A stretch of DNA of 64,000 nucleotides from Siphonodentalium dalli (Eukaryota > Mollusca > Scaphopoda > Gadilida > Siphonodentaliidae): assembly GCA_032622095.1 (NCBI GenBank), contig CP136068.1:138391989-138455988 (forward strand), given 5' to 3'. The notes below the pieces were generated by a model. That model was not told the DNA's origin, did not search any database, and saw only the letters and a list, made by a program, of their open reading frames with translations. This document shows positions 1 through 64,000 of this stretch, piece after piece (position 1 is the stretch's first letter; the number at the start of each line of letters is the position of its first letter). The translations under genes were made by a program, and so were the position numbers.

Positions 1-1210
1 TGAACCGATTCTTAAAATTCCAACGCCATCGATCGAGTAAAAGATATGTATATAACTGGTATATATTAAATTTTATATTATATTTTAACGACACGCGCCT
101 GTGTTTAGAACTGAGTTTTAAAAAATTAGAGGCAACGGGGCCACCTTAAATCCGTGTTTACGACATCGCCACACCTTGTCAAGGTATATTTTTCACCTGA
201 TGTTGATAACGATACAAAGATATGGATATGATCAAAGGTGTCGTTTTATACGTTGTTCATCCACCTGCATCATCGAACACACAGGTCTATGTCACTTTAA
301 ATATCTCATCATCTATGCTATGTTATGACCGACAATGAATGAGAAACTGTCGCCAGTGTGTATTTATCGGTGTCGGTTGCCAACACTAATTACTCCGCGG
401 CATTCATGTTTATTCTCAACATGAGCCAAATCACGTACGATTATTATCTTGCGATGGGAGGAGTGAACAGCGTTTTTTTGCGATTTAATTTATTCAAGCT
501 CATGTATCAACACATGATTTGCAGCCATTTTGACCGACTTTGGGAGGGGTAATGTACTTCAAACCTATGCTGGGCCATATATCCTTGGCAAGACAAGAAT
601 TGTTGGTGTAAGCAAATACTGTACTTTGATCTGTTCGTGCCATTAGTCACTGATGAGTTGCGCCCCTTTGTTTGCAAACACAAATGCTATTTTTAACCAT
701 TGTTGTTTTACTCAAATTGACTATTTTTAATTCAAAAGCGGACCATGACACTATATTTGCTTCTTTTGCCCGATAAAGCTACGGTAGAACTGATCAGTAT
801 TTGAACTTAGCCTTCGCGAAAACAAACAAATATTTAATGCAGTACAGACATATATTATGAGAGCAAAAAGATTTCCAAATTGCTTTGGATTCCGGCCGCG
901 TTATGCGGCAGCACGATATTCCCCATTATATATGTAGTACTAAATGTCTTCCGATAACGATTATTTTGTAAGTTACTTACTTGTCACTATTCTGTATATA
1001 CGTGAAATGATTCCACACGAAGAATACTGCGATATTCACAGTGAACCCCATTGAAATAGGAATTGGCCATTGCGATTGACCCCCTCCCATGGAGCCTGAC
1101 ACATGCATATTACTATAAGACGAGCATCATTTTTATCACGAAACAACTCAATTATTGAAAACTCCCCACCACTGCCATCATCTCACGATTCATCTGTCCC
1201 CCTCCTGTCT
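1..1210. other. No feature recognised
   Basis: This is AT-rich sequence with only short open frames. I found no splice-bounded coding stretch, no inverted repeat with a target-site duplication, and no match to any repeat family seen elsewhere in the window. Confidence 0.6.
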
Positions 1211-1212
1211 TC

Positions 1213-1241
1213 TACTTTCTCACCCCTATCTCACTCTCTCC

Positions 1242-1279
<38 letters not shown>

Positions 1280-1283
1280 CCTG
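1213..1283. repeat. Pyrimidine-rich tract with (TC)n microsatellite
   Basis: The tract is almost pure C and T and ends in about 17 TC units near 1243-1276. The short Ser/Leu-rich open frames across it are translations of the microsatellite and not genes. Confidence 0.85.
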
Positions 1284-2549
1284 CCTCTTGCTACCCCTAA
1301 CACTATCTTCTCCCTGTTTCCATCCCTAACTCAAACTTAGTTATATATCTCCATTTCTCCTAAAAAAAACATTTCTATCCTTTCCCGTCTGATCGATACC
1401 CCTCCCTCGCTTATTGGGTAAGGGGCATATGTCGCCAAAGAGGAGAAGACTTCATATAAGCCCTCGGGCTTGTTGTCTGATCCTCATTTCCATACACTCT
1501 CTCTTATATTTTTGCATATTTGTATCATCTGTATATTATGTTATGTTGGATTTGGAAATAAAAATATGTTTACACTATTTGAACCAATCAAATAGTTATC
1601 ATAGCAATTTCAAAATGTTGACTTGCAAGCGGACGGACGAACAAATGGGTAGATATGTGGCTCCGACCTATGTGGCTAGAAATGGTAATGTGGCTTTAGT
1701 TTTTATGTGGCTTCTCAAGTAGCCATAAAATTTTATGTGGCTATCAAGTAGTAGATAGTGATAAAACTCCAGATTATGGATTCATAACCTGTTGGAATTA
1801 TAGCAGAAGAAGCTGATTAAAACTCAAAAACTTGCATACAGCAACTGGGACAGTGGAATAGGAGAAACTGACAGGTCCGTGATTGGGTGGCTAGCCACAT
1901 AAATGTCAGTCAGTGTCCGACATCTCCTATTGACGGGTCATGGATGTCTAAATCGATGGACTTTTTGTTTCCAAATTTTGAGTGACTACAAAATTAAATA
2001 AGCTGATTAGGCTAAATAGATCATTTTTAAACGTCCATCTGAAAGCTGTTACGTGGCTATAGCCACGCAACGGAAGTTATGCACATAAATATCCATTTTA
2101 CACAATCAATTTACACATAAGTAGTCATTAGTAAACACGCAGATGAAAAATTCAGGGGACATAAGTCGGACTATTTTACTATAGACAAAACACATGGAGT
2201 TACCTTCACTGAATATACGACAATAATGTTATGCATCCAAATTTATTACTTTTTTTCTGGAGCTTCACAGCTTTGTAAAATAAATAAACCATCAAACCAG
2301 TATAGTAACGCCATAATTATTTGACACAAGATACACTGACAGCTACGTCCCATGATACTTATTTTCTAATTTCCACACAACCCTCGAAATCGGATATAGC
2401 TATCTCATCATGTCGATTGAACAGTTTGATAAATCCACGACTGTATCTCAATCGATGAGATAAATATAATTATGGCAAGGGTACATAACGTTTCCACGAA
2501 GAGATAAAGCGCTTTAGTGATCACTCGTCGTGATTGGCTCACAGCCATA
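1284..2549. other. No gene; scattered TGTGGCT motif
   Basis: The stretch has no supported gene. The short motif TGTGGCT(A) or its complement recurs many times between about 1660 and 2070, which may mark a decayed repeat. Its limits cannot be set by eye. Confidence 0.4.
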
Positions 2550-2914
2550 TTAACCCTTTACCAAACAGAAGGGCCCTGTGCCAATGCATTCTCTTATATA
2601 TGCGAGTCGACCATAGGTCGCCTCGCATATATAAGAGAATGCATTGGCTTAACACATTAAAAATTATAAAATTGTTAAAGAATTTTTTTTAGGCCAATGC
2701 ATTCTCTTATATATGCGAGGCGACCTATGGTCGACTCGCATATATAAGAGAATGCATTGACACAGGGCATAACTGTAACTATCACAATGTGGTCAAGGAG
2801 CCGGTTCCAATGATATCCATATTTTTATGGTTCTATTGAGACAGACCGAAGATATTTTAGGCTGTTGAAGCTTTATTTGGCCGGTTTTGGCCGGTTTGTT
2901 GGGTAAAGGGTCAA
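2550..2914 (+). mobile_element. piggyBac-like double-hairpin MITE, copy 1
   Basis: The element starts at TTAA (2550-2553) followed by the left terminus CCCTTTACC and ends with the inverted terminus TTGGGTAAAGGG and TCAA, a one-base decay of TTAA. TTAA duplications with CCCT-type termini are the signature of the piggyBac superfamily. Two palindromes of about 62 bp lie near the left end (about 2580-2650 and 2695-2765), separated by an AT-rich spacer. The second palindrome is the reverse complement of the first. There is no transposase, so the element is non-autonomous. Confidence 0.85.
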
Positions 2915-3779
2915 AATATAGTTAGTAATAGTAATATTTATATTTATAAAATTTATATAATAATATTTGTTTTTGGGGAAGCAGGAAGACAGCCCGGTAG
3001 GGCTATTTTACCCCCAGCAATATCCTGCATTATTATCTTGTTATGTGTAAATTCCATTGTACTATCCATATGTGTATTGTACATGCAATTATCCTAGCAT
3101 ATCCTATCCGAAGAGTTGTACAGAATGTGTACAATAACAGGTGTGTGTAAAATATTGAAAAAGAAAACTGCATGTAGTCAGGCAAATACTATGGGAGTTC
3201 AACTGCATATATGTGTCTACACATACAGCTGTATAGTAACATGGAATATTCGCATGACAAAACATGGAAGAAAAGAATACTTTCCCAGTTTTATTTAGTG
3301 AATTAATAGTTAGTTATATTAATGATTCGTGTTATAATTACATAAACAATGCTGAAAATGAAATTTGTCTTCAACTGAGTTCATGACTGCAGGCATTTGC
3401 TGACATAATTGTTGATTGCAAGGAATTTTATGAACATATATTGGTGAAAATTTAACGTTTTTGACCAATACTGGGTTAAATTATAAGAAAACAAGGCTGG
3501 AAATAACTCTTGTTTCGACTAAGGTTATACATGCAGTTATAACCGAACAGTTTAGGAGACAAATTATATAACGCTCGTATGTCCTACTAAAACCCGACCG
3601 CAACGAACACGTCCCGAAGGGTCCGATCGAGATGGTTCGGGCACACTCGTGCAGAATAGACCTGTGTGTACCAAAGTTCCAATCCCCAAGTCGATATCTC
3701 GAGCGGAAACGGCACTATTAATCCATAACTTGCGGCCGAGTAAAACAATACTGACCGCTGTCTGACCACGGAAAGGGAC
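2915..3779. other. No gene; small GC-richer patch
   Basis: The stretch is AT-rich. A more balanced patch at about 3580-3780 holds overlapping minus-strand open frames of 64 and 92 codons. They have no recognisable domain and no convincing splice context, so I do not call a gene. Confidence 0.4.
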
Positions 3780-3842
3780 ATTGTGCCAATGCATTCTCTT
3801 ATATATGCGTGTCGACCATAAGAGAATGCATTGGCCTAACAA
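3780..3842 (+). repeat. Fragment of the double-hairpin MITE
   Basis: This stretch has the two arms of one hairpin (GCCAATGCATTCTCTTATAT and its complement). Most of the loop-side arm is deleted, leaving a collapsed palindrome with no TTAA ends. Confidence 0.75.
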
Positions 3843-3985
3843 ATTTTATATTAGTTTTTATATTATTATTTATTATAAATTAAAAAAAATGATACAAATT
3901 TGTGAAAGAATGTAAGAAATAAAGATAAAAAATGATAATTTTTTTAAAAGAATATAAGAACAAATTATAAAAAATGATCAAATTG

Positions 3986-5021
3986 TTAAAGGCACGTGCG
4001 GCCTTAATTGTCGAAAATATTCATATTTGTTCCAAACACCGTAAACAGAAAAACATTAAAACGCATACAGTTCCGTTCATATATACCATGACCATCGCGT
4101 AAACAGCATGTTGCCATAAAGACCTACTATATTTTACCTAAGCGGGGTCGGAAAAAAAATTCAGGCACGTATGGCATTTTTTCCCTTTCGATCATTTTTT
4201 GTACCCACCCACCCCCACCGCCAAATTGTTTTCCGTTTTTGACAGTTTTTTCCGACCATTTTTTGACACCCACCCCCCCCCTTTTAACACTAAAACAGAG
4301 ATTTGCGGGGGGAAATTCACTGTAAACAGCTGTATGTGAATTTCTGTGCATACTATTTATCATGGATGTTAACATGGACATGTAAATAGGAATGAGTCAT
4401 TTTGAGGTCATTCGGCCAAAAAAACATGGCTGCCAGCGGCCATCTTGGATTTCAAAATTTGCAACAAAATACAACACGATAACTGCCTGCAGTCAGTTTA
4501 CAGTTAGAATTACACTATTTCGCTCATTCAAAGTGGTTTTGAAGCCCAACTCTTTGCCAAAACACTAAAAAACAAGCAGGATTTATTTTTTTTAGTTGCG
4601 GAAAAAATTGCTTGTTGGTGGCTTTGACCACCCACCCACGCCGGAATTTTTTTTTTCACCCCCCCCCCCCCTGAAGCAAGAGCCTGATTGTGTTACAGAA
4701 GACAGCACAATGTTACTGGCTAATCACACACAAATGGCATAAACGCTCTTTATTAGTTCCATATCAGGTATTCACCAACAACGAACGCTCTTTATGTTTA
4801 CCATCATAATATAAACAAACACCAGAAAAGTAACTTTTTATGCTTTTGTTTACATAACAATGGTCAAACATATGACCATAACATACTGTTTATGCGATAT
4901 TTCTTATTTGTATACGGACAAAGTCTATCTACATTTTGATGTTCTTTCTGTTTGTGGCGGTTTTTGACGGGTGGAGATATTTTCACAGGATACCCACCGC
5001 CAAGGCCAACCGTGTCTTTAA
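3986..5021 (+). mobile_element. TTAA-flanked element (AGGCACGTG family), interrupted
   Basis: The element is bounded by TTAA at 3986-3989 and 5018-5021, with imperfect inverted termini AGGCACGTGCGGCC and AGACACGGTTGGCC. A poly-G-ended element occupies 4143-4673. Removing it leaves about 505 bp that match, in reverse orientation, the uninterrupted copy at 57328-57820. TTAA duplications fit piggyBac or Kolobok-type transposition. No transposase is present. Confidence 0.8.
4143..4673 (+). mobile_element. CAGGGG...CCCCTG element, short form, copy a
   Basis: The element has a G-rich left end leading into GTCGGAAAA and AGGCACGTATGG, and a right end ...CACCCCC(n)CTG. It is inserted in the TTAA element at 3986-5021. 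Comparison with the empty relative at 57.7 kb shows the host sequence continuing across the site. The left duplication is partly lost: AAGC remains on the left and AAGCAAG stands on the right, consistent with an original 7-bp duplication. The family is the same as at 39342 and 49371. Confidence 0.8.
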
Positions 5022-5025
5022 TGAA

Positions 5026-5420
5026 TGTAAGCTGAATGATAAAAAAAAAAATATTTAAAAAAATGTTAAAATTGTTAAAGAATGTAAGAAAAAATAATAA
5101 AAAATGGTTAGGCTAATGCCTACTCTTATATCCGATGCAACCTATATGGTAGACTCGCACATATAAGATAATGCATTGGCATGCATGTGATAAAATTGGT
5201 AAGAAAATAATAAAAAAATTGTTGTAAGAAAAATTATTAAAAAATTATCAAAATTGTAAACGAAGTAAGCTAAATGATAAAAAAAAATATTTAAAAAAAT
5301 GTTAAAATTGTTAAAGAATGTAAGAAAAAATAATAAAAAATGGTTAGGCTAATGCCTACTCTTATATCCGATGCAACCTATATGGTAGACTCGCACATAT
5401 AAGATAATGCATTGGCACAG
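5026..5420. repeat. Tandem duplication (236-bp period) holding decayed hairpins
   Basis: Two direct copies of a segment of about 150 bp start near 5026 and 5263. The landmark GGTTAGGCTAATGCC stands at 5106 and 5342. Each copy contains a diverged version of the MITE hairpin (CTCTTATAT...ACATATAAGA...TGCATTGGCA). This is an old, degenerate relative of the MITEs at 2550 and 5587. Confidence 0.75.
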
Positions 5421-5586
5421 GGTCTTTAATGTTGCGCCAGCGCAGCTCCCGTCATGAAAGGTTTAATGGCTAATTGAGTGGCAACCAACTATAGTATTCC
5501 GTGCATTGATAGCTTATGATTAAATTATATAAGATATGGAAAACATGCAATATACATGAAACTGTCCACCAAGTGGTGCTCATAAC

Positions 5587-5975
5587 TTAACCCGTTACCC
5601 AACAGAACGGCCCTGTGCCAATGCATTCTCTTATATATGCGAGTCGACCATAGGTCGCCTCGCATATATAAGAGAATGCATTGGCTTAACACATTAAAAA
5701 TTATAAAATTGTTAAAGAATGTAAGAAAAAATGGTAAAAAAAGATTTTTTTTAGGCCAATGCATTCTCTTATATATGCGAGGCGACCTATGGTCGAATCG
5801 CATATATAAGAGAATGCATTGGCACAGGGCTAACTGTAACTATCACAATGTGGTCAAGGAGCCGGTTCCAATGATACCCATATTTGTATGGTTCTATTGA
5901 GACAGACCGAAGATATTTTAGGCTGTTGAAGCTTTATTTGGCCGGTTTTGGCCGGTTTGTTGGGTAAATGGTTAA
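5587..5975 (+). mobile_element. piggyBac-like double-hairpin MITE, copy 2
   Basis: TTAA lies at 5587-5590 and 5972-5975. The termini are CCCGTTACCCAACA and TTGGGTAAATGG, each with one or two changes from the other copies. The two hairpins are close to perfect, and the spacer is longer than in copy 1. The downstream half (GGAGCCGGTTCCAATGATA and on) matches the other copies closely, which implies recent spread. Confidence 0.9.
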
Positions 5976-6007
5976 ATTATACCTGCATCCAAATTACCTA
6001 TAGCCAT

Positions 6008-9000
6008 ACTTCTTCTTCTTTCTTGTAATTTCCCTCGCTGATTTGTCGAGGCACCGAGACTTAGATGCAAGTCCGTGAAGTCCTAAACAATGTCAATAAT
6101 CATCAATCAATAAGAAATCATCAATGGAATCATCAGTGGAACACATTCACACGCGTCAATGTTAGTATGATTAGTTTATGCATTTGGCATTAGTTCATTT
6201 CAAGACATTGTTTGTTCGTATTAGTCATAGATATTTAATTTGTGCTGTTTACTTATTGAAAGTACATGTATATATTTTAATGTGTGTGGGAGGACCCAGG
6301 CTCTAGCATGAGGATGTCTTTAGTACGTTCGTTCTCTTGAGGTGGATCTTCTCCAGGAATTGTCTGCTGATGAGCTCGATCTTCTCCAGTTCTTGGATGC
6401 TTGGTGTGTAGATCTGTTTGATGTCTGCATGCGTTACGTCTAGGATGAGTTGTGTGAATGTATGTGGATCTTCGAGTGATATGGAGTCTTTCATTGTGTT
6501 GATTGTAGAGTAGATAATCTCTTTGGTATGGTATCTTATGTGCTCGTAGGTGGGGCATTCAGCGATGAAGTGTTGTCTCGTTTCAGGTGCAGTATTGCAG
6601 AGTTTGCATGTTGGGTTAATGTTGTGCTGGTTGAAGATGGCCTTGTTCGTCTGTAGTGTGTATGTCCCTGTCAGCAGTCTGGCTTTTATTTCAGCTCGGC
6701 TGGCGTCCTGTAGATTTGGTCTCACCGTGTTGTATACGTGGTGTGTCTTCTTGATGTTTACCGAGTGGGGGTTCAGATATTTGAGACTGGATTTTGTTTG
6801 TATCTCTTGCCTCCATCTCTCCTCTACCGTATAGGCTATCTTTGAGTTGAGGTCTTTCTTCCACTGTTCTTTTGGTGGGGGGTTGTTCAGCAGATGGTAT
6901 GCCGAAGGTAGCCCATATATGTTCAAGATGTGGCGTACATTGGAGTACCAGCTATCGTCGTTGATGTTTCGGACCGCCAGTTGTCGTATCGCTATATCTC
7001 TCTCGGTACTGTCTTGGTGGCTTATGATGCGATGGAATAGATTGAGGGTATTTCGATGGATGACTGTTGTGATTGGAATGATTCCCATGAGGGACAGCAC
7101 TGCCACCGATGCTGTTCTGGTTGGGAAGTGCTGCATCTGACGAAGCATTCTGATTTGTTGTGATTCAAGTTTTTCCATTTGTGTGGTATTGATATGAAGC
7201 ACTTCCAGTCCGTATGTAACTCTTGGGATGACGTAGAGCGACCAGAATTGGGCTTTCAGATGTTGTGTGACGCCGGTTTTCCCGTGTAGGCCTGCTCCCA
7301 TGAGTGAGTAGGCACATCTTCTGCAGGAGTTTATCTTCGTGTCGACGTCTACGGAGTTGTCACGGTTCCTGTCGATGCCGAGATGTTTTACGACTGGAGG
7401 TGAGTTGATAGTGTTGTTGAATAGGGAGAGTGGATGTTGTGGTTCTGCTTTCTTCTGAAGGTATTTGATGACCGCACTCTTTTCCGGGTTAATCCCATAC
7501 CGTTCTGAACTGGAGTAGGTTTCTACCTTAGTTAGCATTCGTTGCATGTCTGCGGAGTTGTGAGCCAGGAGAGCGATGTCGTCTGCACATGTAATGTGTG
7601 GGATTTGTATGGTCCCGATTGTTGCTCCGGTGTATTTGTCTTCTAGGTCCAATAGTAGAGGGTTGTTGAAGTGTTTATAATGTAACGAGGAGAGCACGCC
7701 TCCTTGCCGGACACCCTGTTGTATCTTGAAGCAGCCCGACAGCTGTCCGTTCCATTTTACCTTTGACGTGGCATCATCGTAAAGATTTTGTATGAGTGTC
7801 CATTCCTTTCCTCGAACGCCGTCATGGAAGAGTTTGCTTAGTAGGAGGTTGTGGTCGACTACATCAAATGCTTTTTGAGCATCTAGAGTGGTGAGAATCA
7901 GGTTTTTCTTCTTTATTTTAGCTTCGTTGATGGTTTCAGTGACAATGAGTGCTGCGTTGAGTGATGACCTGCCTTTGGTGAAGCCAGTTTGGAGTTCTGA
8001 TTGTTTTCTTTCAAATACTGGGGCATGCCGCTTGCTTAGGACATGCTCCAGGGTCTTCAGTAAGGTTGTTGTGACTGTGATACCTCTATAATTTGAGGGG
8101 TTGTGAACATCGTTCTTTTTATGGACTGGTGTGATGAATCCTTCTTTCAGTATCTGTGGGATAGATCCATCACGTAGGAAACTATTCAGCAGGTCCGTCA
8201 AATACGGGGTGATGATGTTTTTCGCCATCTTCAGGTGTTCAGCTGTCAGTCCCATCACATCAGCAGCCTTGTTGTTGTTGAGACTCGCAATTGCAGCAGT
8301 GACTTCATCGGGAGTTATCACTTCGTACCGCTGCTCGGTTGAGCATAATTGTTCGATGAAGGGCAAGTCCATTTCGATAGGCGTCTTGTGCGCTTTATCA
8401 AAGTTCGGATTGTCCGAAGGAGTTGCTAGCCCAGCAAAGTGCTTCTTCCATCCATCCAGGATGTCCTCGGAAGTTGATAGGGTGCTGTTGTCCACTATTA
8501 GTTCGGTTATAGGATCGGTTGAAGTTTTCCTTTGCATGCTGACTAGACGATGGAATGATTTTGGGTCTCCAGACGCCGACATGATTTCCTCGAGACATTC
8601 GCGTCGTCGTTTCGCTGCTTCTTGCCGGAACAATTTGCTTAATCCTTTCTTCTTCTTCCTCATTTCGATGTACATCGGGTTCGGATGTGCTGGTCTCCCA
8701 GCTTCTTTCCAGGTCCACAGTGCTTTTCTGTTGTTATCCACAGCATGCTTAATTTCTGCGCTCCATGGCTTCGGTTGCTTTGGTTTCACAACAATCTCAT
8801 GTTTGTAACTGGGAATGCTTGCTCTGGTCGCTTTCTGTAACGTGGCGATTAGGTGATGGATTTGAAATAATGTATCCGCTTTGGTTGTGGGTGAAGCTGG
8901 AGGTGGAAGTAGGTTGTCTTTGATGGTTGCGATGTAGAGTTGTTTGTCGCATTGGTTCCATTTTGGTTTTGGGTGGATGACGATGCGTTGTTTTTTCTCT

Positions 9001-9134
9001 GTGGTGGATATTGTGAGTGACGACAATACTGGTGTATGGTCGGAGGTGTTCGTTTCGTGTTCGTCTTCTGCTTCTATTCGGGTGATGTTTTTCGCTGCAA
9101 TGTTGTTGAGGTTCGAGTGCGACACATCCATTTA
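6008..9134 (-). mobile_element. 5'-truncated non-LTR retrotransposon (LINE)
   Basis: A minus-strand LINE holds one long ORF (6303-9131) and a 3' UTR of about 290 bp that ends near 6008 in a short GAA-type simple repeat (CTTCTTCTTC on the plus strand). A simple-repeat tail is the usual product of target-primed reverse transcription. The 5' end lies just above the ORF: the codon upstream of the first ATG is a stop, and most of the endonuclease region is missing. I could not find an unambiguous target-site duplication. The clade is not assigned. Confidence 0.9.
6303..9131 (-). CDS. LINE ORF2-type protein: endonuclease remnant, reverse transcriptase, C-terminal zinc knuckle
   Basis: The ORF is 942 codons, uninterrupted and ends in TAG. 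The protein starts near the end of an APE-type endonuclease: SDHTP at about residues 30-34 matches the conserved C-terminal His motif of that domain. The reverse transcriptase follows with NNNKAADVMGL (about 286-295), YRGI (about 348), the catalytic motif TTLDAQKAFD (Asp at about 417), GVRQGGVLS (about 473) and CADD (about 515-518). CADD keeps both catalytic Asp but has Cys where most LINEs have Tyr or Phe. A CCHC-type knuckle (CKLC...H...C) sits at about 842-859. Known role: nicking and reverse transcription of the element's own RNA. A 5'-truncated copy would not mobilise itself. The ATG used is only the first in frame; the natural start was upstream. The long antisense frame at 8131-8808 is its shadow. 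Confidence 0.93.
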   Translation of the reverse strand: MDVSHSNLNNIAAKNITRIEAEDEHETNTSDHTPVLSSLTISTTEKKQRIVIHPKPKWNQCDKQLYIATIKDNLLPPPASPTTKADTLFQIHHLIATLQKATRASIPSYKHEIVVKPKQPKPWSAEIKHAVDNNRKALWTWKEAGRPAHPNPMYIEMRKKKKGLSKLFRQEAAKRRRECLEEIMSASGDPKSFHRLVSMQRKTSTDPITELIVDNSTLSTSEDILDGWKKHFAGLATPSDNPNFDKAHKTPIEMDLPFIEQLCSTEQRYEVITPDEVTAAIASLNNNKAADVMGLTAEHLKMAKNIITPYLTDLLNSFLRDGSIPQILKEGFITPVHKKNDVHNPSNYRGITVTTTLLKTLEHVLSKRHAPVFERKQSELQTGFTKGRSSLNAALIVTETINEAKIKKKNLILTTLDAQKAFDVVDHNLLLSKLFHDGVRGKEWTLIQNLYDDATSKVKWNGQLSGCFKIQQGVRQGGVLSSLHYKHFNNPLLLDLEDKYTGATIGTIQIPHITCADDIALLAHNSADMQRMLTKVETYSSSERYGINPEKSAVIKYLQKKAEPQHPLSLFNNTINSPPVVKHLGIDRNRDNSVDVDTKINSCRRCAYSLMGAGLHGKTGVTQHLKAQFWSLYVIPRVTYGLEVLHINTTQMEKLESQQIRMLRQMQHFPTRTASVAVLSLMGIIPITTVIHRNTLNLFHRIISHQDSTERDIAIRQLAVRNINDDSWYSNVRHILNIYGLPSAYHLLNNPPPKEQWKKDLNSKIAYTVEERWRQEIQTKSSLKYLNPHSVNIKKTHHVYNTVRPNLQDASRAEIKARLLTGTYTLQTNKAIFNQHNINPTCKLCNTAPETRQHFIAECPTYEHIRYHTKEIIYSTINTMKDSISLEDPHTFTQLILDVTHADIKQIYTPSIQELEKIELISRQFLEKIHLKRTNVLKTSSC

Positions 9135-11720
9135 ATCGGATAACAGTACTGGATAACATGGATTATATGGAATTATATCCAAGTTTAGGGCTTACCCTTT
9201 CACTTCCATTTACGCTATATATATATAATATGATTATATTCTGCCCAATAGAAAGTGGGCCTGTAAAATTCATGTACCGCATGTCCCGATTGATTGATTG
9301 ATTTTATTCTGGCATGCAGAGTATTAAAATTACAACATACATGTACATGTACACTCATTTATAAAATAATACAAATTTTAAGTTTGTTATATATTTAAAA
9401 GTTAAAAGTTCCGCAAAGTGGTGTCAAGTGATTTTATATCCAATGGAGGTCGTATTTGTTGGAAGTTTGATTTTGACATTATACTGGGCCGAAAAATCCT
9501 AAAACTGAGCAAAAGATTGTTCGAATGTACATTAATGCTCACATAGACTATGATCGCCTAGGATGTCACGATAAAGCCAAATATAAGCTTATTTCTATTG
9601 TTGTCCCGCTGCTTGCCTGTTTGTAATGTAGGCCTAAATATATAGTTCAGTTTTGCTTACTCTACATTTTGTATCGCGGTATTGCACTAAATTCATGCAC
9701 TCATTTAACCTATCACGTCGTATACCGCGGTGTCCGAATAGTTTAGCGGATCTCTGTCAATAGCACCACGAGCTCGTATTTCATGTGTTTTTCGAAGCAT
9801 ACACCCACTTAAGAGCCCCATGACAATACGGACAAATCGACGACATCGCCCTACTCTATACACCTTTGTACGCCAAAGAAAATTACCACCACCTTGTGGC
9901 ATTTGAAGACAGATCGATCGTATATCAATTAACCCCTGACGCAACAAGACATGGAATAGGGCGCCATTGTAGTCAGTCCATACGGAAATCTTCTTTATAT
10001 AAATGTATGAATCATTGATATAATTTTCTTACACATGGCTGAGCACGCGCCAATTTTTTGTATTAAGAACAAAACAAATGGGGACATAGCACCAGACACG
10101 ACAGAACACTATATTAACATTACAGGACATGTATTTTCAATGTGAGATTTGGAAATCACCGGGTCAATATCGGTTACCGGTATACTAAAGCGGGTATCGG
10201 ATCTTGTCTATTGTTCACGTAATTTTGTGTACGTTTCTCCACTTAATCGGGTCTCAAGTGGGAATTAGACATTATAATACCTTGAGCACAATATAAGAAC
10301 CTTCACGGGACTCTATTCAACGTATAGACTCAATAGACCTGATTGAACCTTATTATAATACCAGGAAGATACATGTGCTGTGCTTTTGGCGGTGGCTATT
10401 GAAGACGTGTGTTGGAATTTTTCGGTGTGGTACTTCTTACACATATGCGTGTTTTAATGACTGTGTTTCCAAATGTTGGTTATAGGACACGGATCTTTAT
10501 GTTGATGGTTACGACTTGAATATATTCCTAAAGGATTCATGTAGTGATTAACGCTATTTTCGTTCTTCAACCTACAATGATTTCTGTCTTGATTTATGTA
10601 TTCGTTCTGCATATAAGCACTACATATAAACCGACTCCATGATACGGCAGGATCAGTATATTATTCAAGTGTTAGGTCTTTCTGGATTTAATTTTTTTCG
10701 AAAGGGAACCATTTGGTGCTCATTTTTGAGAAGGTTTCATTGCGGATTTACCCACACATAATTATCTCGGGAACAAGAAAGGCTGGAGGTTTCTATATAG
10801 AGGATTAATTGAGCTCATACATACATGTAAGTTTATGTGTCTATTTGAGAGCAAAAGGCAGGAATTTACGTACCAAGCGAATGTGTTTTGTCGCAATTAA
10901 TAATATTCAAGCCTAAAATTGAATAACAAAATAATATATATATATATCGCCTTGATCACACTCAGAGTATCAAAATATGTCTATAATTACACACACCAAA
11001 TGCTTATGTGTGGATTCTCTGACCCTTACCAAAGCGCGCAGGATTTTCATGAACTTTTTTGAACAATGTTCTTAATCGCTCTTTATTATTACCATATATA
11101 GGATTCGTCTGATGATAAACGCTCATTATATTGTTGTGTAGAAAAAGAGGGTTTATTGCTTTCTCTCTGATTCACTGATTGTGAAATCAGTAATTTCGTG
11201 AAATAAATAAATCTTTCAGTCATTTCTTGAAAATGACTAAATCTTTCAGTCATTTCATGAAATGACTAGAATATTGGGATTTTTTTTTTACACTATCTAA
11301 CCTTTTTATTTGAGAGTTGTGTAGGTTACAATTCATTCTGATTTCATGTAGCCACTTTCCAAATGAATATGGACAGTTCCGCTTTTCAGAATAATGCAGA
11401 TTGAATTGTAGCCCGCAAAAGTTTTAAATAAAAAATGAGAGGTTTCCTCACGTGCTATGTATGTGATGGCAGCGATCAGGCCAGCGTAACATGGGACCGA
11501 ACTCTGCCTTGAAGTATGACCGAGAACGAGGTTCTTCAACTCCACCACATTTCGATGCATACAACGTCCATTTATATAAATAATGTATATTTCGTGATCT
11601 ATTTTGACCACCCCACCACTGGGACGTGTCAACAGCTTATAACCACTATAAGGTTTACTTTGGTTTCGCGATTATACATGTATGCCATTTCAAGAAAATA
11701 TTCTTTATTTTCTGGTTTAT
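9135..11720. other. Gene-free AT-rich stretch; possible LINE 3' tail near 9288-9330
   Basis: No exon was recognised. At about 9288-9330 the minus strand reads AATAAAATCAATCAATCAAT, a polyadenylation-like signal followed by an ATCA repeat. Tails of this kind occur in CR1/L2-type LINEs, so this may be a decayed 3' end. An open minus-strand frame at 9705-9947 has no recognisable domain. About 90 bp at 11330-11420 is shared with 28450-28540. Confidence 0.4.
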
Positions 11721-11722
11721 GT

Positions 11723-12001
11723 TTAAAGGGGTACTGTACACTAAATCCGGCCCTTTATGGGACCATCTCCTTATATACTCAACATAATATATGAAACAAA
11801 TGAATGAATTTGAGCCATGGATTAGTGCAAAATACACACATTTGCTCTATGGACGATGCAAGAACATGGTAATTATAATGAAAATTAATTTATGACTGGA
11901 GTCATTTTCCATGTTGGTCATTCGTATGTTGCATAAAATATGTTGAGTATGAAAGGAGATGGTCCATAAATGGCTGGAATTATTGTACAGTTACCCTTTA
12001 A
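11723..12001 (+). mobile_element. TTAA-flanked palindromic MITE (AGGGGTACTGTACA family), copy 1
   Basis: The element is flanked by TTAA at both ends. The left terminus AGGGGTACTGTACAC mirrors the right terminus TGTACAGTTACCCT. The whole element is roughly palindromic, with GGACCATCTCC on the left and GGAGATGGTCC on the right. It is non-coding. Other copies lie at 42792-43164 and 44349-46207, and an end fragment at 29065. Confidence 0.85.
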
Positions 12002-12109
12002 TATAACTGGAGGTTTAAAGTATCTCAATGCGTTTGCGATGGATATGCATGGCTAAAACAATTATTACAAAGTTTTTAAAAGCATTATTAAATAAATAAA
12101 GATATACTA

Positions 12110-12841
12110 GAAGGTGACCCGACTTCGTCCGGGCTTTGACCTTGAATTGTCCATTTTGAAGGTCAAGGTCAAGTGGGGTCACGATTTGACCAGTCCAAAA
12201 ACACTGCCCGGACAAAAGTACCCGACAAACGTGCCCGTCGAAATCCATCCGGTTTTACCCGATTGGCCTTGAATTGATCATTTTGAAGGTCAAGGTCTGG
12301 TCGGGGTCACGATTGGACCCGTCCAAAACAATAAGTGGACAAAAGTAACCCCACGTATCAAATTTCGTCGAAATCCCATTAAAATTGGCGATTATCCCTT
12401 GATGTTACCCGATTTCAAGGTCAAGGTCACGTCGCACGGGCAAATGAATATGCTTATGAGACTCCCCATACGAATGTACCCCCGCATACCAAGTTTCATC
12501 GAAATCCCGTAATATTTGGGCATTTGACCTTGAAATGACCCGATTTCAAGGTCAAGGTCACGTCGAACGGACAAATTAATAGGTTTATGCCACTCCCCGG
12601 CCGAAGATACCCACACATACCAAGTTTCATCGAAATCCCGTGATATTCGGGCGTTTGACCTTGAAATTACCCGATTTCAAGGTCAAGGTCACGTCGCACG
12701 GACAAATTAATATGCCTATGTTCGTTCCCGGCCGAAAATACCCCCACATACCAAGTTTCATCGAAATCGGGGGGGCCGTTTTCGAGTCCATCGCGAACAC
12801 CCAGACACACAGACAGATCTTCCAAAATATATAATAGACTA
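12110..12841 (+). repeat. GC-headed dispersed repeat, family A, copy 1
   Basis: The repeat begins right after ACTAG with GAAGGTGACCCGACTTCGTC, a short hairpin-forming head. Internal units contain GACCTTGAA...CAAGGTCAAGGTCACGTC, repeated about four times. The tail is CACACAGACAGATCTTCC then AAAATATATAATAGACTAG. I cannot place it with certainty: the simple tail suggests a SINE/LINE-type 3' end, but a non-autonomous Helitron or other class is possible. The translated frames through it (RDLDLEIGS and similar) are repeat shadows. Confidence 0.75.
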
Positions 12842-13440
12842 GCCGATGAGCCCGACGTTGTCCGGGCTATTCAAAAACCAAATTTCAAGTCGATAGCTCT
12901 ACCCAGCCCGACGTTGTCCGGGCTATTCAAAAACCAAATTTCAAGTCGATAGCTCTACCCGTTTCCGAGATCTGGTCTGCGCATGCGCGAAGCTGGCGTC
13001 GCACGGGCTCGGCGACCCGATAAAATTCGTATCCGGGGCAAGATACATTCACATACCAAATTTCAAGTCGATAGCTCCGGGCTATTCAAAAACCAAATTT
13101 CAAGTCGATAGCTCTACCCGTTTCCGAGATCTGGTCTGCGCATGCGCGAAGCTGGCGTCGCACGGGCTCGGCGACCCGATACAATTCGTATCCGGGGCAA
13201 GATACATTCACATACCAAATTTCAAGTCGATAGCTCCACCCGTTTCCGAGATCTCGTATGCGCATGCGCGAAGCGGGCGCCGCACGGGCATGCTAATACG
13301 ACAACGTTCACCGCCTGGTCAAACTACACACTCGTACCAAGTTTCGTCCCGATCGGTCGAGAATCGTAGATTTGTATTAATGACAAAGATACAGACAAAC
13401 ATACAGACAAACAGACAGAGGTCTTCAAAATATATATGAG
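12842..13440 (+). repeat. GC-headed dispersed repeat, family B, copy 1
   Basis: The repeat starts GCCGATGAGCCCGACGTTGT directly on the ACTAG end of family A. The head can form a small CCCGAC/GTCCGGG stem. The body holds tandem units of about 120 bp containing CAAATTTCAAGTCGATAGCT and CTGCGCATGCGCGAAG. The tail runs through GACAAACAGACAGAGGTCTT to ATATATGAG. Related copies lie at 15541, 24795 (reverse) and 61999. Confidence 0.8.
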
Positions 13441-13444
13441 ACTA

Positions 13445-14133
13445 GCAGGTTAGCTCGCCACTGGCGGCAATAGTCAGAAACATGACAATTTGTAAGTTTT
13501 AATTAATTTTTTTAATTAATTTAATTTTTTGTTTTTCAATGAGTTAATTTTTTTGTTTTTCAATGAGTTAATTGTGCCTTTTTAATTAAATTTTTTGTTT
13601 TTAAATTTTACCCGATTTTTTTTGGTTTTTCAATGAGTTAATTGTGCCATTTTAATTTTGTTTTTCAATTTTACCCGATTTTTTTTTTTTCAATGAACCC
13701 GTCCATGACACTTCCCGTATTTAGCAAGTTTGAGCTCAATCGGTTCGAGTCTATAAAGGACACACACATAATATATATGACACTTCACGTAGGTAGCAAG
13801 TTTGAGCTCAATCGGCATTCCCTGGAATTTCCCAGTCAATATTTAGCAAGTTTGAGCTCAATCGGCTCGAGTCTATAAAGGACACACTCATATATATATA
13901 TGACACTTCCCGTAGATAGCAAGTTTGAGCTCAATCGGCATTCCCTGGAATTTCCCAGTCACCAACGCGGCGTAATTTTGGTACATATATAGAGACCAAT
14001 TGTCCATCGGCTGTCATGTGTAGTAAAGATGTCTTATAAGCCGACATTGCCGTGGGGATGCCCGTTCCTACACGCGTTTTCGATTCTATGAAGTACACAT
14101 ATATACGGAAGTCTCAAATTATATAGTAGACTA
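13445..14133 (+). repeat. GC-headed dispersed repeat, family C
   Basis: The repeat begins after ACTAG with CAGGTTAGCTCGCCACTGGC, a head built like those of families A and B. The T-rich stretch 13500-13690 contains repeats of TTTTTCAATGAGTTAATT. At 13710-13960 a unit with AGCAAGTTTGAGCTCAATCG recurs four times, beside GAGTCTATAAAGGACACA. It ends in another TAGTAGACTAG that starts the next family A copy. Confidence 0.65.
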
Positions 14134-14569
14134 GAAGGTGACCCGACTTCGTCCGGGCTTTGACCTTGAATTGTCCATTTTGAAGGTCAAGGTCAAGTGG
14201 GGTCACGATTTGACCAGTCCAAAACACTGCCCGGACAAAAGTACCCGACAAACGTGCCCGTCGAAATCCATCCGGTTTTACCCGATTTGACCTTGAATTG
14301 ATCATTTTGAAGGTCAAGGTCAGGTCGGGGTCACGACTCGATCCGTCCAAAACACTCAGTGGACAAAGGTAACCCCACGTATCAAATTTCGTCGAAATCC
14401 CATCAAAATTGGCGATATGACCTTGAATTGACCCGATTTCAAGGTCAAGGTCACGTCGCACGGACAAATTAATAGGCCCATGCCACCCCACGGCCGAAAA
14501 TACCCCCACATACCAAGTTTCATCGAAACAGACACACAGACAGATCTTCCAAAATATATAATAGACTAG
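14134..14569 (+). repeat. GC-headed dispersed repeat, family A, copy 2
   Basis: The head GAAGGTGACCCGACTTCGTC follows ACTAG, with the CAAGGTCAAGGTCA body and a tail ending AAATATATAATAGACTAG. It is shorter than copy 1 because it has fewer internal units. Confidence 0.75.
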
Positions 14570-15540
14570 AAGGTGACCCGACTTCGTCCGGGGGTTGACC
14601 TTGAATTGTCTATTTTGAAGGCCAAGGTCAAGTGGGGTCACGATTTGACCCGTCCAAAACACTGCCCGAACAAAAGTACCCGTCGAAATCAATCCGGTTT
14701 TACCCGATTTGACCTTTTAACCCGATTTGATTTCCACTCAAGTATATAAACGCGCCTCATGTGACCCGACTTCGTCCGGGCTTTGACCTTGAATTGACCA
14801 TTTTGAAGGTCAAGGTCAGGTGGGGTCAAACAACAACATCCCAAAAATGGTGGAAATCGGCCCAGCGGATACCGGGAAATCGGCCCAGCGGATACCGAGA
14901 TACCCTATGCATCAAATTTCGTCCGTAAAAATCCGCCAGTTTAACCCGATTTGATTTCCACTCAAGTGTATACACGCGCCTCATATACACACATTAATTA
15001 TCAAGTTTCAACGTAAAGATAAATTACCATCGGTGCCCGAGATATCGCCAAGACGTCTGAAACAGTCAAATGCATCGGCCGGTTAAGCGTTAACGTGATC
15101 TAGCGTTATGACCTCTAACGACGCCATAGAAGTTACGCATTGTTTTTATCCTGATGGGAGATAGTACCACTTATTCTTGATAATTGAGGCAGATAACTAA
15201 AACGGATACATACGCATTATATATCGTTGGAAAGAGGAAACACGAAAGATTCTCACAGTGTCATTATTATGACTGGCATTTTATTATTCGCGCTGTTTCG
15301 AATCGATTTGTAAGCACCGAACTCAAATGAAAGTCCCGTAACACAGCGTAAAAACAGATTTGACCTCGGTGCGTGAAAAGTTGACATCGGATCTAAAAAT
15401 CAATAGGCCTATGCCACTTCCTGGTCGAAAATACCCCCACATACCAAGTTTCATCGAAATCTGCTAGGCCGTTTTCGAGTCCATCGCGATCACACAGACA
15501 CACACACACACACAGATCTTCCAAAATATATAATAGACTA
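14570..15540 (+). repeat. Family A copy 3, rearranged, with unrelated insert
   Basis: The head follows ACTAG directly. A second head-like GTGACCCGACTTCGTCCGGG lies at about 14760, and an A-type tail at 15400-15540. Between about 14990 and 15390 the sequence does not match family A and contains no recognised gene. It is either an insertion or a diverged segment. Confidence 0.6.
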
Positions 15541-16010
15541 GCCGATGAGCCCGACGTTGTCCGGGCTATTCAAAAACCAAATTTCAAGTCGATAGCTCTA
15601 CCCGTTTCCGATATCTGGTCTGCGCATACGCGAAGCTGGCGTCGCACGGGCTCGGCGACCCGATAAAATTCGTATCCGGGGCAAGATACCTTCACATACC
15701 AAATTTCAAGTCGATAGCTCCACCCGTTTCCGAGATCTCGTCTGCGCATGCGCGAAGCTGGCACCCCACGGCAAGATACATTCACATACCAAATTTCAAG
15801 TCGATAGCTCCACCCGTTTCCGAGATCTCGTCTGCGCATGCGCGAAGTTGGCGCCGCACGGGCATGCCAATACGACAACGTTCACCGCCTGGTCAAACTA
15901 CACACACGTACCAAGTTTCGTCCCGATCGGTCGAGAATCGTAGATTTGTATTAATGACAAACATACAGACAGACAAACAAACAGACAGAGGTCTTCAAAA
16001 TATTTATGAG
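15541..16010 (+). repeat. GC-headed dispersed repeat, family B, copy 2
   Basis: The repeat starts GCCGATGAGCCCGACGTTGT on the ACTAG of the preceding family A tail. It has three 120-bp-type units with CTGCGCAT(G/A)CGCGAAG, the GTTTCGTCCCGATCGGTCGA segment and the CAGACAGAGGTCTTCAAAAT tail. It closes the chain of head-to-tail repeats that began at 12110. Confidence 0.8.
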
Positions 16011-16884
16011 ATATTGGTACTAAAGACAAAATAAATCATTACTTGTATCACTTTAATAAATTTAGAGTTACTCCTCCACATGAGACAAATGACCTGTAAA
16101 GCGCCGTCGTTAGCCAGGGGAGGGTGGCAAACACTGTGGAAAATGGCGTTGTATGGGCTCCGTACCACCCACCCAACCGGCCCTGACGTGTACGGAAATT
16201 TTCGTCAGACCCGCTACCCCGCGTTAACCTCGAAAAGCGTGAAACAGAACAGTTAGTAATAATTCACTCTGATCATGTAGAACTATCTCAGTTACAGTGC
16301 TACCCAGCTCGTCCGCGGGGGGGGGGGGGGGTGGTTCATGACAAATGTTGCACCAACAACGTCAAAATAATTTACGCTACGACCATCCGCACCCACCCTC
16401 TGTGAACATTTTACCCCTCCCCCCGAAAAAATTATTACTAAATAAATCAAAATAATATGAAACAAAATTATATCAGCCTGGTTCTTTCCATCAATTACTA
16501 TTTAGCATATTCCAACATATTAATACAACAAAAACAGTGAAATGGTAATATATAGCATGATCGGAAGCAAAATGATAAAATAAGTTCTCATAGGTATCCG
16601 CTTTTACCATTTTGTAAAACACAACAGCCATTCGTCCCAAACAAATCGACTATATTTTATTTTTACGATATAATTCCGATAACGTTGTGTAATGGCCATT
16701 TTTTTTATAATAGAAATAATTAAAATAACTTCTTTGAGCAAGTTTATTCACAGTTCGATTTGTATGTATTTCAGATACCGATGTGGAGATCATGTGGTAT
16801 ACATATGCCCTTGATTTCAAGTATATCACGTTCCTTTATATTGTGTTGGTCCTCGAACATTTGGCTTATATTTGGTGGTCATAT
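16011..16884. other. No gene; poly-G tract
   Basis: AT-rich sequence with a run of about 17 G near 16316-16334. The flanks carry poly-C and ACCCACCCA stretches reminiscent of the CAGGGG elements, but no matching terminus or duplication is present, so no element is called. Confidence 0.4.
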
Positions 16885-17029
16885 TTAAAGATGGCCTATC
16901 TCTCCCTATAAACACGTTTTAGGTAGTTTTCGGGGTATAACATAATTAATATGAGCCAAAGACACCTGTCCGAAAACCTTCCTATCAATTAATTTTGTTT
17001 TTATATCGATATATTCTGGTATAAGGTTA

Positions 17030-18414
17030 GGGTGGATACACACATGCATGTAATGTATGTATGTAAAATCCATGTATTTTACATGGTCACACCAATCATT
17101 GATAGCATTAATCGCCTGCGCGCGATCGTTCCATTTCAATAGGCGAGACAAGTGAGTAGTTATAAGCCAAAATCAAACTAACTGTTATCAAGAGATTTCA
17201 GGCCAGTCATAAACATGTCTTTTTTTTCATGGGTGCCGAAATGAATAAATCCTGTTTGATATCTGTTGCTGTTTTTCACGAGGTTTAGTTCATTTCGAAA
17301 AGTGGATTTGAGTCCGTCGATTTTATACTTGATTTGTTTCTCGTCATTTCTTGGAAACAGGGTCATCCAAAAAAAAATAAAATGTGCAGACTTTTGAAGC
17401 TCTTTTATGACGATTGTGATACATGAGTGTTTAATTTCCCACACACTGACTCCCAATTTGATCTCGTCCAGCAAAACCCGAACGGCTCGCTGGCTCCACA
17501 TTTTGGAAGTGCTATATAGTAATACACATGGCAATCAACTAATTCATACATGGTGAATTCCATGTTAAGTGATTTAGCCTAATCGGACAACGCCGAATCA
17601 TAAGGATAAGGATATTTGTTTCTCGACTATGCATGGCCTGAGCTCAAATTTTACCAATCCGATATGGTCCTCTCATGCCTTGAATAACGGGCATTGGAAA
17701 ATTAAGACAGACAATACCAGTTTGTTGAGATTGCTCGGATAATTTGATCTCATGTGATAACATTCAATTGGGATTTCCATGCATATATCCATTACAGCGC
17801 CAAAAAAGTTAATGGAGGTACAGCGTTGAAAGAAAAAAGAGTCACCCCCCCCCCCATTTTTAACCCAGAATTTACAGAACAGTATATGTTTCTCAGGTCA
17901 AAGGATGAACAAGTTCCTAACTGTCACAATTTTAGCCTGTACATGCTTGAATTATCACATGTTGGACTATAATCCACGATTGGGGATGGGGCTGGTTCTC
18001 GAAAGTTTCGAATAACTAAGGGATTTAGTTGAATGTATCGGCCGGGATTATATGTAGTGGTCAGTCCGGTTATTTCCGGGATAATATAGCCCCCATGTTG
18101 GGGATCATAGCCCCTGCATTGGGGAAAACCTGGGACCATCACTGGTATACAACCAAGAGAAGACTGGCAATGATTTAAACAGAACGTCCAACATTTGGGT
18201 TATCGCGCGAACAATTATTTTAAGCGGCCTGACGACTTCGTCCAGTCAACGGCTCTCTGCACACTCAGAGCTTGACTCACTGTGGTCAAACATAGCCGCA
18301 ATGATTGGGTTGTCAGCACGACTCAGCAGACACATATTACATGGTCTGTATGATCCATGTAAAACGCAAAATACACGATATTTACAGAGATTACATGCAT
18401 GTGTGTATCCACCC
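17030..18414 (+). mobile_element. PIF/Harbinger-like TIR element, copy 1
   Basis: The termini are GGGTGGATACACACATGCAT at 17030 and the inverted ATGCATGTGTGTATCCACCC ending at 18414. TTA target duplications stand at 17027-17029 and 18415-18417. A TTA/TAA duplication with a G-starting TIR is the PIF/Harbinger pattern. The minus-strand MADF-like ORF inside supports this, since Harbinger elements encode a Myb/SANT-type protein. There is no DDE nuclease ORF in the 1385 bp, so the copy is non-autonomous. Confidence 0.8.
17178..17534 (-). pseudogene. MADF/Myb-SANT-like protein fragment of the Harbinger element
   Basis: A 118-codon minus-strand frame. From about residue 13 it reads WSQRAVRVLLDEIKLGVSVW and EIKH, matching the start of MADF domains, where a Leu-rich helix is followed by an LW..KH-type motif. 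Later QIKYKIDGLKSTFRNEL (about residues 69-85) fits the MADF third helix, K.I..LR..F.REL. Known family role: DNA binding; Harbinger elements use a related protein beside the nuclease. The middle is diverged, there is no nuclease partner, and the equivalent frame in the reversed copy at 18418-19782 is frameshifted, so this is a relic. The family assignment rests on these motifs only. Confidence 0.55.
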
Positions 18415-18417
18415 TTA

Positions 18418-19782
18418 GGGTGGATACACACATGCATGTAATCTCTGTAAATATCGTGTATTTGGAGTTTTACATGGATCATACACACCGTGTAATATGT
18501 GTCCGCTGACAACCCAATCATTGCGACTGTGTTTGACCGCAGTGAGTTAAACTCTGAACCGCTGAAGAGCCGTTGACTGGGACGAAGTCGTCAGGCCGCT
18601 TAAAATAATTATTCGCGCGATAACTGAAATGGTCGACGTTCTGTTTAAATCATTGTCAGTATTCTATTGATGTTAATACCAGTGATGACCTCTTCCACAA
18701 CGCAGGGGGCTATGACCCACAACATACACGGGGAGCTATATTATCCCAGATGCTACCGAATTCACCATTGCATATTTCATCGACGGGGGTGTGCACGCAA
18801 CACCCTGAGTCCTGGCACCCTGTTTTATAAATATCGTAGTCATGTCTGTCGTGTCTGTTTTCTACGAGTGATTAATCTAATATGCAGCAATTTATGCTAT
18901 TCATATAATTATGAACATATTATACAGCTTTAAATTTGAATGCATGGTGTTGCTGTTTGTCTTCATTCGGCGAAAGGGTTTCCTAGCTACGAGTTCCCAA
19001 CTACGTCACCTTTCATCTCTTGTGTTATTCAGTTATACATGTATACGCAAAATTTACAACTATGGAATATTTAAGTAAAACATATTGTAATTCTTGCCCA
19101 GATAATCCCGGCTGATAAATTCAATTAACTCCCTTAGTTATTGGAAGCTTTCGAGAACCAGCCCCTCCCCCAATCATGGATTATGGTCGAAAATGTTATA
19201 ATTCAAGCTTGTGACAGGTAGGAGCTTGTTCAACCTTTGGCTTCAGAAACATATATATAAATGGGGGGGGGGGGGGGTGTCACTCTTTTTAATATCAACG
19301 CTGTACCTGCATTATTTTTTGGCGCTATAATGAATACTTGCAATCCCAATTGAATTAATGTTATCACATGAGCTCGCTCTCAAATTATCAGAGAAATCTC
19401 AACAAGCCGGTATCATCCTATAAAAGAATTCTGCATATTTTATTTTTGTTTTGGATGACCCTGTTTCCAAGAAATGACAGAAACAAATCAAGTATAAAAT
19501 CGACCGGCTCTAATCCACTTTTCGAAATGAATTATAACTCGTGAAAAACAGCAACATATATCAGACAATAATTACTCATTTCGGCATCCATGAAAGAAGA
19601 CATGTTCAGTTATGACTGGCCTAAAATTTCTTGATGGCAGTTTGTTTGGTAATGGCTTATAACTACTCACTGGTGAAATTGACCTCTCGCGCGCAGGTGA
19701 TTAATTTTGTCAATTATTGGTGTGGCCATGTAAAATACATGTATTTTACATACAGACATTACATGCATGTGTGTATCCACCC
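18418..19782 (-). mobile_element. PIF/Harbinger-like TIR element, copy 2, head-to-head
   Basis: This element belongs to the same family as 17030-18414 but lies in the opposite orientation. It abuts that copy across a single TTA (18415-18417), with another TTA at 19783-19785. The two copies together make an imperfect palindrome of about 2.75 kb. They share the poly-G/C tract (C at about 17847, G at about 19263), the GTGTGGCCATGTAAAATAC zone and the TTTCCAAGAAATGACAG zone. The MADF frame is broken here. Confidence 0.8.
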
Positions 19783-19785
19783 TTA

Positions 19786-20175
19786 CACTGGTGTAAATGT
19801 TTTCCATAGGCCTCAGTGCTAACGTTTTTGCGTATACTATTGGCAATATAAATTTTGGGTCCCAAATTTTCTTTAAATCTGAAATATTGACATTTGGGGA
19901 AACTTTTTACGCAAAAATGTCATGTCCGTCTAGCAGGGACCTTTAAATCTTGTGTTTTCGTAACTAGTGTCAGAACCGCATAAAAAAAAGTGTCATATTT
20001 TAGACCAAACCAAAAAATTCAAACTTCACTAGAAAGGGTTAATCCCTGTGCCAATGGCTATTTTAGGAAAGAGGTGTGACGATTTTTTTATGCAAAAAGC
20101 ACACAAGGCCAATATATATTTTATTCTCTCCTTTTTATCCTCTAGATGTCACTCCGAACCCTATTTACACCAGTG
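19786..20175 (+). mobile_element. TA-flanked TIR element (mariner-like MITE)
   Basis: The termini are CACTGGTGTAAAT at the left and ATTTACACCAGTG at the right, flanked by TA at 19784-19785 and 20176-20177. A TA duplication is typical of the Tc1/mariner superfamily. It is 390 bp, has no transposase, and sits immediately next to the Harbinger copy, inside the older TTAA element. Confidence 0.7.
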
Positions 20176-20400
20176 TAATAGATAATTTTTAGATAGAGTT
20201 ATGGCGCATGCTACGATTCGATCAAACGCGAGCCGTAAAATGTCCCACATTGATTGTATGTATATTATACCAGAACATTCAAAATAAAAATCAATATTAA
20301 TTGTTAGACGCGTTTCCGGACAGGGGTCTTCGATTCATATCTAGTATTTTATACACAGGAAACCATATAAAACTTATTATAAGAAGAGACCATCTTTGAA

Positions 20401-21770
20401 CTTTGGTGAATAATAGGTTAATTCCTGAGACCAGTACTATATAACTTATATACGTGTAATTAACCATTTCATGGCGGGAGCTGCGCTGCCGCAACATTAA
20501 AGACCCCGAAGGGGTTCATGCGGAGTTTGCTGAATTTTTATCGCGGTCAAAACCCATGACCACATTCAATCCACCGTTTATTATCTATATTTATATACTT
20601 AAATTAATTATGAACTAAGATTGTCTGTCTTTCCCACTACTTATTCAATTTTAAATGAACGCATGGAGTTCAGTTCGGATAGTTCGATCTTCGCTTTCTA
20701 GAAAACCAAACATTGTGAGAATCCGTTGACGGAGAGCGGAAAAACGCAATTTCACAGTAAAGTAAACACATATGACGAAATGTCTTGTTTAGCTTGTAAT
20801 GAATGTAGACGTGTTGATTTCAAGAATGATAATATCTGAAACTAACAATTAAAGTCATTAGCTTCACTCCCGGTGGGTATCTATTTGATGTCAGACAGAA
20901 CTGTGCCCGATATATCACAAGAAAGGTCATAAAAAACTAGAAAGAAAACCCCAATGTGGCATGTTATTAGTGCGGTACTCGCCCTGTATTAAATTGTTGA
21001 AAACTGCGATCAGAGTAAGAAATCTTCTCAGATACAAACACATTTTCGGAGCGAATCAGCGCGCGGAGTGTCATGGAATGATATTCGGAGGAAATCGGAA
21101 CCGCCCGAATAATGACGATCGGCTGGCACGCACGGCTGAGAGAACAGCCAAAAATAATAGCCGGCATGTCGATAACCGAAAGTAGATTCAACAAAAAGTA
21201 AAACACAAACAAAATAATAGGGGGCCTATCTCCAAATTTTCTAAGTAAAATGTCGACAATTAATTGGCAATTGGCAACTAAGAAAGTTTTCACACTCTGT
21301 ATATATATTATATATGGAATGTTTGCAAATTTAGGAGAGAATGAGTGCGTATTCACAGTGTGCAAAAGACGATTGGGACAGCTCCGAAATTATCTAGGTT
21401 CACCAATAATAAACAAATCTGGGAATTCTGCCTTCTAATCTAACGTCAACATATTTGGCTGAATTCAAGGTGAAGTTATCTGCATGCGAATTATTGACTT
21501 CTGTAAATGTAAATTATAAGCAATATTCGAAATGAATAGAGTGAACCATCGATCGATCTATAAATCACAATAGACCAATCGTGCTGAAGTAGATCGATTG
21601 GTCTCCCTGACACAGTGGTCACTGTTGTAAGAGATTTCTTGAATATTGAAATTTTGTTTGCTTGAAGATTTGTTCAAATTTATAATGAATATTACCAGCA
21701 AAAAATTATACCTTGTCTTTCATTAGTTTCAAAATAAATCAGAATTAAATTTTTACAAAAAAATGGTTGT
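20401..21770. other. No gene called; CpG-richer patch at 21040-21180
   Basis: A short segment at 20455-20515 is an inverted match to 5420-5475 (GTCTTTAATGTTGCG, then GCAGCGCAGCTCCC), a small dispersed repeat. The 21040-21180 patch is richer in CG dinucleotides and holds overlapping open frames on both strands (74 and 132 codons) with no recognisable domain. It could be a non-coding regulatory or first-exon region of something unseen. Confidence 0.35.
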
Positions 21771-21776
21771 AACTTG

Positions 21777-22592
21777 AAAGAACAATTTAGAGTAGGCCTA
21801 CTCCCTTTATCCAAGATTCATGCTGGCTGTGAAAGACCGATCGGTCTATTTTAGCCCGATCGATCTATTTTAGCCCGATCGGGCTATTATTGATTGATCG
21901 GTGGTTCACACAGACCTGTAGGATATGCGCGCTATAGCATATAGATAAGGCGTTTCATGTATGGGAGGCCCATTTCACTTCAAAGAACAATTTAGAGTAG
22001 GCCTACTCCCTTTATCCAAGATTCATGCTGGCTGTGAAAGAACGATCGGTCTATTTTAGTCCGATCGGTCTATTTTAGCCCGATCGGGCTATTATTGATT
22101 GATCGGTGGTTCACACAGACCTGTAGGATATGCGCTATAGCATATAGATAAGGCGTTTCATGTATGGGAGGCCCATTTCACTTCAAAGAACAATTTAGAG
22201 TAGGCCTACTCCCTTTATCCAAGATTCATGCTGGCTGTGAAAGAACGATCGGTCTATTTTAGCCCGATCGGGCTATTTTAGCCCGATCAGGCTATTATTG
22301 ATTGATCGGTGGTTCACACAGACCTGTAGGATATGCGCGCTGTAGCATATAGATAAGGCGTTTCATGTATGGGAGTCCCATTTCACTTGAAAGAACAATT
22401 TAGAGTAGGCCTACTCCCTTTATCCAAGATTCATGCTGGCTGTGAAAGAACGATCGGTCTATTTTAGCCCGATCGGTCTATTTTAGCCCGATCGGGCTAT
22501 TATTGATTGATCGGTGGTTCACCCAGACCTGTAGGATATGCGCGCTATAGCATATAGATAAGGCGTTTCATGTATGGGAGGCCCATTTCACA
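21777..22592 (+). repeat. 205-bp tandem satellite, four units
   Basis: The landmark AACAATTTAGAGTAGGCCTA recurs at 21781, 21986, 22189 and 22394, giving periods of 205, 203 and 205 bp. Each unit contains two or three CCGATCGG-type palindromes spaced by TCTATTTTAG, then TTGATTGATCGGTGGTTCAC and GGCGTTTCATGTATGGGAGG. Units differ by only a few bases, implying recent amplification or homogenisation. No coding potential is seen. Confidence 0.92.
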
Positions 22593-23345
22593 TTTATTAT
22601 TTATTTGTGGTCAAGCGCAAATATTTTGCAAAATAACATCTATCATTTGCGCTTCAGTGTAAATCATTTGCGCAAATAAAAATTAATATGCATTGATATC
22701 ATCCCCCTGAATTAATTTTAAATGGCAAAGACCCACCATATGAGGGAAGCAACCCCCCAGTAACCCCAATATCTCTTTTATGACCATGGAAATGGTAGAG
22801 ATATGTGCAGGATATATCTCTTTTATAAAATATACTAGATCTCTGGGATGGAGACACAAATTCTTGGGGACAGGGATGCTGATAATATGAAAATTGGGGT
22901 TTTCCCCCAATTTCAAGTCAATAAGTACACCATATGAGGGAAGCGAGTCCCCAGTAACCCCGAATTCCATATTTATGGCCATGGAAATGGTTTATATCTG
23001 TGTAGGAGATGTCCCTTTAATAAAATATACTAGAGCTATGGGAGTGAGGCACCAATTATTGGGACATCAGGGACAGAGATGCTGATATATGCATATGGAA
23101 ATGTTTTTTCTTCAATGTTTCAGTATTATATAGGGCTACTACTATGGGTCCATGATAATATACTATGAGATGGACTCTTATCATTCACAATCAGAGGGAA
23201 GTAAGGGAGTGTTAGGTATTTGCGCTTGAGCGCAAATATATTGATAGACATATACTTGCGCTGAAGCGCAAATGATTTATGCTTAAGCACAAATATTTTA
23301 GCTTAAGTGAAAATAAATAACAAATGTGAAAAGGGCCTCCCATAT
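22575..23345 (+). repeat. Inverted-repeat element with GCGCAAAT palindromes
   Basis: The left end GGGAGGCCCATTTCACATTT (from 22578) is mirrored at the right by AAATGTGAAAAGGGCCTCCC (ending about 23340). Near both ends lie runs of CATTTGCGCTT and AAGCGCAAATATTTT. Inside is a direct duplication of about 190 bp starting at CATATGAGGGAAGC (22737 and 22931). The left end overlaps the last satellite unit, whose GGGAGGCCCATTTCAC is the same sequence. Confidence 0.65.
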
Positions 23346-24000
23346 ACAGGAAGTCATTATCATATGGAGATAAGTTTCATAATTATTGACTTCTTTTGGG
23401 GACATATCTTGTAATCATATGTAGCTCACCGGCATTCAAATAAAACTTATATATGTGTAACTGCACCGCCACTCCATGCACAGGCACATTGCACTGTTAC
23501 ACAAGTCTGTCCCTTACTCCCCTCTGATTGTGAATGATTGAGTCCATCTCATAGTATATTATCATGCGCCCATGGTAACATTTTGAATTGCATTAACTTA
23601 CGGGAAGCCATTTTCACATTTTATATTAGCTAATTGCCCTTAAGCATAAATCATTTACGCTTAAGCGGATTTCATTTACACTTAAGCGTAATTGAAATGA
23701 ATTATGCTTAAGCAAATACATGTACCTAACTCCAACTGGTTTCCTCAGTCTGAATATCCATCTTAGTATGGGATCTGGGTGGAGTCCTCACCTATGTTTG
23801 AGTGATGTTTCATGGCCTGAGTTAATTTGAGTTTAGAGCAAATCGCATGGGAGTCTTTTTTACATTTATTATTTATTTGCATACAAATATTTTCTCTTAA
23901 GCGTAAAGCAATTGCGCTTACTTAGTGCAAATACCCAACACTTATTTACTTCCATCCAATTTTAACTGTATATGATTGAGTCCATCTCATGGTATATTTA
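23346..24000. repeat. Further partial copies of the GCGCAAAT/GGGAGGCC repeat
   Basis: Segments at 23490-23580 are inverted relative to 23130-23210 (GATGGACTC...ATCATTCACAATCAGAGG). At 23595-23720 and 23845-23945 the terminus-like GGGAAGCCATTTTCACATTT and related sequence reappear with CTTAAGCG palindromes. Together these look like several broken copies of the element at 22575. Confidence 0.5.
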
Positions 24001-24794
24001 TTTGGGCCTACATAAACTCAAAAATTGAAGAAAACATAATTGCATATGGATATCAATTATCAGCATCCCTGTCCCAAACAGATACATGTATGGTCTGTAC
24101 TAGAATAGTGAATAGCAATATGACACACATGTAGCATTGTACAGGTAATTAAACAGTTTGAAATACAAATGTAAGACAACTCTTTCTGCACGATACTGTA
24201 CCTGCGGCAGATCGATTATAAAATCGGTCAACGATTACAAATTTCTATAAATAGTAACATTTTCAACTGTTACAGTTGTTCATTGCTCGGTCCTGACCAC
24301 TTTGATTATAATCCTTTTCCATAACTCGGTCAATGTTCTTCCGTTTGTGACTTCAGGCAATAATTTATTTTCTATCCCTCCCATTCGAATTGACTACCGC
24401 TTGTTTTTCGTTTTATAAAGCTGATGTGACGCTATTCCAGCAAACGGCCTCCCCCCAGCGGAAGCCATTTTCTGAGAACGAGCCGACTCATTCCCGACCA
24501 AGTCGGAAGTGTTCGGGTGTTTCCGCGACTGCACAAGACAACCAAATAGTTTATTTATTTCGCGATTACAGTGGAATTATTCGTCCCGATTGAGGGAAAG
24601 TAATTAGTTATTTACGTGGCCGTATAATTAGTACAAACTGATATCTGGTTGGGTATTTCGTGTATGGGGGGTATTTTATTCACTCTTCCCACGGAATAAC
24701 GCAGGGAACTCAATTGTGAGGTTCAATTTACGTTTCACATCACTTTAAGTTTCGGCTCTGGATCAGAAATTGACAACACTGGTATTTCTACAAT
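24001..24794. other. No feature supported
   Basis: A 67-codon plus-strand frame at 24390-24593 follows a possible acceptor (ATTCCAG at about 24440) and has a non-biased composition. It lacks a matching donor and any recognisable domain, so no exon is claimed. Confidence 0.35.
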
Positions 24795-25597
24795 CTCATA
24801 TATATGAAGACCTCTGTCTGTCTGTTTGTCTGTCTGTATGTTTGTTTGTCATTTATACAAATCTACGATTCTCGACCGATCGGAACGAAACTTGGTACGT
24901 GTGTGTAGTTTGACCAGGCGGTGGACGTTGTCGTATTAGCGAGCCCGTGCGGCGCCCGCTTCGCGCATGCGCAGGCGAGATCTCGGAAACGGGTGGAGCT
25001 ATCGACTTAAAATTTGCTATGTGAATGTATCTTGCCCCGGATACGAATTTTATCGGGTCGCCGAGCCCGTGCGACGCAAGCTTCGCGCATGCGCAGACCA
25101 GATCTCGGAAACGGGTGGAGCTATCGACTTGAAATTTGGTATATGAATGTATCTTGCCCCGGATACGAATTTTATCGGGTCGCCGAGCCCGTGCGATGCC
25201 AGCTTCGCGCATGCGCAGACCAGATCAACTTGAAATTTGGTTTTTGAATAGCCCGGACAACGTCGGGCTCATCGCCTAGGGCTCGGAAACGGGTGGAGCT
25301 ATCGACTTGAAATTTGCTATGTGAATGTATCTTGCCCCGGATACGAATTTTATCGGGTCGCCGAGCCCGTGCGACGCCAGCTTCGCGCATGCGCAGACGA
25401 GATCTCGGAAACGGGTGGAGCTATCGACTTGAAATTTGGTATGTGAATGTATCTTGCCCCGGATACGAATTGTATCGGGTCGCCGAGCCCGTGCGACGCC
25501 AGCTTCGCGCATGCGCAGACCAGATCTCGGAAACGGGTAGAACTATCGACTCGAAATTTGGTTTTTGAATAGCCGGGACAACGTCGGGCTCATCGGC
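24795..25597 (-). repeat. GC-headed dispersed repeat, family B, two units in reverse
   Basis: The tail CATATATATGAAGACCTCTG is at the left. The head ...GTCGGGCTCATCGGC is at the right (25597), and a second head ends at about 25274, so one full copy and a partial copy lie in tandem. There are five 120-bp-type units, each with the GCGCATGCGC palindrome. Frames full of RIRGKIHSH are shadows of these units. Confidence 0.8.
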
Positions 25598-26852
25598 TAG
25601 TAATGATATATTTGTGAGGTCGGGGAATTATTTGTAGCGGCTAGGGAAATGATCAAACTCTACTGTGTAGCGCGGTTATTTTAACATCAAAGCTTAGTAA
25701 CACGAGACGTATTGTACTTTTTTTTCTTACTTTATTTTATAGGTCGCTCGGTTAAATTAAAAACGATAATTATGCAAATGAGCAAACACCATTGTTCGCG
25801 ATGTTTCGAAAGTTGTGGGGTTATAAACAGAGTGTCGTCTTTATATTATAACATAGCCGTGGGATGAGAGATCTCCGCACGTTGTACTTCTCATGGCAAC
25901 AATTGTCGGGTTGTGTTTGTGACTGACCTGATTGATGTATAATCAGAGTAGGTAAGGGTAACAACATTGATTATTGACCAAAACAAATTTCTTGCCAAAT
26001 CCGGCTGTGCTGAATACTCAAGCAGTCGTTCATGTCCGGCAATCCCCGGTGACTTCCGGGATCAATGTGTTCATAACCCTATGAACGAACGTGGCGTCAC
26101 GTTACGTTCATATGAACACATTGACTCAGGGGGCGTGTCTACCGTAACGCTATGGGGAATCGGATGCGATATTAGGTGTATGTAAATATATACAGATAAT
26201 GCCGATATGATGGGCTTTTTTTATTTTCAATATGTTGTATGCATATTCAAAAATCGAATGAGTTCAACACACAGAACAGTCGAGACACATTCGATCGAAT
26301 TTGTACATAGACGTTGACGCCGGAATAACCATTGTGTCAAATGACATTCTTGCGCGCACTTCACCCGTGCTTATGTGGGGAGTTTACATAGCTTTGATCG
26401 ATAAATGGAAACGAAGTGCGCATTTCACGTTAAACTAACCGACACAAGAGAAAACCTAATTGATTCACAAGGGAATATTCAGAAACGTCAGTTAGATTAG
26501 ATAGATGCAACATTGATTTTGATTAGCGTCTACATCTCGAGTTATAATATACAATGAGGTTTGAGGTTTATATCGAGAACGTCAAGCATCCCACTTCAAG
26601 CATAGACATTCTATAACACTGTATGCATACGCGGCAAATCTAAATCTTTTATTCACTCATATAAAACACATATATGTGACATAAGAGGTCGTATATTAAT
26701 AATCTTGAATCTTTGAACTGGCGTTGGTGAGACATGCATGCATTATCCAGTTATGAATTGGATGGGGTGGGTCGATTAGGGGTGAACCAAGCAGTGTATG
26801 TAGGGCTCGTATAAATTCTCCTAATTTGTGAAGATGTACAGCATTTTCTGTA
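25598..26852. other. No gene; one short palindrome
   Basis: At about 26044-26128 an imperfect palindrome pairs AATGTGTTCATA with its complement around a central GTGGCGTCAC. The rest is AT-rich with no supported feature. Confidence 0.4.
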
Positions 26853-27199
26853 TTAATTATTTGCCCTATATAAATTTGGTAACTGAATAAGGGATAAAGG
26901 TAAGAAACGTCGCCTCAGTGATTCCGTTTTCCCACAATTAAATATATAATGACATTCGTCCCCAGTTGTCGCTATATATATTGCATGCATGCAGTACAGT
27001 AGTATCTGGACCAATATGTGTTGTTTCCCCCATAAACTTGTTTCAATCGGTGGGCGGTGTTTTCGACACCGAAATCGAACAATAGATATTGCATCTTTTC
27101 TGGATACATATTTAAATAAGTTTCGTAATTGAACTTGTGCTTGATATGCCGATAAAGTGAACATATTTTATTCATAGTTTTTTGTTTGTCACCAAACAA
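26853..27199 (-). pseudogene. LINE C-terminal remnant, frameshifted
   Basis: Two overlapping minus-strand frames join into one LINE-type C-terminus. The first (27199 downwards) gives KFNYETYLNMYPEKMQYLLF. The second continues with FRCRKHRPPIETSLW and then GDECHYIFNCGKTESLRRRF. The pattern R(C)..H..PIE..W, followed by GDE.HY.F.C, is common near the end of reverse transcriptase proteins of non-LTR retrotransposons. A frameshift separates the parts at about 27080, and no reverse transcriptase core is left. Confidence 0.6.
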
Positions 27200-28187
27200 T
27201 TACATATTGCTCAGTCAGTGCTTTTTAACAGACTCTTTTGCCCACGTGGGGTCAATTTGCAAAGTGCCTTGTATAATCCTAATATAATATAAATAAGTGT
27301 TACACAAAATATTTTCGACATGGGTGCATATACTGGTTCGTCGTATACAGCTGTATTATCAATCTATAAAGACGCATTCAGATTCTCTTACTATTTTCAA
27401 GTGCTGTCGGGTTCTTAGTGGATAGTGAGACATGAATCGCATCCTCATAAAGTTTGTAGTATCTGCAACAGCAACTACTCAACAAGTTGCAAGGATGTCA
27501 CGATTAGCTACAATGTCATGCAATAGTTAATACATTTAGTTGAATACATGTAGTTTAGCTGCATATCATTGAACGGATTTTCTCGCAACATATATTGAGT
27601 GTTATGGTCTCTTGATACTTGTCACGCAAAGTGTTCGAGTTATACCATGTATATATGTTAATTATCTAAATGATGGCTTATAGTCACTGATAGTTGTCAT
27701 ACCATCAAGGAATAGGGCGATAGCATAAAATAAATCACCAAAATTCACCTAATAATATTCTTTAAAATCATTCTTATTTTTATTTTGTTTTCTAAATATC
27801 TCGTTATGTAATGCAGTTAATGTAAATTTCTTCGAAAAAAAATGCGCACTTTAAAAGATTTTTTTTTTTTAAATTATTGTTAATATTTGTTTAATTTTTG
27901 AATATATCGGTTATTTCGTCAATATAATCATACTGTTGTGCCCGTCAGTTAACTATTATGTTTTCTACGACGTAATGGTGGGTTCGATGGGCGTATAAGG
28001 TAGACAACTAAGTATATGTATATGTTAAAAAATTACCGTCATTACCTATTGATAGCTGATAATGCTATATGGATCGGGTGCATATTTGATGTCGCTATGA
28101 ACAGATAATCTTTTAATCAGGTCATCTGGATTACAGAGGAATGATGCCTGACGTGATCATCTTACAGCTGTGAAGACTGTCATGCAG
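27200..28187. other. No feature recognised upstream of exon 1
   Basis: This is AT-rich sequence. I see no clear TATA box, CpG cluster or upstream exon that would join in phase to the exon at 28188. Confidence 0.4.
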
Positions 28188-28348
28188 GGTGCTTTGTGTT
28201 GATCCTAATCCTGCAAACATGAAGTCTTATGTGCAAGAACTACGGCAGCTGATCTCAGCGCGACCGAAACGGCGACGAACAAGCGAAATTCTGGAGCTGT
28301 TGCCATGGTTACGAAGGTGGACTCCAGCTCTGGAAAAGGAAAGCCAAG
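28188..28348 (+). CDS. CNBD protein gene, exon A (helical lead into the domain)
   Basis: The exon ends at the donor CCAAG|GTAAGA in phase 1. A possible acceptor is ATGCAG|GG at 28187; alternatively this is the first coding exon, with ATG at 28219 (AAC before it is a fair start context). An in-frame stop at 28171 bars extension further left. From the ATG it encodes 43 residues, including RRRTSEILELLPWLRR at about 19-34. This resembles the Arg/Thr-then-helix lead that precedes many CNBDs. The phase, plus strand and sequence logic fit exon B at 47525. No domain is proven by this exon alone; the call depends on exons B and C. Confidence 0.65.
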
Positions 28349-29064
28349 GTAAGATTAAACAACATCATTATCAAACTGAAAAGCAGAGTTAAGTCCCCCG
28401 CCATGCTTGTCTACCACAGAATATAAGAAAATCTTACATGTTTATTCAAGAGTTTATTTCGGTTTCAATTCATTGTGATTTGATCCGGGCAACTGCCAAA
28501 TGAATATGGACAGATCATTGTCTCAGAATAATGCAGACAAAATTAATGGTAAATTCCACAGCCAGTCGTAAGGGGTGGGGCATAGCAGTTGCTAGGAGAT
28601 AGTTGTCTGCTCAAACACATTAATTGATTGTACAGCCTGTGCTTATGCTGGTTTACTCACACAAGAACATACTCACAAGAACATACTCTGTTCTTGTCTT
28701 TAAATGCGAAAAACAAAATGAAAATGCATCAGACAAAATAAAGACAGTGTTACAGTCTAGATCATGTCATGAATTTCTGCTCTGTCTAACGCCCGTAGAG
28801 ATCATATTCCACCAGTACAAAACATTGGACCTTTTTGAAGTTTCGACAGGGAACCTTATAAAGTCGAAAGAATAGCGCGGGGAATATATTTCTTAATTAC
28901 TGTCTGTTCGTTAATAATGTACTTCGCTGCAGGTGAATGTTCCAACTCAAAATTGCATGTTTTTCTCTGACATGGTGAGCCGATAACGCAATAAACTGAA
29001 TAAATTACCCAGGAGACATTCCATAATTGTAAGCGACGCAAAGCAAATTCGCTCACAAATTCAC

Positions 29065-29083
29065 TTAAAGGGGTACTGTACAA
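29065..29083 (+). repeat. End fragment of the AGGGGTACTGTACA family
   Basis: TTAA followed by AGGGGTACTGTACA, as at 11723 and 42792, but without a second end. The DNA beyond, to about 29400, shows inverted similarity to 33290-33405 (GATCAGCAATGGCG / CGCCATTGCTGATC and ATATCCGATTTCTATG). Confidence 0.6.
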
Positions 29084-31097
29084 TTTTTTTATTTACTCCC
29101 ATTAACATAACTTTCAAGTTAGATTGTGTTCGTGTTATATGAGTTTCGTATAAACCTAATTTAGCGACGAAAATATTGATCTTGGAAATAAATATGAGCG
29201 CGTGAAACATCGGGGGTATATGAAAGACCCTTGAACTGGCAGTTTCCACCAATCGTGACGTTGCTCTCGCACGCTGCATTTGACATAGAAATCGGATATA
29301 TAAAGACTAGAATGGCAGTCGCGATCTAATTGGCCCATGTCGTTTGATGCAACAGGACGCCATTGCTGATCAGGGCAAAAGACATAAACAAGTCCACGTG
29401 TTTCTCATTTGTTTTGTTAATGGCGAATTCAAGTTACTTTACAAATCTACTTTTTTCGACAATTTGGAAATTTAGAAACGCAAAAACGGTATTGTTGCAA
29501 TGAACTGAATATTCATTTAATATCATGGAGTTGTGCTAGGACTATACTTTGGACGCTGTTTTGAGAATATTCGATGAATAAAGGGATTTGGTTGTCGATT
29601 CTGGACGCTATCGTTTCGGAACGGACAGGTCACTTTTGAAATTCAGATTTTTGTTTTAGAGGAATATTCATCTACACCGAGTCAAAATTATTCGGCTGTA
29701 ATATGTCTAGAACAATTGTCTGCAGTTTATTCACCCATTCTTTTTGGAAATATATTCTAAAACTACGATGCAAATTGGGAAGTAAATTACCTATTTTCGT
29801 TGGATTTCTCCGATGGTGATCCAGCGTGGGGCATTTCAACACTGCTAGCAAGGGGTTATTGCTGAGATATTCGAATTTGATGAATATTTAATAAATAATT
29901 GTTTATTAATTTCACTTGTTGCTTGTATTTATTCTCCAAAAATCAATTGGATGACTCAACCATGGTCGTTTCGTACCCTTCGCATCACACTTTTGGTTGT
30001 TTCGCACTGTATATTTGGTCATTTCACCTTCATTTTCCCACAAATGTTGATAGGTCATATGAATATATATCATGTGAAAATTTATATTGATTTCTTAACT
30101 TAATGAAAGAGAACATTTATGATTTAATGTTTTAAAAAATGCAATACTTGACGGCAACCCAGCAATTAAACATATTTCCTTTTTGCGAAAAAAAAACTGT
30201 TACTGTGGCAAAAATTTCATGTTATTTTTAAAAAAGTTTTACCGGTATACTCAATGGTATGAATGGTCCAAATTATACCGGTATGAAAATTCCGCAACCC
30301 TGGTGCGAAGCATCTCTATGTGAAACTTCCATGACAAAATGTCCAGCACACTATTGGTTATTCATTCCTTTGTACATTATTTCAAAATAAGGGTAATACT
30401 AACAAAGCAGCGTATTACTTTTAGTATTAAGTTGATTCTTGAACCAATTGTATAGTCACAGAGGTTTTTCGTAAAGAAAACGAGTAAAATAAAAAAAACA
30501 TTGGAATTAAACTCAGATAGAATCTATCTGAGTTTGCCTTAAACTAAGCCACTTTAACAAATTCATCGATATTCTATTTTACAAATGCAATTCTTTGTAT
30601 TTTTATTCTTACTCGTTTTCCTAATGAGAAATCTCTGCACAAGAGGTCTGGAACTCTTATGATCGCAGAAATCAGGGATACAATGTCGGTCTCTGTCAGC
30701 ACCCTTTGGAAGAAAATTTCCTGATGGCCATATCGGTTCAAAAGTAGGAAAACAAAATATGCGACTGGTTGCCTAAAAATAATTTCGAACTAAAATATGG
30801 TGGTGAATTCAAGTGAAATATTTCAACCTATTTTATTGTTAACTGTTGAATCTACAACTGATATTGTATGAAATTTCCAACTGTTGAAAATTTTGACCAA
30901 TGTTTATGGTGAGGCAAACTGATGTCATCACCGCCTCTTGGGCAAAAGTTGAAGCAATGCCTGGTTTCTCCATGGATGAGTGACTCACTGAAATACGATA
31001 TATACTGGTACAAAAGTGTACAGTGGAGAGCACGAATGGTCCCCTGTGATGGAAATTTCACACCAACATAGGTTGTAAACACACAGGCCTGGGAACT

Positions 31098-31503
31098 TTA
31101 AAGGTACTCAATCCGATCAGACGCTCCCAAATTACTATTTCTTTGGCTTCGGGGGTAAAAAATATTTGATTCGAGTCGAGGAACCCACCCATCAAAGTTC
31201 AGATTTATCAGATATTGATTTTTGAAGTTTGTTATTTCTCGAGATGTGAACTAATAATTCGCACAGAAACACGAGGACAAACGGACAAAGATGGATATTT
31301 TGTCCGAGAACACTCATTTGACGGCGTGTTATTGGGCCACAAACAATAGAAATAATAAACTTCATAAATCCATATCTGATCACTCGGAGCTTTGATGTGT
31401 ACCAGGGTAGGTTCCTCGACTCGAATCATATATTTTTTACCCCCGAAGCCAAAGAAATAGTAATTTAGGAGCGTCTGATCGGATTAAGTACATGTACCTT
31501 TAA
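31098..31503 (+). mobile_element. TTAA-flanked TIR element (AGGTAC...CCGATCAGACGC family), copy 1
   Basis: TTAA flanks both ends. The inverted termini extend about 95 bp: AGGTACTCAATCCGATCAGA at the left and the complement of the same, through GGCTTCGGGGGTAAAAAATA and ATTCGAGTCGAGGAACC, at the right. It is non-coding. Copies with the same termini lie at 46510-46974 and 60085-60315. Confidence 0.8.
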
Positions 31504-31659
31504 AATCTAAATTTATTATATACATGCGCAGTCCTTGAAATTGGCCATGGCAATAAACAATGCTGTGGGAAATGCTATGGCAACATGTGGCATCTAACAT
31601 TCCACATATTTAATTTGCCGATGGACATTTGCCTAATGTCGACGGCTGTATGCATATAT

Positions 31660-31875
31660 CCAAGGATGGTCTATCTCTCCCTACATGTATAACATGTTTT
31701 ATATTGTTCCTGGGTATAAAATAATAAATATGAATCGAAAACCCTTCTATCAATTAATATTGATTTTATTTTTGAATGTTCTGGTATAATACATGTACAT
31801 ACAATCTATTTGGGAGATTATAAAGTTCGCGGAATTGTTCGGTGCAGAGCAAGTGGGAGAACTCTATCTGAGTTT
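31660..31875 (+). repeat. Left-half fragment of the AAGATGGTC family
   Basis: GGATGGTCTATCTCTCCCTA followed by CGAAAACCCTTCTATCAATT and TTCTGGTATAATACATG matches the left half of the elements at 16885 and 37779. The right half is absent. Confidence 0.6.
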
Positions 31876-32091
31876 GCCTTAAATTTTCATTATGGTTTGT
31901 TTTAAAAATAGTAACAGAAAATGGGGAAGACACCTACCGGGTATACTTTCTTGTGTAGATATGGATAGCTGCATATTTTGCCTATACGGTAGTGAATCAC
32001 CTCTGGTCATGAGAATATAGTGCATTGAATGTACATGCCTCGAACTGACTACAAGTACAGTATAACCACACGTTCTGTAGTATAGAGGTTT

Positions 32092-32279
32092 TTGGGGCTG
32101 TTGGGGCATTCGTTATTTTACTCTGTTATAAAACGTTTATGGTACATGTACAATGTTATGCCTCTTCATGCTCTAGATATTGGGTTAAACCCAATATCTA
32201 GAGCGTGAAGAGGCATAACATTGTACATGTACCATACACGTTTAACAGAGTAAAATAATGAATGCCCCTACAGCTCCAA
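32092..32279. repeat. Near-perfect palindrome, arms about 94 bp
   Basis: The centre is TTAA in GGGTTAAACCC at about 32182-32192. The left arm GGGGCATTCGTTATTTTACT is mirrored by AGTAAAATAATGAATGCCCC on the right, and the inner ATGCCTCTTCATGCTCTAGA by its complement. Only a few mismatches are seen. It could be a MITE with no spacer or a fold-back element. No duplication was identified. Confidence 0.8.
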
Positions 32280-33519
32280 ATACCCATGAAGAAATATGGG
32301 GCGCCGAAGTTTATACTAACTAAAGGTGCACAATGAATTGAATGTCATAAGCCATCCACGTCCATGGAATGGATTTGTGAACCAGTAAATGGGCTTGATG
32401 AGCTACCTGATTCATGAATGTGATTTCGCTAAGAGTCACTACATGTATATGACGTTGATTGATGACAATCTTGATACAAAATCCATTATAATAGCTGCTT
32501 TGAGTAAGTTTATTCGCTGTACGCCCAAGCGGGGTGTTTTACACACATCTGCTGACACAGGTTTAATTAAATTTTTTATGGAAATTATTTGAATTTGTAT
32601 ATGAATAGTCTAGAACCTGGTGTTGAATGGTGCCATGGGGGTTTCGAGCATATTTCACCCCTGCATAATGCCAACGATAATAACTAAATAAGTAAACAAC
32701 ACCATGTCACTGAAATTCAGAATGGTGTTATTTAAATTTTACGTATTAATGGTTTGTTCAGTATCACTGTTTATCAGTAGCTCGAAGACGAGTATGACCC
32801 GCCACACAGTAGCATTTCAACCAGGTTCTGCTCATATAATAAATTCAAATTGACAAATTAATGACATGTTGTTCAAAAGTTGTCTGAGTGAAGCCAGTGA
32901 GTCAGTGAACAGGTCAGGTCACGTGAAACTGAAAGTGAATAGGTTTTGCAATAACACCAACAGTTTACAATCAAATACTAGTTTAGCTAACTGAAACCAT
33001 GTTTTAAACTATCATCTGAGACCTTGTTTAGTAGGACTTTACGCCTATTCAAATTAAAAATTACAACAATGATGATATTGACTCACACTCGCAGCACTTG
33101 TCCAAAAGTTACAAAACACCTTCGGAAATCCGCTTCAAAAATGTCATTTTGACGAAATATATTTGTAAAATAAAACCTATGTACTCCGTTTCATTGTTCT
33201 CCAACTTGTTCTCGTTTCGATGAGTAGGATTAAATCCAATTTTGCCGAGAAATATGAACAAAATATCAATTTACTTTCCCAATAACTTCACTTGACAGAC
33301 GATGTTTTGCCCTGATCAGCAATGGCGGACGAAAGCACGCTTGTAGTCACGTGACTGCCATTCTAGTCTTTATATATCCGATTTCTATGGAATTTGACGT
33401 CACCTGACACCGGATCCTTAGGTCAGCTACTGAATTATTCTTATTGGTGTGAATTAATCGGATAACCTATGAAAAACACACTTAAATTAAGGAGATATGG
33501 TTATTGTTGTGGGGACAAA

Positions 33520-33663
33520 ATCGTTATCTCCGGCACCATCGTGGGGTAGATGGAGATTTAATACATGGATGTCTCTTTTTGAACCCCTCGGCTCCGCCTC
33601 GGGGTTCAAAATCGACATCCAGGTATTAAATCTCCATGTACCCCCGATGTTGCCGAAGATAAC
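33520..33663. repeat. Palindrome with GC-rich core
   Basis: The left arm GTTATCTCCGGCACCATCG runs through TGGAGATTTAATACATGGAT to GAACCCC. The right arm GGGGTTC and onwards is its complement, ending GTTGCCGAAGATAAC. The loop is TCGGCTCCGCCTC. It stands at the left side of an AAGATGGTC-family remnant (right end at about 34032). Confidence 0.75.
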
Positions 33664-34035
33664 TAATAATAACACTGAATCGAAGACCCCTGTCCGGAAA
33701 TGCTTCTAGATAAAATTAATACTGATTTTATTTCGATTTTCTGGTATAATACACGCAATATGGGCCATTTTACGGCTCGCGGAGCGTATAGCAAGCAAGA
33801 AAACTCTATTTCTATATGAGAACGTATGAACATTCATGACGGCCTGTTCTAAACAAAGTAACGAAAATATGTCCCAAATGATTATCGTATTATATAAGAA
33901 AATATCGATATAAAATCAATATTAATTGACAGAAGTCTGTCCGGACATATATCTTCGACTCATATGTCTTAATTTTTTATATATCCCCAGAAACTATGTA
34001 AATCGTGTTTGGGAAGAGATAGACCATCTGCTAGG
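33664..34035 (+). repeat. AAGATGGTC-family remnant
   Basis: GAATCGAAGACCCCTGTCCG, an internal inverted CTGTCCGGACATATATCTTC, and the right end GAAGAGATAGACCATCTGC match the element at 37779-38393. The left terminus is replaced by the palindrome at 33520. Confidence 0.65.
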
Positions 34036-35069
34036 GTTACTTATTGAAAGACTTACCGTGAACTGGTTTCTAAAATCTCCCGCCTAAGCTGTTAATTGTG
34101 TACTAACAAGAATCCGTGGGGTATATATGCCACGGTTTACATAACCTTGTTAGTATTACAGTTTCTATATAGAGTAATATCCTGTCGTATCGGGTGCGCT
34201 GATATACGTCTTCTGTGAACAATTAACACACTATTATTCTTTCGGCTAAATTGAACAAAGACCACTGACGTTTGTCCCAATAATAAGACAGATAAATAAT
34301 AATGCTTATATTTGACAGCTAACCTCTATACTCCTATGTGGATACTAACTATTATAGGTTTAACTGATTAGCTAAATGATACGAACATGGAGTTCTTTTA
34401 AGCTTTGAACACATTACTTGAATAAACACCCATATGCAGATATATGTATATACATGAAGCAAAAATGGCAATTTGAAAATATAATGTCTAGATATAGGGT
34501 TGTGCTAGTCAATTAATTAATAGTTTGAGAAATAAAAAGTTCTTGAATGCTATTTTTCAGAAAAAGCCAGAAAAAATAATAAAAACATTAGATATATATT
34601 TATGTACTTCCTCTCATAATATATCATAACTCTATAAGTTCACGGACTCCTGTGACACTCAATTGTATTGAACTGTGATAGAGTTTATTTATTTACCGTA
34701 ACAACTTTCACATTGTTTCCCGTTTCACGCACATGCCAATAATATAGTGTTAACATCGCCTATAGATATTAAATGCTCATGAACGAATAGTTCCCTTAGG
34801 AAATGTTCAGATAATAAGTTCAACACACGACCATTGGTTTGGACTATTTGTCTGCTAATTTATCCAAATATAATTTAGACCATTCCAATCTATACCTTTA
34901 TAGCTATAACTGGAATAAACCACTTAGTATAGGAAGGGTTAATGAAACACCCTTGAGCATTCTCTCACGATTCCTTTATTTAACGAGAACTACAGAACCG
35001 GTTAACAAAATTGATCATAAGGTCACAGTATACCAGAAGCATATATACCGGACAACCTTTATGTCGGTT

Positions 35070-35458
35070 TAGGCTACGTTCATACGCTGGCAAGTTTGCA
35101 CGATATGTTTTTGCGGGCATTTCGTCATAGAAAACCACATGGTGCCAAAATATGAACGGAACCGTGCACATAACATGCATCTTTACCAAAGTGAAAGACA
35201 TGAGAAGTAACATTTTTCTAATCCCACTAATACCTGTATGATTTATTCTTGCGAGATAATTGCATGATATTTACAGGCAAATTCCGGTAGCATCGTTACT
35301 AGTGGAACTACAGATATTTTACTTCGCACGTAGTTAGCTGTGGCACAGATGCACTTTATGTGCTTGTTTTCTTTCATATTATGGCACCATATCGTTTCTA
35401 CGACAAAATGCCTGAAAACCACACCGTGCAAACTTGCCAGTATATGAACGTACCCTTA
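35070..35458 (+). mobile_element. TIR element (TACGTTCATA family), copy 1
   Basis: The left end TTAGGCTACGTTCATACGCT is mirrored at the right by TATATGAACGTACCCTTA. The inverted segments continue inward (GGCAAGTTTGCACG; GGCATTTCGTCATAGAAAACC / TTTCTACGACAAAATGCC). It is non-coding, and a longer interrupted relative is at 48551-50061. Confidence 0.75.
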
Positions 35459-35715
35459 CACATAAGAACATACCCATAAGCGCATACTATGTTCCTGCCT
35501 TTAAATGCGAAACGATGAATAAGTATCACCCAAAATGAAAGATATTGTTATAGCCGTGGATAAATTTCCAATATTAATGCACAAATTGCAAGTTCAGTCC
35601 ATGATGATTCCACAACAAAACCAGAGTTTGAAAATAGCCGATTTAACACTGAAAGTATATGCTCGAATATCCAAATTAGGGCAGACAAAGATGACATCAG
35701 AATGTTCGGGTGATT
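35455..35715 (+). repeat. Dispersed non-coding repeat shared with 28590-28730 and 58980-59220
   Basis: Shared landmarks include CATACTATGTTC...TTTAAATGCGAAA, AATTTAACACTGAAAGTAT in the 59.2 kb copy and the ATTAGGG zone. No terminal structure could be defined. Confidence 0.5.
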
Positions 35716-35721
35716 AGCCAT

Positions 35722-35850
35722 TGACTCTTAGTTGTCGGATACGGTGTCATGTGAGGCGAATTGAGATTAATGTTAGGCGAGGCGCCAGCCGGGCCCGATA
35801 TTAATCTCGCTGAGCCTCATATGTCACCGTAGCCGGCAACTAAGAGTCAT
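35722..35850. repeat. Palindrome related to 37430-37560
   Basis: GACTCTTAGTTGTCGG...GAGATTAAT on the left pairs with ATTAATCTCGCTGAGCCTCA...GCCGGCAACTAAGAGTC on the right. Parts of the same sequence recur at 37430-37560 (CTCTTAGTTGCCGGC, GATATTAATCTCACTTCGCC). Confidence 0.65.
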
Positions 35851-35939
35851 GTAACGCTTTTGTCGTGCTTTCCAGGTTAGAATTTGAATTATACTTGTAT
35901 CATTAGATTCTAGTAAGTTAAATGTGTCGTCTATGTCTA

Positions 35940-36317
35940 TTAACCCTTTACCCAACAGAAGGGCCCTGTGCCAATGCATTCTCTTATATATGCGAGTCGA
36001 CCATAGGTCGCCTCGCATATATAAGAGAATGCATTGGCTTAACACATTACAAATTATAAAATTGTTAAAGAATGTTAAAAAAAGATTTTTTTTAGGCCAA
36101 TGCATTCTCTTATATATGCGAGGCGACCTATGGTCGACTCGCATATATAAGAGAATGCATTGGCACAGGGCATAACTGTAACTATCACAATGTGGTCAAG
36201 GAGCCGGTTCCAATGATATCCATATTTGTATGGTTCTATTGAGACAGACCGAAGATATTTTAGGCTGTTGAAGCTTTATTTGGCCGGTTTTGGCCGGTTT
36301 GTTGGGTAAAGGGTTAA
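35940..36317 (+). mobile_element. piggyBac-like double-hairpin MITE, copy 3
   Basis: Perfect TTAA at both ends (35940-35943, 36314-36317) with CCCTTTACCCAACAGAAGGG and TTGTTGGGTAAAGGG termini. Both hairpins are intact. The copy is almost identical to 2550 and 41579 outside the hairpin spacer. Confidence 0.92.
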
Positions 36318-37129
36318 CTTATGTGACGGCAGAGTGACGCGCCATGGGCGTTGAACGTCAACGCATTGAGTCAATGGTTAATCACCCGAAGTAGGTCAAC
36401 AAATTGAGATTGATAGTTAATTTGTGAGTCTTTAGAATTCCTAAAATATATCGCATGCAGGTTTTTGGTACATGGTACTACGGCTTTAAATTCATAGAAA
36501 ATGATTTCCGACAGATATCCCCTTTCTTGGCGCCAAAATACACCGAAAATATCCTCAAGGTTGCAAGAAAATCAATATGGTGTCCATCGATGAATCAATC
36601 TAATCCCTGGGGCTTTCAACATGTGGTCGGTGTCAATCAAGGTGAACCTAATATGCCCTCACCTCCTGTCAGTAATCTCCAGTATTCCCAATTCTCTCAT
36701 ATTTCAAACAAACACTCATTTGCAACTGAGCCGCGCTAGCTGTGGTCACAGACGGCGTTTATTGCGTAACATGCTTTACAGGTTATATGTGGGCACATGC
36801 TATAATATTTTACATACACAATGTAAATACATCATAGAAAGTCTGCACAGCCGGTCAGGAAAAACCATGCACCCCTTTTATATAGGGACTGGAAACCTGA
36901 AATCCGAAGCCCACTCGTATGTGCAGCTCGGGTGTTCGGACCGCACCCTTATTGAAATCTACTCATAATTATAGATGTATCAATATTCTGAACATTGTGA
37001 ATAATTTGTCATCTTGCAGCTGAGTTATATTACAGAATGAAGAACGCTATATAGCTGGACACAGCATTGATAATTTCTTTCATTTGATTGAAAAAAAATT
37101 ATTAAATTTTTTTGAAAATTAATGTGACC

Positions 37130-37320
37130 CTCTCAGTGAAGTTACACGGCTAGAATGACGAATTCTCCGCTCTAGCGATCCGAACAATTACCACAAATCT
37201 CATTCTCATTGGCTACAATTCGAAATAGGCTCCGCCTATAATAAACAACTCTATATGCCCGAACTGTGAATACATAATTTTCCCGCTAATGCCAGGAAAC
37301 GCGGGAAAATTTGAATTCTC
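37130..37320 (+). repeat. Dispersed repeat ending CGCGGGAAA, copy 1
   Basis: CTCATTGGCTACAATTCGAA, ACTCCGCCTAT-like sequence and TTTCCCGCTAATGCCAGGAA with CGCGGGAAAA match 52440-52560. The terminal CCCGC...GCGGG can form a short stem. Confidence 0.55.
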
Positions 37321-37778
37321 ATATGGAAATCTAATAGGCCGGCATGATAATAATCTATATATGGATAGCTGTCGGAAATCATTATCAAATTCTCACCTGG
37401 AAAGTGTAATCAAATCGTTACAGTGCTCTTAGTTGCCGGCTAACAAGAACAAGGTTATGCATGAATACCGTGGCAAGAATTAGCGCCTCGCCTGATATTA
37501 ATCTCACTTCGCCTCATATGACACCATATACGGCAGCAACTCGCCCTGTAACTTATAATATAGAACAAAAATATTTTACGCAAATGGGGGATATCAGAAT
37601 GAATTAACAGATTGAGTTATCAAAGAACAATAACTCTAATTATCCCGTTAATTCCCGATTATGAAATAACGGGCATGTCTAAATATGCATGTCACAAAGA
37701 GACACATTTCTGGAACAATATTAAAATAAACCTAGCAATAAATATGAGTGAGAGGCGGCTATGAGTATTCAGATCTAC

Positions 37779-38393
37779 TTAAAAGATGGAATATCTCTTC
37801 CTATAACAAGTTTTATACAGTTTCCAGGGAATAAATAATGAATCGAAGACCCCTAGCCAAACTCAAAGAAAAAGAGAAAAAAAGAGGAAATAGTCTAACA
37901 TAATTAAATTGCTAATTCTTTTTTAGCTTGATTCTAAATAAAAGGCATTGATATGAGGGGTGAAGGAAAGGGTCTATCGGCCCTTTCGACCATCTTGGGG
38001 CTAGCCCCCCCCCCCCCAAATCACGGGAGTAAAAAAAAAAGAAGAAGACACCTGTCCGAAACGCTTCTATGAATTAATATTGATATTATTTCGAATTTTA
38101 TTGTATAATACACCTAATCAATTTGGGCCAATTTACGGCTCGCGAAGCGTAGCTAGCGGGAGAACGCGATCACTACATGAGACCGGCTGAACGATCATGA
38201 CGGCCTGTACTAAAAATAGCAACGAAAATATGTCCCAAATGATTTTTGCGTTATATAAGAAAATATCGATATAATATCAATATTAATTGACAGAAGCGTT
38301 TGCGGACAGATGTCTTCGACTCTTTTTTTTTTATTTTATACCCCGGAAACTTTATAAAATGTATTTATCAAAAGATATATAGACCATCTTTAA
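37779..38393 (+). mobile_element. TTAA element (AAGATGGTC family), with a C-rich insert
   Basis: TTAA lies at 37779-37782 and 38390-38393, with termini AAGATGGAATATCTCTTCC and ATATAGACCATCT. The body is palindromic, with AAGACCCCTGTCCG-type and CGGACAGATGTCTTCG segments around GCGAAGCGTAGCTAGCGGG. A stretch of about 180 bp (about 37858-38040) with a run of 14 C interrupts GAAGAC..CC and is absent from relatives. Confidence 0.75.
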
Positions 38394-39341
38394 GCCCACA
38401 ATTCTTTGACGGGGAAGTTGTGCCTGAGTTATACTCCTTGCGCGACTTGCCGTGAATTGGTTGGTAAAATCTGCTGCCTAAGCTGTTAATTGTGGACTAA
38501 CAGGAAACCGTGGGGTATACATGTACATGGTTAGTGTATATTATAGTTTCTATATATATCGTAATGTCCGATCGTATTTTCTCCGTACAATGTCCATTGG
38601 CTGTGAGAATAAAGTATATATCGTGTGCGCTGATATACGTTTTCTATGAACCATAAAAACACTATTATTCTTTTGGATAAATTGAACAAAGACCACTGGT
38701 ATTTGTCCCAGTAATAAGACAGATAAATATGCTTATTTTTGACAGCTAAGTGACGGACTCCTGTGCCACTCAATTGTATTGAACCGCGACATACTTTACT
38801 TATTTACCGTAACAACTTTCACATTGTTTCCGCTTTCATGCACATGCCAATAATATATTGGTAACATCTTCTATATCCAATGCTCATTGACAATGCTATT
38901 TACTTTAACGTACTTCTTGATTTATTTTACTTCATGTCATTACATTCAACGCATGACTATCGTCCACTAAGTTAACTCTTAAAAGAGCATACCACATACG
39001 CGAATTTATCGTGAAAACAAATGAGCACCCCCCCCCCACCACCCATTCAATCCCTTCTTTATATTTCTGATTGATATTTCTGATTGATATTATCATGTTA
39101 ACATATGGATAGTGTGTCAATATACTTTATGAATGCATGACTGTATGTTTTTTTTTATCTTCAAGTTAATATGTAAATAAAGTTATCAATAATATATATA
39201 AAAAAATGCTCATTGACGAGTAGTTCCAATAGAAAATGTTCAGATAATAATTTCAACAAGCGACCTAGGTCTGGACTGTTGTCTGATAATTTATCCAAAT
39301 AAATATTAGACCATTCCAATGTATACATTTAGAGCTATAAC

Positions 39342-39874
39342 CAGGGGGGGGGGGGTCGGAAACAAATTTCAGGCACGTATGGCATTTTTTCCCTTTCGAT
39401 CATTTTGTGTACCCACCCACCCCCACCGCCAAATTTTTTTCCGTTTTCGGCAGTTTTTTCCGACCATTTTTTGACACTAAAACAGAGATTTGCGGGGGCG
39501 GAAATTCACTGTAAACAGCTGTATATGAATTTCTGTGCATACTATTTATCATGGATGTTAACATGGACATGTAAATAGGAATGAGTCATTTTGAGGTCAT
39601 TCGGCCAAAAAAACATGGCTGCCAGCGGCCATCTTGGATTTCAAAATTTGCAACAAAATACAACACGATAACTGCCTGCAGTCAGTTTACAGTTAGAATT
39701 ACATTATTTCTCTCATTCAAAGTGGGTTTGAAGCCCAACTCATTGCCAAAACACTAAAAAACAAGCAGGATTTTTTTTTTTTAGTTGCGGAAAAAATTGC
39801 TTGTTGGTGGCTTTGACCACCCACCCACCCCGGCATACGTGCCGGAATTATTTTTTTCACCCCCCCCCCCCCTG
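39342..39874 (+). mobile_element. CAGGGG...CCCCTG element, short form, copy b
   Basis: The element is 533 bp and starts CAGGGGGGGGG leading to GTCGGAAAC and AGGCACGTATGGC. It ends GGCATACGTGCCGGAATTA, then poly-C and CTG. It is flanked by the 7-bp duplication CTATAAC (39335-39341 and 39875-39881). A related unfilled site at about 34900-34920 reads GCTATAACTGGAATAAACC straight through, which confirms both ends. Confidence 0.9.
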
Positions 39875-40379
39875 CTATAACTGGAATAAACCACTCAGTA
39901 TGGGAATGGTTAATGAAACACTCTTGAGCATTATCTCACGGTGCCTTTATTTAATGAGAACTATAGAACCGCTTAACGAAATTGATCATAAGCTCACTAT
40001 ACCAATATTATATAAGAATATACCGGACAAAACAAATGGAGGCTAAACAGTCAATACGCACGCTGTATTTAAGGCATGAAAATCGAACAAGACATTCATT
40101 TTGACGTTCGTCGTGTGTCACTTGTGTCTTTGTCCCTTTGTTTTGGTCGAAGAAAGGCATTGGGAAAGTGTATGGAAAATGAACCGATCAATTGCATCTA
40201 TTTAATATGCGTTTCTATACAGGGACATATATCTTGAGTTGAACGTGCTGGTTTGCGTGGAGTGTTCATAAGACCAGGGATTACCATGGTACATGTTCGC
40301 GTTTATGGACTGTGTTTTTCACGTTGATAGAACTATCATTCAGCATATAGTTTTGTATTTGGATCCAATTCTTTGTAAA

Positions 40380-40575
40380 ATTAAAGACATATATACTGTG
40401 GACTTATACTTCAGTGAATAAAACCGACAAGTTAGTATCCGAACACTATCTCCACTGGAAGAATGTAACAATAAACTAAGATTGGCTGCGGACACACGTA
40501 CCACAGTAGCGATGGCATAGTAGGTGTGACAATTTATTATGGTGGAGTCTGGTGACAATTGGTCCGTCATAATTC
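40380..40575 (-). repeat. Dispersed repeat, inverted relative to 42255-42340
   Basis: The minus strand here and the plus strand at 42255-42340 share CATAATAAATTGTCACACCT, ACTATGCCATCGCTACTGTG and GTACGTGTGTCCGCAGCC. Another partial copy (GACATAT.TTGTGGAC, GTTAGTATTCAAGC) lies at 48105-48200. The open frames here (about 25 shared residues) result from the shared repeat and not from a protein family. Confidence 0.6.
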
Positions 40576-41578
40576 TGTGCCATAGCTAGACATGTCGCCC
40601 GCTGATTTTCCGCACAATGAGTCGACTGGACCAATTAACCATTGCTTTTCACCAAGGTTGATCTCTACTCATTACGTTTTGCTAAATTGTATTCACTACG
40701 ATATATATAATTGCACGATAGATCGTCCAGAATTGTGTTTGACCGTGGCCTGGTGGCAATTCCTCTTTGACTCATGCACATATCATTATTGTGGTACGTT
40801 TTTTATATGATCTCAATGCATGCATGTTATCTACTTATATTAATTTCATTAGTAAAAACAATCATGGCTGTTGAGATGGGTTATTCGTTAAATTACCAGG
40901 TGGACTTGTGTGTTAGCATGCAAAATATAACACTGTGTGTTGAGTAAAGATCAACATCGACAAGACATTCAGGTTGATACATCCTTGAGAGATCGACCGT
41001 CGCTGACAGAGCTTGCATGGTAGACTCATTGTGCGAATTTGCAGAGGGCGACATGTCTTGCTATGGCATATTAATTATGACAACCAATTGTTTATTCATT
41101 TTATGATTTACAATGTGCAGGTTGTTATTTGAATCGTTAATAGCAATGATTAAAATTCACATATCATGATTTGGAGCAATACAATTATATAACCAACGTA
41201 TTTATACGATCTCATTTCGGTCACTTGACAAACCCTGACAAAACCATGAAACATTTCATAATGATCCGTAAATCGGCGCGGTCTTCTCACTTCACGCATG
41301 GGCTGGGTTGCTGACGCGGCGTTCAGCATGCCTCTCACCGTGAATTATATGATAAAACTATCAGAATGGTTAATATATAAGAAATAGATAATATCGTGAA
41401 GAACGTTTGTATAGTAATTTTCAATTAGCAGACTATATATATTGGTACAGGGAACATAAACAGAGAATTCCGAAAACCGAAAGGACGGAACGTAAATATG
41501 GGCGACGAGATATCTCGTCGCCGGCGTGCAACGTCATGACGTCATCTCGTCGCCGGCGTTCAATGAGTTAAAGATGTA

Positions 41579-41963
41579 TTAACCCTTTACCCAACAGAAG
41601 GGCCCTGTGCCAATGCATTCTCTTATATATGCGAGTCGACCATAGGTCGCCTCGCATATATAAGAGAATGCATTGGCTTAACACATTAAAAATTATAAAA
41701 TTGTTAAAGAATGTAAGAAAAAATGGTAAAAAGTGTTTTAGGCCAATGCATTCTCTTATATATGCGAGGCGACCTATGGTCGACTCGCATATATAAGAGA
41801 ATGCATTGGCACAGGGCATAACTGTAACTATCACAATGTGGTCAAGGAGCCGGTTCCAATGATATCCATATTTGTATGGTTCTATTGAGACAGACCGAGG
41901 ATATTTTAGGCTGTTGAAGCTTTATTTGGCCGGTTTTGGCCGGTTTGTTGGGTAAAGGGTTAA
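41579..41963 (+). mobile_element. piggyBac-like double-hairpin MITE, copy 4
   Basis: TTAA flanks both ends and the termini are perfect. The two hairpins are separated by an AT-rich spacer containing AAAATGGTAAAAAGTG. It is nearly identical to copies 1 and 3 in the right half. Confidence 0.92.
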
Positions 41964-42791
41964 GGGATCCAGAAATTTAAGTCTCCAGTTTATAAAATAA
42001 CATATCTGTCTATTATATGACAATCATATATCGATTAAATGTAAAATAATATGCAGGCGTTCAACATGTTATTCAGCGGTGTTGCATTCAAATATATTCC
42101 TCGTCTGATAACTGAAAGTCTGGAACCCTAAATACATCTTTAAATGTCCGTGAAATATTTTGAATCGCCGTGCTGTTTTCCCGCACCCACATTGTGTTAT
42201 TAAATTCATGTTCCGTATTACCATGTATTATTGGTTATTGGAATAAAAGTATCAAACAATTGTCACCAAACTCCACCATAATAAATTGTCACACCTACTA
42301 TGCCATCGCTACTGTGGTACGTGTGTCCGCAGCCATTATCGAAAATTACAACCACATTGACTGTACCATTTCAGAGTGCACAACAGTTGAATTACGCACA
42401 CATGTTAATATTTACTACTTTATTCGTGACGAATTACTTGGCATAAACTTTGCGGCAATGATTCCGCCAAGTATTGTCACTGTAACTGCATGTAATTCGT
42501 CTATGCCAATGACGCTGTCTGTTGTCTATTTTGGTGTCAAATTTATGAAAATTCTCTGTTATTTCGTTCACATCACGTTAAGGGATTGGAGGTAACATAT
42601 ATATTTCAAAAGGTGGGCCACAAACTGAATTGGGTATACTGTTTACAGCACGTTGCTTTCAGCGGATATGGCAATCGCCTAGATATTGTCATGAATCTCT
42701 ACTCTGGCTACGCCCGTAGAAATCATACTCCATCGGTTCAAACCCTGATGTTCTGATAAGGAAGTTTATGAAATTGAACAAACTGTGCAGA

Positions 42792-43164
42792 TTAAAGGGG
42801 TACTGTACACTAAATCCGGCTATTTTTGGGACCATTTCCTTTTATACTCAACAGAATATATGCAACAAATGAATGAATTTGAGCCATGGATTAGTTCAAA
42901 ATACGTTCATGTGCAAAATACACTCATGTGCTCTATGAACGATGCAAACATATGGTAATTATAATGAAAATGAATTTATGACTCCAGCTATTTATTCATT
43001 TTCATTATAATTACCATGTTGTTTGCTTCGTTCACAGAGCACATGGGTGTATTTTGCACTAATCCACGGCTCAAATTCATTCATTTGTTGCATAATATAT
43101 TCTGTTGAATATAAAAGAAGATGGTCCCATAAATGGCTGGATTTAGTGTACAGTACCCCTTTAA
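42792..43164 (+). mobile_element. TTAA palindromic MITE (AGGGGTACTGTACA family), copy 2
   Basis: The termini are AGGGGTACTGTACACTAAAT and ATTTAGTGTACAGTACCCCT, an almost perfect inverted pair flanked by TTAA. The right TTAA (43161-43164) is also the left TTAA of the double-hairpin MITE that follows. This is the best-preserved copy of the family. Confidence 0.88.
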
Positions 43165-43562
43165 CCCTTTACCCAACAAACCGGCCAAAACCGGCCAAAT
43201 AAAGCTTCAACAGACTAAAATATCTTCGGTCTGTCTCAATAAAACCATACAAATATGGATATCATTGGAACCGGCTCATTGACCACATTGTGATGGTTAC
43301 AGTTATGCCCTGTGCCAATGCATTCTCCTATATATGCGAGTCGACCATAGGTCGCCTCGCATATATAAGAGAATGCATTGGCCTAAAAAAACAAATTTTT
43401 TTAACACTTTTTACCATTTTTTTTACCATTCTTTAACAATTTTATAATTTTTTAATGTGTTAAGCCAATGCATTATCTTATATATGCGAGGCGACCTATG
43501 GTCGACTCGCATATATAAGAGAATGCATTGGCACAGGGCCGTTCTGTTGGGTAAAGGGTTAA
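43161..43562 (-). mobile_element. piggyBac-like double-hairpin MITE, copy 5
   Basis: Reverse orientation, with TTAA at 43161-43164 and 43559-43562. The hairpins carry single changes (CATTCTCCTATATATG, GCATTATCTTATATATG). It was inserted exactly at the terminal TTAA of the neighbouring AGGGGTACTG element, reusing its target duplication. Confidence 0.9.
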
Positions 43563-44410
43563 AAATTTCTTATTTAATACATGTCCGTTAATAATGTGTT
43601 TCACAATATACAGGTGAAGTTCTCCGTTCGATATTGCACACGTTACGTGACTTTGTTGAGCTGATTTTGATTTGCATCGCTTATAATCAGGCATCGAATT
43701 TATCCAGAGAAATAATTCAACGTTTATTGCGATATCGACTCACAAAAAGTCACAACAATAATGCAATCTCGAGTTGGGACCATCCTTACTGTGAAATTGA
43801 TTATTGAGGAACAAGTATTGACAATAACATGTATTCCCTGCGTTGTTTGTTCAATGTTATAAAGTTCCCCCGCCAGAACAGTTCGGAATATCATAAAACT
43901 CTCGAGTTGTTAACAGGTGAAACTACTGAAATATGATATCCATGGGCGTATCCCGGAGTAGATTGCTTTCGGTGCCTATGGTGAGCAGGGTTGGGGCGAT
44001 TACATGCCAATGTAATCGATTACGATTACAATTACTTTTGATTTACATGATTACAACTACGATTACTGATTACATTTTTCCCCAATGTTATTGATTATGA
44101 TTACAATTACTTAGTAAATGTAATCGTTCTGTTGGATTCAATACCCAACAATGAAAATAACACTAAGGTCTATTTGGTAATCATCCATTGATATCCTGAT
44201 GGGGATTAAATGACGCTTAAATGATGCACCTTAATTGTTGCCCGTTTTAGTTGTAAATGCAAGTTCACACATATGACAGAATCGTGGAACAAGTTACTAC
44301 ATTCATTCTGTGCCAAATGCAATCTACCTAATGAATTTTAAAGTAAGCTTAAATGGGAGACTGTACCTAAATCCAGCTATTTATGGGGGCCATCTCCTAC
44401 TCTACTCAAC

Positions 44411-45922
44411 CAGGGGGGGGGGGGGTCGGAAAAAATTTCCAGGCACGTATGATGGGGTGGGTGGGTGTCTCTTGGGTCCAAAAAACAGTTTTTTTCCATA
44501 TGCCAATTTTTTTTTCCATTCCTACTATTGAGTCTTATTTTGATGTGTTTTGAACAGAAACAGGTCATATATAGTTAATACGAATGCTATACTACATATA
44601 GAGGTTATCAGAAGTTGGATCAGTTGCACAATGGCCAACAATAACCCAAATTCAACTTGATAGAACTAGACACTGCGCTATTGGGAAAATAAAATTTAAT
44701 CAGGATTCCATCTACTGATACAACAAAATAAGAATAACTATGCAGAACTCAGGCTGAAAATAAGCAATAAAAATGAAAGCACACTTGACCATATGTGACT
44801 TGGAAATAAAGATATAATAAATAATGGAATAAAATAGACTTTTGACAACGTAAAACAAAATCTTAACAAATAAATTGAAGGCCAACCGGGCCAGCTTGAA
44901 CAATTTCACATTGTTTTCCATGTTAATGTGGATCAGCTTGTAATGTTAATCACAGTAACGAAGATTTTATCGTCACTGATATCGTGAGCAAAAAAAGAAG
45001 TAAAATTGGGCTAATCCATCCATATTATTCGCAATTATACGAAGCCTATTACTTCAGGCAGTGGCTACCAGCCTGCCATTACATGCTATAACATGTTTCC
45101 TCAGTTCTGGTTTCTGAGATGCCCCAAGAAGAGTCACGCATGTATATCATGGTTATGTTTGGTATTAGCATTATTCTTCAAACTGGGATGAACTGGGATG
45201 AACAGTTGTATTTCCCACATGTTTTGATAAACAATTTGATTCCAGCAATACCAGTAATGCCCTAATTAAACGACTCCATAACCACATCAGAATAATGGGT
45301 AATTTTCAGGATTTAGTCGGGAAATTAAAATTAAAGTACCCATTATTCTGCTGTGGTTATGGAGTCGATTAATTAGGGCATTACTGTATATCACATAGCA
45401 AATATAAAAAATATCAAATAATCTGAAATTTGTTGTACCGGTACCATGTATTCTGTAGAATACTCAAATGTGATTATGTGACTAGATCATGTGACTATAT
45501 ATTATGAAAATGAATGTTAATAAAAACCTTGGCACTCTGCCTATATATCCCTAGAAATGTGATTATGTTGGACACATTTCTTGATTATTGACACTTATAT
45601 GATAAATTCAAATAGTATAGTTATCTCATTATGCACTGTTTCTATTCAAATATAGCGCAATAAATTATGATAATGCAGGATAATCAGCTATTTGGTTGCT
45701 CAATTGATAATATTTCTCAAATTTAAGGGGGGTGGGTGTCCAAAACTGACCGGAAAAAAACTTCCTGAAACGGAAAAAAAAGGGTGGGTGTCCAAAATTG
45801 CCTGGAAAAAAAGGCCGGAAACGGAAGAAATTGGGTGGGTGGGTGGTCCGAGCCGGAAAAAAAAATCATCATCATACGTGCCTGGAATTTTTTTTCCGAA
45901 CCCCCCACCCCCCCCCCCCCCG
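44411..45922 (+). mobile_element. CAGGGG...CCCC element, long form, copy d
   Basis: The element is 1512 bp, flanked by the 7-bp duplication ACTCAAC (44404-44410 and 45923-45929). The inverted termini extend beyond the poly-G: GTCGGAAAAAATTTCCAGGC then ACGTATGATG at the left, and CATACGTGCCTGGAATTTTT at the right. A minus-strand frame at 44712-44921 begins MENNVKLFKLA, as in copy e, but then diverges through a frameshift, so I do not treat it as a gene. It contains a TA-flanked hairpin element at 45252-45386. Confidence 0.85.
45252..45386 (+). mobile_element. Mariner-like TA hairpin MITE nested in copy d
   Basis: The termini are CAGTAATGCCCTAATTAA and TTAATTAGGGCATTACTG, with TA at the right flank and TAC at the left. 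The arms include GACTCCATAACCACA and its complement. The equivalent element in copy e (54865-55079) is 80 bp longer because of an added central hairpin. Confidence 0.75.
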
Positions 45923-46509
45923 ACTCAACAGCAAATTTGCAAAAAATTAATGAATTTGAGTCAGGGGTGAGTGCAAAATAGACTAATGGGATTCTATGTA
46001 TACAATGTAAAACAGCATGGTAATTATAATGAAAATGAGTAAATGGCTTATAGTCCATTTTACTCATTTCGTTATAATTATCAGGTTGTTTTGTGATTCT
46101 TTGTGTTTTTTACTTTTATTCTTAGCTAATATTAATTTTTTATTGGATAGTTTCTGTTGAGTATAGCAGGAGATGGCCCCATGAATTTAGGTATAGTTTC
46201 CCTTTAAATCGCAGTTAAATGGACCTGATACTTATGGTACGGATGGCCTTGTTGTAGGTTTTGATTTAGAAATAAAAGTTACACAAAAATTATAAAAAAT
46301 TTCATCAAGAATGTCATTGAGTCTCCGAAATGTCGAAAACAGATAAATAATTTATGGGTTATGCAGTCGGAATATACCAATTAACAAAGAAACTTGAGCG
46401 GGAACATTAAAGAGCGTTCCATGTTAACCTATTTCGGATATGTTAAAATAAAGAACGTAGAACACAGTTAATGAATTTCTATGACTTCGCTAAGTATTTT
46501 CAGAGTACA

Positions 46510-46974
46510 TTAAAGATGCGTTATACGAATTAATGCTCCTATATTACTATTTCGTTGGATTTCGGGGGTAAAAATAGTTAATTCGAGTCGAACCCATCCG
46601 CCAAAGCTCATTGTGATCAGATATCTATTTTTGAAGTTTGTTATTTCCGAGATGTGCAATTAATTGTAGCACATAACAACGTCGTTCAAACTAACGGTGT
46701 CGGACAAAATTGGGGATGAAAATGGATAACTCTAAAAGCAAGTGGTAATACGATCAAATTTCGTGATACCCAAGTGATAATACGGCCATATTTCGTTGAA
46801 CAAAATGTTGATAAATAACACGTTTTGGGAAGATATGATACCATATTTGACAGTGGTTAGCATTATTTTGTTGCAATTAATCGATTCTGATAACTAAAGC
46901 GTATTTTGAAGAAATGTTATTGTTGTTGTATCTTGATGATATGGGAACCATCTGACTGGATTTAGTACCTTTAA
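46510..46974 (+). mobile_element. TTAA TIR element (GGTAC/CCGATC family), copy 2
   Basis: The left TTAA (46510-46513) is followed by AGATGCGTTATACGAATTAA and GCTCCTATATTACTATTTCG. The right end GACTGGATTTAGTACCTTTAA shares its TTAA with the next double-hairpin MITE. The segment CTTGATGATATGGGAACCAT is the complement of sequence at 60100-60130 in the third copy. Confidence 0.7.
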
Positions 46975-47373
46975 CCCTTTACCCAACAAACCGGCCAAAA
47001 CCGGCCAAATAAAGCTTCAACAGCCTAAAATATCTTCGGTCTGTCTCAATAGAACCATACAAATATGGATATCATTGGAACCGGCTCCTTGACCACATTG
47101 TGATAGTTACAGTTATGCCCTGTGCCAATGCATTCTCTTATATATGCGAGTCGACCATAGGTCGCCTCGCATATATAAGAGAATGCATTGGCCTAAAAAA
47201 TATCTTTTTTTTAAACACTTTTTACCATTTTTTCTTACATTCTTTAAACAATTTTATAATTTTTAATGTGTTAAGCCAATGCATTCTCTTATATATGCGA
47301 GGCGACATATGGTCGACTCGCATATATAAGAGAATGCATTGGCACAGGGCCCTTCTGTTGGGTAAAGGGTTAA
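46971..47373 (-). mobile_element. piggyBac-like double-hairpin MITE, copy 6
   Basis: Reverse orientation, TTAA at 46971-46974 and 47370-47373, both hairpins intact (one GACATATGGTCG change). It ends 151 bp upstream of CNBD exon B. Like copy 5, it uses the terminal TTAA of an older TTAA element. Confidence 0.92.
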
Positions 47374-47524
47374 GTCTGAATATTAGCAGTTCCAATATTT
47401 ATCAAATTATTTTTATTTCCTGAGCAAAACAAAAGTGAGAGAATACTAGTCAAATTTACGGCCGGGAATTTATGAGTCCGTTCAAGTCCGCCCACCCACA
47501 ACCATTCACCTTCTGACGTTTCAG

Positions 47525-47612
47525 AGCACATAGTTGACTTGATAAAGAATTGTGAATTTGACTTGTTCGAAGAAGACGAAGTGATACTCAAACAGGGAAA
47601 CATTAATGAATG
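47525..47612 (+). CDS. CNBD protein gene, exon B (first beta strands of the domain)
   Basis: The exon is 88 nt, with acceptor CCTTCTGACGTTTCAG|AG and donor GAATG|GTGAGT. It enters in phase 1 and leaves in phase 2, so CAAG|AG from exon A restores a Glu codon and TG|C with exon C a Cys codon. It encodes EHIVDLIKNCEFDLFEEDEV, then ILKQGNINE. The pattern C.F..(6-8)EVI.KQG..(G) is the hallmark of the first strands of a CNBD, where KQG precedes the turn into the next strand. The usual Gly-Asp after KQG is Asn-Ile here. It is too short to be found by ORF length; it was recognised by motif and phase. Confidence 0.88.
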
Positions 47613-48835
47613 GTGAGTACACGAACAACACTGTAGTCAAAATATATTATATTCGGCACAACTGTGTCTGTTTGTTTACAAGCTACGTATATATAAGTAT
47701 ATAGGTAACATGTGCGATATTTATCTCCAATCAACAATTAAGTCGCCGAAATGTCGACATTATCATTCATTCATGTTTGGGAAGCCATTTAGCACTCAAA
47801 AGAAGCGGCAATGACACAGGTTTGTTTAATATTCCACTAATTTGACCCTTTCTAAATATTAAACCGGCTTGTGCTCCAAATTACACCTAATAATATTCGC
47901 TTTAGAATGTTTACCGGTATCGAAATAGGTCGCTAATACTGGAACTACCTTTGTCGGAGCATTATATGTCACATGGAGACTCATTGAAGTCATACAAAAT
48001 ACAAATTTGAAAACGATGTTGGGTCCCAAACACAAAACGGCCATTTGCACGGCATGGGACATAACAGAGATGTCCGTGTTAGTCTATTCCTGGTGTGGTA
48101 AAACTTAGAGACATATTGTGGACATGTTCGGCTGTGTGCAACTGACAAAGTTAGTATTCAAGCGCTATGCCACTAGGAGGAATGTAGCATTCTACTAACA
48201 TTGTCGAAAATCTGAAACAAATCGATCGTACCACTCCATAGAAAACATCTTCTGAACTATACGCTCAATTGTAAATATTTACTTCTCCGTTCGGGACGCA
48301 TCTATCGGCGATAAACTACCAAAAACGGTTTCGCCACCGAGAGTCACTGCATTTAATTAATATATAAGAATGACGTTGTGTGTCGTCGATTTGAATATAC
48401 TATTTGTAAAAACAACTACTTTGACGAGATTATTCTCTAGTTCTATTTCATCACCCTACCGGAGTGTTTAACATCACTTTAGGGGCGCATGTTTCACTTC
48501 TTTGACGAAATGTCTGCAATAAATACCGAACAAATTTGCCAGTGTGTTAACTAAGGGTACGTTCATGCACTGACAAGTTTTCATGGTATTATTTTAGGCA
48601 TTTCGTCATAGAAAACCATATCGTGCCAGAATATTAACAGCAACATGCATATCAAATGCATCTTTATCAAAACTAACGACATGAGAAGTAAAATTGCTCT
48701 AGTTCCACATGTAACGGTGCTGCTAATATTTGCCTTCAAATACCTGTATGATGGATTCTTGCGAGATAATTGCATGATATTTACAGACAAATGTCGGTAT
48801 AGCAACGCCACACAGTTTTTATTTCTCTCGTACCT

Positions 48836-49367
48836 TACTCGTATTTAAATTCGCGCCGTACTATTTTTCGCGCACACATCGGTGCGCGAATTTAAAACTG
48901 AGCGAAAAATAGTACGACTCCCAAGTTTAATCTAAACAACAGTCCATAGGAAATATACAAGAGGGCTATGTTGCTGAGTTTACGTGTATTATGAATGGTT
49001 GAATAGACAATTATATGTATGCATATATTTACATTCGGCCAACCATTGCTCACAATTCATGGTAACATAGACATTGCTGAAATGCTTGTATAAGAAATAC
49101 TAGGTCGCCACAAAATAATGATGCATGTAGTTACTAGTTTATTGTCTACACGAAGTAAATCCGCCGTGTAATACACACATATACCATCTCCAGCAATGAC
49201 TAAGAACCGAAACTGTCATCAGCTACAAGATATACGATAAAATATCACAGAACTATTACGAAAATATTTTTGTCAGTTTTGATTTCGCGCTGCTAAGTGC
49301 GCGAATTTAAAGTGCGCGAATTCAAAACTGAGCGAAAAATAGTACTGCGCGAATTTAAATACGAGTA
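48836..49367 (+). mobile_element. TIR element (TACTCGTATTTAAATTCGCG family)
   Basis: The left terminus is TACTCGTATTTAAATTCGCG followed by a GTACTATTTTTCGC segment. The right terminus is its complement: GCGAAAAATAGTAC, then CGCGAATTTAAATACGAGTA. Extra copies of the GCGCGAATTTAAA motif lie near both ends. The target duplication is unclear and the superfamily is not assigned. Confidence 0.7.
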
Positions 49368-49370
49368 CGG

Positions 49371-49915
49371 CAGGGGGGTCGGAAAATTTTTTCAGGCACG
49401 TATGGCATTTTTTCGATTTCGATCTTTTTTTGTACCCACCCACCCCCACCGCCAATTATTTTTCCGTTTTCGACAGTTTTTTCCGACCATTTTTTGACAC
49501 CCACCCCCCCTTTTAACACTAAAACAGAGATTTGCGGGGGGAAATTAACTGTAAACAGCTGTATATGAATTTCTGTGCATACTATTTATCATGGATGTTA
49601 ACATGGACATGTAAATAGGAATGAGTCATTTTGAGGTCATTCGGCCAAAAAAACATGGCTGCCAGCAGCCATCTTGGATTTCAAAATTTGCAACAAAATA
49701 CAACACGATAACTGCCTGCAGTCAGTTTACCAGTTAGAATTACATTATTTCTCTCATTCAAAGTGGTTTTGAAGCCCAACTCATTGCCAAAACACTAAAA
49801 AACAAGCAGGAAATTTTTGTTTTAGTTGTGGAAAAAATAGCTTGTTGGTGGCTTTGACCACCCACCCACCCCGGCATACGTGCCGTAATTTTTTTTTTCA
49901 CCACCCCCCCCCCTG
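49371..49915 (+). mobile_element. CAGGGG...CCCCTG element, short form, copy c
   Basis: The element is 545 bp with the 7-bp duplication AGTACGG (49364-49370 and 49916-49922). Internal sequence is the same as copies a and b (ATGTTAACATGGACATGTAA, CATTCGGCCAAAAAAACATG). It is inserted at the right end of the element at 48836. Confidence 0.88.
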
Positions 49916-50203
49916 AGTACGGTAGTTGTTATCTGTGTTACAGATGCATTTTATAAACATTGTTGTGTTTGTTTCCTAGCATAATATAGCCTTTTGTATC
50001 GAAATGCCTGGGGAAAAAAACAAATGCCAGGACAATTAACGAGAGTATGAACGTATCCTAATTATTATTCTATCTTTATTTCCTCCATTCTATGAAGATT
50101 TATAAAGTATGTAACAAATAATCGATATGTACAGAAATGTGAATCAATAATGCTGAATTATAGTAATTGATGTTAAAATCCGACACTGGATATATCTACA
50201 TAT

Positions 50204-50475
50204 GTACACATGATGAATATGATGAGGTTGGTGGTGATGGCGATGGAGATGAGTTTGATGATAATGATGCTGATGATGTGTGTGTTATCAACGATGGCGA
50301 TGTTGTTAATGGTAGTGATGACGACGATGAGGATTATTATTATTATTATGATGATGATAGTGGTGGTGTCGATTGCGACGACTATGATGCTGATAATGAC
50401 GATATAAATGATGATAATGGTGATGATGACGATGATGGTGATGGTGATGATGATGATGATGATAATAATGAAGCG
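50204..50475. repeat. Imperfect (GAT)n microsatellite tract
   Basis: The tract is made of GAT/GGT/GAC-type triplets, dense at 50250-50470. The 110-codon Asp-rich frame across it is the translation of the repeat; no start context, splice sites or flanking domain support a protein. Confidence 0.85.
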
Positions 50476-50929
50476 GGTAGCGTATTCACATACCGGTAAT
50501 CATTTCAAATGATATTCAGTACATGGCACTCTTTGCTCGCAATGTCATAGATATCGCGGTGCCAATGCTCATTCGATTCATAATTTATTATTTGAATTAC
50601 ACTAGTGGTCATATTGGTGATATATCTGCGTTAGTCGCGAAAACAATCACGGGGGTTCAAAGTTAGTTAAAGGCTCACCTAGTGGTGTGTTAGCAAGATT
50701 GATGCCGATTTCTAACTGTGTCAGTATGTGTTTTCGTTGAAACTAGAAAGCGGAGGCCCCGAATTCACGAATCTCCATGCGTTGTCAATCAATTAATCAA
50801 TAGTTTATTTCTCATAAATCATACATCGTATGATATAAAGAAAGTAGATAGACAGACCGACCCCTGGTTCACATTTAACTAAACAATCATTGAATCATGA
50901 CAGGCATTACATCTAACTTTGAAGGATAA

Positions 50930-51332
50930 TTATCATATATATATACACTTATATATATATATATATCTTTATTATCCTCCATATATGGAGATTCATATAT
51001 AAATGTTTATATTATTAGAACAAACACAATTTGGTACATAACACAGTGTATAACAAAAATTAAGATTACAAACATATCTACAACACATGTCTCAATATGT
51101 ATGATGAACCAACTACACATGCACATATACACACATTCATGCACTACAAAAGGTAGACATTCCATTCTACAGCCATATCGTACTTACATACAGAGAAATA
51201 GCATACTCCGAGACGACCAAGCCGGAGTTGGACCCAATTCAGGGATCTCTCTCTCTGGAAGACCCACAAACGCCAATGCCTTTGTGCAGTCTTACCGACT
51301 CGGAGCCGACCATTTCCCAGCACCACTCATGT

Positions 51333-51400
<68 letters not shown>

Positions 51401-51440
51401 TATATATATATACAGCCATATCGTACTTACAGACATACAG
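50930..51440. repeat. TA microsatellites around a GC-richer island
   Basis: (TA)n runs lie at about 50936-50966 and 51336-51412. Between them an island at about 51165-51330 includes CGAGACGACCAAGCCGGAGT and GACTCGGAGCCGACCATTTC. The 20-mer ACAGCCATATCGTACTTACA occurs at about 51171 and again at about 51414, beside the second TA run. The island could be a SINE or a duplicated LINE 3' UTR; I cannot decide. Confidence 0.6.
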
Positions 51441-51612
51441 ACGACAGTCAGACAAGCAGGCATACCAGACAAACAAACAAACGACAGACATACATACATA
51501 CAGACTAATGTACTTACTGGTAAAACAATACACAGATACATGTGATATGAAGAATTACGAACACGCTTATAACTGCATGTTATGGTCGAGTTTATATGAA
51601 GTTTTGGGAGAA

Positions 51613-51885
51613 CTAGTCAGGACTTGGCGTCAGTCGATCAACATATACTCTCCAGAGGAATGCAGCTTTGTTCACGAAAAAGTCTATTAGTTTATTTTCT
51701 TCTTCGGGAGCACAGTATATGTTTTCATGTAGACCTGTTAGTAGAACGCGCGTTTTGGATTCTACATCCAGTTTGTCATACTGCATATAAATGTCTACAT
51801 GAAACAAGTTTAGTAGCCCGAATTCAAAGGTATTTCGATAGTCGCAAATGGAAGAACATTCTATTAAGACATGGTATTCCCAATT
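51613..51885 (-). pseudogene. LINE C-terminus, part 2 (after the insertion)
   Basis: The minus-strand frame opens NWEYHVLIECSSICDYRNTF and continues to a stop at 51613. Its EYH...EC supplies the His and last Cys of the zinc knuckle whose CVLC half ends the fragment at 52564. A stop (TAG) and a one-base shift separate it from the exact join. Order and strand are as expected for one LINE split by an insertion. Confidence 0.6.
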
Positions 51886-51893
51886 CTACCATA

Positions 51894-52567
51894 ATGATAA
51901 CAAACTACTAAAGCAATCAGCCAGGCCATCGTCGGTCAGCGTTTATTGTTCCGAAGACATGTACATATACATGAATTCATTATACACCCTACTCTATCAA
52001 TGCTGTGCAGCGGTCCAGGAACAACCACCCATAAAAACCCTTTTAGGGAAAACCATGATGGAAACCTGTTATCCGAACACTCTGCATGGACACAGCTAGT
52101 GTCGGAAATACACTCTCAATGAAATTTTACACAGAAAAATTTCTTACTCTACACGTTCCATATTTATATAGGAACACATGAATATCATAAGATAAGAACT
52201 TTAAACTATTTTGTATAACAGTGACATGTCTGTCTATCTTAAAATGAGATCAATGAAAATTCTCAAACAAAATCAAATATTTTCAAAGTTTGAAAACAAA
52301 ATTTTTCAAACTCACTATCTCCAAATTGAGCAATATCGCACACTTTAATTAAGTTAATTAAATAAAAATTTGTGTGCTGAACCAACAAAGTTAGGACTAG
52401 AAGTGACTACACTCCACTGATTTCCCGCCGAAATCAATTCTCCAATAACAACTTTTCATTGGCTGCTGGCTTAATGAAAACTCCGCCTACTCATAACATA
52501 CATTATTCATCGAGCTGTGAATACAATACTTTCCCGCTAATACAAGAAAACGCGGGAAAGTTATCAT
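51894..52567 (+). mobile_element. Insertion (about 675 bp) splitting the LINE; CGCGGGAAA repeat, copy 2
   Basis: It separates the two halves of a LINE zinc knuckle. The ends are the short inverted pair ATGATAAC (51894) and GTTATCAT (52567), and GTA beside each end may be the target duplication. The right 190 bp match 37130-37320 (TTCATTGGCTGCTGGC-type, AACTCCGCCTA, TTTCCCGCTAATAC). No ORF is recognised and the superfamily is unknown. Confidence 0.55.
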
Positions 52568-53472
52568 TTTACAAGATCTTTATGTTTGTTGTCACATAAT
52601 ACGCAGGTTTCCTCATTTGTTTCCAGGATACAAATAAGGCGTGCAATAAGTAGATATGATTTTTTATGGGCTGGGTATATGCGACAATTTTCCCATAGCC
52701 GGGACATGCATAACGTTGGATGGACGGCAGAGAACCTGGCAAGTCGAGTATCCTCATTTACGCTCATGTCCCAATATTCTCTATTAACTTTTGACCATGA
52801 TTCGTTTATGGCACATTTCCATGTGGATTTCTTAGGGAATATTGAATTTTCGATGTAGTTCTCAAGAGCTTCGGTCATGTCATATTTGTTAAGAGTGTCA
52901 ATGATGTCAGACATGTAACTTGATAATGAACATGTCGTGCCAACAATGTACTGATATAAGCGCGTGAGAAATACTTGTTTCACAGATTTAGAAGATTTTA
53001 AGTTGCAATCAATCAGTTTATTTCTCATAAACCTAGAGCCGAAGAATGACATTTTACGTTTTTCGATAAGTGACACCATAGACGAGGTTCCGACTAATCC
53101 TTGCGCAATAACCGTTTTTGTACGACGATGAAGGCCCTGGTAATACTTTAAACAGAATCTGTGTGTTCGTTCCAGGCGATCAACGTGTTTTTGGTTCAAA
53201 TTCCAGAGAAGTTCAGACCCGTACAGCCCTTTAGGTATGACCACCGACGAATATATCAACGAGCAACTTGTTGGGGTCATACCACCCGGGTAAAGGCCGG
53301 CGTTGTTGAGCATCATAAACGTGCTACGAGTCTTATCGCATATATGCTCTGTGAATATTCCATTAAAGTCATACTTATCAAGATAAATGCCCAAATGAGT
53401 TATGTTGGTGGTTTCTTTGACATCTGAGGTACCAAGGTTCCAAAGTCGATCCTGGCGCGAAAATTCTGATTG
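52564..53472 (-). pseudogene. LINE protein fragment, region after the reverse transcriptase
   Basis: The minus-strand frame is open from about 53472. It reads FSRQDRLWNLGTSDVKE and THLGIYLDKYDF, then NNAGLYPGGMTP and VIPKGLYGSELLW, followed by VDRLERTHRFCLKYYQGL. The series HLG...GL.P......V.P..LYG.E.W......LE..HRFCLK..QG is typical of the stretch following the reverse transcriptase in many LINE proteins. It ends in CVLC with the rest of the knuckle displaced to 51885. No reverse transcriptase core or 5' part is present. LINE 5' truncation plus a later insertion explains the structure. Confidence 0.8.
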
Positions 53473-54336
53473 TCAATACATGCACACTATACAGGGAGTG
53501 GGATAATAATGTTATTACATAATTAGCCCCTAAATCCAGTCTTTTAATTTTTTAGTAGGACTCATGTGTATTATGATTATACTATTATCGGCACGCCCAG
53601 TGACGTGAACGTTTAGCGCAGTGATGTCGATGTCAATACCGGAACTTTATTATTATTATTATGTTAACTAGAATATAATTATGATACTCGATTTGTGTTG
53701 GGTTAGTTAGTGAGACAAACATGAATAGACACATTTAAAATGGAATTATATATTTTCTTGAAGGTTTCTTTACTTCCTCTTTGGTTGTGATAAGGAAATC
53801 AACATCAATTTTGTTTAACCCTAGCGGTTTCGAGATCGTATTTCCTTGCTAAAATGTGATTATGTGATAAAATGCATCTCAAATTCGTCGCAATTCTGTT
53901 CGAATTTATTAACCTCGCCCACTAAATTCGATTCGTGTCGAGCCGATCGAGTGCATTCGGTTCATAAATTTCGCATAGAATAGCGACTCAGTAGAGATCG
54001 TCAATATATGACACTAATGTGTTTTTTTTTTGCTTACAATGCTGTTTCTTCGTGATCAGGGTAGTGTTGGATTGTATTTCAGAGTGTGGCTTGTACTATA
54101 CTGCATGGGCTGTACGATATCGATTACTGATTGTGCTAACCACTTTTCTGTATAGAATTCTATCATAGAGCTAATCCAATACAAGCGTGCAAACACCGGA
54201 TATACACTCACCTATCCGATAGTTATATGATAATGGAGTCAGTGCTTGGCGAAATTGAAAGCTAATCTTCGCAAGTGGACTGCCAAAAATAGAATTGTTC
54301 AAGAATATTTATACCGAGCATTATTTCTGGCTGACA

Positions 54337-55917
54337 CAGGGGGGGGGGGGGGGGGGTCGAAAAAAAATTCCAGGCACGTATGATGATTTTTATTTTTTCC
54401 GGCCTCGGACCACCCACCCACCCAATTTCTTCCGTTTCCGGTCTTTTTTTCCAGGCAATTTTGGACACCCACCCTTTTTTTTTCCGTTTCAGGAAGTTTT
54501 TTCCGGTCAGTTTTGGACACCCACCCCCCTAAATTTGAGAAAATTATCAATTGAGCAACCAAATAGCTGATTATCCTGCATTATCATAATTTATTGCGCG
54601 ATATTTGAATAGAACAGTGCATAATGAGATAACGATACTATTTGAATTTATTATATAAGTGTCATTAATCAAGAAATGTGTCAACATAATCACATTTCAA
54701 GGGATATATAGACAGAGTGCCAAAGTTTTTATTAACATTCATTTTCATAATATTTAGTCACATGATCTAGTCACATAATCACATTTGAGTATTCTACATA
54801 ATACATGGTACCGGTACAACAAATTTCAGATTATTTGATATTTTGATATTTGCTATGTGATATACAGTAATGCCCTAATTAATCGACTCCATAAACACAG
54901 CAGAATAATAGGTAATTTTTCAGGATTTAGTCGGAAATATGGCTTGTTGTCATTCATCGGAAAGCTCTCGGTGAGAGCTTTCCAATGAATGACAACAAGC
55001 CATATTTCCGACTAAATTGTGAAAAAAATTACTCATTATTCTGCTGTGGTTATGGAGTCGTTTAATTAGGGCATTACTGTATTGCTGGAATCAAATTGTT
55101 TATCAAAACATGTGGAAATACAACTGTTCATCCCAGTTCATCCCAGTTTGAAGAATAATGCTAATACCAAACATAACCATGATATAACCGCGCTACTCTT
55201 CTTGGGGCATCTCAGAAACCAGAACTGAGGAAACATGTTATAGCGTGTAATGGCAGGCTGGTAGCCACTGCCTGAAGTAATAGGCTTCGTAATAATTGGG
55301 AATAATATGGATGGATAGCCCAATTTCACTTCTTTTTTTGCTCACGATATCAGTGACGATAAAATCTTCGTTACTGTGATTAACATTACAAGCTGATCCA
55401 CATTAACATGGAAAACAATGTGAAATTGTTCAAGCTGGCCTGGCTGGCCTTCAATTTATTTGTTAAGATTTTATGTTTTACGTTGTCAAAAGTCTATTTT
55501 ATTCCATTATTTATTATATTTTTATTTCCATGTCACATATGGTCAAGTGTGCTTTCATTTTATTACTTATTTTCAGCTGAGTTCTGCATAGTTATTCTTA
55601 TTTTGTTGTATCAGTAGATGGAATCCTCATTAAATTTTATTTTTCCAATAGCGCAGTTTCTAGTTCTATCAAGTTGAATTTGGGTTATTGTTGGCCATTG
55701 TGCAACTGATCCAACTTCTGATAACCTCTATATGTAGCATAGCATTACAATTAACTATATATGACCCGTTTCTGTTCAAAACACATCAAAATAAGACTCA
55801 ATAGCAGGAATGGAGAAAAAAAATTGGCATATGGAAAAAACTGCATTTTGGACCCAAGAGACACCCACCCACCCCATCATACGTGCCTGGAAATTTTTTC
55901 CGACCCCCCCCCCCCTG
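54337..55917 (-). mobile_element. CAGGGG...CCCCTG element, long form, copy e
   Basis: The element is 1581 bp, in reverse orientation to copy d, with the 7-bp duplication GCTGACA (54330-54336 and 55918-55924). The left end starts CAGG with a run of about 18 G. Apart from the longer nested hairpin (54865-55079) it is collinear with copy d. The frame at 55408-55617 starts MENNVKLFKLAWLAFNLF but is not conserved beyond the first third. Confidence 0.88.
54865..55079 (+). mobile_element. Mariner-like TA hairpin MITE nested in copy e
   Basis: The termini are CAGTAATGCCC and GGGCATTACTG, flanked by TA at 54863-54864 and 55080-55081. The 215 bp fold into a long near-perfect hairpin whose core is GAAAGCTCTCGGTGAGAGCTTTC, written here only as its ends GAAAGCTC and GAGCTTTC. 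Confidence 0.8.
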
Positions 55918-55924
55918 GCTGACA

Positions 55925-56856
55925 AAGGCCAATGTATACCATCGGTAAAAATATCAGAAGGAAAATAAGGACAACGTAAAATAACTCTAATCCGAATCAT
56001 TTGGTCAGGTTTTTTTTTTGGCTGTAATGCCGGGTCGTTTCGCCGTGGGAAGATTAACTTAACTGATAACCCTACATGATCCATCGTTTTTGAAACAACC
56101 ATCGTGAAGTATAGGAAGAGTGCACACCACCCCGCGTATCCGACCCTATCGCCACGCGCAACGAATTGGCATCGATTTGTTAGCAGACACATTTGAAGAA
56201 CATCGTACATGTAGCTCATTCGTGTACATGTAGAGACAATATAGTTTGTGATTGGATAAAATGGTGTGATGAAATGCCATGTATACATGCCACAAAGCAC
56301 GAAGGGCCCCACAAAAAGCCGTCGGTAAATTCGCTTTACATTAATAATTTAATATGTATTTGGTTATATCCTGAATTTCCGATGTGGTTACATTTACTAT
56401 GATTTATTTGCTGGAGTTTGCCCACTGTCCCATATCCTCCTTGTTGGTGTGCACCACGCACAACCATGGACTTTAATACAACGCTGGCACAACGAAGTGA
56501 CATCGAATTGGTATCGGTGTGTTGGCAGAATACATACTTGAAGTACCTAGTTTCTATAGCTCTTTCATCAAGAGACCATGCTATCGGAGAACAAAGACGG
56601 CATAGAATTTAACAAGTATCAAGTGCTTCCATAGAACGTAACTACTAGGAACAAAAAAACCCATCGGCGGACTCTTTTGTTTCGCTTGGGAACACTCTCT
56701 CTAATCAAACATGGTTCATTGAGCTATGCCTTATAGAGTACAGCCTGCTTGGCTTTCATTAACTGTTGTAATCCCAGCGGGTGGTTTATAAAAGACTGTC
56801 ACGAGACTTTAACAATCCATATAAGACTAAGGTCCAATCCCATCCGTTACAATGAA
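55925..56856. other. No gene; partial direct duplication
   Basis: Sequence near 56125-56200 (GTGCACACCACCCCGCG, GAATTGGCATCGATTTGTTA) is echoed near 56445-56535 (GTGTGCACCACGCAC, GAATTGGTATCGGTGTGTTG), an old duplication. A TATAAA at about 56787 lies 65 bp upstream of an ATG on the plus strand, but there is no supported exon there. Confidence 0.4.
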
Positions 56857-57090
56857 CTACACCGGCACTGCACCTGTATTTACCAACCTAGAAGGTGAGC
56901 ATGGAGTTTCGTTCGTATTTCTCTCGTAGGCATTTTCGTTGTTTTTAATGTTCGATGACGTCACCTCATTTTGTGGTGTGTGGAATTCGTGTGACGTTTG
57001 AGCTGTGGATTTATATCCCTCTGTTATGCTAACCATTTCTATACTAAATGGATTCTCAAATTCAGTTACATAAGTATACACCGGAGTGAT
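56857..57090 (-). CDS. Candidate terminal exon, unidentified protein (weak)
   Basis: A minus-strand frame of 77 codons plus TAG is opened by a possible acceptor AATAACAG|AT; the pyrimidine tract is poor. The translation (VYTYVTEFENPFSIEMVSIT ... RLVNTGAVPV) is polar, rich in Thr, Asn, Glu and Ser, and free of the Lys/Phe/Ile bias of chance frames in this AT-rich DNA. It could be a cytoplasmic tail or disordered C-terminus. There is no domain, no partner exon and no AATAAA just downstream. The acceptor zone is duplicated at 58190-58300, so a repeat origin is possible. It would be an opposite-strand gene inside the CNBD intron. Confidence 0.22.
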   Translation of the reverse strand: MTPVYTYVTEFENPFSIEMVSITEGYKSTAQTSHEFHTPQNEVTSSNIKNNENAYERNTNETPCSPSRLVNTGAVPV

Positions 57091-57194
57091 CTGTTATTCA
57101 TTTTGGAGATATTTTACTGTGATAAAAGCAGACATGTAACAGAGAAACAAAAGTACAGAAGGTGCCTTATTTATTGAGGAAATGTTGAGATAAT

Positions 57195-58161
57195 AAGTGG
57201 TATATTGAGGCGCGCCTTTGTTGCGACATTGAACGCGCTTAATTTCGAAAAAGACGCGATTATAGCGCAATACCAAACATCTGTCGCGCTTAATATTATT
57301 GCGATATTGAACCAAAATATTGCGATATTAAAGACACGGTTGGCCTTGGCGGTGGGTATCCTGTGAACATATCTCCACCCGTCAAAAAACGCCACAAACA
57401 GAAAGAACATCAAAATGTAGATAGACTTTGTCCGTATACAAATAAGAAATATCGCATAAACAGTATGTTATGGTCATATGTTTGACCATTGTTATGTAAA
57501 CAAAAGCATAACAAGTTACTTTTCTGGTGTTTGTTTATATTATGATGGTAAACATAAAGAGCGTTCTTTGTTGGTGAATACCTGATATGGAACTAATAAA
57601 GAGCGTTTATGCCATTTGTGTGTGATTAGCCAGTAACATTGTGCTGTCTTCTGTAACACAATCAGGCTCTTGCTTAGGTAAAATATAGTAGGTCTTTATG
57701 GCAACACGCGATGGTCATGGTATACATGAACGGAACTGTATGCGTTTTAATGTTTTTCTGTTTACGGTGTTTGGAACAAATATGAATATTTTCGACAATT
57801 AAGGCCGCACGTGCCTTTAAGAGCGCTAAATTTCATACAGACCCGATAGTGTTATAATTATATTAGATACATACTGTGCATATAGTGTACATGTACATAT
57901 AGTATATAGCATTTACAACTATACTTATATACAAATCCAAAACATTGACTCTGTTTATGCAATAAACAATATAGAAGAAGCAATAATTTGATTTAAATGT
58001 CACAATTTTGAGCGCAAGATGTTGCAATATTAAGCGCGAAATATTGCGATATTAAGTGCAAAATATTGCAATAATATCGAAAGCGGCGCGCTCATAAGCG
58101 TTTCCACTTGCAATATTATTGCGATATTGGGCGCCAAAATAGCGCACTTAATAAACCACTT
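57195..58161 (+). mobile_element. TIR element with GCGATATT motifs, interrupted
   Basis: The left terminus AAGTGGTATATTGAGGCGCG is mirrored by GCGCACTTAATAAACCACTT at the right. Near both ends the motif TTGCGATATT or its complement recurs many times. A TTAA element (57328-57820) sits inside. A repeat of about 110 bp (GATCTGTTATT...GATAAAAGCAGACA...TTTATTGAGGAAAT) flanks it at 57087-57195 and 58195-58300. Confidence 0.65.
57328..57820 (-). mobile_element. TTAA element (AGGCACGTG family), intact copy
   Basis: The element is 493 bp with TTAA at both ends, termini AGACACGGTTGGCC and GGCCGCACGTGCCT. It has no insertion and so serves as the empty reference for 3986-5021. No ORF is seen. Confidence 0.85.
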
Positions 58162-59625
58162 CTTTTGCCTGCAACTGTAATTTAACATCGGAATGATCTG
58201 TTATTGATGTTGGAGAGATTTTACGGTGATAAAAGCAGACAAGAGATAAACAGAAGGAGTCCTATTTATTGAGGAAATATTTAGATAATAAGTTCAATTA
58301 TCTGAACATTTCATATTGGACAACTACCAATTAATGCTGCTATAGTGTAGACATGGTTTCTTTTACTCTAGTTGTACGACCAATGTATGTGATATTCAAG
58401 ATCCGACTAAAAAAAGGCTGGTACCGAACTTTCACAGTATCAAACATTGATTGTTGTCTGAGCCCTGGCAAGTGTTGATGAACTTTACTTCTGTACATGT
58501 TGGTGTGTTATGACCATTACTTCGGCAAATGAAGGCGTGGCTATAAATATCAAACGGTATTACAGACGTCTTTTACTCCATTTTTTTCTTAACAGTCATA
58601 CGTTGGAACAAACCTTGTTGTTTGACTGATATTCAGGAGACAGACGGTTCAGACTCGTTCAGAGTTGTCTACTCTTTTTCTTTGATGAGTAAATGGTGTC
58701 CTGTCTTCCATATCTGCCCACGTATTAATTCGCAATATCGCGACTGTTGTGTACTAGTGTTGCCATGTAATATTCGCGGAAGCTATAGCGGGATCTCTGA
58801 TTAAAAAAACAACACAATCGTTGATTTTTTACTTAAATATGTGACGACTTATAAATGAGATATAAATAATAAATTTAACTTTTCTTTCTTTAGTGGCATA
58901 TTCTTCGCTCCATATTACATTACGAAGCACAGGCAATGGTGCTTTCCGCACTTATTCAATAGTGTGTGGAACTTACGGTTGCTAGGAGACAATGCGTCTG
59001 CAGAACTAATTTAAATAGTTTAACAGCGCGTGTCCTTATGCTATAATACACAGCTAACATACATTATGTTCGCCTTTAATTGCGAAAATTATGACAAGTG
59101 TAATGAAAAACAGTGTCCATTGATAAATTATGATTAATTTTGACAACAAATAGTTGTTTGAATATAGGCAATTTAACACTGAAAGTATGCGTGGATGTCA
59201 CAATTAGGGTGAACAATGATTCTCATTGCAGCAATCGACCGGCTCAGTTGTTGATTGGTAAAATTCTTTGCTGATAATGATTTGATTGACATATGTGGAA
59301 AGGTCCATTGTGAACATACATGTTCCTGCGTATTAGATGTATGACATTTGGTCCAGTAAATTTTAATTCTAATTTGTTTTTAAATCGAGTAATAATTCTT
59401 TACTATACAGACTTGAGCACTAAATGTATATAAAACTAATCAAAGGAGAAAGATAAGACTGTGTGGTTGTGAGAAATAGGAACATTTGCTACCACACAGA
59501 CAATAAAAAAAAGACCATACAGATGTGAGCGTTAAAATCAAAAGAACCCATCCATTTTTGGGCACATATACCCTCATTCAAATAGAAATACATGTAATAC
59601 CTTATATTCTTTCATTCACGTTCAG

Positions 59626-60059
59626 CTGCTATATAATCATCAGTGGGAAGGTTTCCGTCTACACAGATTCGCGACAAATCGGCGATGATGGATTACAAGT
59701 TAAAGACTTCGTTTCAAAGTCTCCAGTGAAACCACCGCCCAAGCAGGAACCAGAATCTGTCAGCCCAACGAAGGGATATACCAGCCCAACGAAGGAATAT
59801 GCCAGCCCAACGAAGGAAAGCTACCCGCGTTCCGAATCTCCTCTGAAGCAAATCAGCAGGTTGCTTTCTGTGCAAAAGGGACCAATCTCTCCTGACCTGA
59901 AGTCAAATTCTCAAAGCACCGCCAGTAACTCATCGTACAGTCCTGCGTCATCTCAGTCATCGGGGGCTGTCCGCTGGAAGGGCGTGGTTAAGAAGCATAT
60001 TGAACTTCGGCGGGTAGCACATGACAGGTCAAGATATGGAAGACAAATATTATGCCACG
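59626..60059 (+). CDS. CNBD protein gene, exon C (CNBD core with a long Ser/Pro-rich insertion)
   Basis: Acceptor TATTCTTTCATTCACGTTCAG, donor CCACG|GTAAGT. The exon is 434 nt, entered in phase 2 and left in phase 1, matching exon B. It begins CYIIISGKVSVYTD, the consensus of the CNBD strand that reads (F/Y)-I-I-L-x-G-x-V-x-V-Y. About 120 residues then follow that a normal CNBD lacks: KSPVKPPPKQEP, three 7-residue repeats (SPTKGYT, SPTKEYA, SPTKESY), SPLK, and a Ser/Asn/Gln-rich stretch. The exon ends WKGVVKKHIELRRV and RSRYGRQILCH, resembling the strand just before the phosphate-binding FGE.A motif. That motif must lie in the next exon, to the right of the window. Known CNBD role: binding cAMP or cGMP. 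Whether this one binds a nucleotide cannot be judged without the missing exon. Confidence 0.85.
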
Positions 60060-60084
60060 GTAAGTGAATTCGCATGCACATCTT

Positions 60085-60315
60085 TTAAAGGTACACAATC
60101 AGACCCTTGGTCCCCATATCATCAGATTCAAACAACAGCAACAACAACAACATTTCTTCAAAAGAATCAGAATCGATTAATTACCAAATATAATGCTAAC
60201 CACTGTCAACTCTAGTATAAAATATTCCAAAATCGACTCGAATCAAATATTTTTTTTACCCCCGAAGCCAAATAAATAGTAATTTAGGAGCGTTAATTCG
60301 GATTATGTATCTTTA
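60085..60315 (+). mobile_element. TTAA TIR element (GGTAC/CCGATC family), copy 3
   Basis: TTAA at 60085-60088 is followed by AGGTACACAATCAGACCC. The right end GCGTTAATTCGGATTATGTA ends near CTTTAC, a decayed TTAA. The ATTCCAAAATCGACTCGAAT and CCCCCGAAGCCAAATAAATA segments match 31098-31503. It starts 26 bp beyond the exon C donor, inside intron 3. Confidence 0.7.
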
Positions 60316-60591
60316 CAAAATTATGCATGTATATTTTTCCCGAACGTTGTGTGCAGATTCTGGGGTATAAATAACATACTGAGTTAGAGAGACCAGTCAT
60401 TAGGGGCTTCCAGCACTATGGTTTGTTTATATTTTTTCCCCATGAACTTAGCAGGACATGTTACTTGATTTCAGAACATAGCAACATGTTTTATTGAAAT
60501 AACAATCTTTCAAAAACACTTTTAAACGGTTAGGGCTCATTCGAGCTTCCAAATTTTGTCTACGTAATTTGGTTTAAGGTATAAGATATGT

Positions 60592-60819
60592 ATGCCAAAT
60601 CCAGATAAAAAGTTCATAGACGAAATGAATACCATTTTGTTCAGATTTATTTGGAATGGAAAACGTGATAGAATAAAAAGAATGCAACTGTGCGCAGAAT
60701 ATGAAAACGGTGGTTTAAGAATGGTGCACGTAAAATATTTCATCGACTCATTAAAAATAACATGGATTCGAAGGTGCATAACGAAAACAACTCAATGGAA
60801 AAATTTGGCACCAAAATAA
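60592..60819 (+). pseudogene. LINE C-terminal protein, upstream piece
   Basis: The frame reads PNPDKKFIDEMNTILFRFIW then NGKRDRIKRMQLCAEYENGG and LRMVHVKYFIDSLKITWIRR. The pattern F.WNGK..RIKR......GGL.M......ALK..WI.R is characteristic of L1/Tx1-clade ORF2 after the reverse transcriptase. The natural preceding residues (RYVCQI) lie in another frame just upstream, so there is a frameshift at about 60595. A TAA at 60817 and a second shift near 60900 break the link to the next piece. Confidence 0.8.
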
Positions 60820-60883
60820 ATAATAAATGACCCTCTATTTGCGACATATGGTTCAAAATATATAAAAAGATGCGAGTCAACTA

Positions 60884-61864
60884 TTGGGAATCCTTTCTGG
60901 CTTTGTAGCCTGGCGTAATTTCTTGGACATAAGAGAGCCTCGATACGACATGACGCAAACAATCTGGAACAATGATGAACTGTTGATCGACGACTCAATG
61001 ATAAACGTCGCTGAGTGGAAGGACAAAGGCATAATATTCATAAATGATATGTTCACCGAAGACAATAAGCCACATTCCATCGAAACTCTTAGAACTAAGA
61101 ACAAAATCACCACAAACTTTATCACTTTACACGGCCTAAACAGACAAATTAATAGGTTATTAAAACGGACCGATCAAGCGATCGTCAGGGTTCAAAATCC
61201 AATCATTCCTGAAAATATTGTATCACTACTTCAAAATGAGCGAGGTTGCAGAACTTTTTACGATGAATTCATAAAATCAACTAAAATAGGACAATCATCG
61301 TCACAAATAAAATGGGAAAATGAATTAAGGTGTTCCCTTCACTGGAAACATATATTTTCATCACCCTTCAAACTATTAGTCGACACAAAACTACGCTGGT
61401 TTCAATACCGAATACTGACCAGAATTTTAGGCACAAACAGACTTTTGAACATACTGCGAATTCGGTCAGATGGTCTATGTCTCAGATGTAACGTCGCAAA
61501 TGAATCAATTTCACATATTTTCTTTGACTGTCCACTCGTAAGAACGTTTGTAAATACCACTCAGTCCTGGCTAGATCGCTATCATCTGGGCATCTCGCTT
61601 TCTCGGAAAAACATTCTTTTTGGGATTGGTGCTTACAATAAAAACAACACACTAAACTTTCTTATACTATCAATTCTAAAATATTATCTGTATAAAACAA
61701 AATTTAACCCCGACGAACTCTCTCTGAACTTACTCATTCGAGAATTTGAATTACGATACAAATCGTATCGATATATTGCACTGAATTCCGACAATCTAAA
61801 CCATTTCCAACTCGAGTGGAGGGACCTAATGAAAGCCATCAAGAACAATAGTGTACACTCATAA
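60884..61864 (+). pseudogene. LINE C-terminal protein, downstream piece with zinc knuckle
   Basis: About 326 codons are open (the apparent start is TTG and not real). VAWRNFLDIREP joins in sense to the preceding NPFW in another frame. Later SLHWKHIF, KLRWFQYRILTRILGTNRLL and the knuckle CLRCNVANESISHIFFDCP (Cys-x2-Cys, His, Cys) match L1/Tx1-type C-termini. The stop at 61864 is likely the natural end, since the 3' UTR and polyA follow. Confidence 0.82.
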
Positions 61865-61998
61865 CTAACTTAGCAGGGAACATAGTTATCTTGAATAGTA
61901 TATAGTCCGAGTTTACAATATCAGATTCGGCAAACAAGTCCAAAGTTCATGAGCAAATTTGAGACATAATATAACTGGCATAAATATATATATATATA

Positions 61999-62541
61999 GC
62001 CGATGAGCCCGACGTTGTCCGGGCTATTCGACCCGATAAAATTCGTATCCGGGGCAAGATACATTCACATACCAAATTTCAAGTCGATAGCTCCACCCGT
62101 TTCCGAGATCTCGTCTGCGCATGCGCGAAGCTGGCGTCGCACGGGGTCGGCGACCCGATAAAATTCGTATCCGGGGCAAGATACATGCACACCCCAAATT
62201 TCAAGTCGATAGCTCCACCCGTTTCCGAGATCTGGTCTGCGCATGCGCGAAGCTGGCGTCGCACGGGCTCGGCGACCCGATACAATTTGTACCCGGCGCA
62301 AGATACATTCACATAGCAAATTTCAAGTCGATAGCTCCACCCGTTCCCGAGATCTCGTCTGCGCATGCGCGAAGCGGGCGCCGCACGGGGTCGCCGATAC
62401 GACAACGTCCACCGCCTGGTCAAACTACACACACGTACCAAGTTTCGTCCCGATCGGTCGAGAATCGTAGATTTGTATTAATGACAAACAAACAAACAAA
62501 CAAACATACATACAGACAGAGGTCTTCAAAAAATAGATGAG
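61999..62541 (+). repeat. GC-headed dispersed repeat, family B, copy in LINE 3' UTR
   Basis: The head GCCGATGAGCCCGACGTTGT directly follows a (TA)n run, and the tail ends ATAGATGAG before another (TA)n run. Three 120-bp-type units each carry GCGCATGCGC, followed by GTTTCGTCCCGATCGGTCGA. Because LINE sequence continues on both sides, these two junctions define the ends of family B. Confidence 0.85.
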
Positions 62542-62734
62542 ATATATATATATATATATATATACGAATATACATGTATGCATACTATGTCTTTAATATA
62601 TCAATGTGTGTGCAAGGTGTGTGTGAGTTGTGTACGAATGTTGACCCCCCCCCCCCCCCCCCCACCGTCTATATATCTATGCAATCGTTGTTATCATATA
62701 TTGTTCTGTACATAAATGTGTAATATAATGAAAA

Positions 62735-62740
62735 AATAAA
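62735..62740 (+). promoter_or_regulatory. Polyadenylation signal of the L1-like LINE
   Basis: AATAAA lies about 7 nt before the A-rich tail (ATTATAAAAAAAAA and on). It is preceded by a C20 tract at about 62646 and a T/G-rich UTR. It is specific to the retrotransposon and not to the CNBD gene. Confidence 0.7.
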
Positions 62741-63050
62741 ATATTATAAAAAAAAAAGGAAAAAAAAGGAAAAAAAGATATGTAGTCTCTTTGAAAAGCC
62801 GACGAATATTCGAACGGATGTACGTCTCAAGAAGTATCCATATTATATTATTTCTACGACGACGCGGCATTCCCAACATGACGTAATATACGGTTTCCAA
62901 ATAAGGAGTGCCTTCCTGGCGTAGTAAATGATTGTGAGAATCGTAGTATTTAGAAATGGTTATATATATAACTAGATGCGAAAGAATAATCAGTCATGAA
63001 TATAGTTGACAGATAAAAACTCGAAGATGATGTCTCCTATATATATAATA

Positions 63051-63310
63051 CTAGCAGATTAGCCCACAACTGACGGGATTCGTCCCATGGCTTTGGTCGA
63101 TCCATTAATTTTAGTTTTTTCAAGGTAACCCCGTACAGGCACGCCGACAGCATTCCCCGTCCCGATTTTAACACATAACAAATTTCACGTCGATGTCGCC
63201 GCTGACGACCGAGATATCGCCCAAGGTCATTTGTGGGTTCCCGTTCCAAGGTCAAGGTCACCTCAGGCGGACAAACTGACCCGACGAAAATCTCCCCGTC
63301 CCTTGGAAGC
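63051..63310 (+). repeat. GC-headed dispersed repeat, family D
   Basis: It begins in TACTAGCAGATTAGCCCACAA with a short ACGGGATTCGTCCC stem, built like families A-C, and contains CAAATTTCACGTCGATGTCG and CAAGGTCAAGGTCACCTC. No clear tail was found; it fades out by about 63310. Confidence 0.55.
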
Positions 63311-64000
63311 CCTAAGTACGAAATTAGATATCCCCAGTTTCCAAAAGCAAAAGATATGAGGTAGAACTGGTCAAATATGGACCATGGTGCCCAATATGTA
63401 GCAGCTCAGAAAACACTCGCAGAGCCCTAAAATTTATTAACATAAGATTTCCCATTCAAATCGATTTATGTCGATAAAACTCTTATTTTTCAAAAGTTTG
63501 AGCTGAGAATTCGTGTGTATGCGTGTAATACTTATATATTCTTAAAATGACTGAGTTCAACACATACTTATGTTTTAGATGGAAGAAATTAAATTGTTTC
63601 GATGCTAAATTTCCAGCGTCGGCTGTGCGTTGATATTGTAAACAAACTGTTCTCAGGTGTCGTTTTGGTCCAACTATAAGTTTTTCGACGGGGCCAGCTG
63701 ATCCGAATAATAGCTAATTGTATCGATCAATTTTATTATTATGTCAATTGGAATATATTTATGTAATCATTTTGTGTTTATTTAGTGTTGACTGTGAGCT
63801 CAACATAGGTGATAATGTGGTCGAAGAATTCTGTCAACATAAAAAGACACATCTAAAATGGTACTATATTTTTTGCTTGAAGGTGCCTGCGGCCTCGGTG
63901 AATATTAACTTCCTCGGGTTGATAAATCCTCATGTCAACCTCGAAACTATGCAATAAATGTATATTATTCCTGAACGAAACATTGCGTTCAGACTTATCA
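63311..64000. other. No gene; next CNBD exon not found
   Basis: I looked on the plus strand for an exon entering in phase 1 and carrying an FGE-type phosphate-binding motif, and found none to the edge. A patch at 63770-63960 weakly resembles 53695-53820 (GACACAT.TAAAATGG.A.TATAT, CTTGAAGGT), probably another repeat. Confidence 0.45.

Follow-up and report, generated by a model that had tools for sequence, protein, structure and literature searches.

Gene structure

The window, i.e., the whole stretch of 64,000 nucleotides analysed here, corresponds to C8:138391989-138455988 of the nine-contig, 2.23-Gb genome of Siphonodentalium dalli. It contains only the 5' part (exons A-C) of a gene that consists of seven recognised coding exons spanning 49 kb, from 28219 to 77290; exons D-G are located outside the window, to its right, and their coordinates, marked as extended, continue the window numbering past 64000. 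The recognised features are the following:

28219..28348, plus strand: exon A, from the ATG at 28219; reads MKSYVQELRQLISARPKRRRTSEILELLPWLRRWTPALEKESQ; donor gtaaga at 28348; ends in phase 1
28349..47524, plus strand: intron A/B, 19176 nt
47525..47612, plus strand: exon B, 88 nt, flanked by ttcag and gtgagt; start of the first CNBD, CNBD-A (EHIVDLIKNCEFDLFEEDEVILKQGNINE); phase 1 in, phase 2 out
47613..59625, plus strand: intron B/C, 12013 nt
59626..60059, plus strand: exon C, flanked by ttcag and gtaagt; CNBD-A strand CCYIIISGKVSVY; phase 2 in, phase 1 out
59761..59818, plus strand: in-frame tandem repeat, 21 bp, 2.8 copies, encoding SPTKEYA-type units in the loop of exon C
60060..64000, plus strand: the first part, inside the window, of intron C/D (8568 nt in total)
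68628-68755 (extended), plus strand: exon D, reading GPGRLFGDVFLLNGSWLGDISVVADESCKLIMVEKALFDRTIK and PGRLFGDVFLL; joins exon C in phase 1; found by motif scan
69651-69832 (extended), plus strand: exon E, found via paralog queries and family motifs
71049-71159 (extended), plus strand: exon F, found via paralog queries and family motifs
75730-77290 (extended), plus strand: exon G, with the stop codon at its end; found via paralog queries and family motifs

All seven exons have open frames and canonical GT/AG splice sites and, joined in phase, yield an open frame of 877 residues that ends with the stop codon of exon G. The predicted spliced product contains two tandem domains of the CNBD fold (CNBD-A and CNBD-B) followed by a long C-terminal tail, and we infer transcription and splicing in the form given here. 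The initial annotation of this DNA had proposed a cyclic-nucleotide-binding gene of three exons separated by 19 and 12 kb. The three exons are found where they had been placed (A ending at 28348, B at 47525-47612, C at 59626-60059), with the same splice signals, an exon B of 88 nt, phases that match across the two junctions (1, then 2) and a joined frame that comprises 217 residues when counted from the ATG at 28219; the introns measure 19176 and 12013 nt. The gene to which exons A-C belong has seven recognised exons and two CNBDs. The FGE-bearing exon that had been anticipated to the right of the window is exon D, in phase 1 with exon C, where the motif reads FGD, with Asp for Glu. A regular-expression scan of the plus strand for a second FGE-type exon, over 60 kb and then 100 kb downstream, produced exon D as the only plausible match, the remaining matches having been set aside by eye.

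Comparison with the PF00027 profile (curated cut-off 27.5 bits) shows how the domain assignment depends on the downstream exons. The joined 217 residues of exons A-C, for which a CNBD profile search had been suggested, do match PF00027 (E 1.3e-5), but the score of 25.5 bits is under the cut-off. Addition of exon D raises the score to 40.5 bits, over the cut-off, and the full 877 residues score 62.2 bits (E 4.7e-17), with both domains matched. Among proteins of solved structure, the best relatives of the 217 residues are cGMP-dependent protein kinases, with the top E-value of 1.2e-7 summed over four weak domains. Taken alone, exons A-C would make a case for a gene that is suggestive but falls short of proof. 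A Pfam scan of the 877 residues at E-values up to 1 detects PF00027 only, and no enzyme, channel, kinase or exchange-factor domain. There are 17 ORFs of at least 130 amino acids in the window; among three of these outside the gene that were compared with Pfam, two belong to reverse-transcriptase families, with scores above the cut-off, and the third has nothing above the cut-off. Introns of the length seen here are unremarkable for a 2.2-Gb genome. This is a real animal gene and, as a gene find, an ordinary one.

A family of paralogous genes

A genome search with the CNBD core identifies, besides the gene itself, nine listed matches with E-values from 1.4 to 7, which are no proof on their own: exon pairs occur twice on contig C9 and once on C7, and lone exons lie on C4 and C6 (two places). 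Reading of these loci reveals a gene plan equal to that of the window gene. When the C4 paralog served as query, 18 candidates were scored, of which 14 are listed at E-values up to 1; by reading, these 14 matches represent at least nine family loci and at least two other CNBD loci, both counts being lower bounds. Because the two C9 copies and the two C6 copies are near-identical (99.0% identity over 901 bases and 99.9% over 701 bases, respectively) and one C7 locus is a repeat of the D exon of gene 2, six distinct D exons are left. Gene 2 is a second family member located downstream on the minus strand, tail to tail with the window gene:

161829-161614 (extended), minus strand: gene 2, exon C'
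109519-109367 (extended), minus strand: gene 2, exon D'
103118-102921 (extended), minus strand: gene 2, exon E'
near 101056 (extended), minus strand: gene 2, exon F'
89710-89420 (extended), minus strand: gene 2, exon G'

Exons A and B of gene 2 were not found in the downstream DNA examined. Both gene 2 and the second domain of the window gene came to light only once the paralogs had supplied sequence.

The paralogs share most of the intron positions (all counts include the window gene). The position and phase of the exon B donor are the same in three of three genes (window gene, C9, C7), and those of the exon C acceptor and the exon C donor in four of four (window gene, C9, C7 and gene 2); the position of the exon D acceptor is common to all six (window gene, gene 2, C9, C7, C4, C6), and that of the exon F acceptor to the four genes compared. 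The D/E intron is present in 3/6 (window gene, gene 2, C6). Four of five genes agree in the position of the exon E donor, that of C4 being apparently one codon further on. With the exception of this C4 donor, the shared positions and phases at the B/C, C/D and E/F junctions fit the window gene into the two-CNBD family of this genome. As judged by these comparisons, the window gene is part of a small multigene CNBD family. The four additional in-phase exons and the intron positions shared with the paralogs also bear out the earlier proposal that a single host gene is split here over far-apart exons.

Exon A is the least certain exon of the model because it has no paralog support, there are five other phase-compatible upstream ORFs, and the choice was made on content. 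Specifically, it was picked from six upstream candidates (at least 43 open codons, 67.5 kb scanned) whose GTRAG donor would allow an in-phase junction with exon B. Genome searches return no paralog match to exon A, and no counterpart is detectable in approximately 10 kb upstream of the C9 exon B or approximately 20 kb upstream of the C7 exon B, where 28 candidate exons were scored and each of the 16 listed, 8 for either gene, had a score that 10% or more of its shuffled versions also reached. The initial annotation has exon A begin at 28188, just behind an AG; the exon may thus also be internal, extending from an acceptor at 28187 instead of starting at the ATG at 28219.

A further copy of a part of the gene is located on C2, at 66.07 Mb. 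This copy was considered as a processed copy that would prove splicing and was rejected: it includes only part of exon C and the following intron, and because the exon C part continues into the intron, it represents a DNA fragment rather than a retrocopy. Comparison of exon C with this broken fragment shows 28 differences in 333 ungapped exon positions versus 60 in 487 intron positions (p 0.085; positions in indels are omitted from both counts), and 7 of the 28 changes are synonymous, with 29% expected by chance, i.e., there is no silent excess. Given these two results, constraint on exon C, including the loop, is not demonstrated.

The two CNBDs

In CNBD-A of the window gene, Asp225, Phe227 and Gly235, the latter preceded by Leu234, are found in place of the Glu, Ala and Arg of the pocket, and the phosphate-binding cassette FGE-x-A...R is absent. 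All three pocket residues are kept in each of the five other distinct members, as seen in the alignment and by reading of further copies, so that their loss is confined to one of the six distinct members, the window gene. Substitutions in the phosphate-binding cassette do not always abolish binding. The replacement of all three residues suggests that CNBD-A of the window gene probably no longer binds cyclic nucleotide in the usual way. For CRIS, contacts to phosphate and ribose have been modelled for the Arg and for the FGE motif, and an Arg-to-Gln substitution abolished the cAMP response (PMC3854790).

CNBD-A is also interrupted by 137 residues between Tyr85 and Phe223; the same gap, counted from the peptides, spans about 44 residues for C9, 47 for C7 and 64 for gene 2. 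In exon C, the strand CCYIIISGKVSVY is followed by this inserted loop, which is rich in Ser, Pro and Lys, and then by KKHIELRRVAHDRSRYGRQILCH. The loop includes five S-P-x-K motifs (residues 105-147), presumably of the proline-directed kinase type, and part of it derives from the 21-bp tandem repeat at 59761-59818.

The CNBD-B stretch taken alone matches PF00027 with 29.0 bits, over the cut-off, and a phmmer search of this stretch against solved structures finds no significant relative (best E-value 0.27). The cassettes of CNBD-B in the six members read:

Window gene: GDIETRLDLKT
Gene 2: NEIEVAAKLDT
C9: GDIELLLDLDK
C7: GDMELTLGLPT
C6: GDIEVALDLDT
C4: GTLEYMLGLDT

The CNBD-B exons of C7, C6 and C4 were assigned to their genes by position (same strand, 9 to 15 kb past exon D), the match in C4 being a weak one (E 0.43). 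Glu is present at +3, the PKA A202 position that is normally occupied by Ala, in 6/6 members. The position of R209 is occupied by Thr in five members and by Lys in one; none of the six has Arg at +10 or +11, and the usual phosphate-binding cassette is not kept. Position 0 is Gly in five of the six and Asn in one, and at +1 four members have Asp, one has Glu and one has Thr. Because CNBD-A has other residues where the ribose and the cyclic phosphate are contacted, and CNBD-B lacks the Arg, the description of the product as cyclic-nucleotide-binding appears doubtful: what stands of it is the presence of CNBD-type domains (PF00027).

Interpretation

Taken together, these observations are best explained, with a good deal of confidence, by an animal gene that is intact, has seven recognised coding exons, encodes a two-CNBD protein of a small family and has lost the pocket of CNBD-A. 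More generally, the window gene most likely represents a divergent but intact member of this small CNBD family, with ligand binding lost or altered. Under this explanation, CNBD-A would have turned into a structural or phosphorylation-regulated module interrupted by the 137-residue loop with its S-P-x-K motifs. CNBD-B, with Glu for the pocket Ala and no Arg, would not engage a cyclic phosphate in the standard way and might accommodate another small ligand or none. The output would most likely be transmitted via protein-protein contacts because no enzyme, channel or exchange-factor domain is detected by Pfam in the 877 residues.

The principal alternative, which we regard as unlikely, is that the gene is real and CNBD-A still binds cyclic nucleotide in an altered way, with Asp225 substituting for Glu and main-chain or loop groups for Arg. 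The change to Asp is conservative, and the rest of the domain still fits PF00027; however, the Arg column is occupied by Gly and the Ala column by the bulky Phe, whereas the five other distinct members all keep Glu, Ala and Arg, and the cAMP response of CRIS was lost upon the change of Arg to Gln (PMC3854790). A pseudogene in decay, with exons in which stop codons have yet to accumulate, appears improbable. The loss of the CNBD-A pocket residues, the lack of detectable constraint on exon C relative to the C2 fragment, and the very presence of a broken exon C fragment elsewhere in the genome are compatible with decay, but seven open exons with canonical GT/AG sites over 877 codons are not readily reconciled with it, and CNBD-B retains the Glu and the Thr of the family. 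Finally, that three unrelated ORFs mimic an exon chain by chance is hardly credible: phases alone would agree in about one of nine tries and exons A-C score under the PF00027 cut-off, but chance can be discarded for exons B and C, and likewise for D, because the paralogs repeat their intron positions and phases, and is most unlikely for the remaining exons because four further exons join in phase and complete the same domains. The earlier argument that such a chain would not arise by chance accordingly holds for exons B and C, with exon A left without support from the paralogs.

An intact gene with a lost CNBD-A pocket is thus the preferred reading, and a further, rather unlikely extension of it can be considered. 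In this animal two-CNBD family, CNBD-B would resemble a ribose-binding cassette, and the proteins would sense purine nucleosides, or else cyclic nucleotide via CNBD-A and nucleoside via CNBD-B; the window gene would have been left with the nucleoside-type site alone and would have gained a phosphorylatable loop. Work on the trypanosomatid system allows that further CNB ligands might exist outside trypanosomatids (PMC10959531), and the present family could be a concrete animal candidate for a non-classical CNB ligand. The contrast lies within a single family, where five distinct members have a canonical first pocket and one does not; the mild surprise is this within-family loss of one pocket combined with a Glu common to all six members in the other. 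With respect to annotation, exon-by-exon reading recovers a gene of this kind where ORF length fails, and intron positions in paralogs can substitute for RNA data in gene models.

Comparison with known systems

Both domains of the window gene resemble the PF00027 proteins (PKA-R, PKG, HCN/CNG, CRP) at the level of a fold-wide sequence match; the difference is that the window gene lacks the phosphate-binding cassette in either domain and, according to Pfam, a kinase or channel domain. In the literature on CNBD proteins and cassette evolution, no title or abstract opening among the matches listed describes this two-CNBD family.

Human CNBD1 has two CNBDs in a row, the first of which is interrupted between its strands. 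The human sequence shows a weak BLASTP match to the window gene (23% over a stretch of 90 residues, with E 0.004 when the search set is a single sequence and composition is not corrected for). When compared with the genome, the human sequence has its best match at C2:169876360-169876527 (E 1.5e-4), and the window locus is not among the four matches listed. The window gene, having the same plan, was considered as the CNBD1 ortholog and rejected, with the best CNBD1-like exons located on C2; because the best match in the genome is at C2:169.87 Mb, the window gene is probably not the ortholog of CNBD1.

CRIS (CNBD2), which is expressed in sperm precursor cells, likewise has a CNBD without belonging to the kinase, channel or exchange-factor families; its CNBD is described as having FGE and Arg288 and as responding to cAMP (PMC3854790). 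In contrast, the window gene encodes two CNBDs, both with altered cassettes, a comparison that relies solely on the description given in that paper. The same paper cites the CNBHD of KCNH channels as a CNBD fold without cyclic nucleotide binding (PMC3854790); unlike these proteins, the window gene has no channel domain detectable by Pfam.

A parallel for CNBD-B is the trypanosomatid PKA regulatory subunit, which has Glu in place of the Ala and polar residues in place of the Arg, in a site that accommodates purine nucleosides (PMC10959531). The capping Tyr of that site was not located in CNBD-B, and there is no other sign of a PKA subunit. The equivalent of E309 is Asp in four members, Glu in one and Thr in one, and that of G308 is Asn in one. 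At the positions of E311 and T318 of the Trypanosoma brucei ribose-binding cassette (PMC10959531), the CNBD-B family has Glu in 6/6 members and no Arg, which points to a partial likeness between CNBD-B and the trypanosome PKA ribose-binding cassette.

Paralogs of the window gene

Gene 2, the minus-strand paralog of the two-CNBD window gene, is convergent with the latter, the two genes being arranged tail to tail, and contains an intact CNBD-A cassette. Its pieces, all on the minus strand, map to the following stretches:

L004:5420-5710, minus strand, gene 2 piece
L005:7056 and 8921-9118, minus strand, gene 2 pieces
L006:5367-5519, minus strand, gene 2 piece
L011:7614-7829, minus strand, gene 2 piece

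Elsewhere in the genome, two pairs of family members are nearly identical, namely those at C9:179.46/182.29 Mb (L014 and L023; 99.0% identity across 901 bases) and at C6:210.32/210.46 Mb (L018 and L024; 99.9% identity across 701 bases). These pairs represent either recent duplications or assembly duplicates. The C9 paralog additionally carries an array of 20 copies of a 52-bp unit (L014:619-1660, 95% matches) that starts within the 3' end of its exon B and takes in the splice donor, so that the exon end IIRQGDRGEW|gtaagt recurs many times in the next intron.

A fragment of exon C with a broken reading frame is located at C2:66.07 Mb (L001:3749-4753), on a different chromosome from the window gene. 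It consists of exon C from window position 59727 on, followed by approximately 520 bases of the adjoining intron; the exon part is 90.5% identical to exon C of the window gene.

Mobile elements and tandem repeats in the window

Two mobile-element ORFs of the reverse transcriptase type and several tandem repeats were identified:

6303-9131, minus strand, mobile-element ORF (RVT_1, E 2.2e-29)
60866-61864, plus strand, mobile-element ORF (zf-RVT, E 1.1e-7)
13092-13345, 24940-25570 and 62029-62397, mutually related 122-bp tandem arrays containing GCGCATGCGC
21772-22591, four copies of a 205-bp unit (96% matches)

The 122-bp arrays occupy several sites, in both orientations, and the 205-bp unit itself contains 19-bp repeats.
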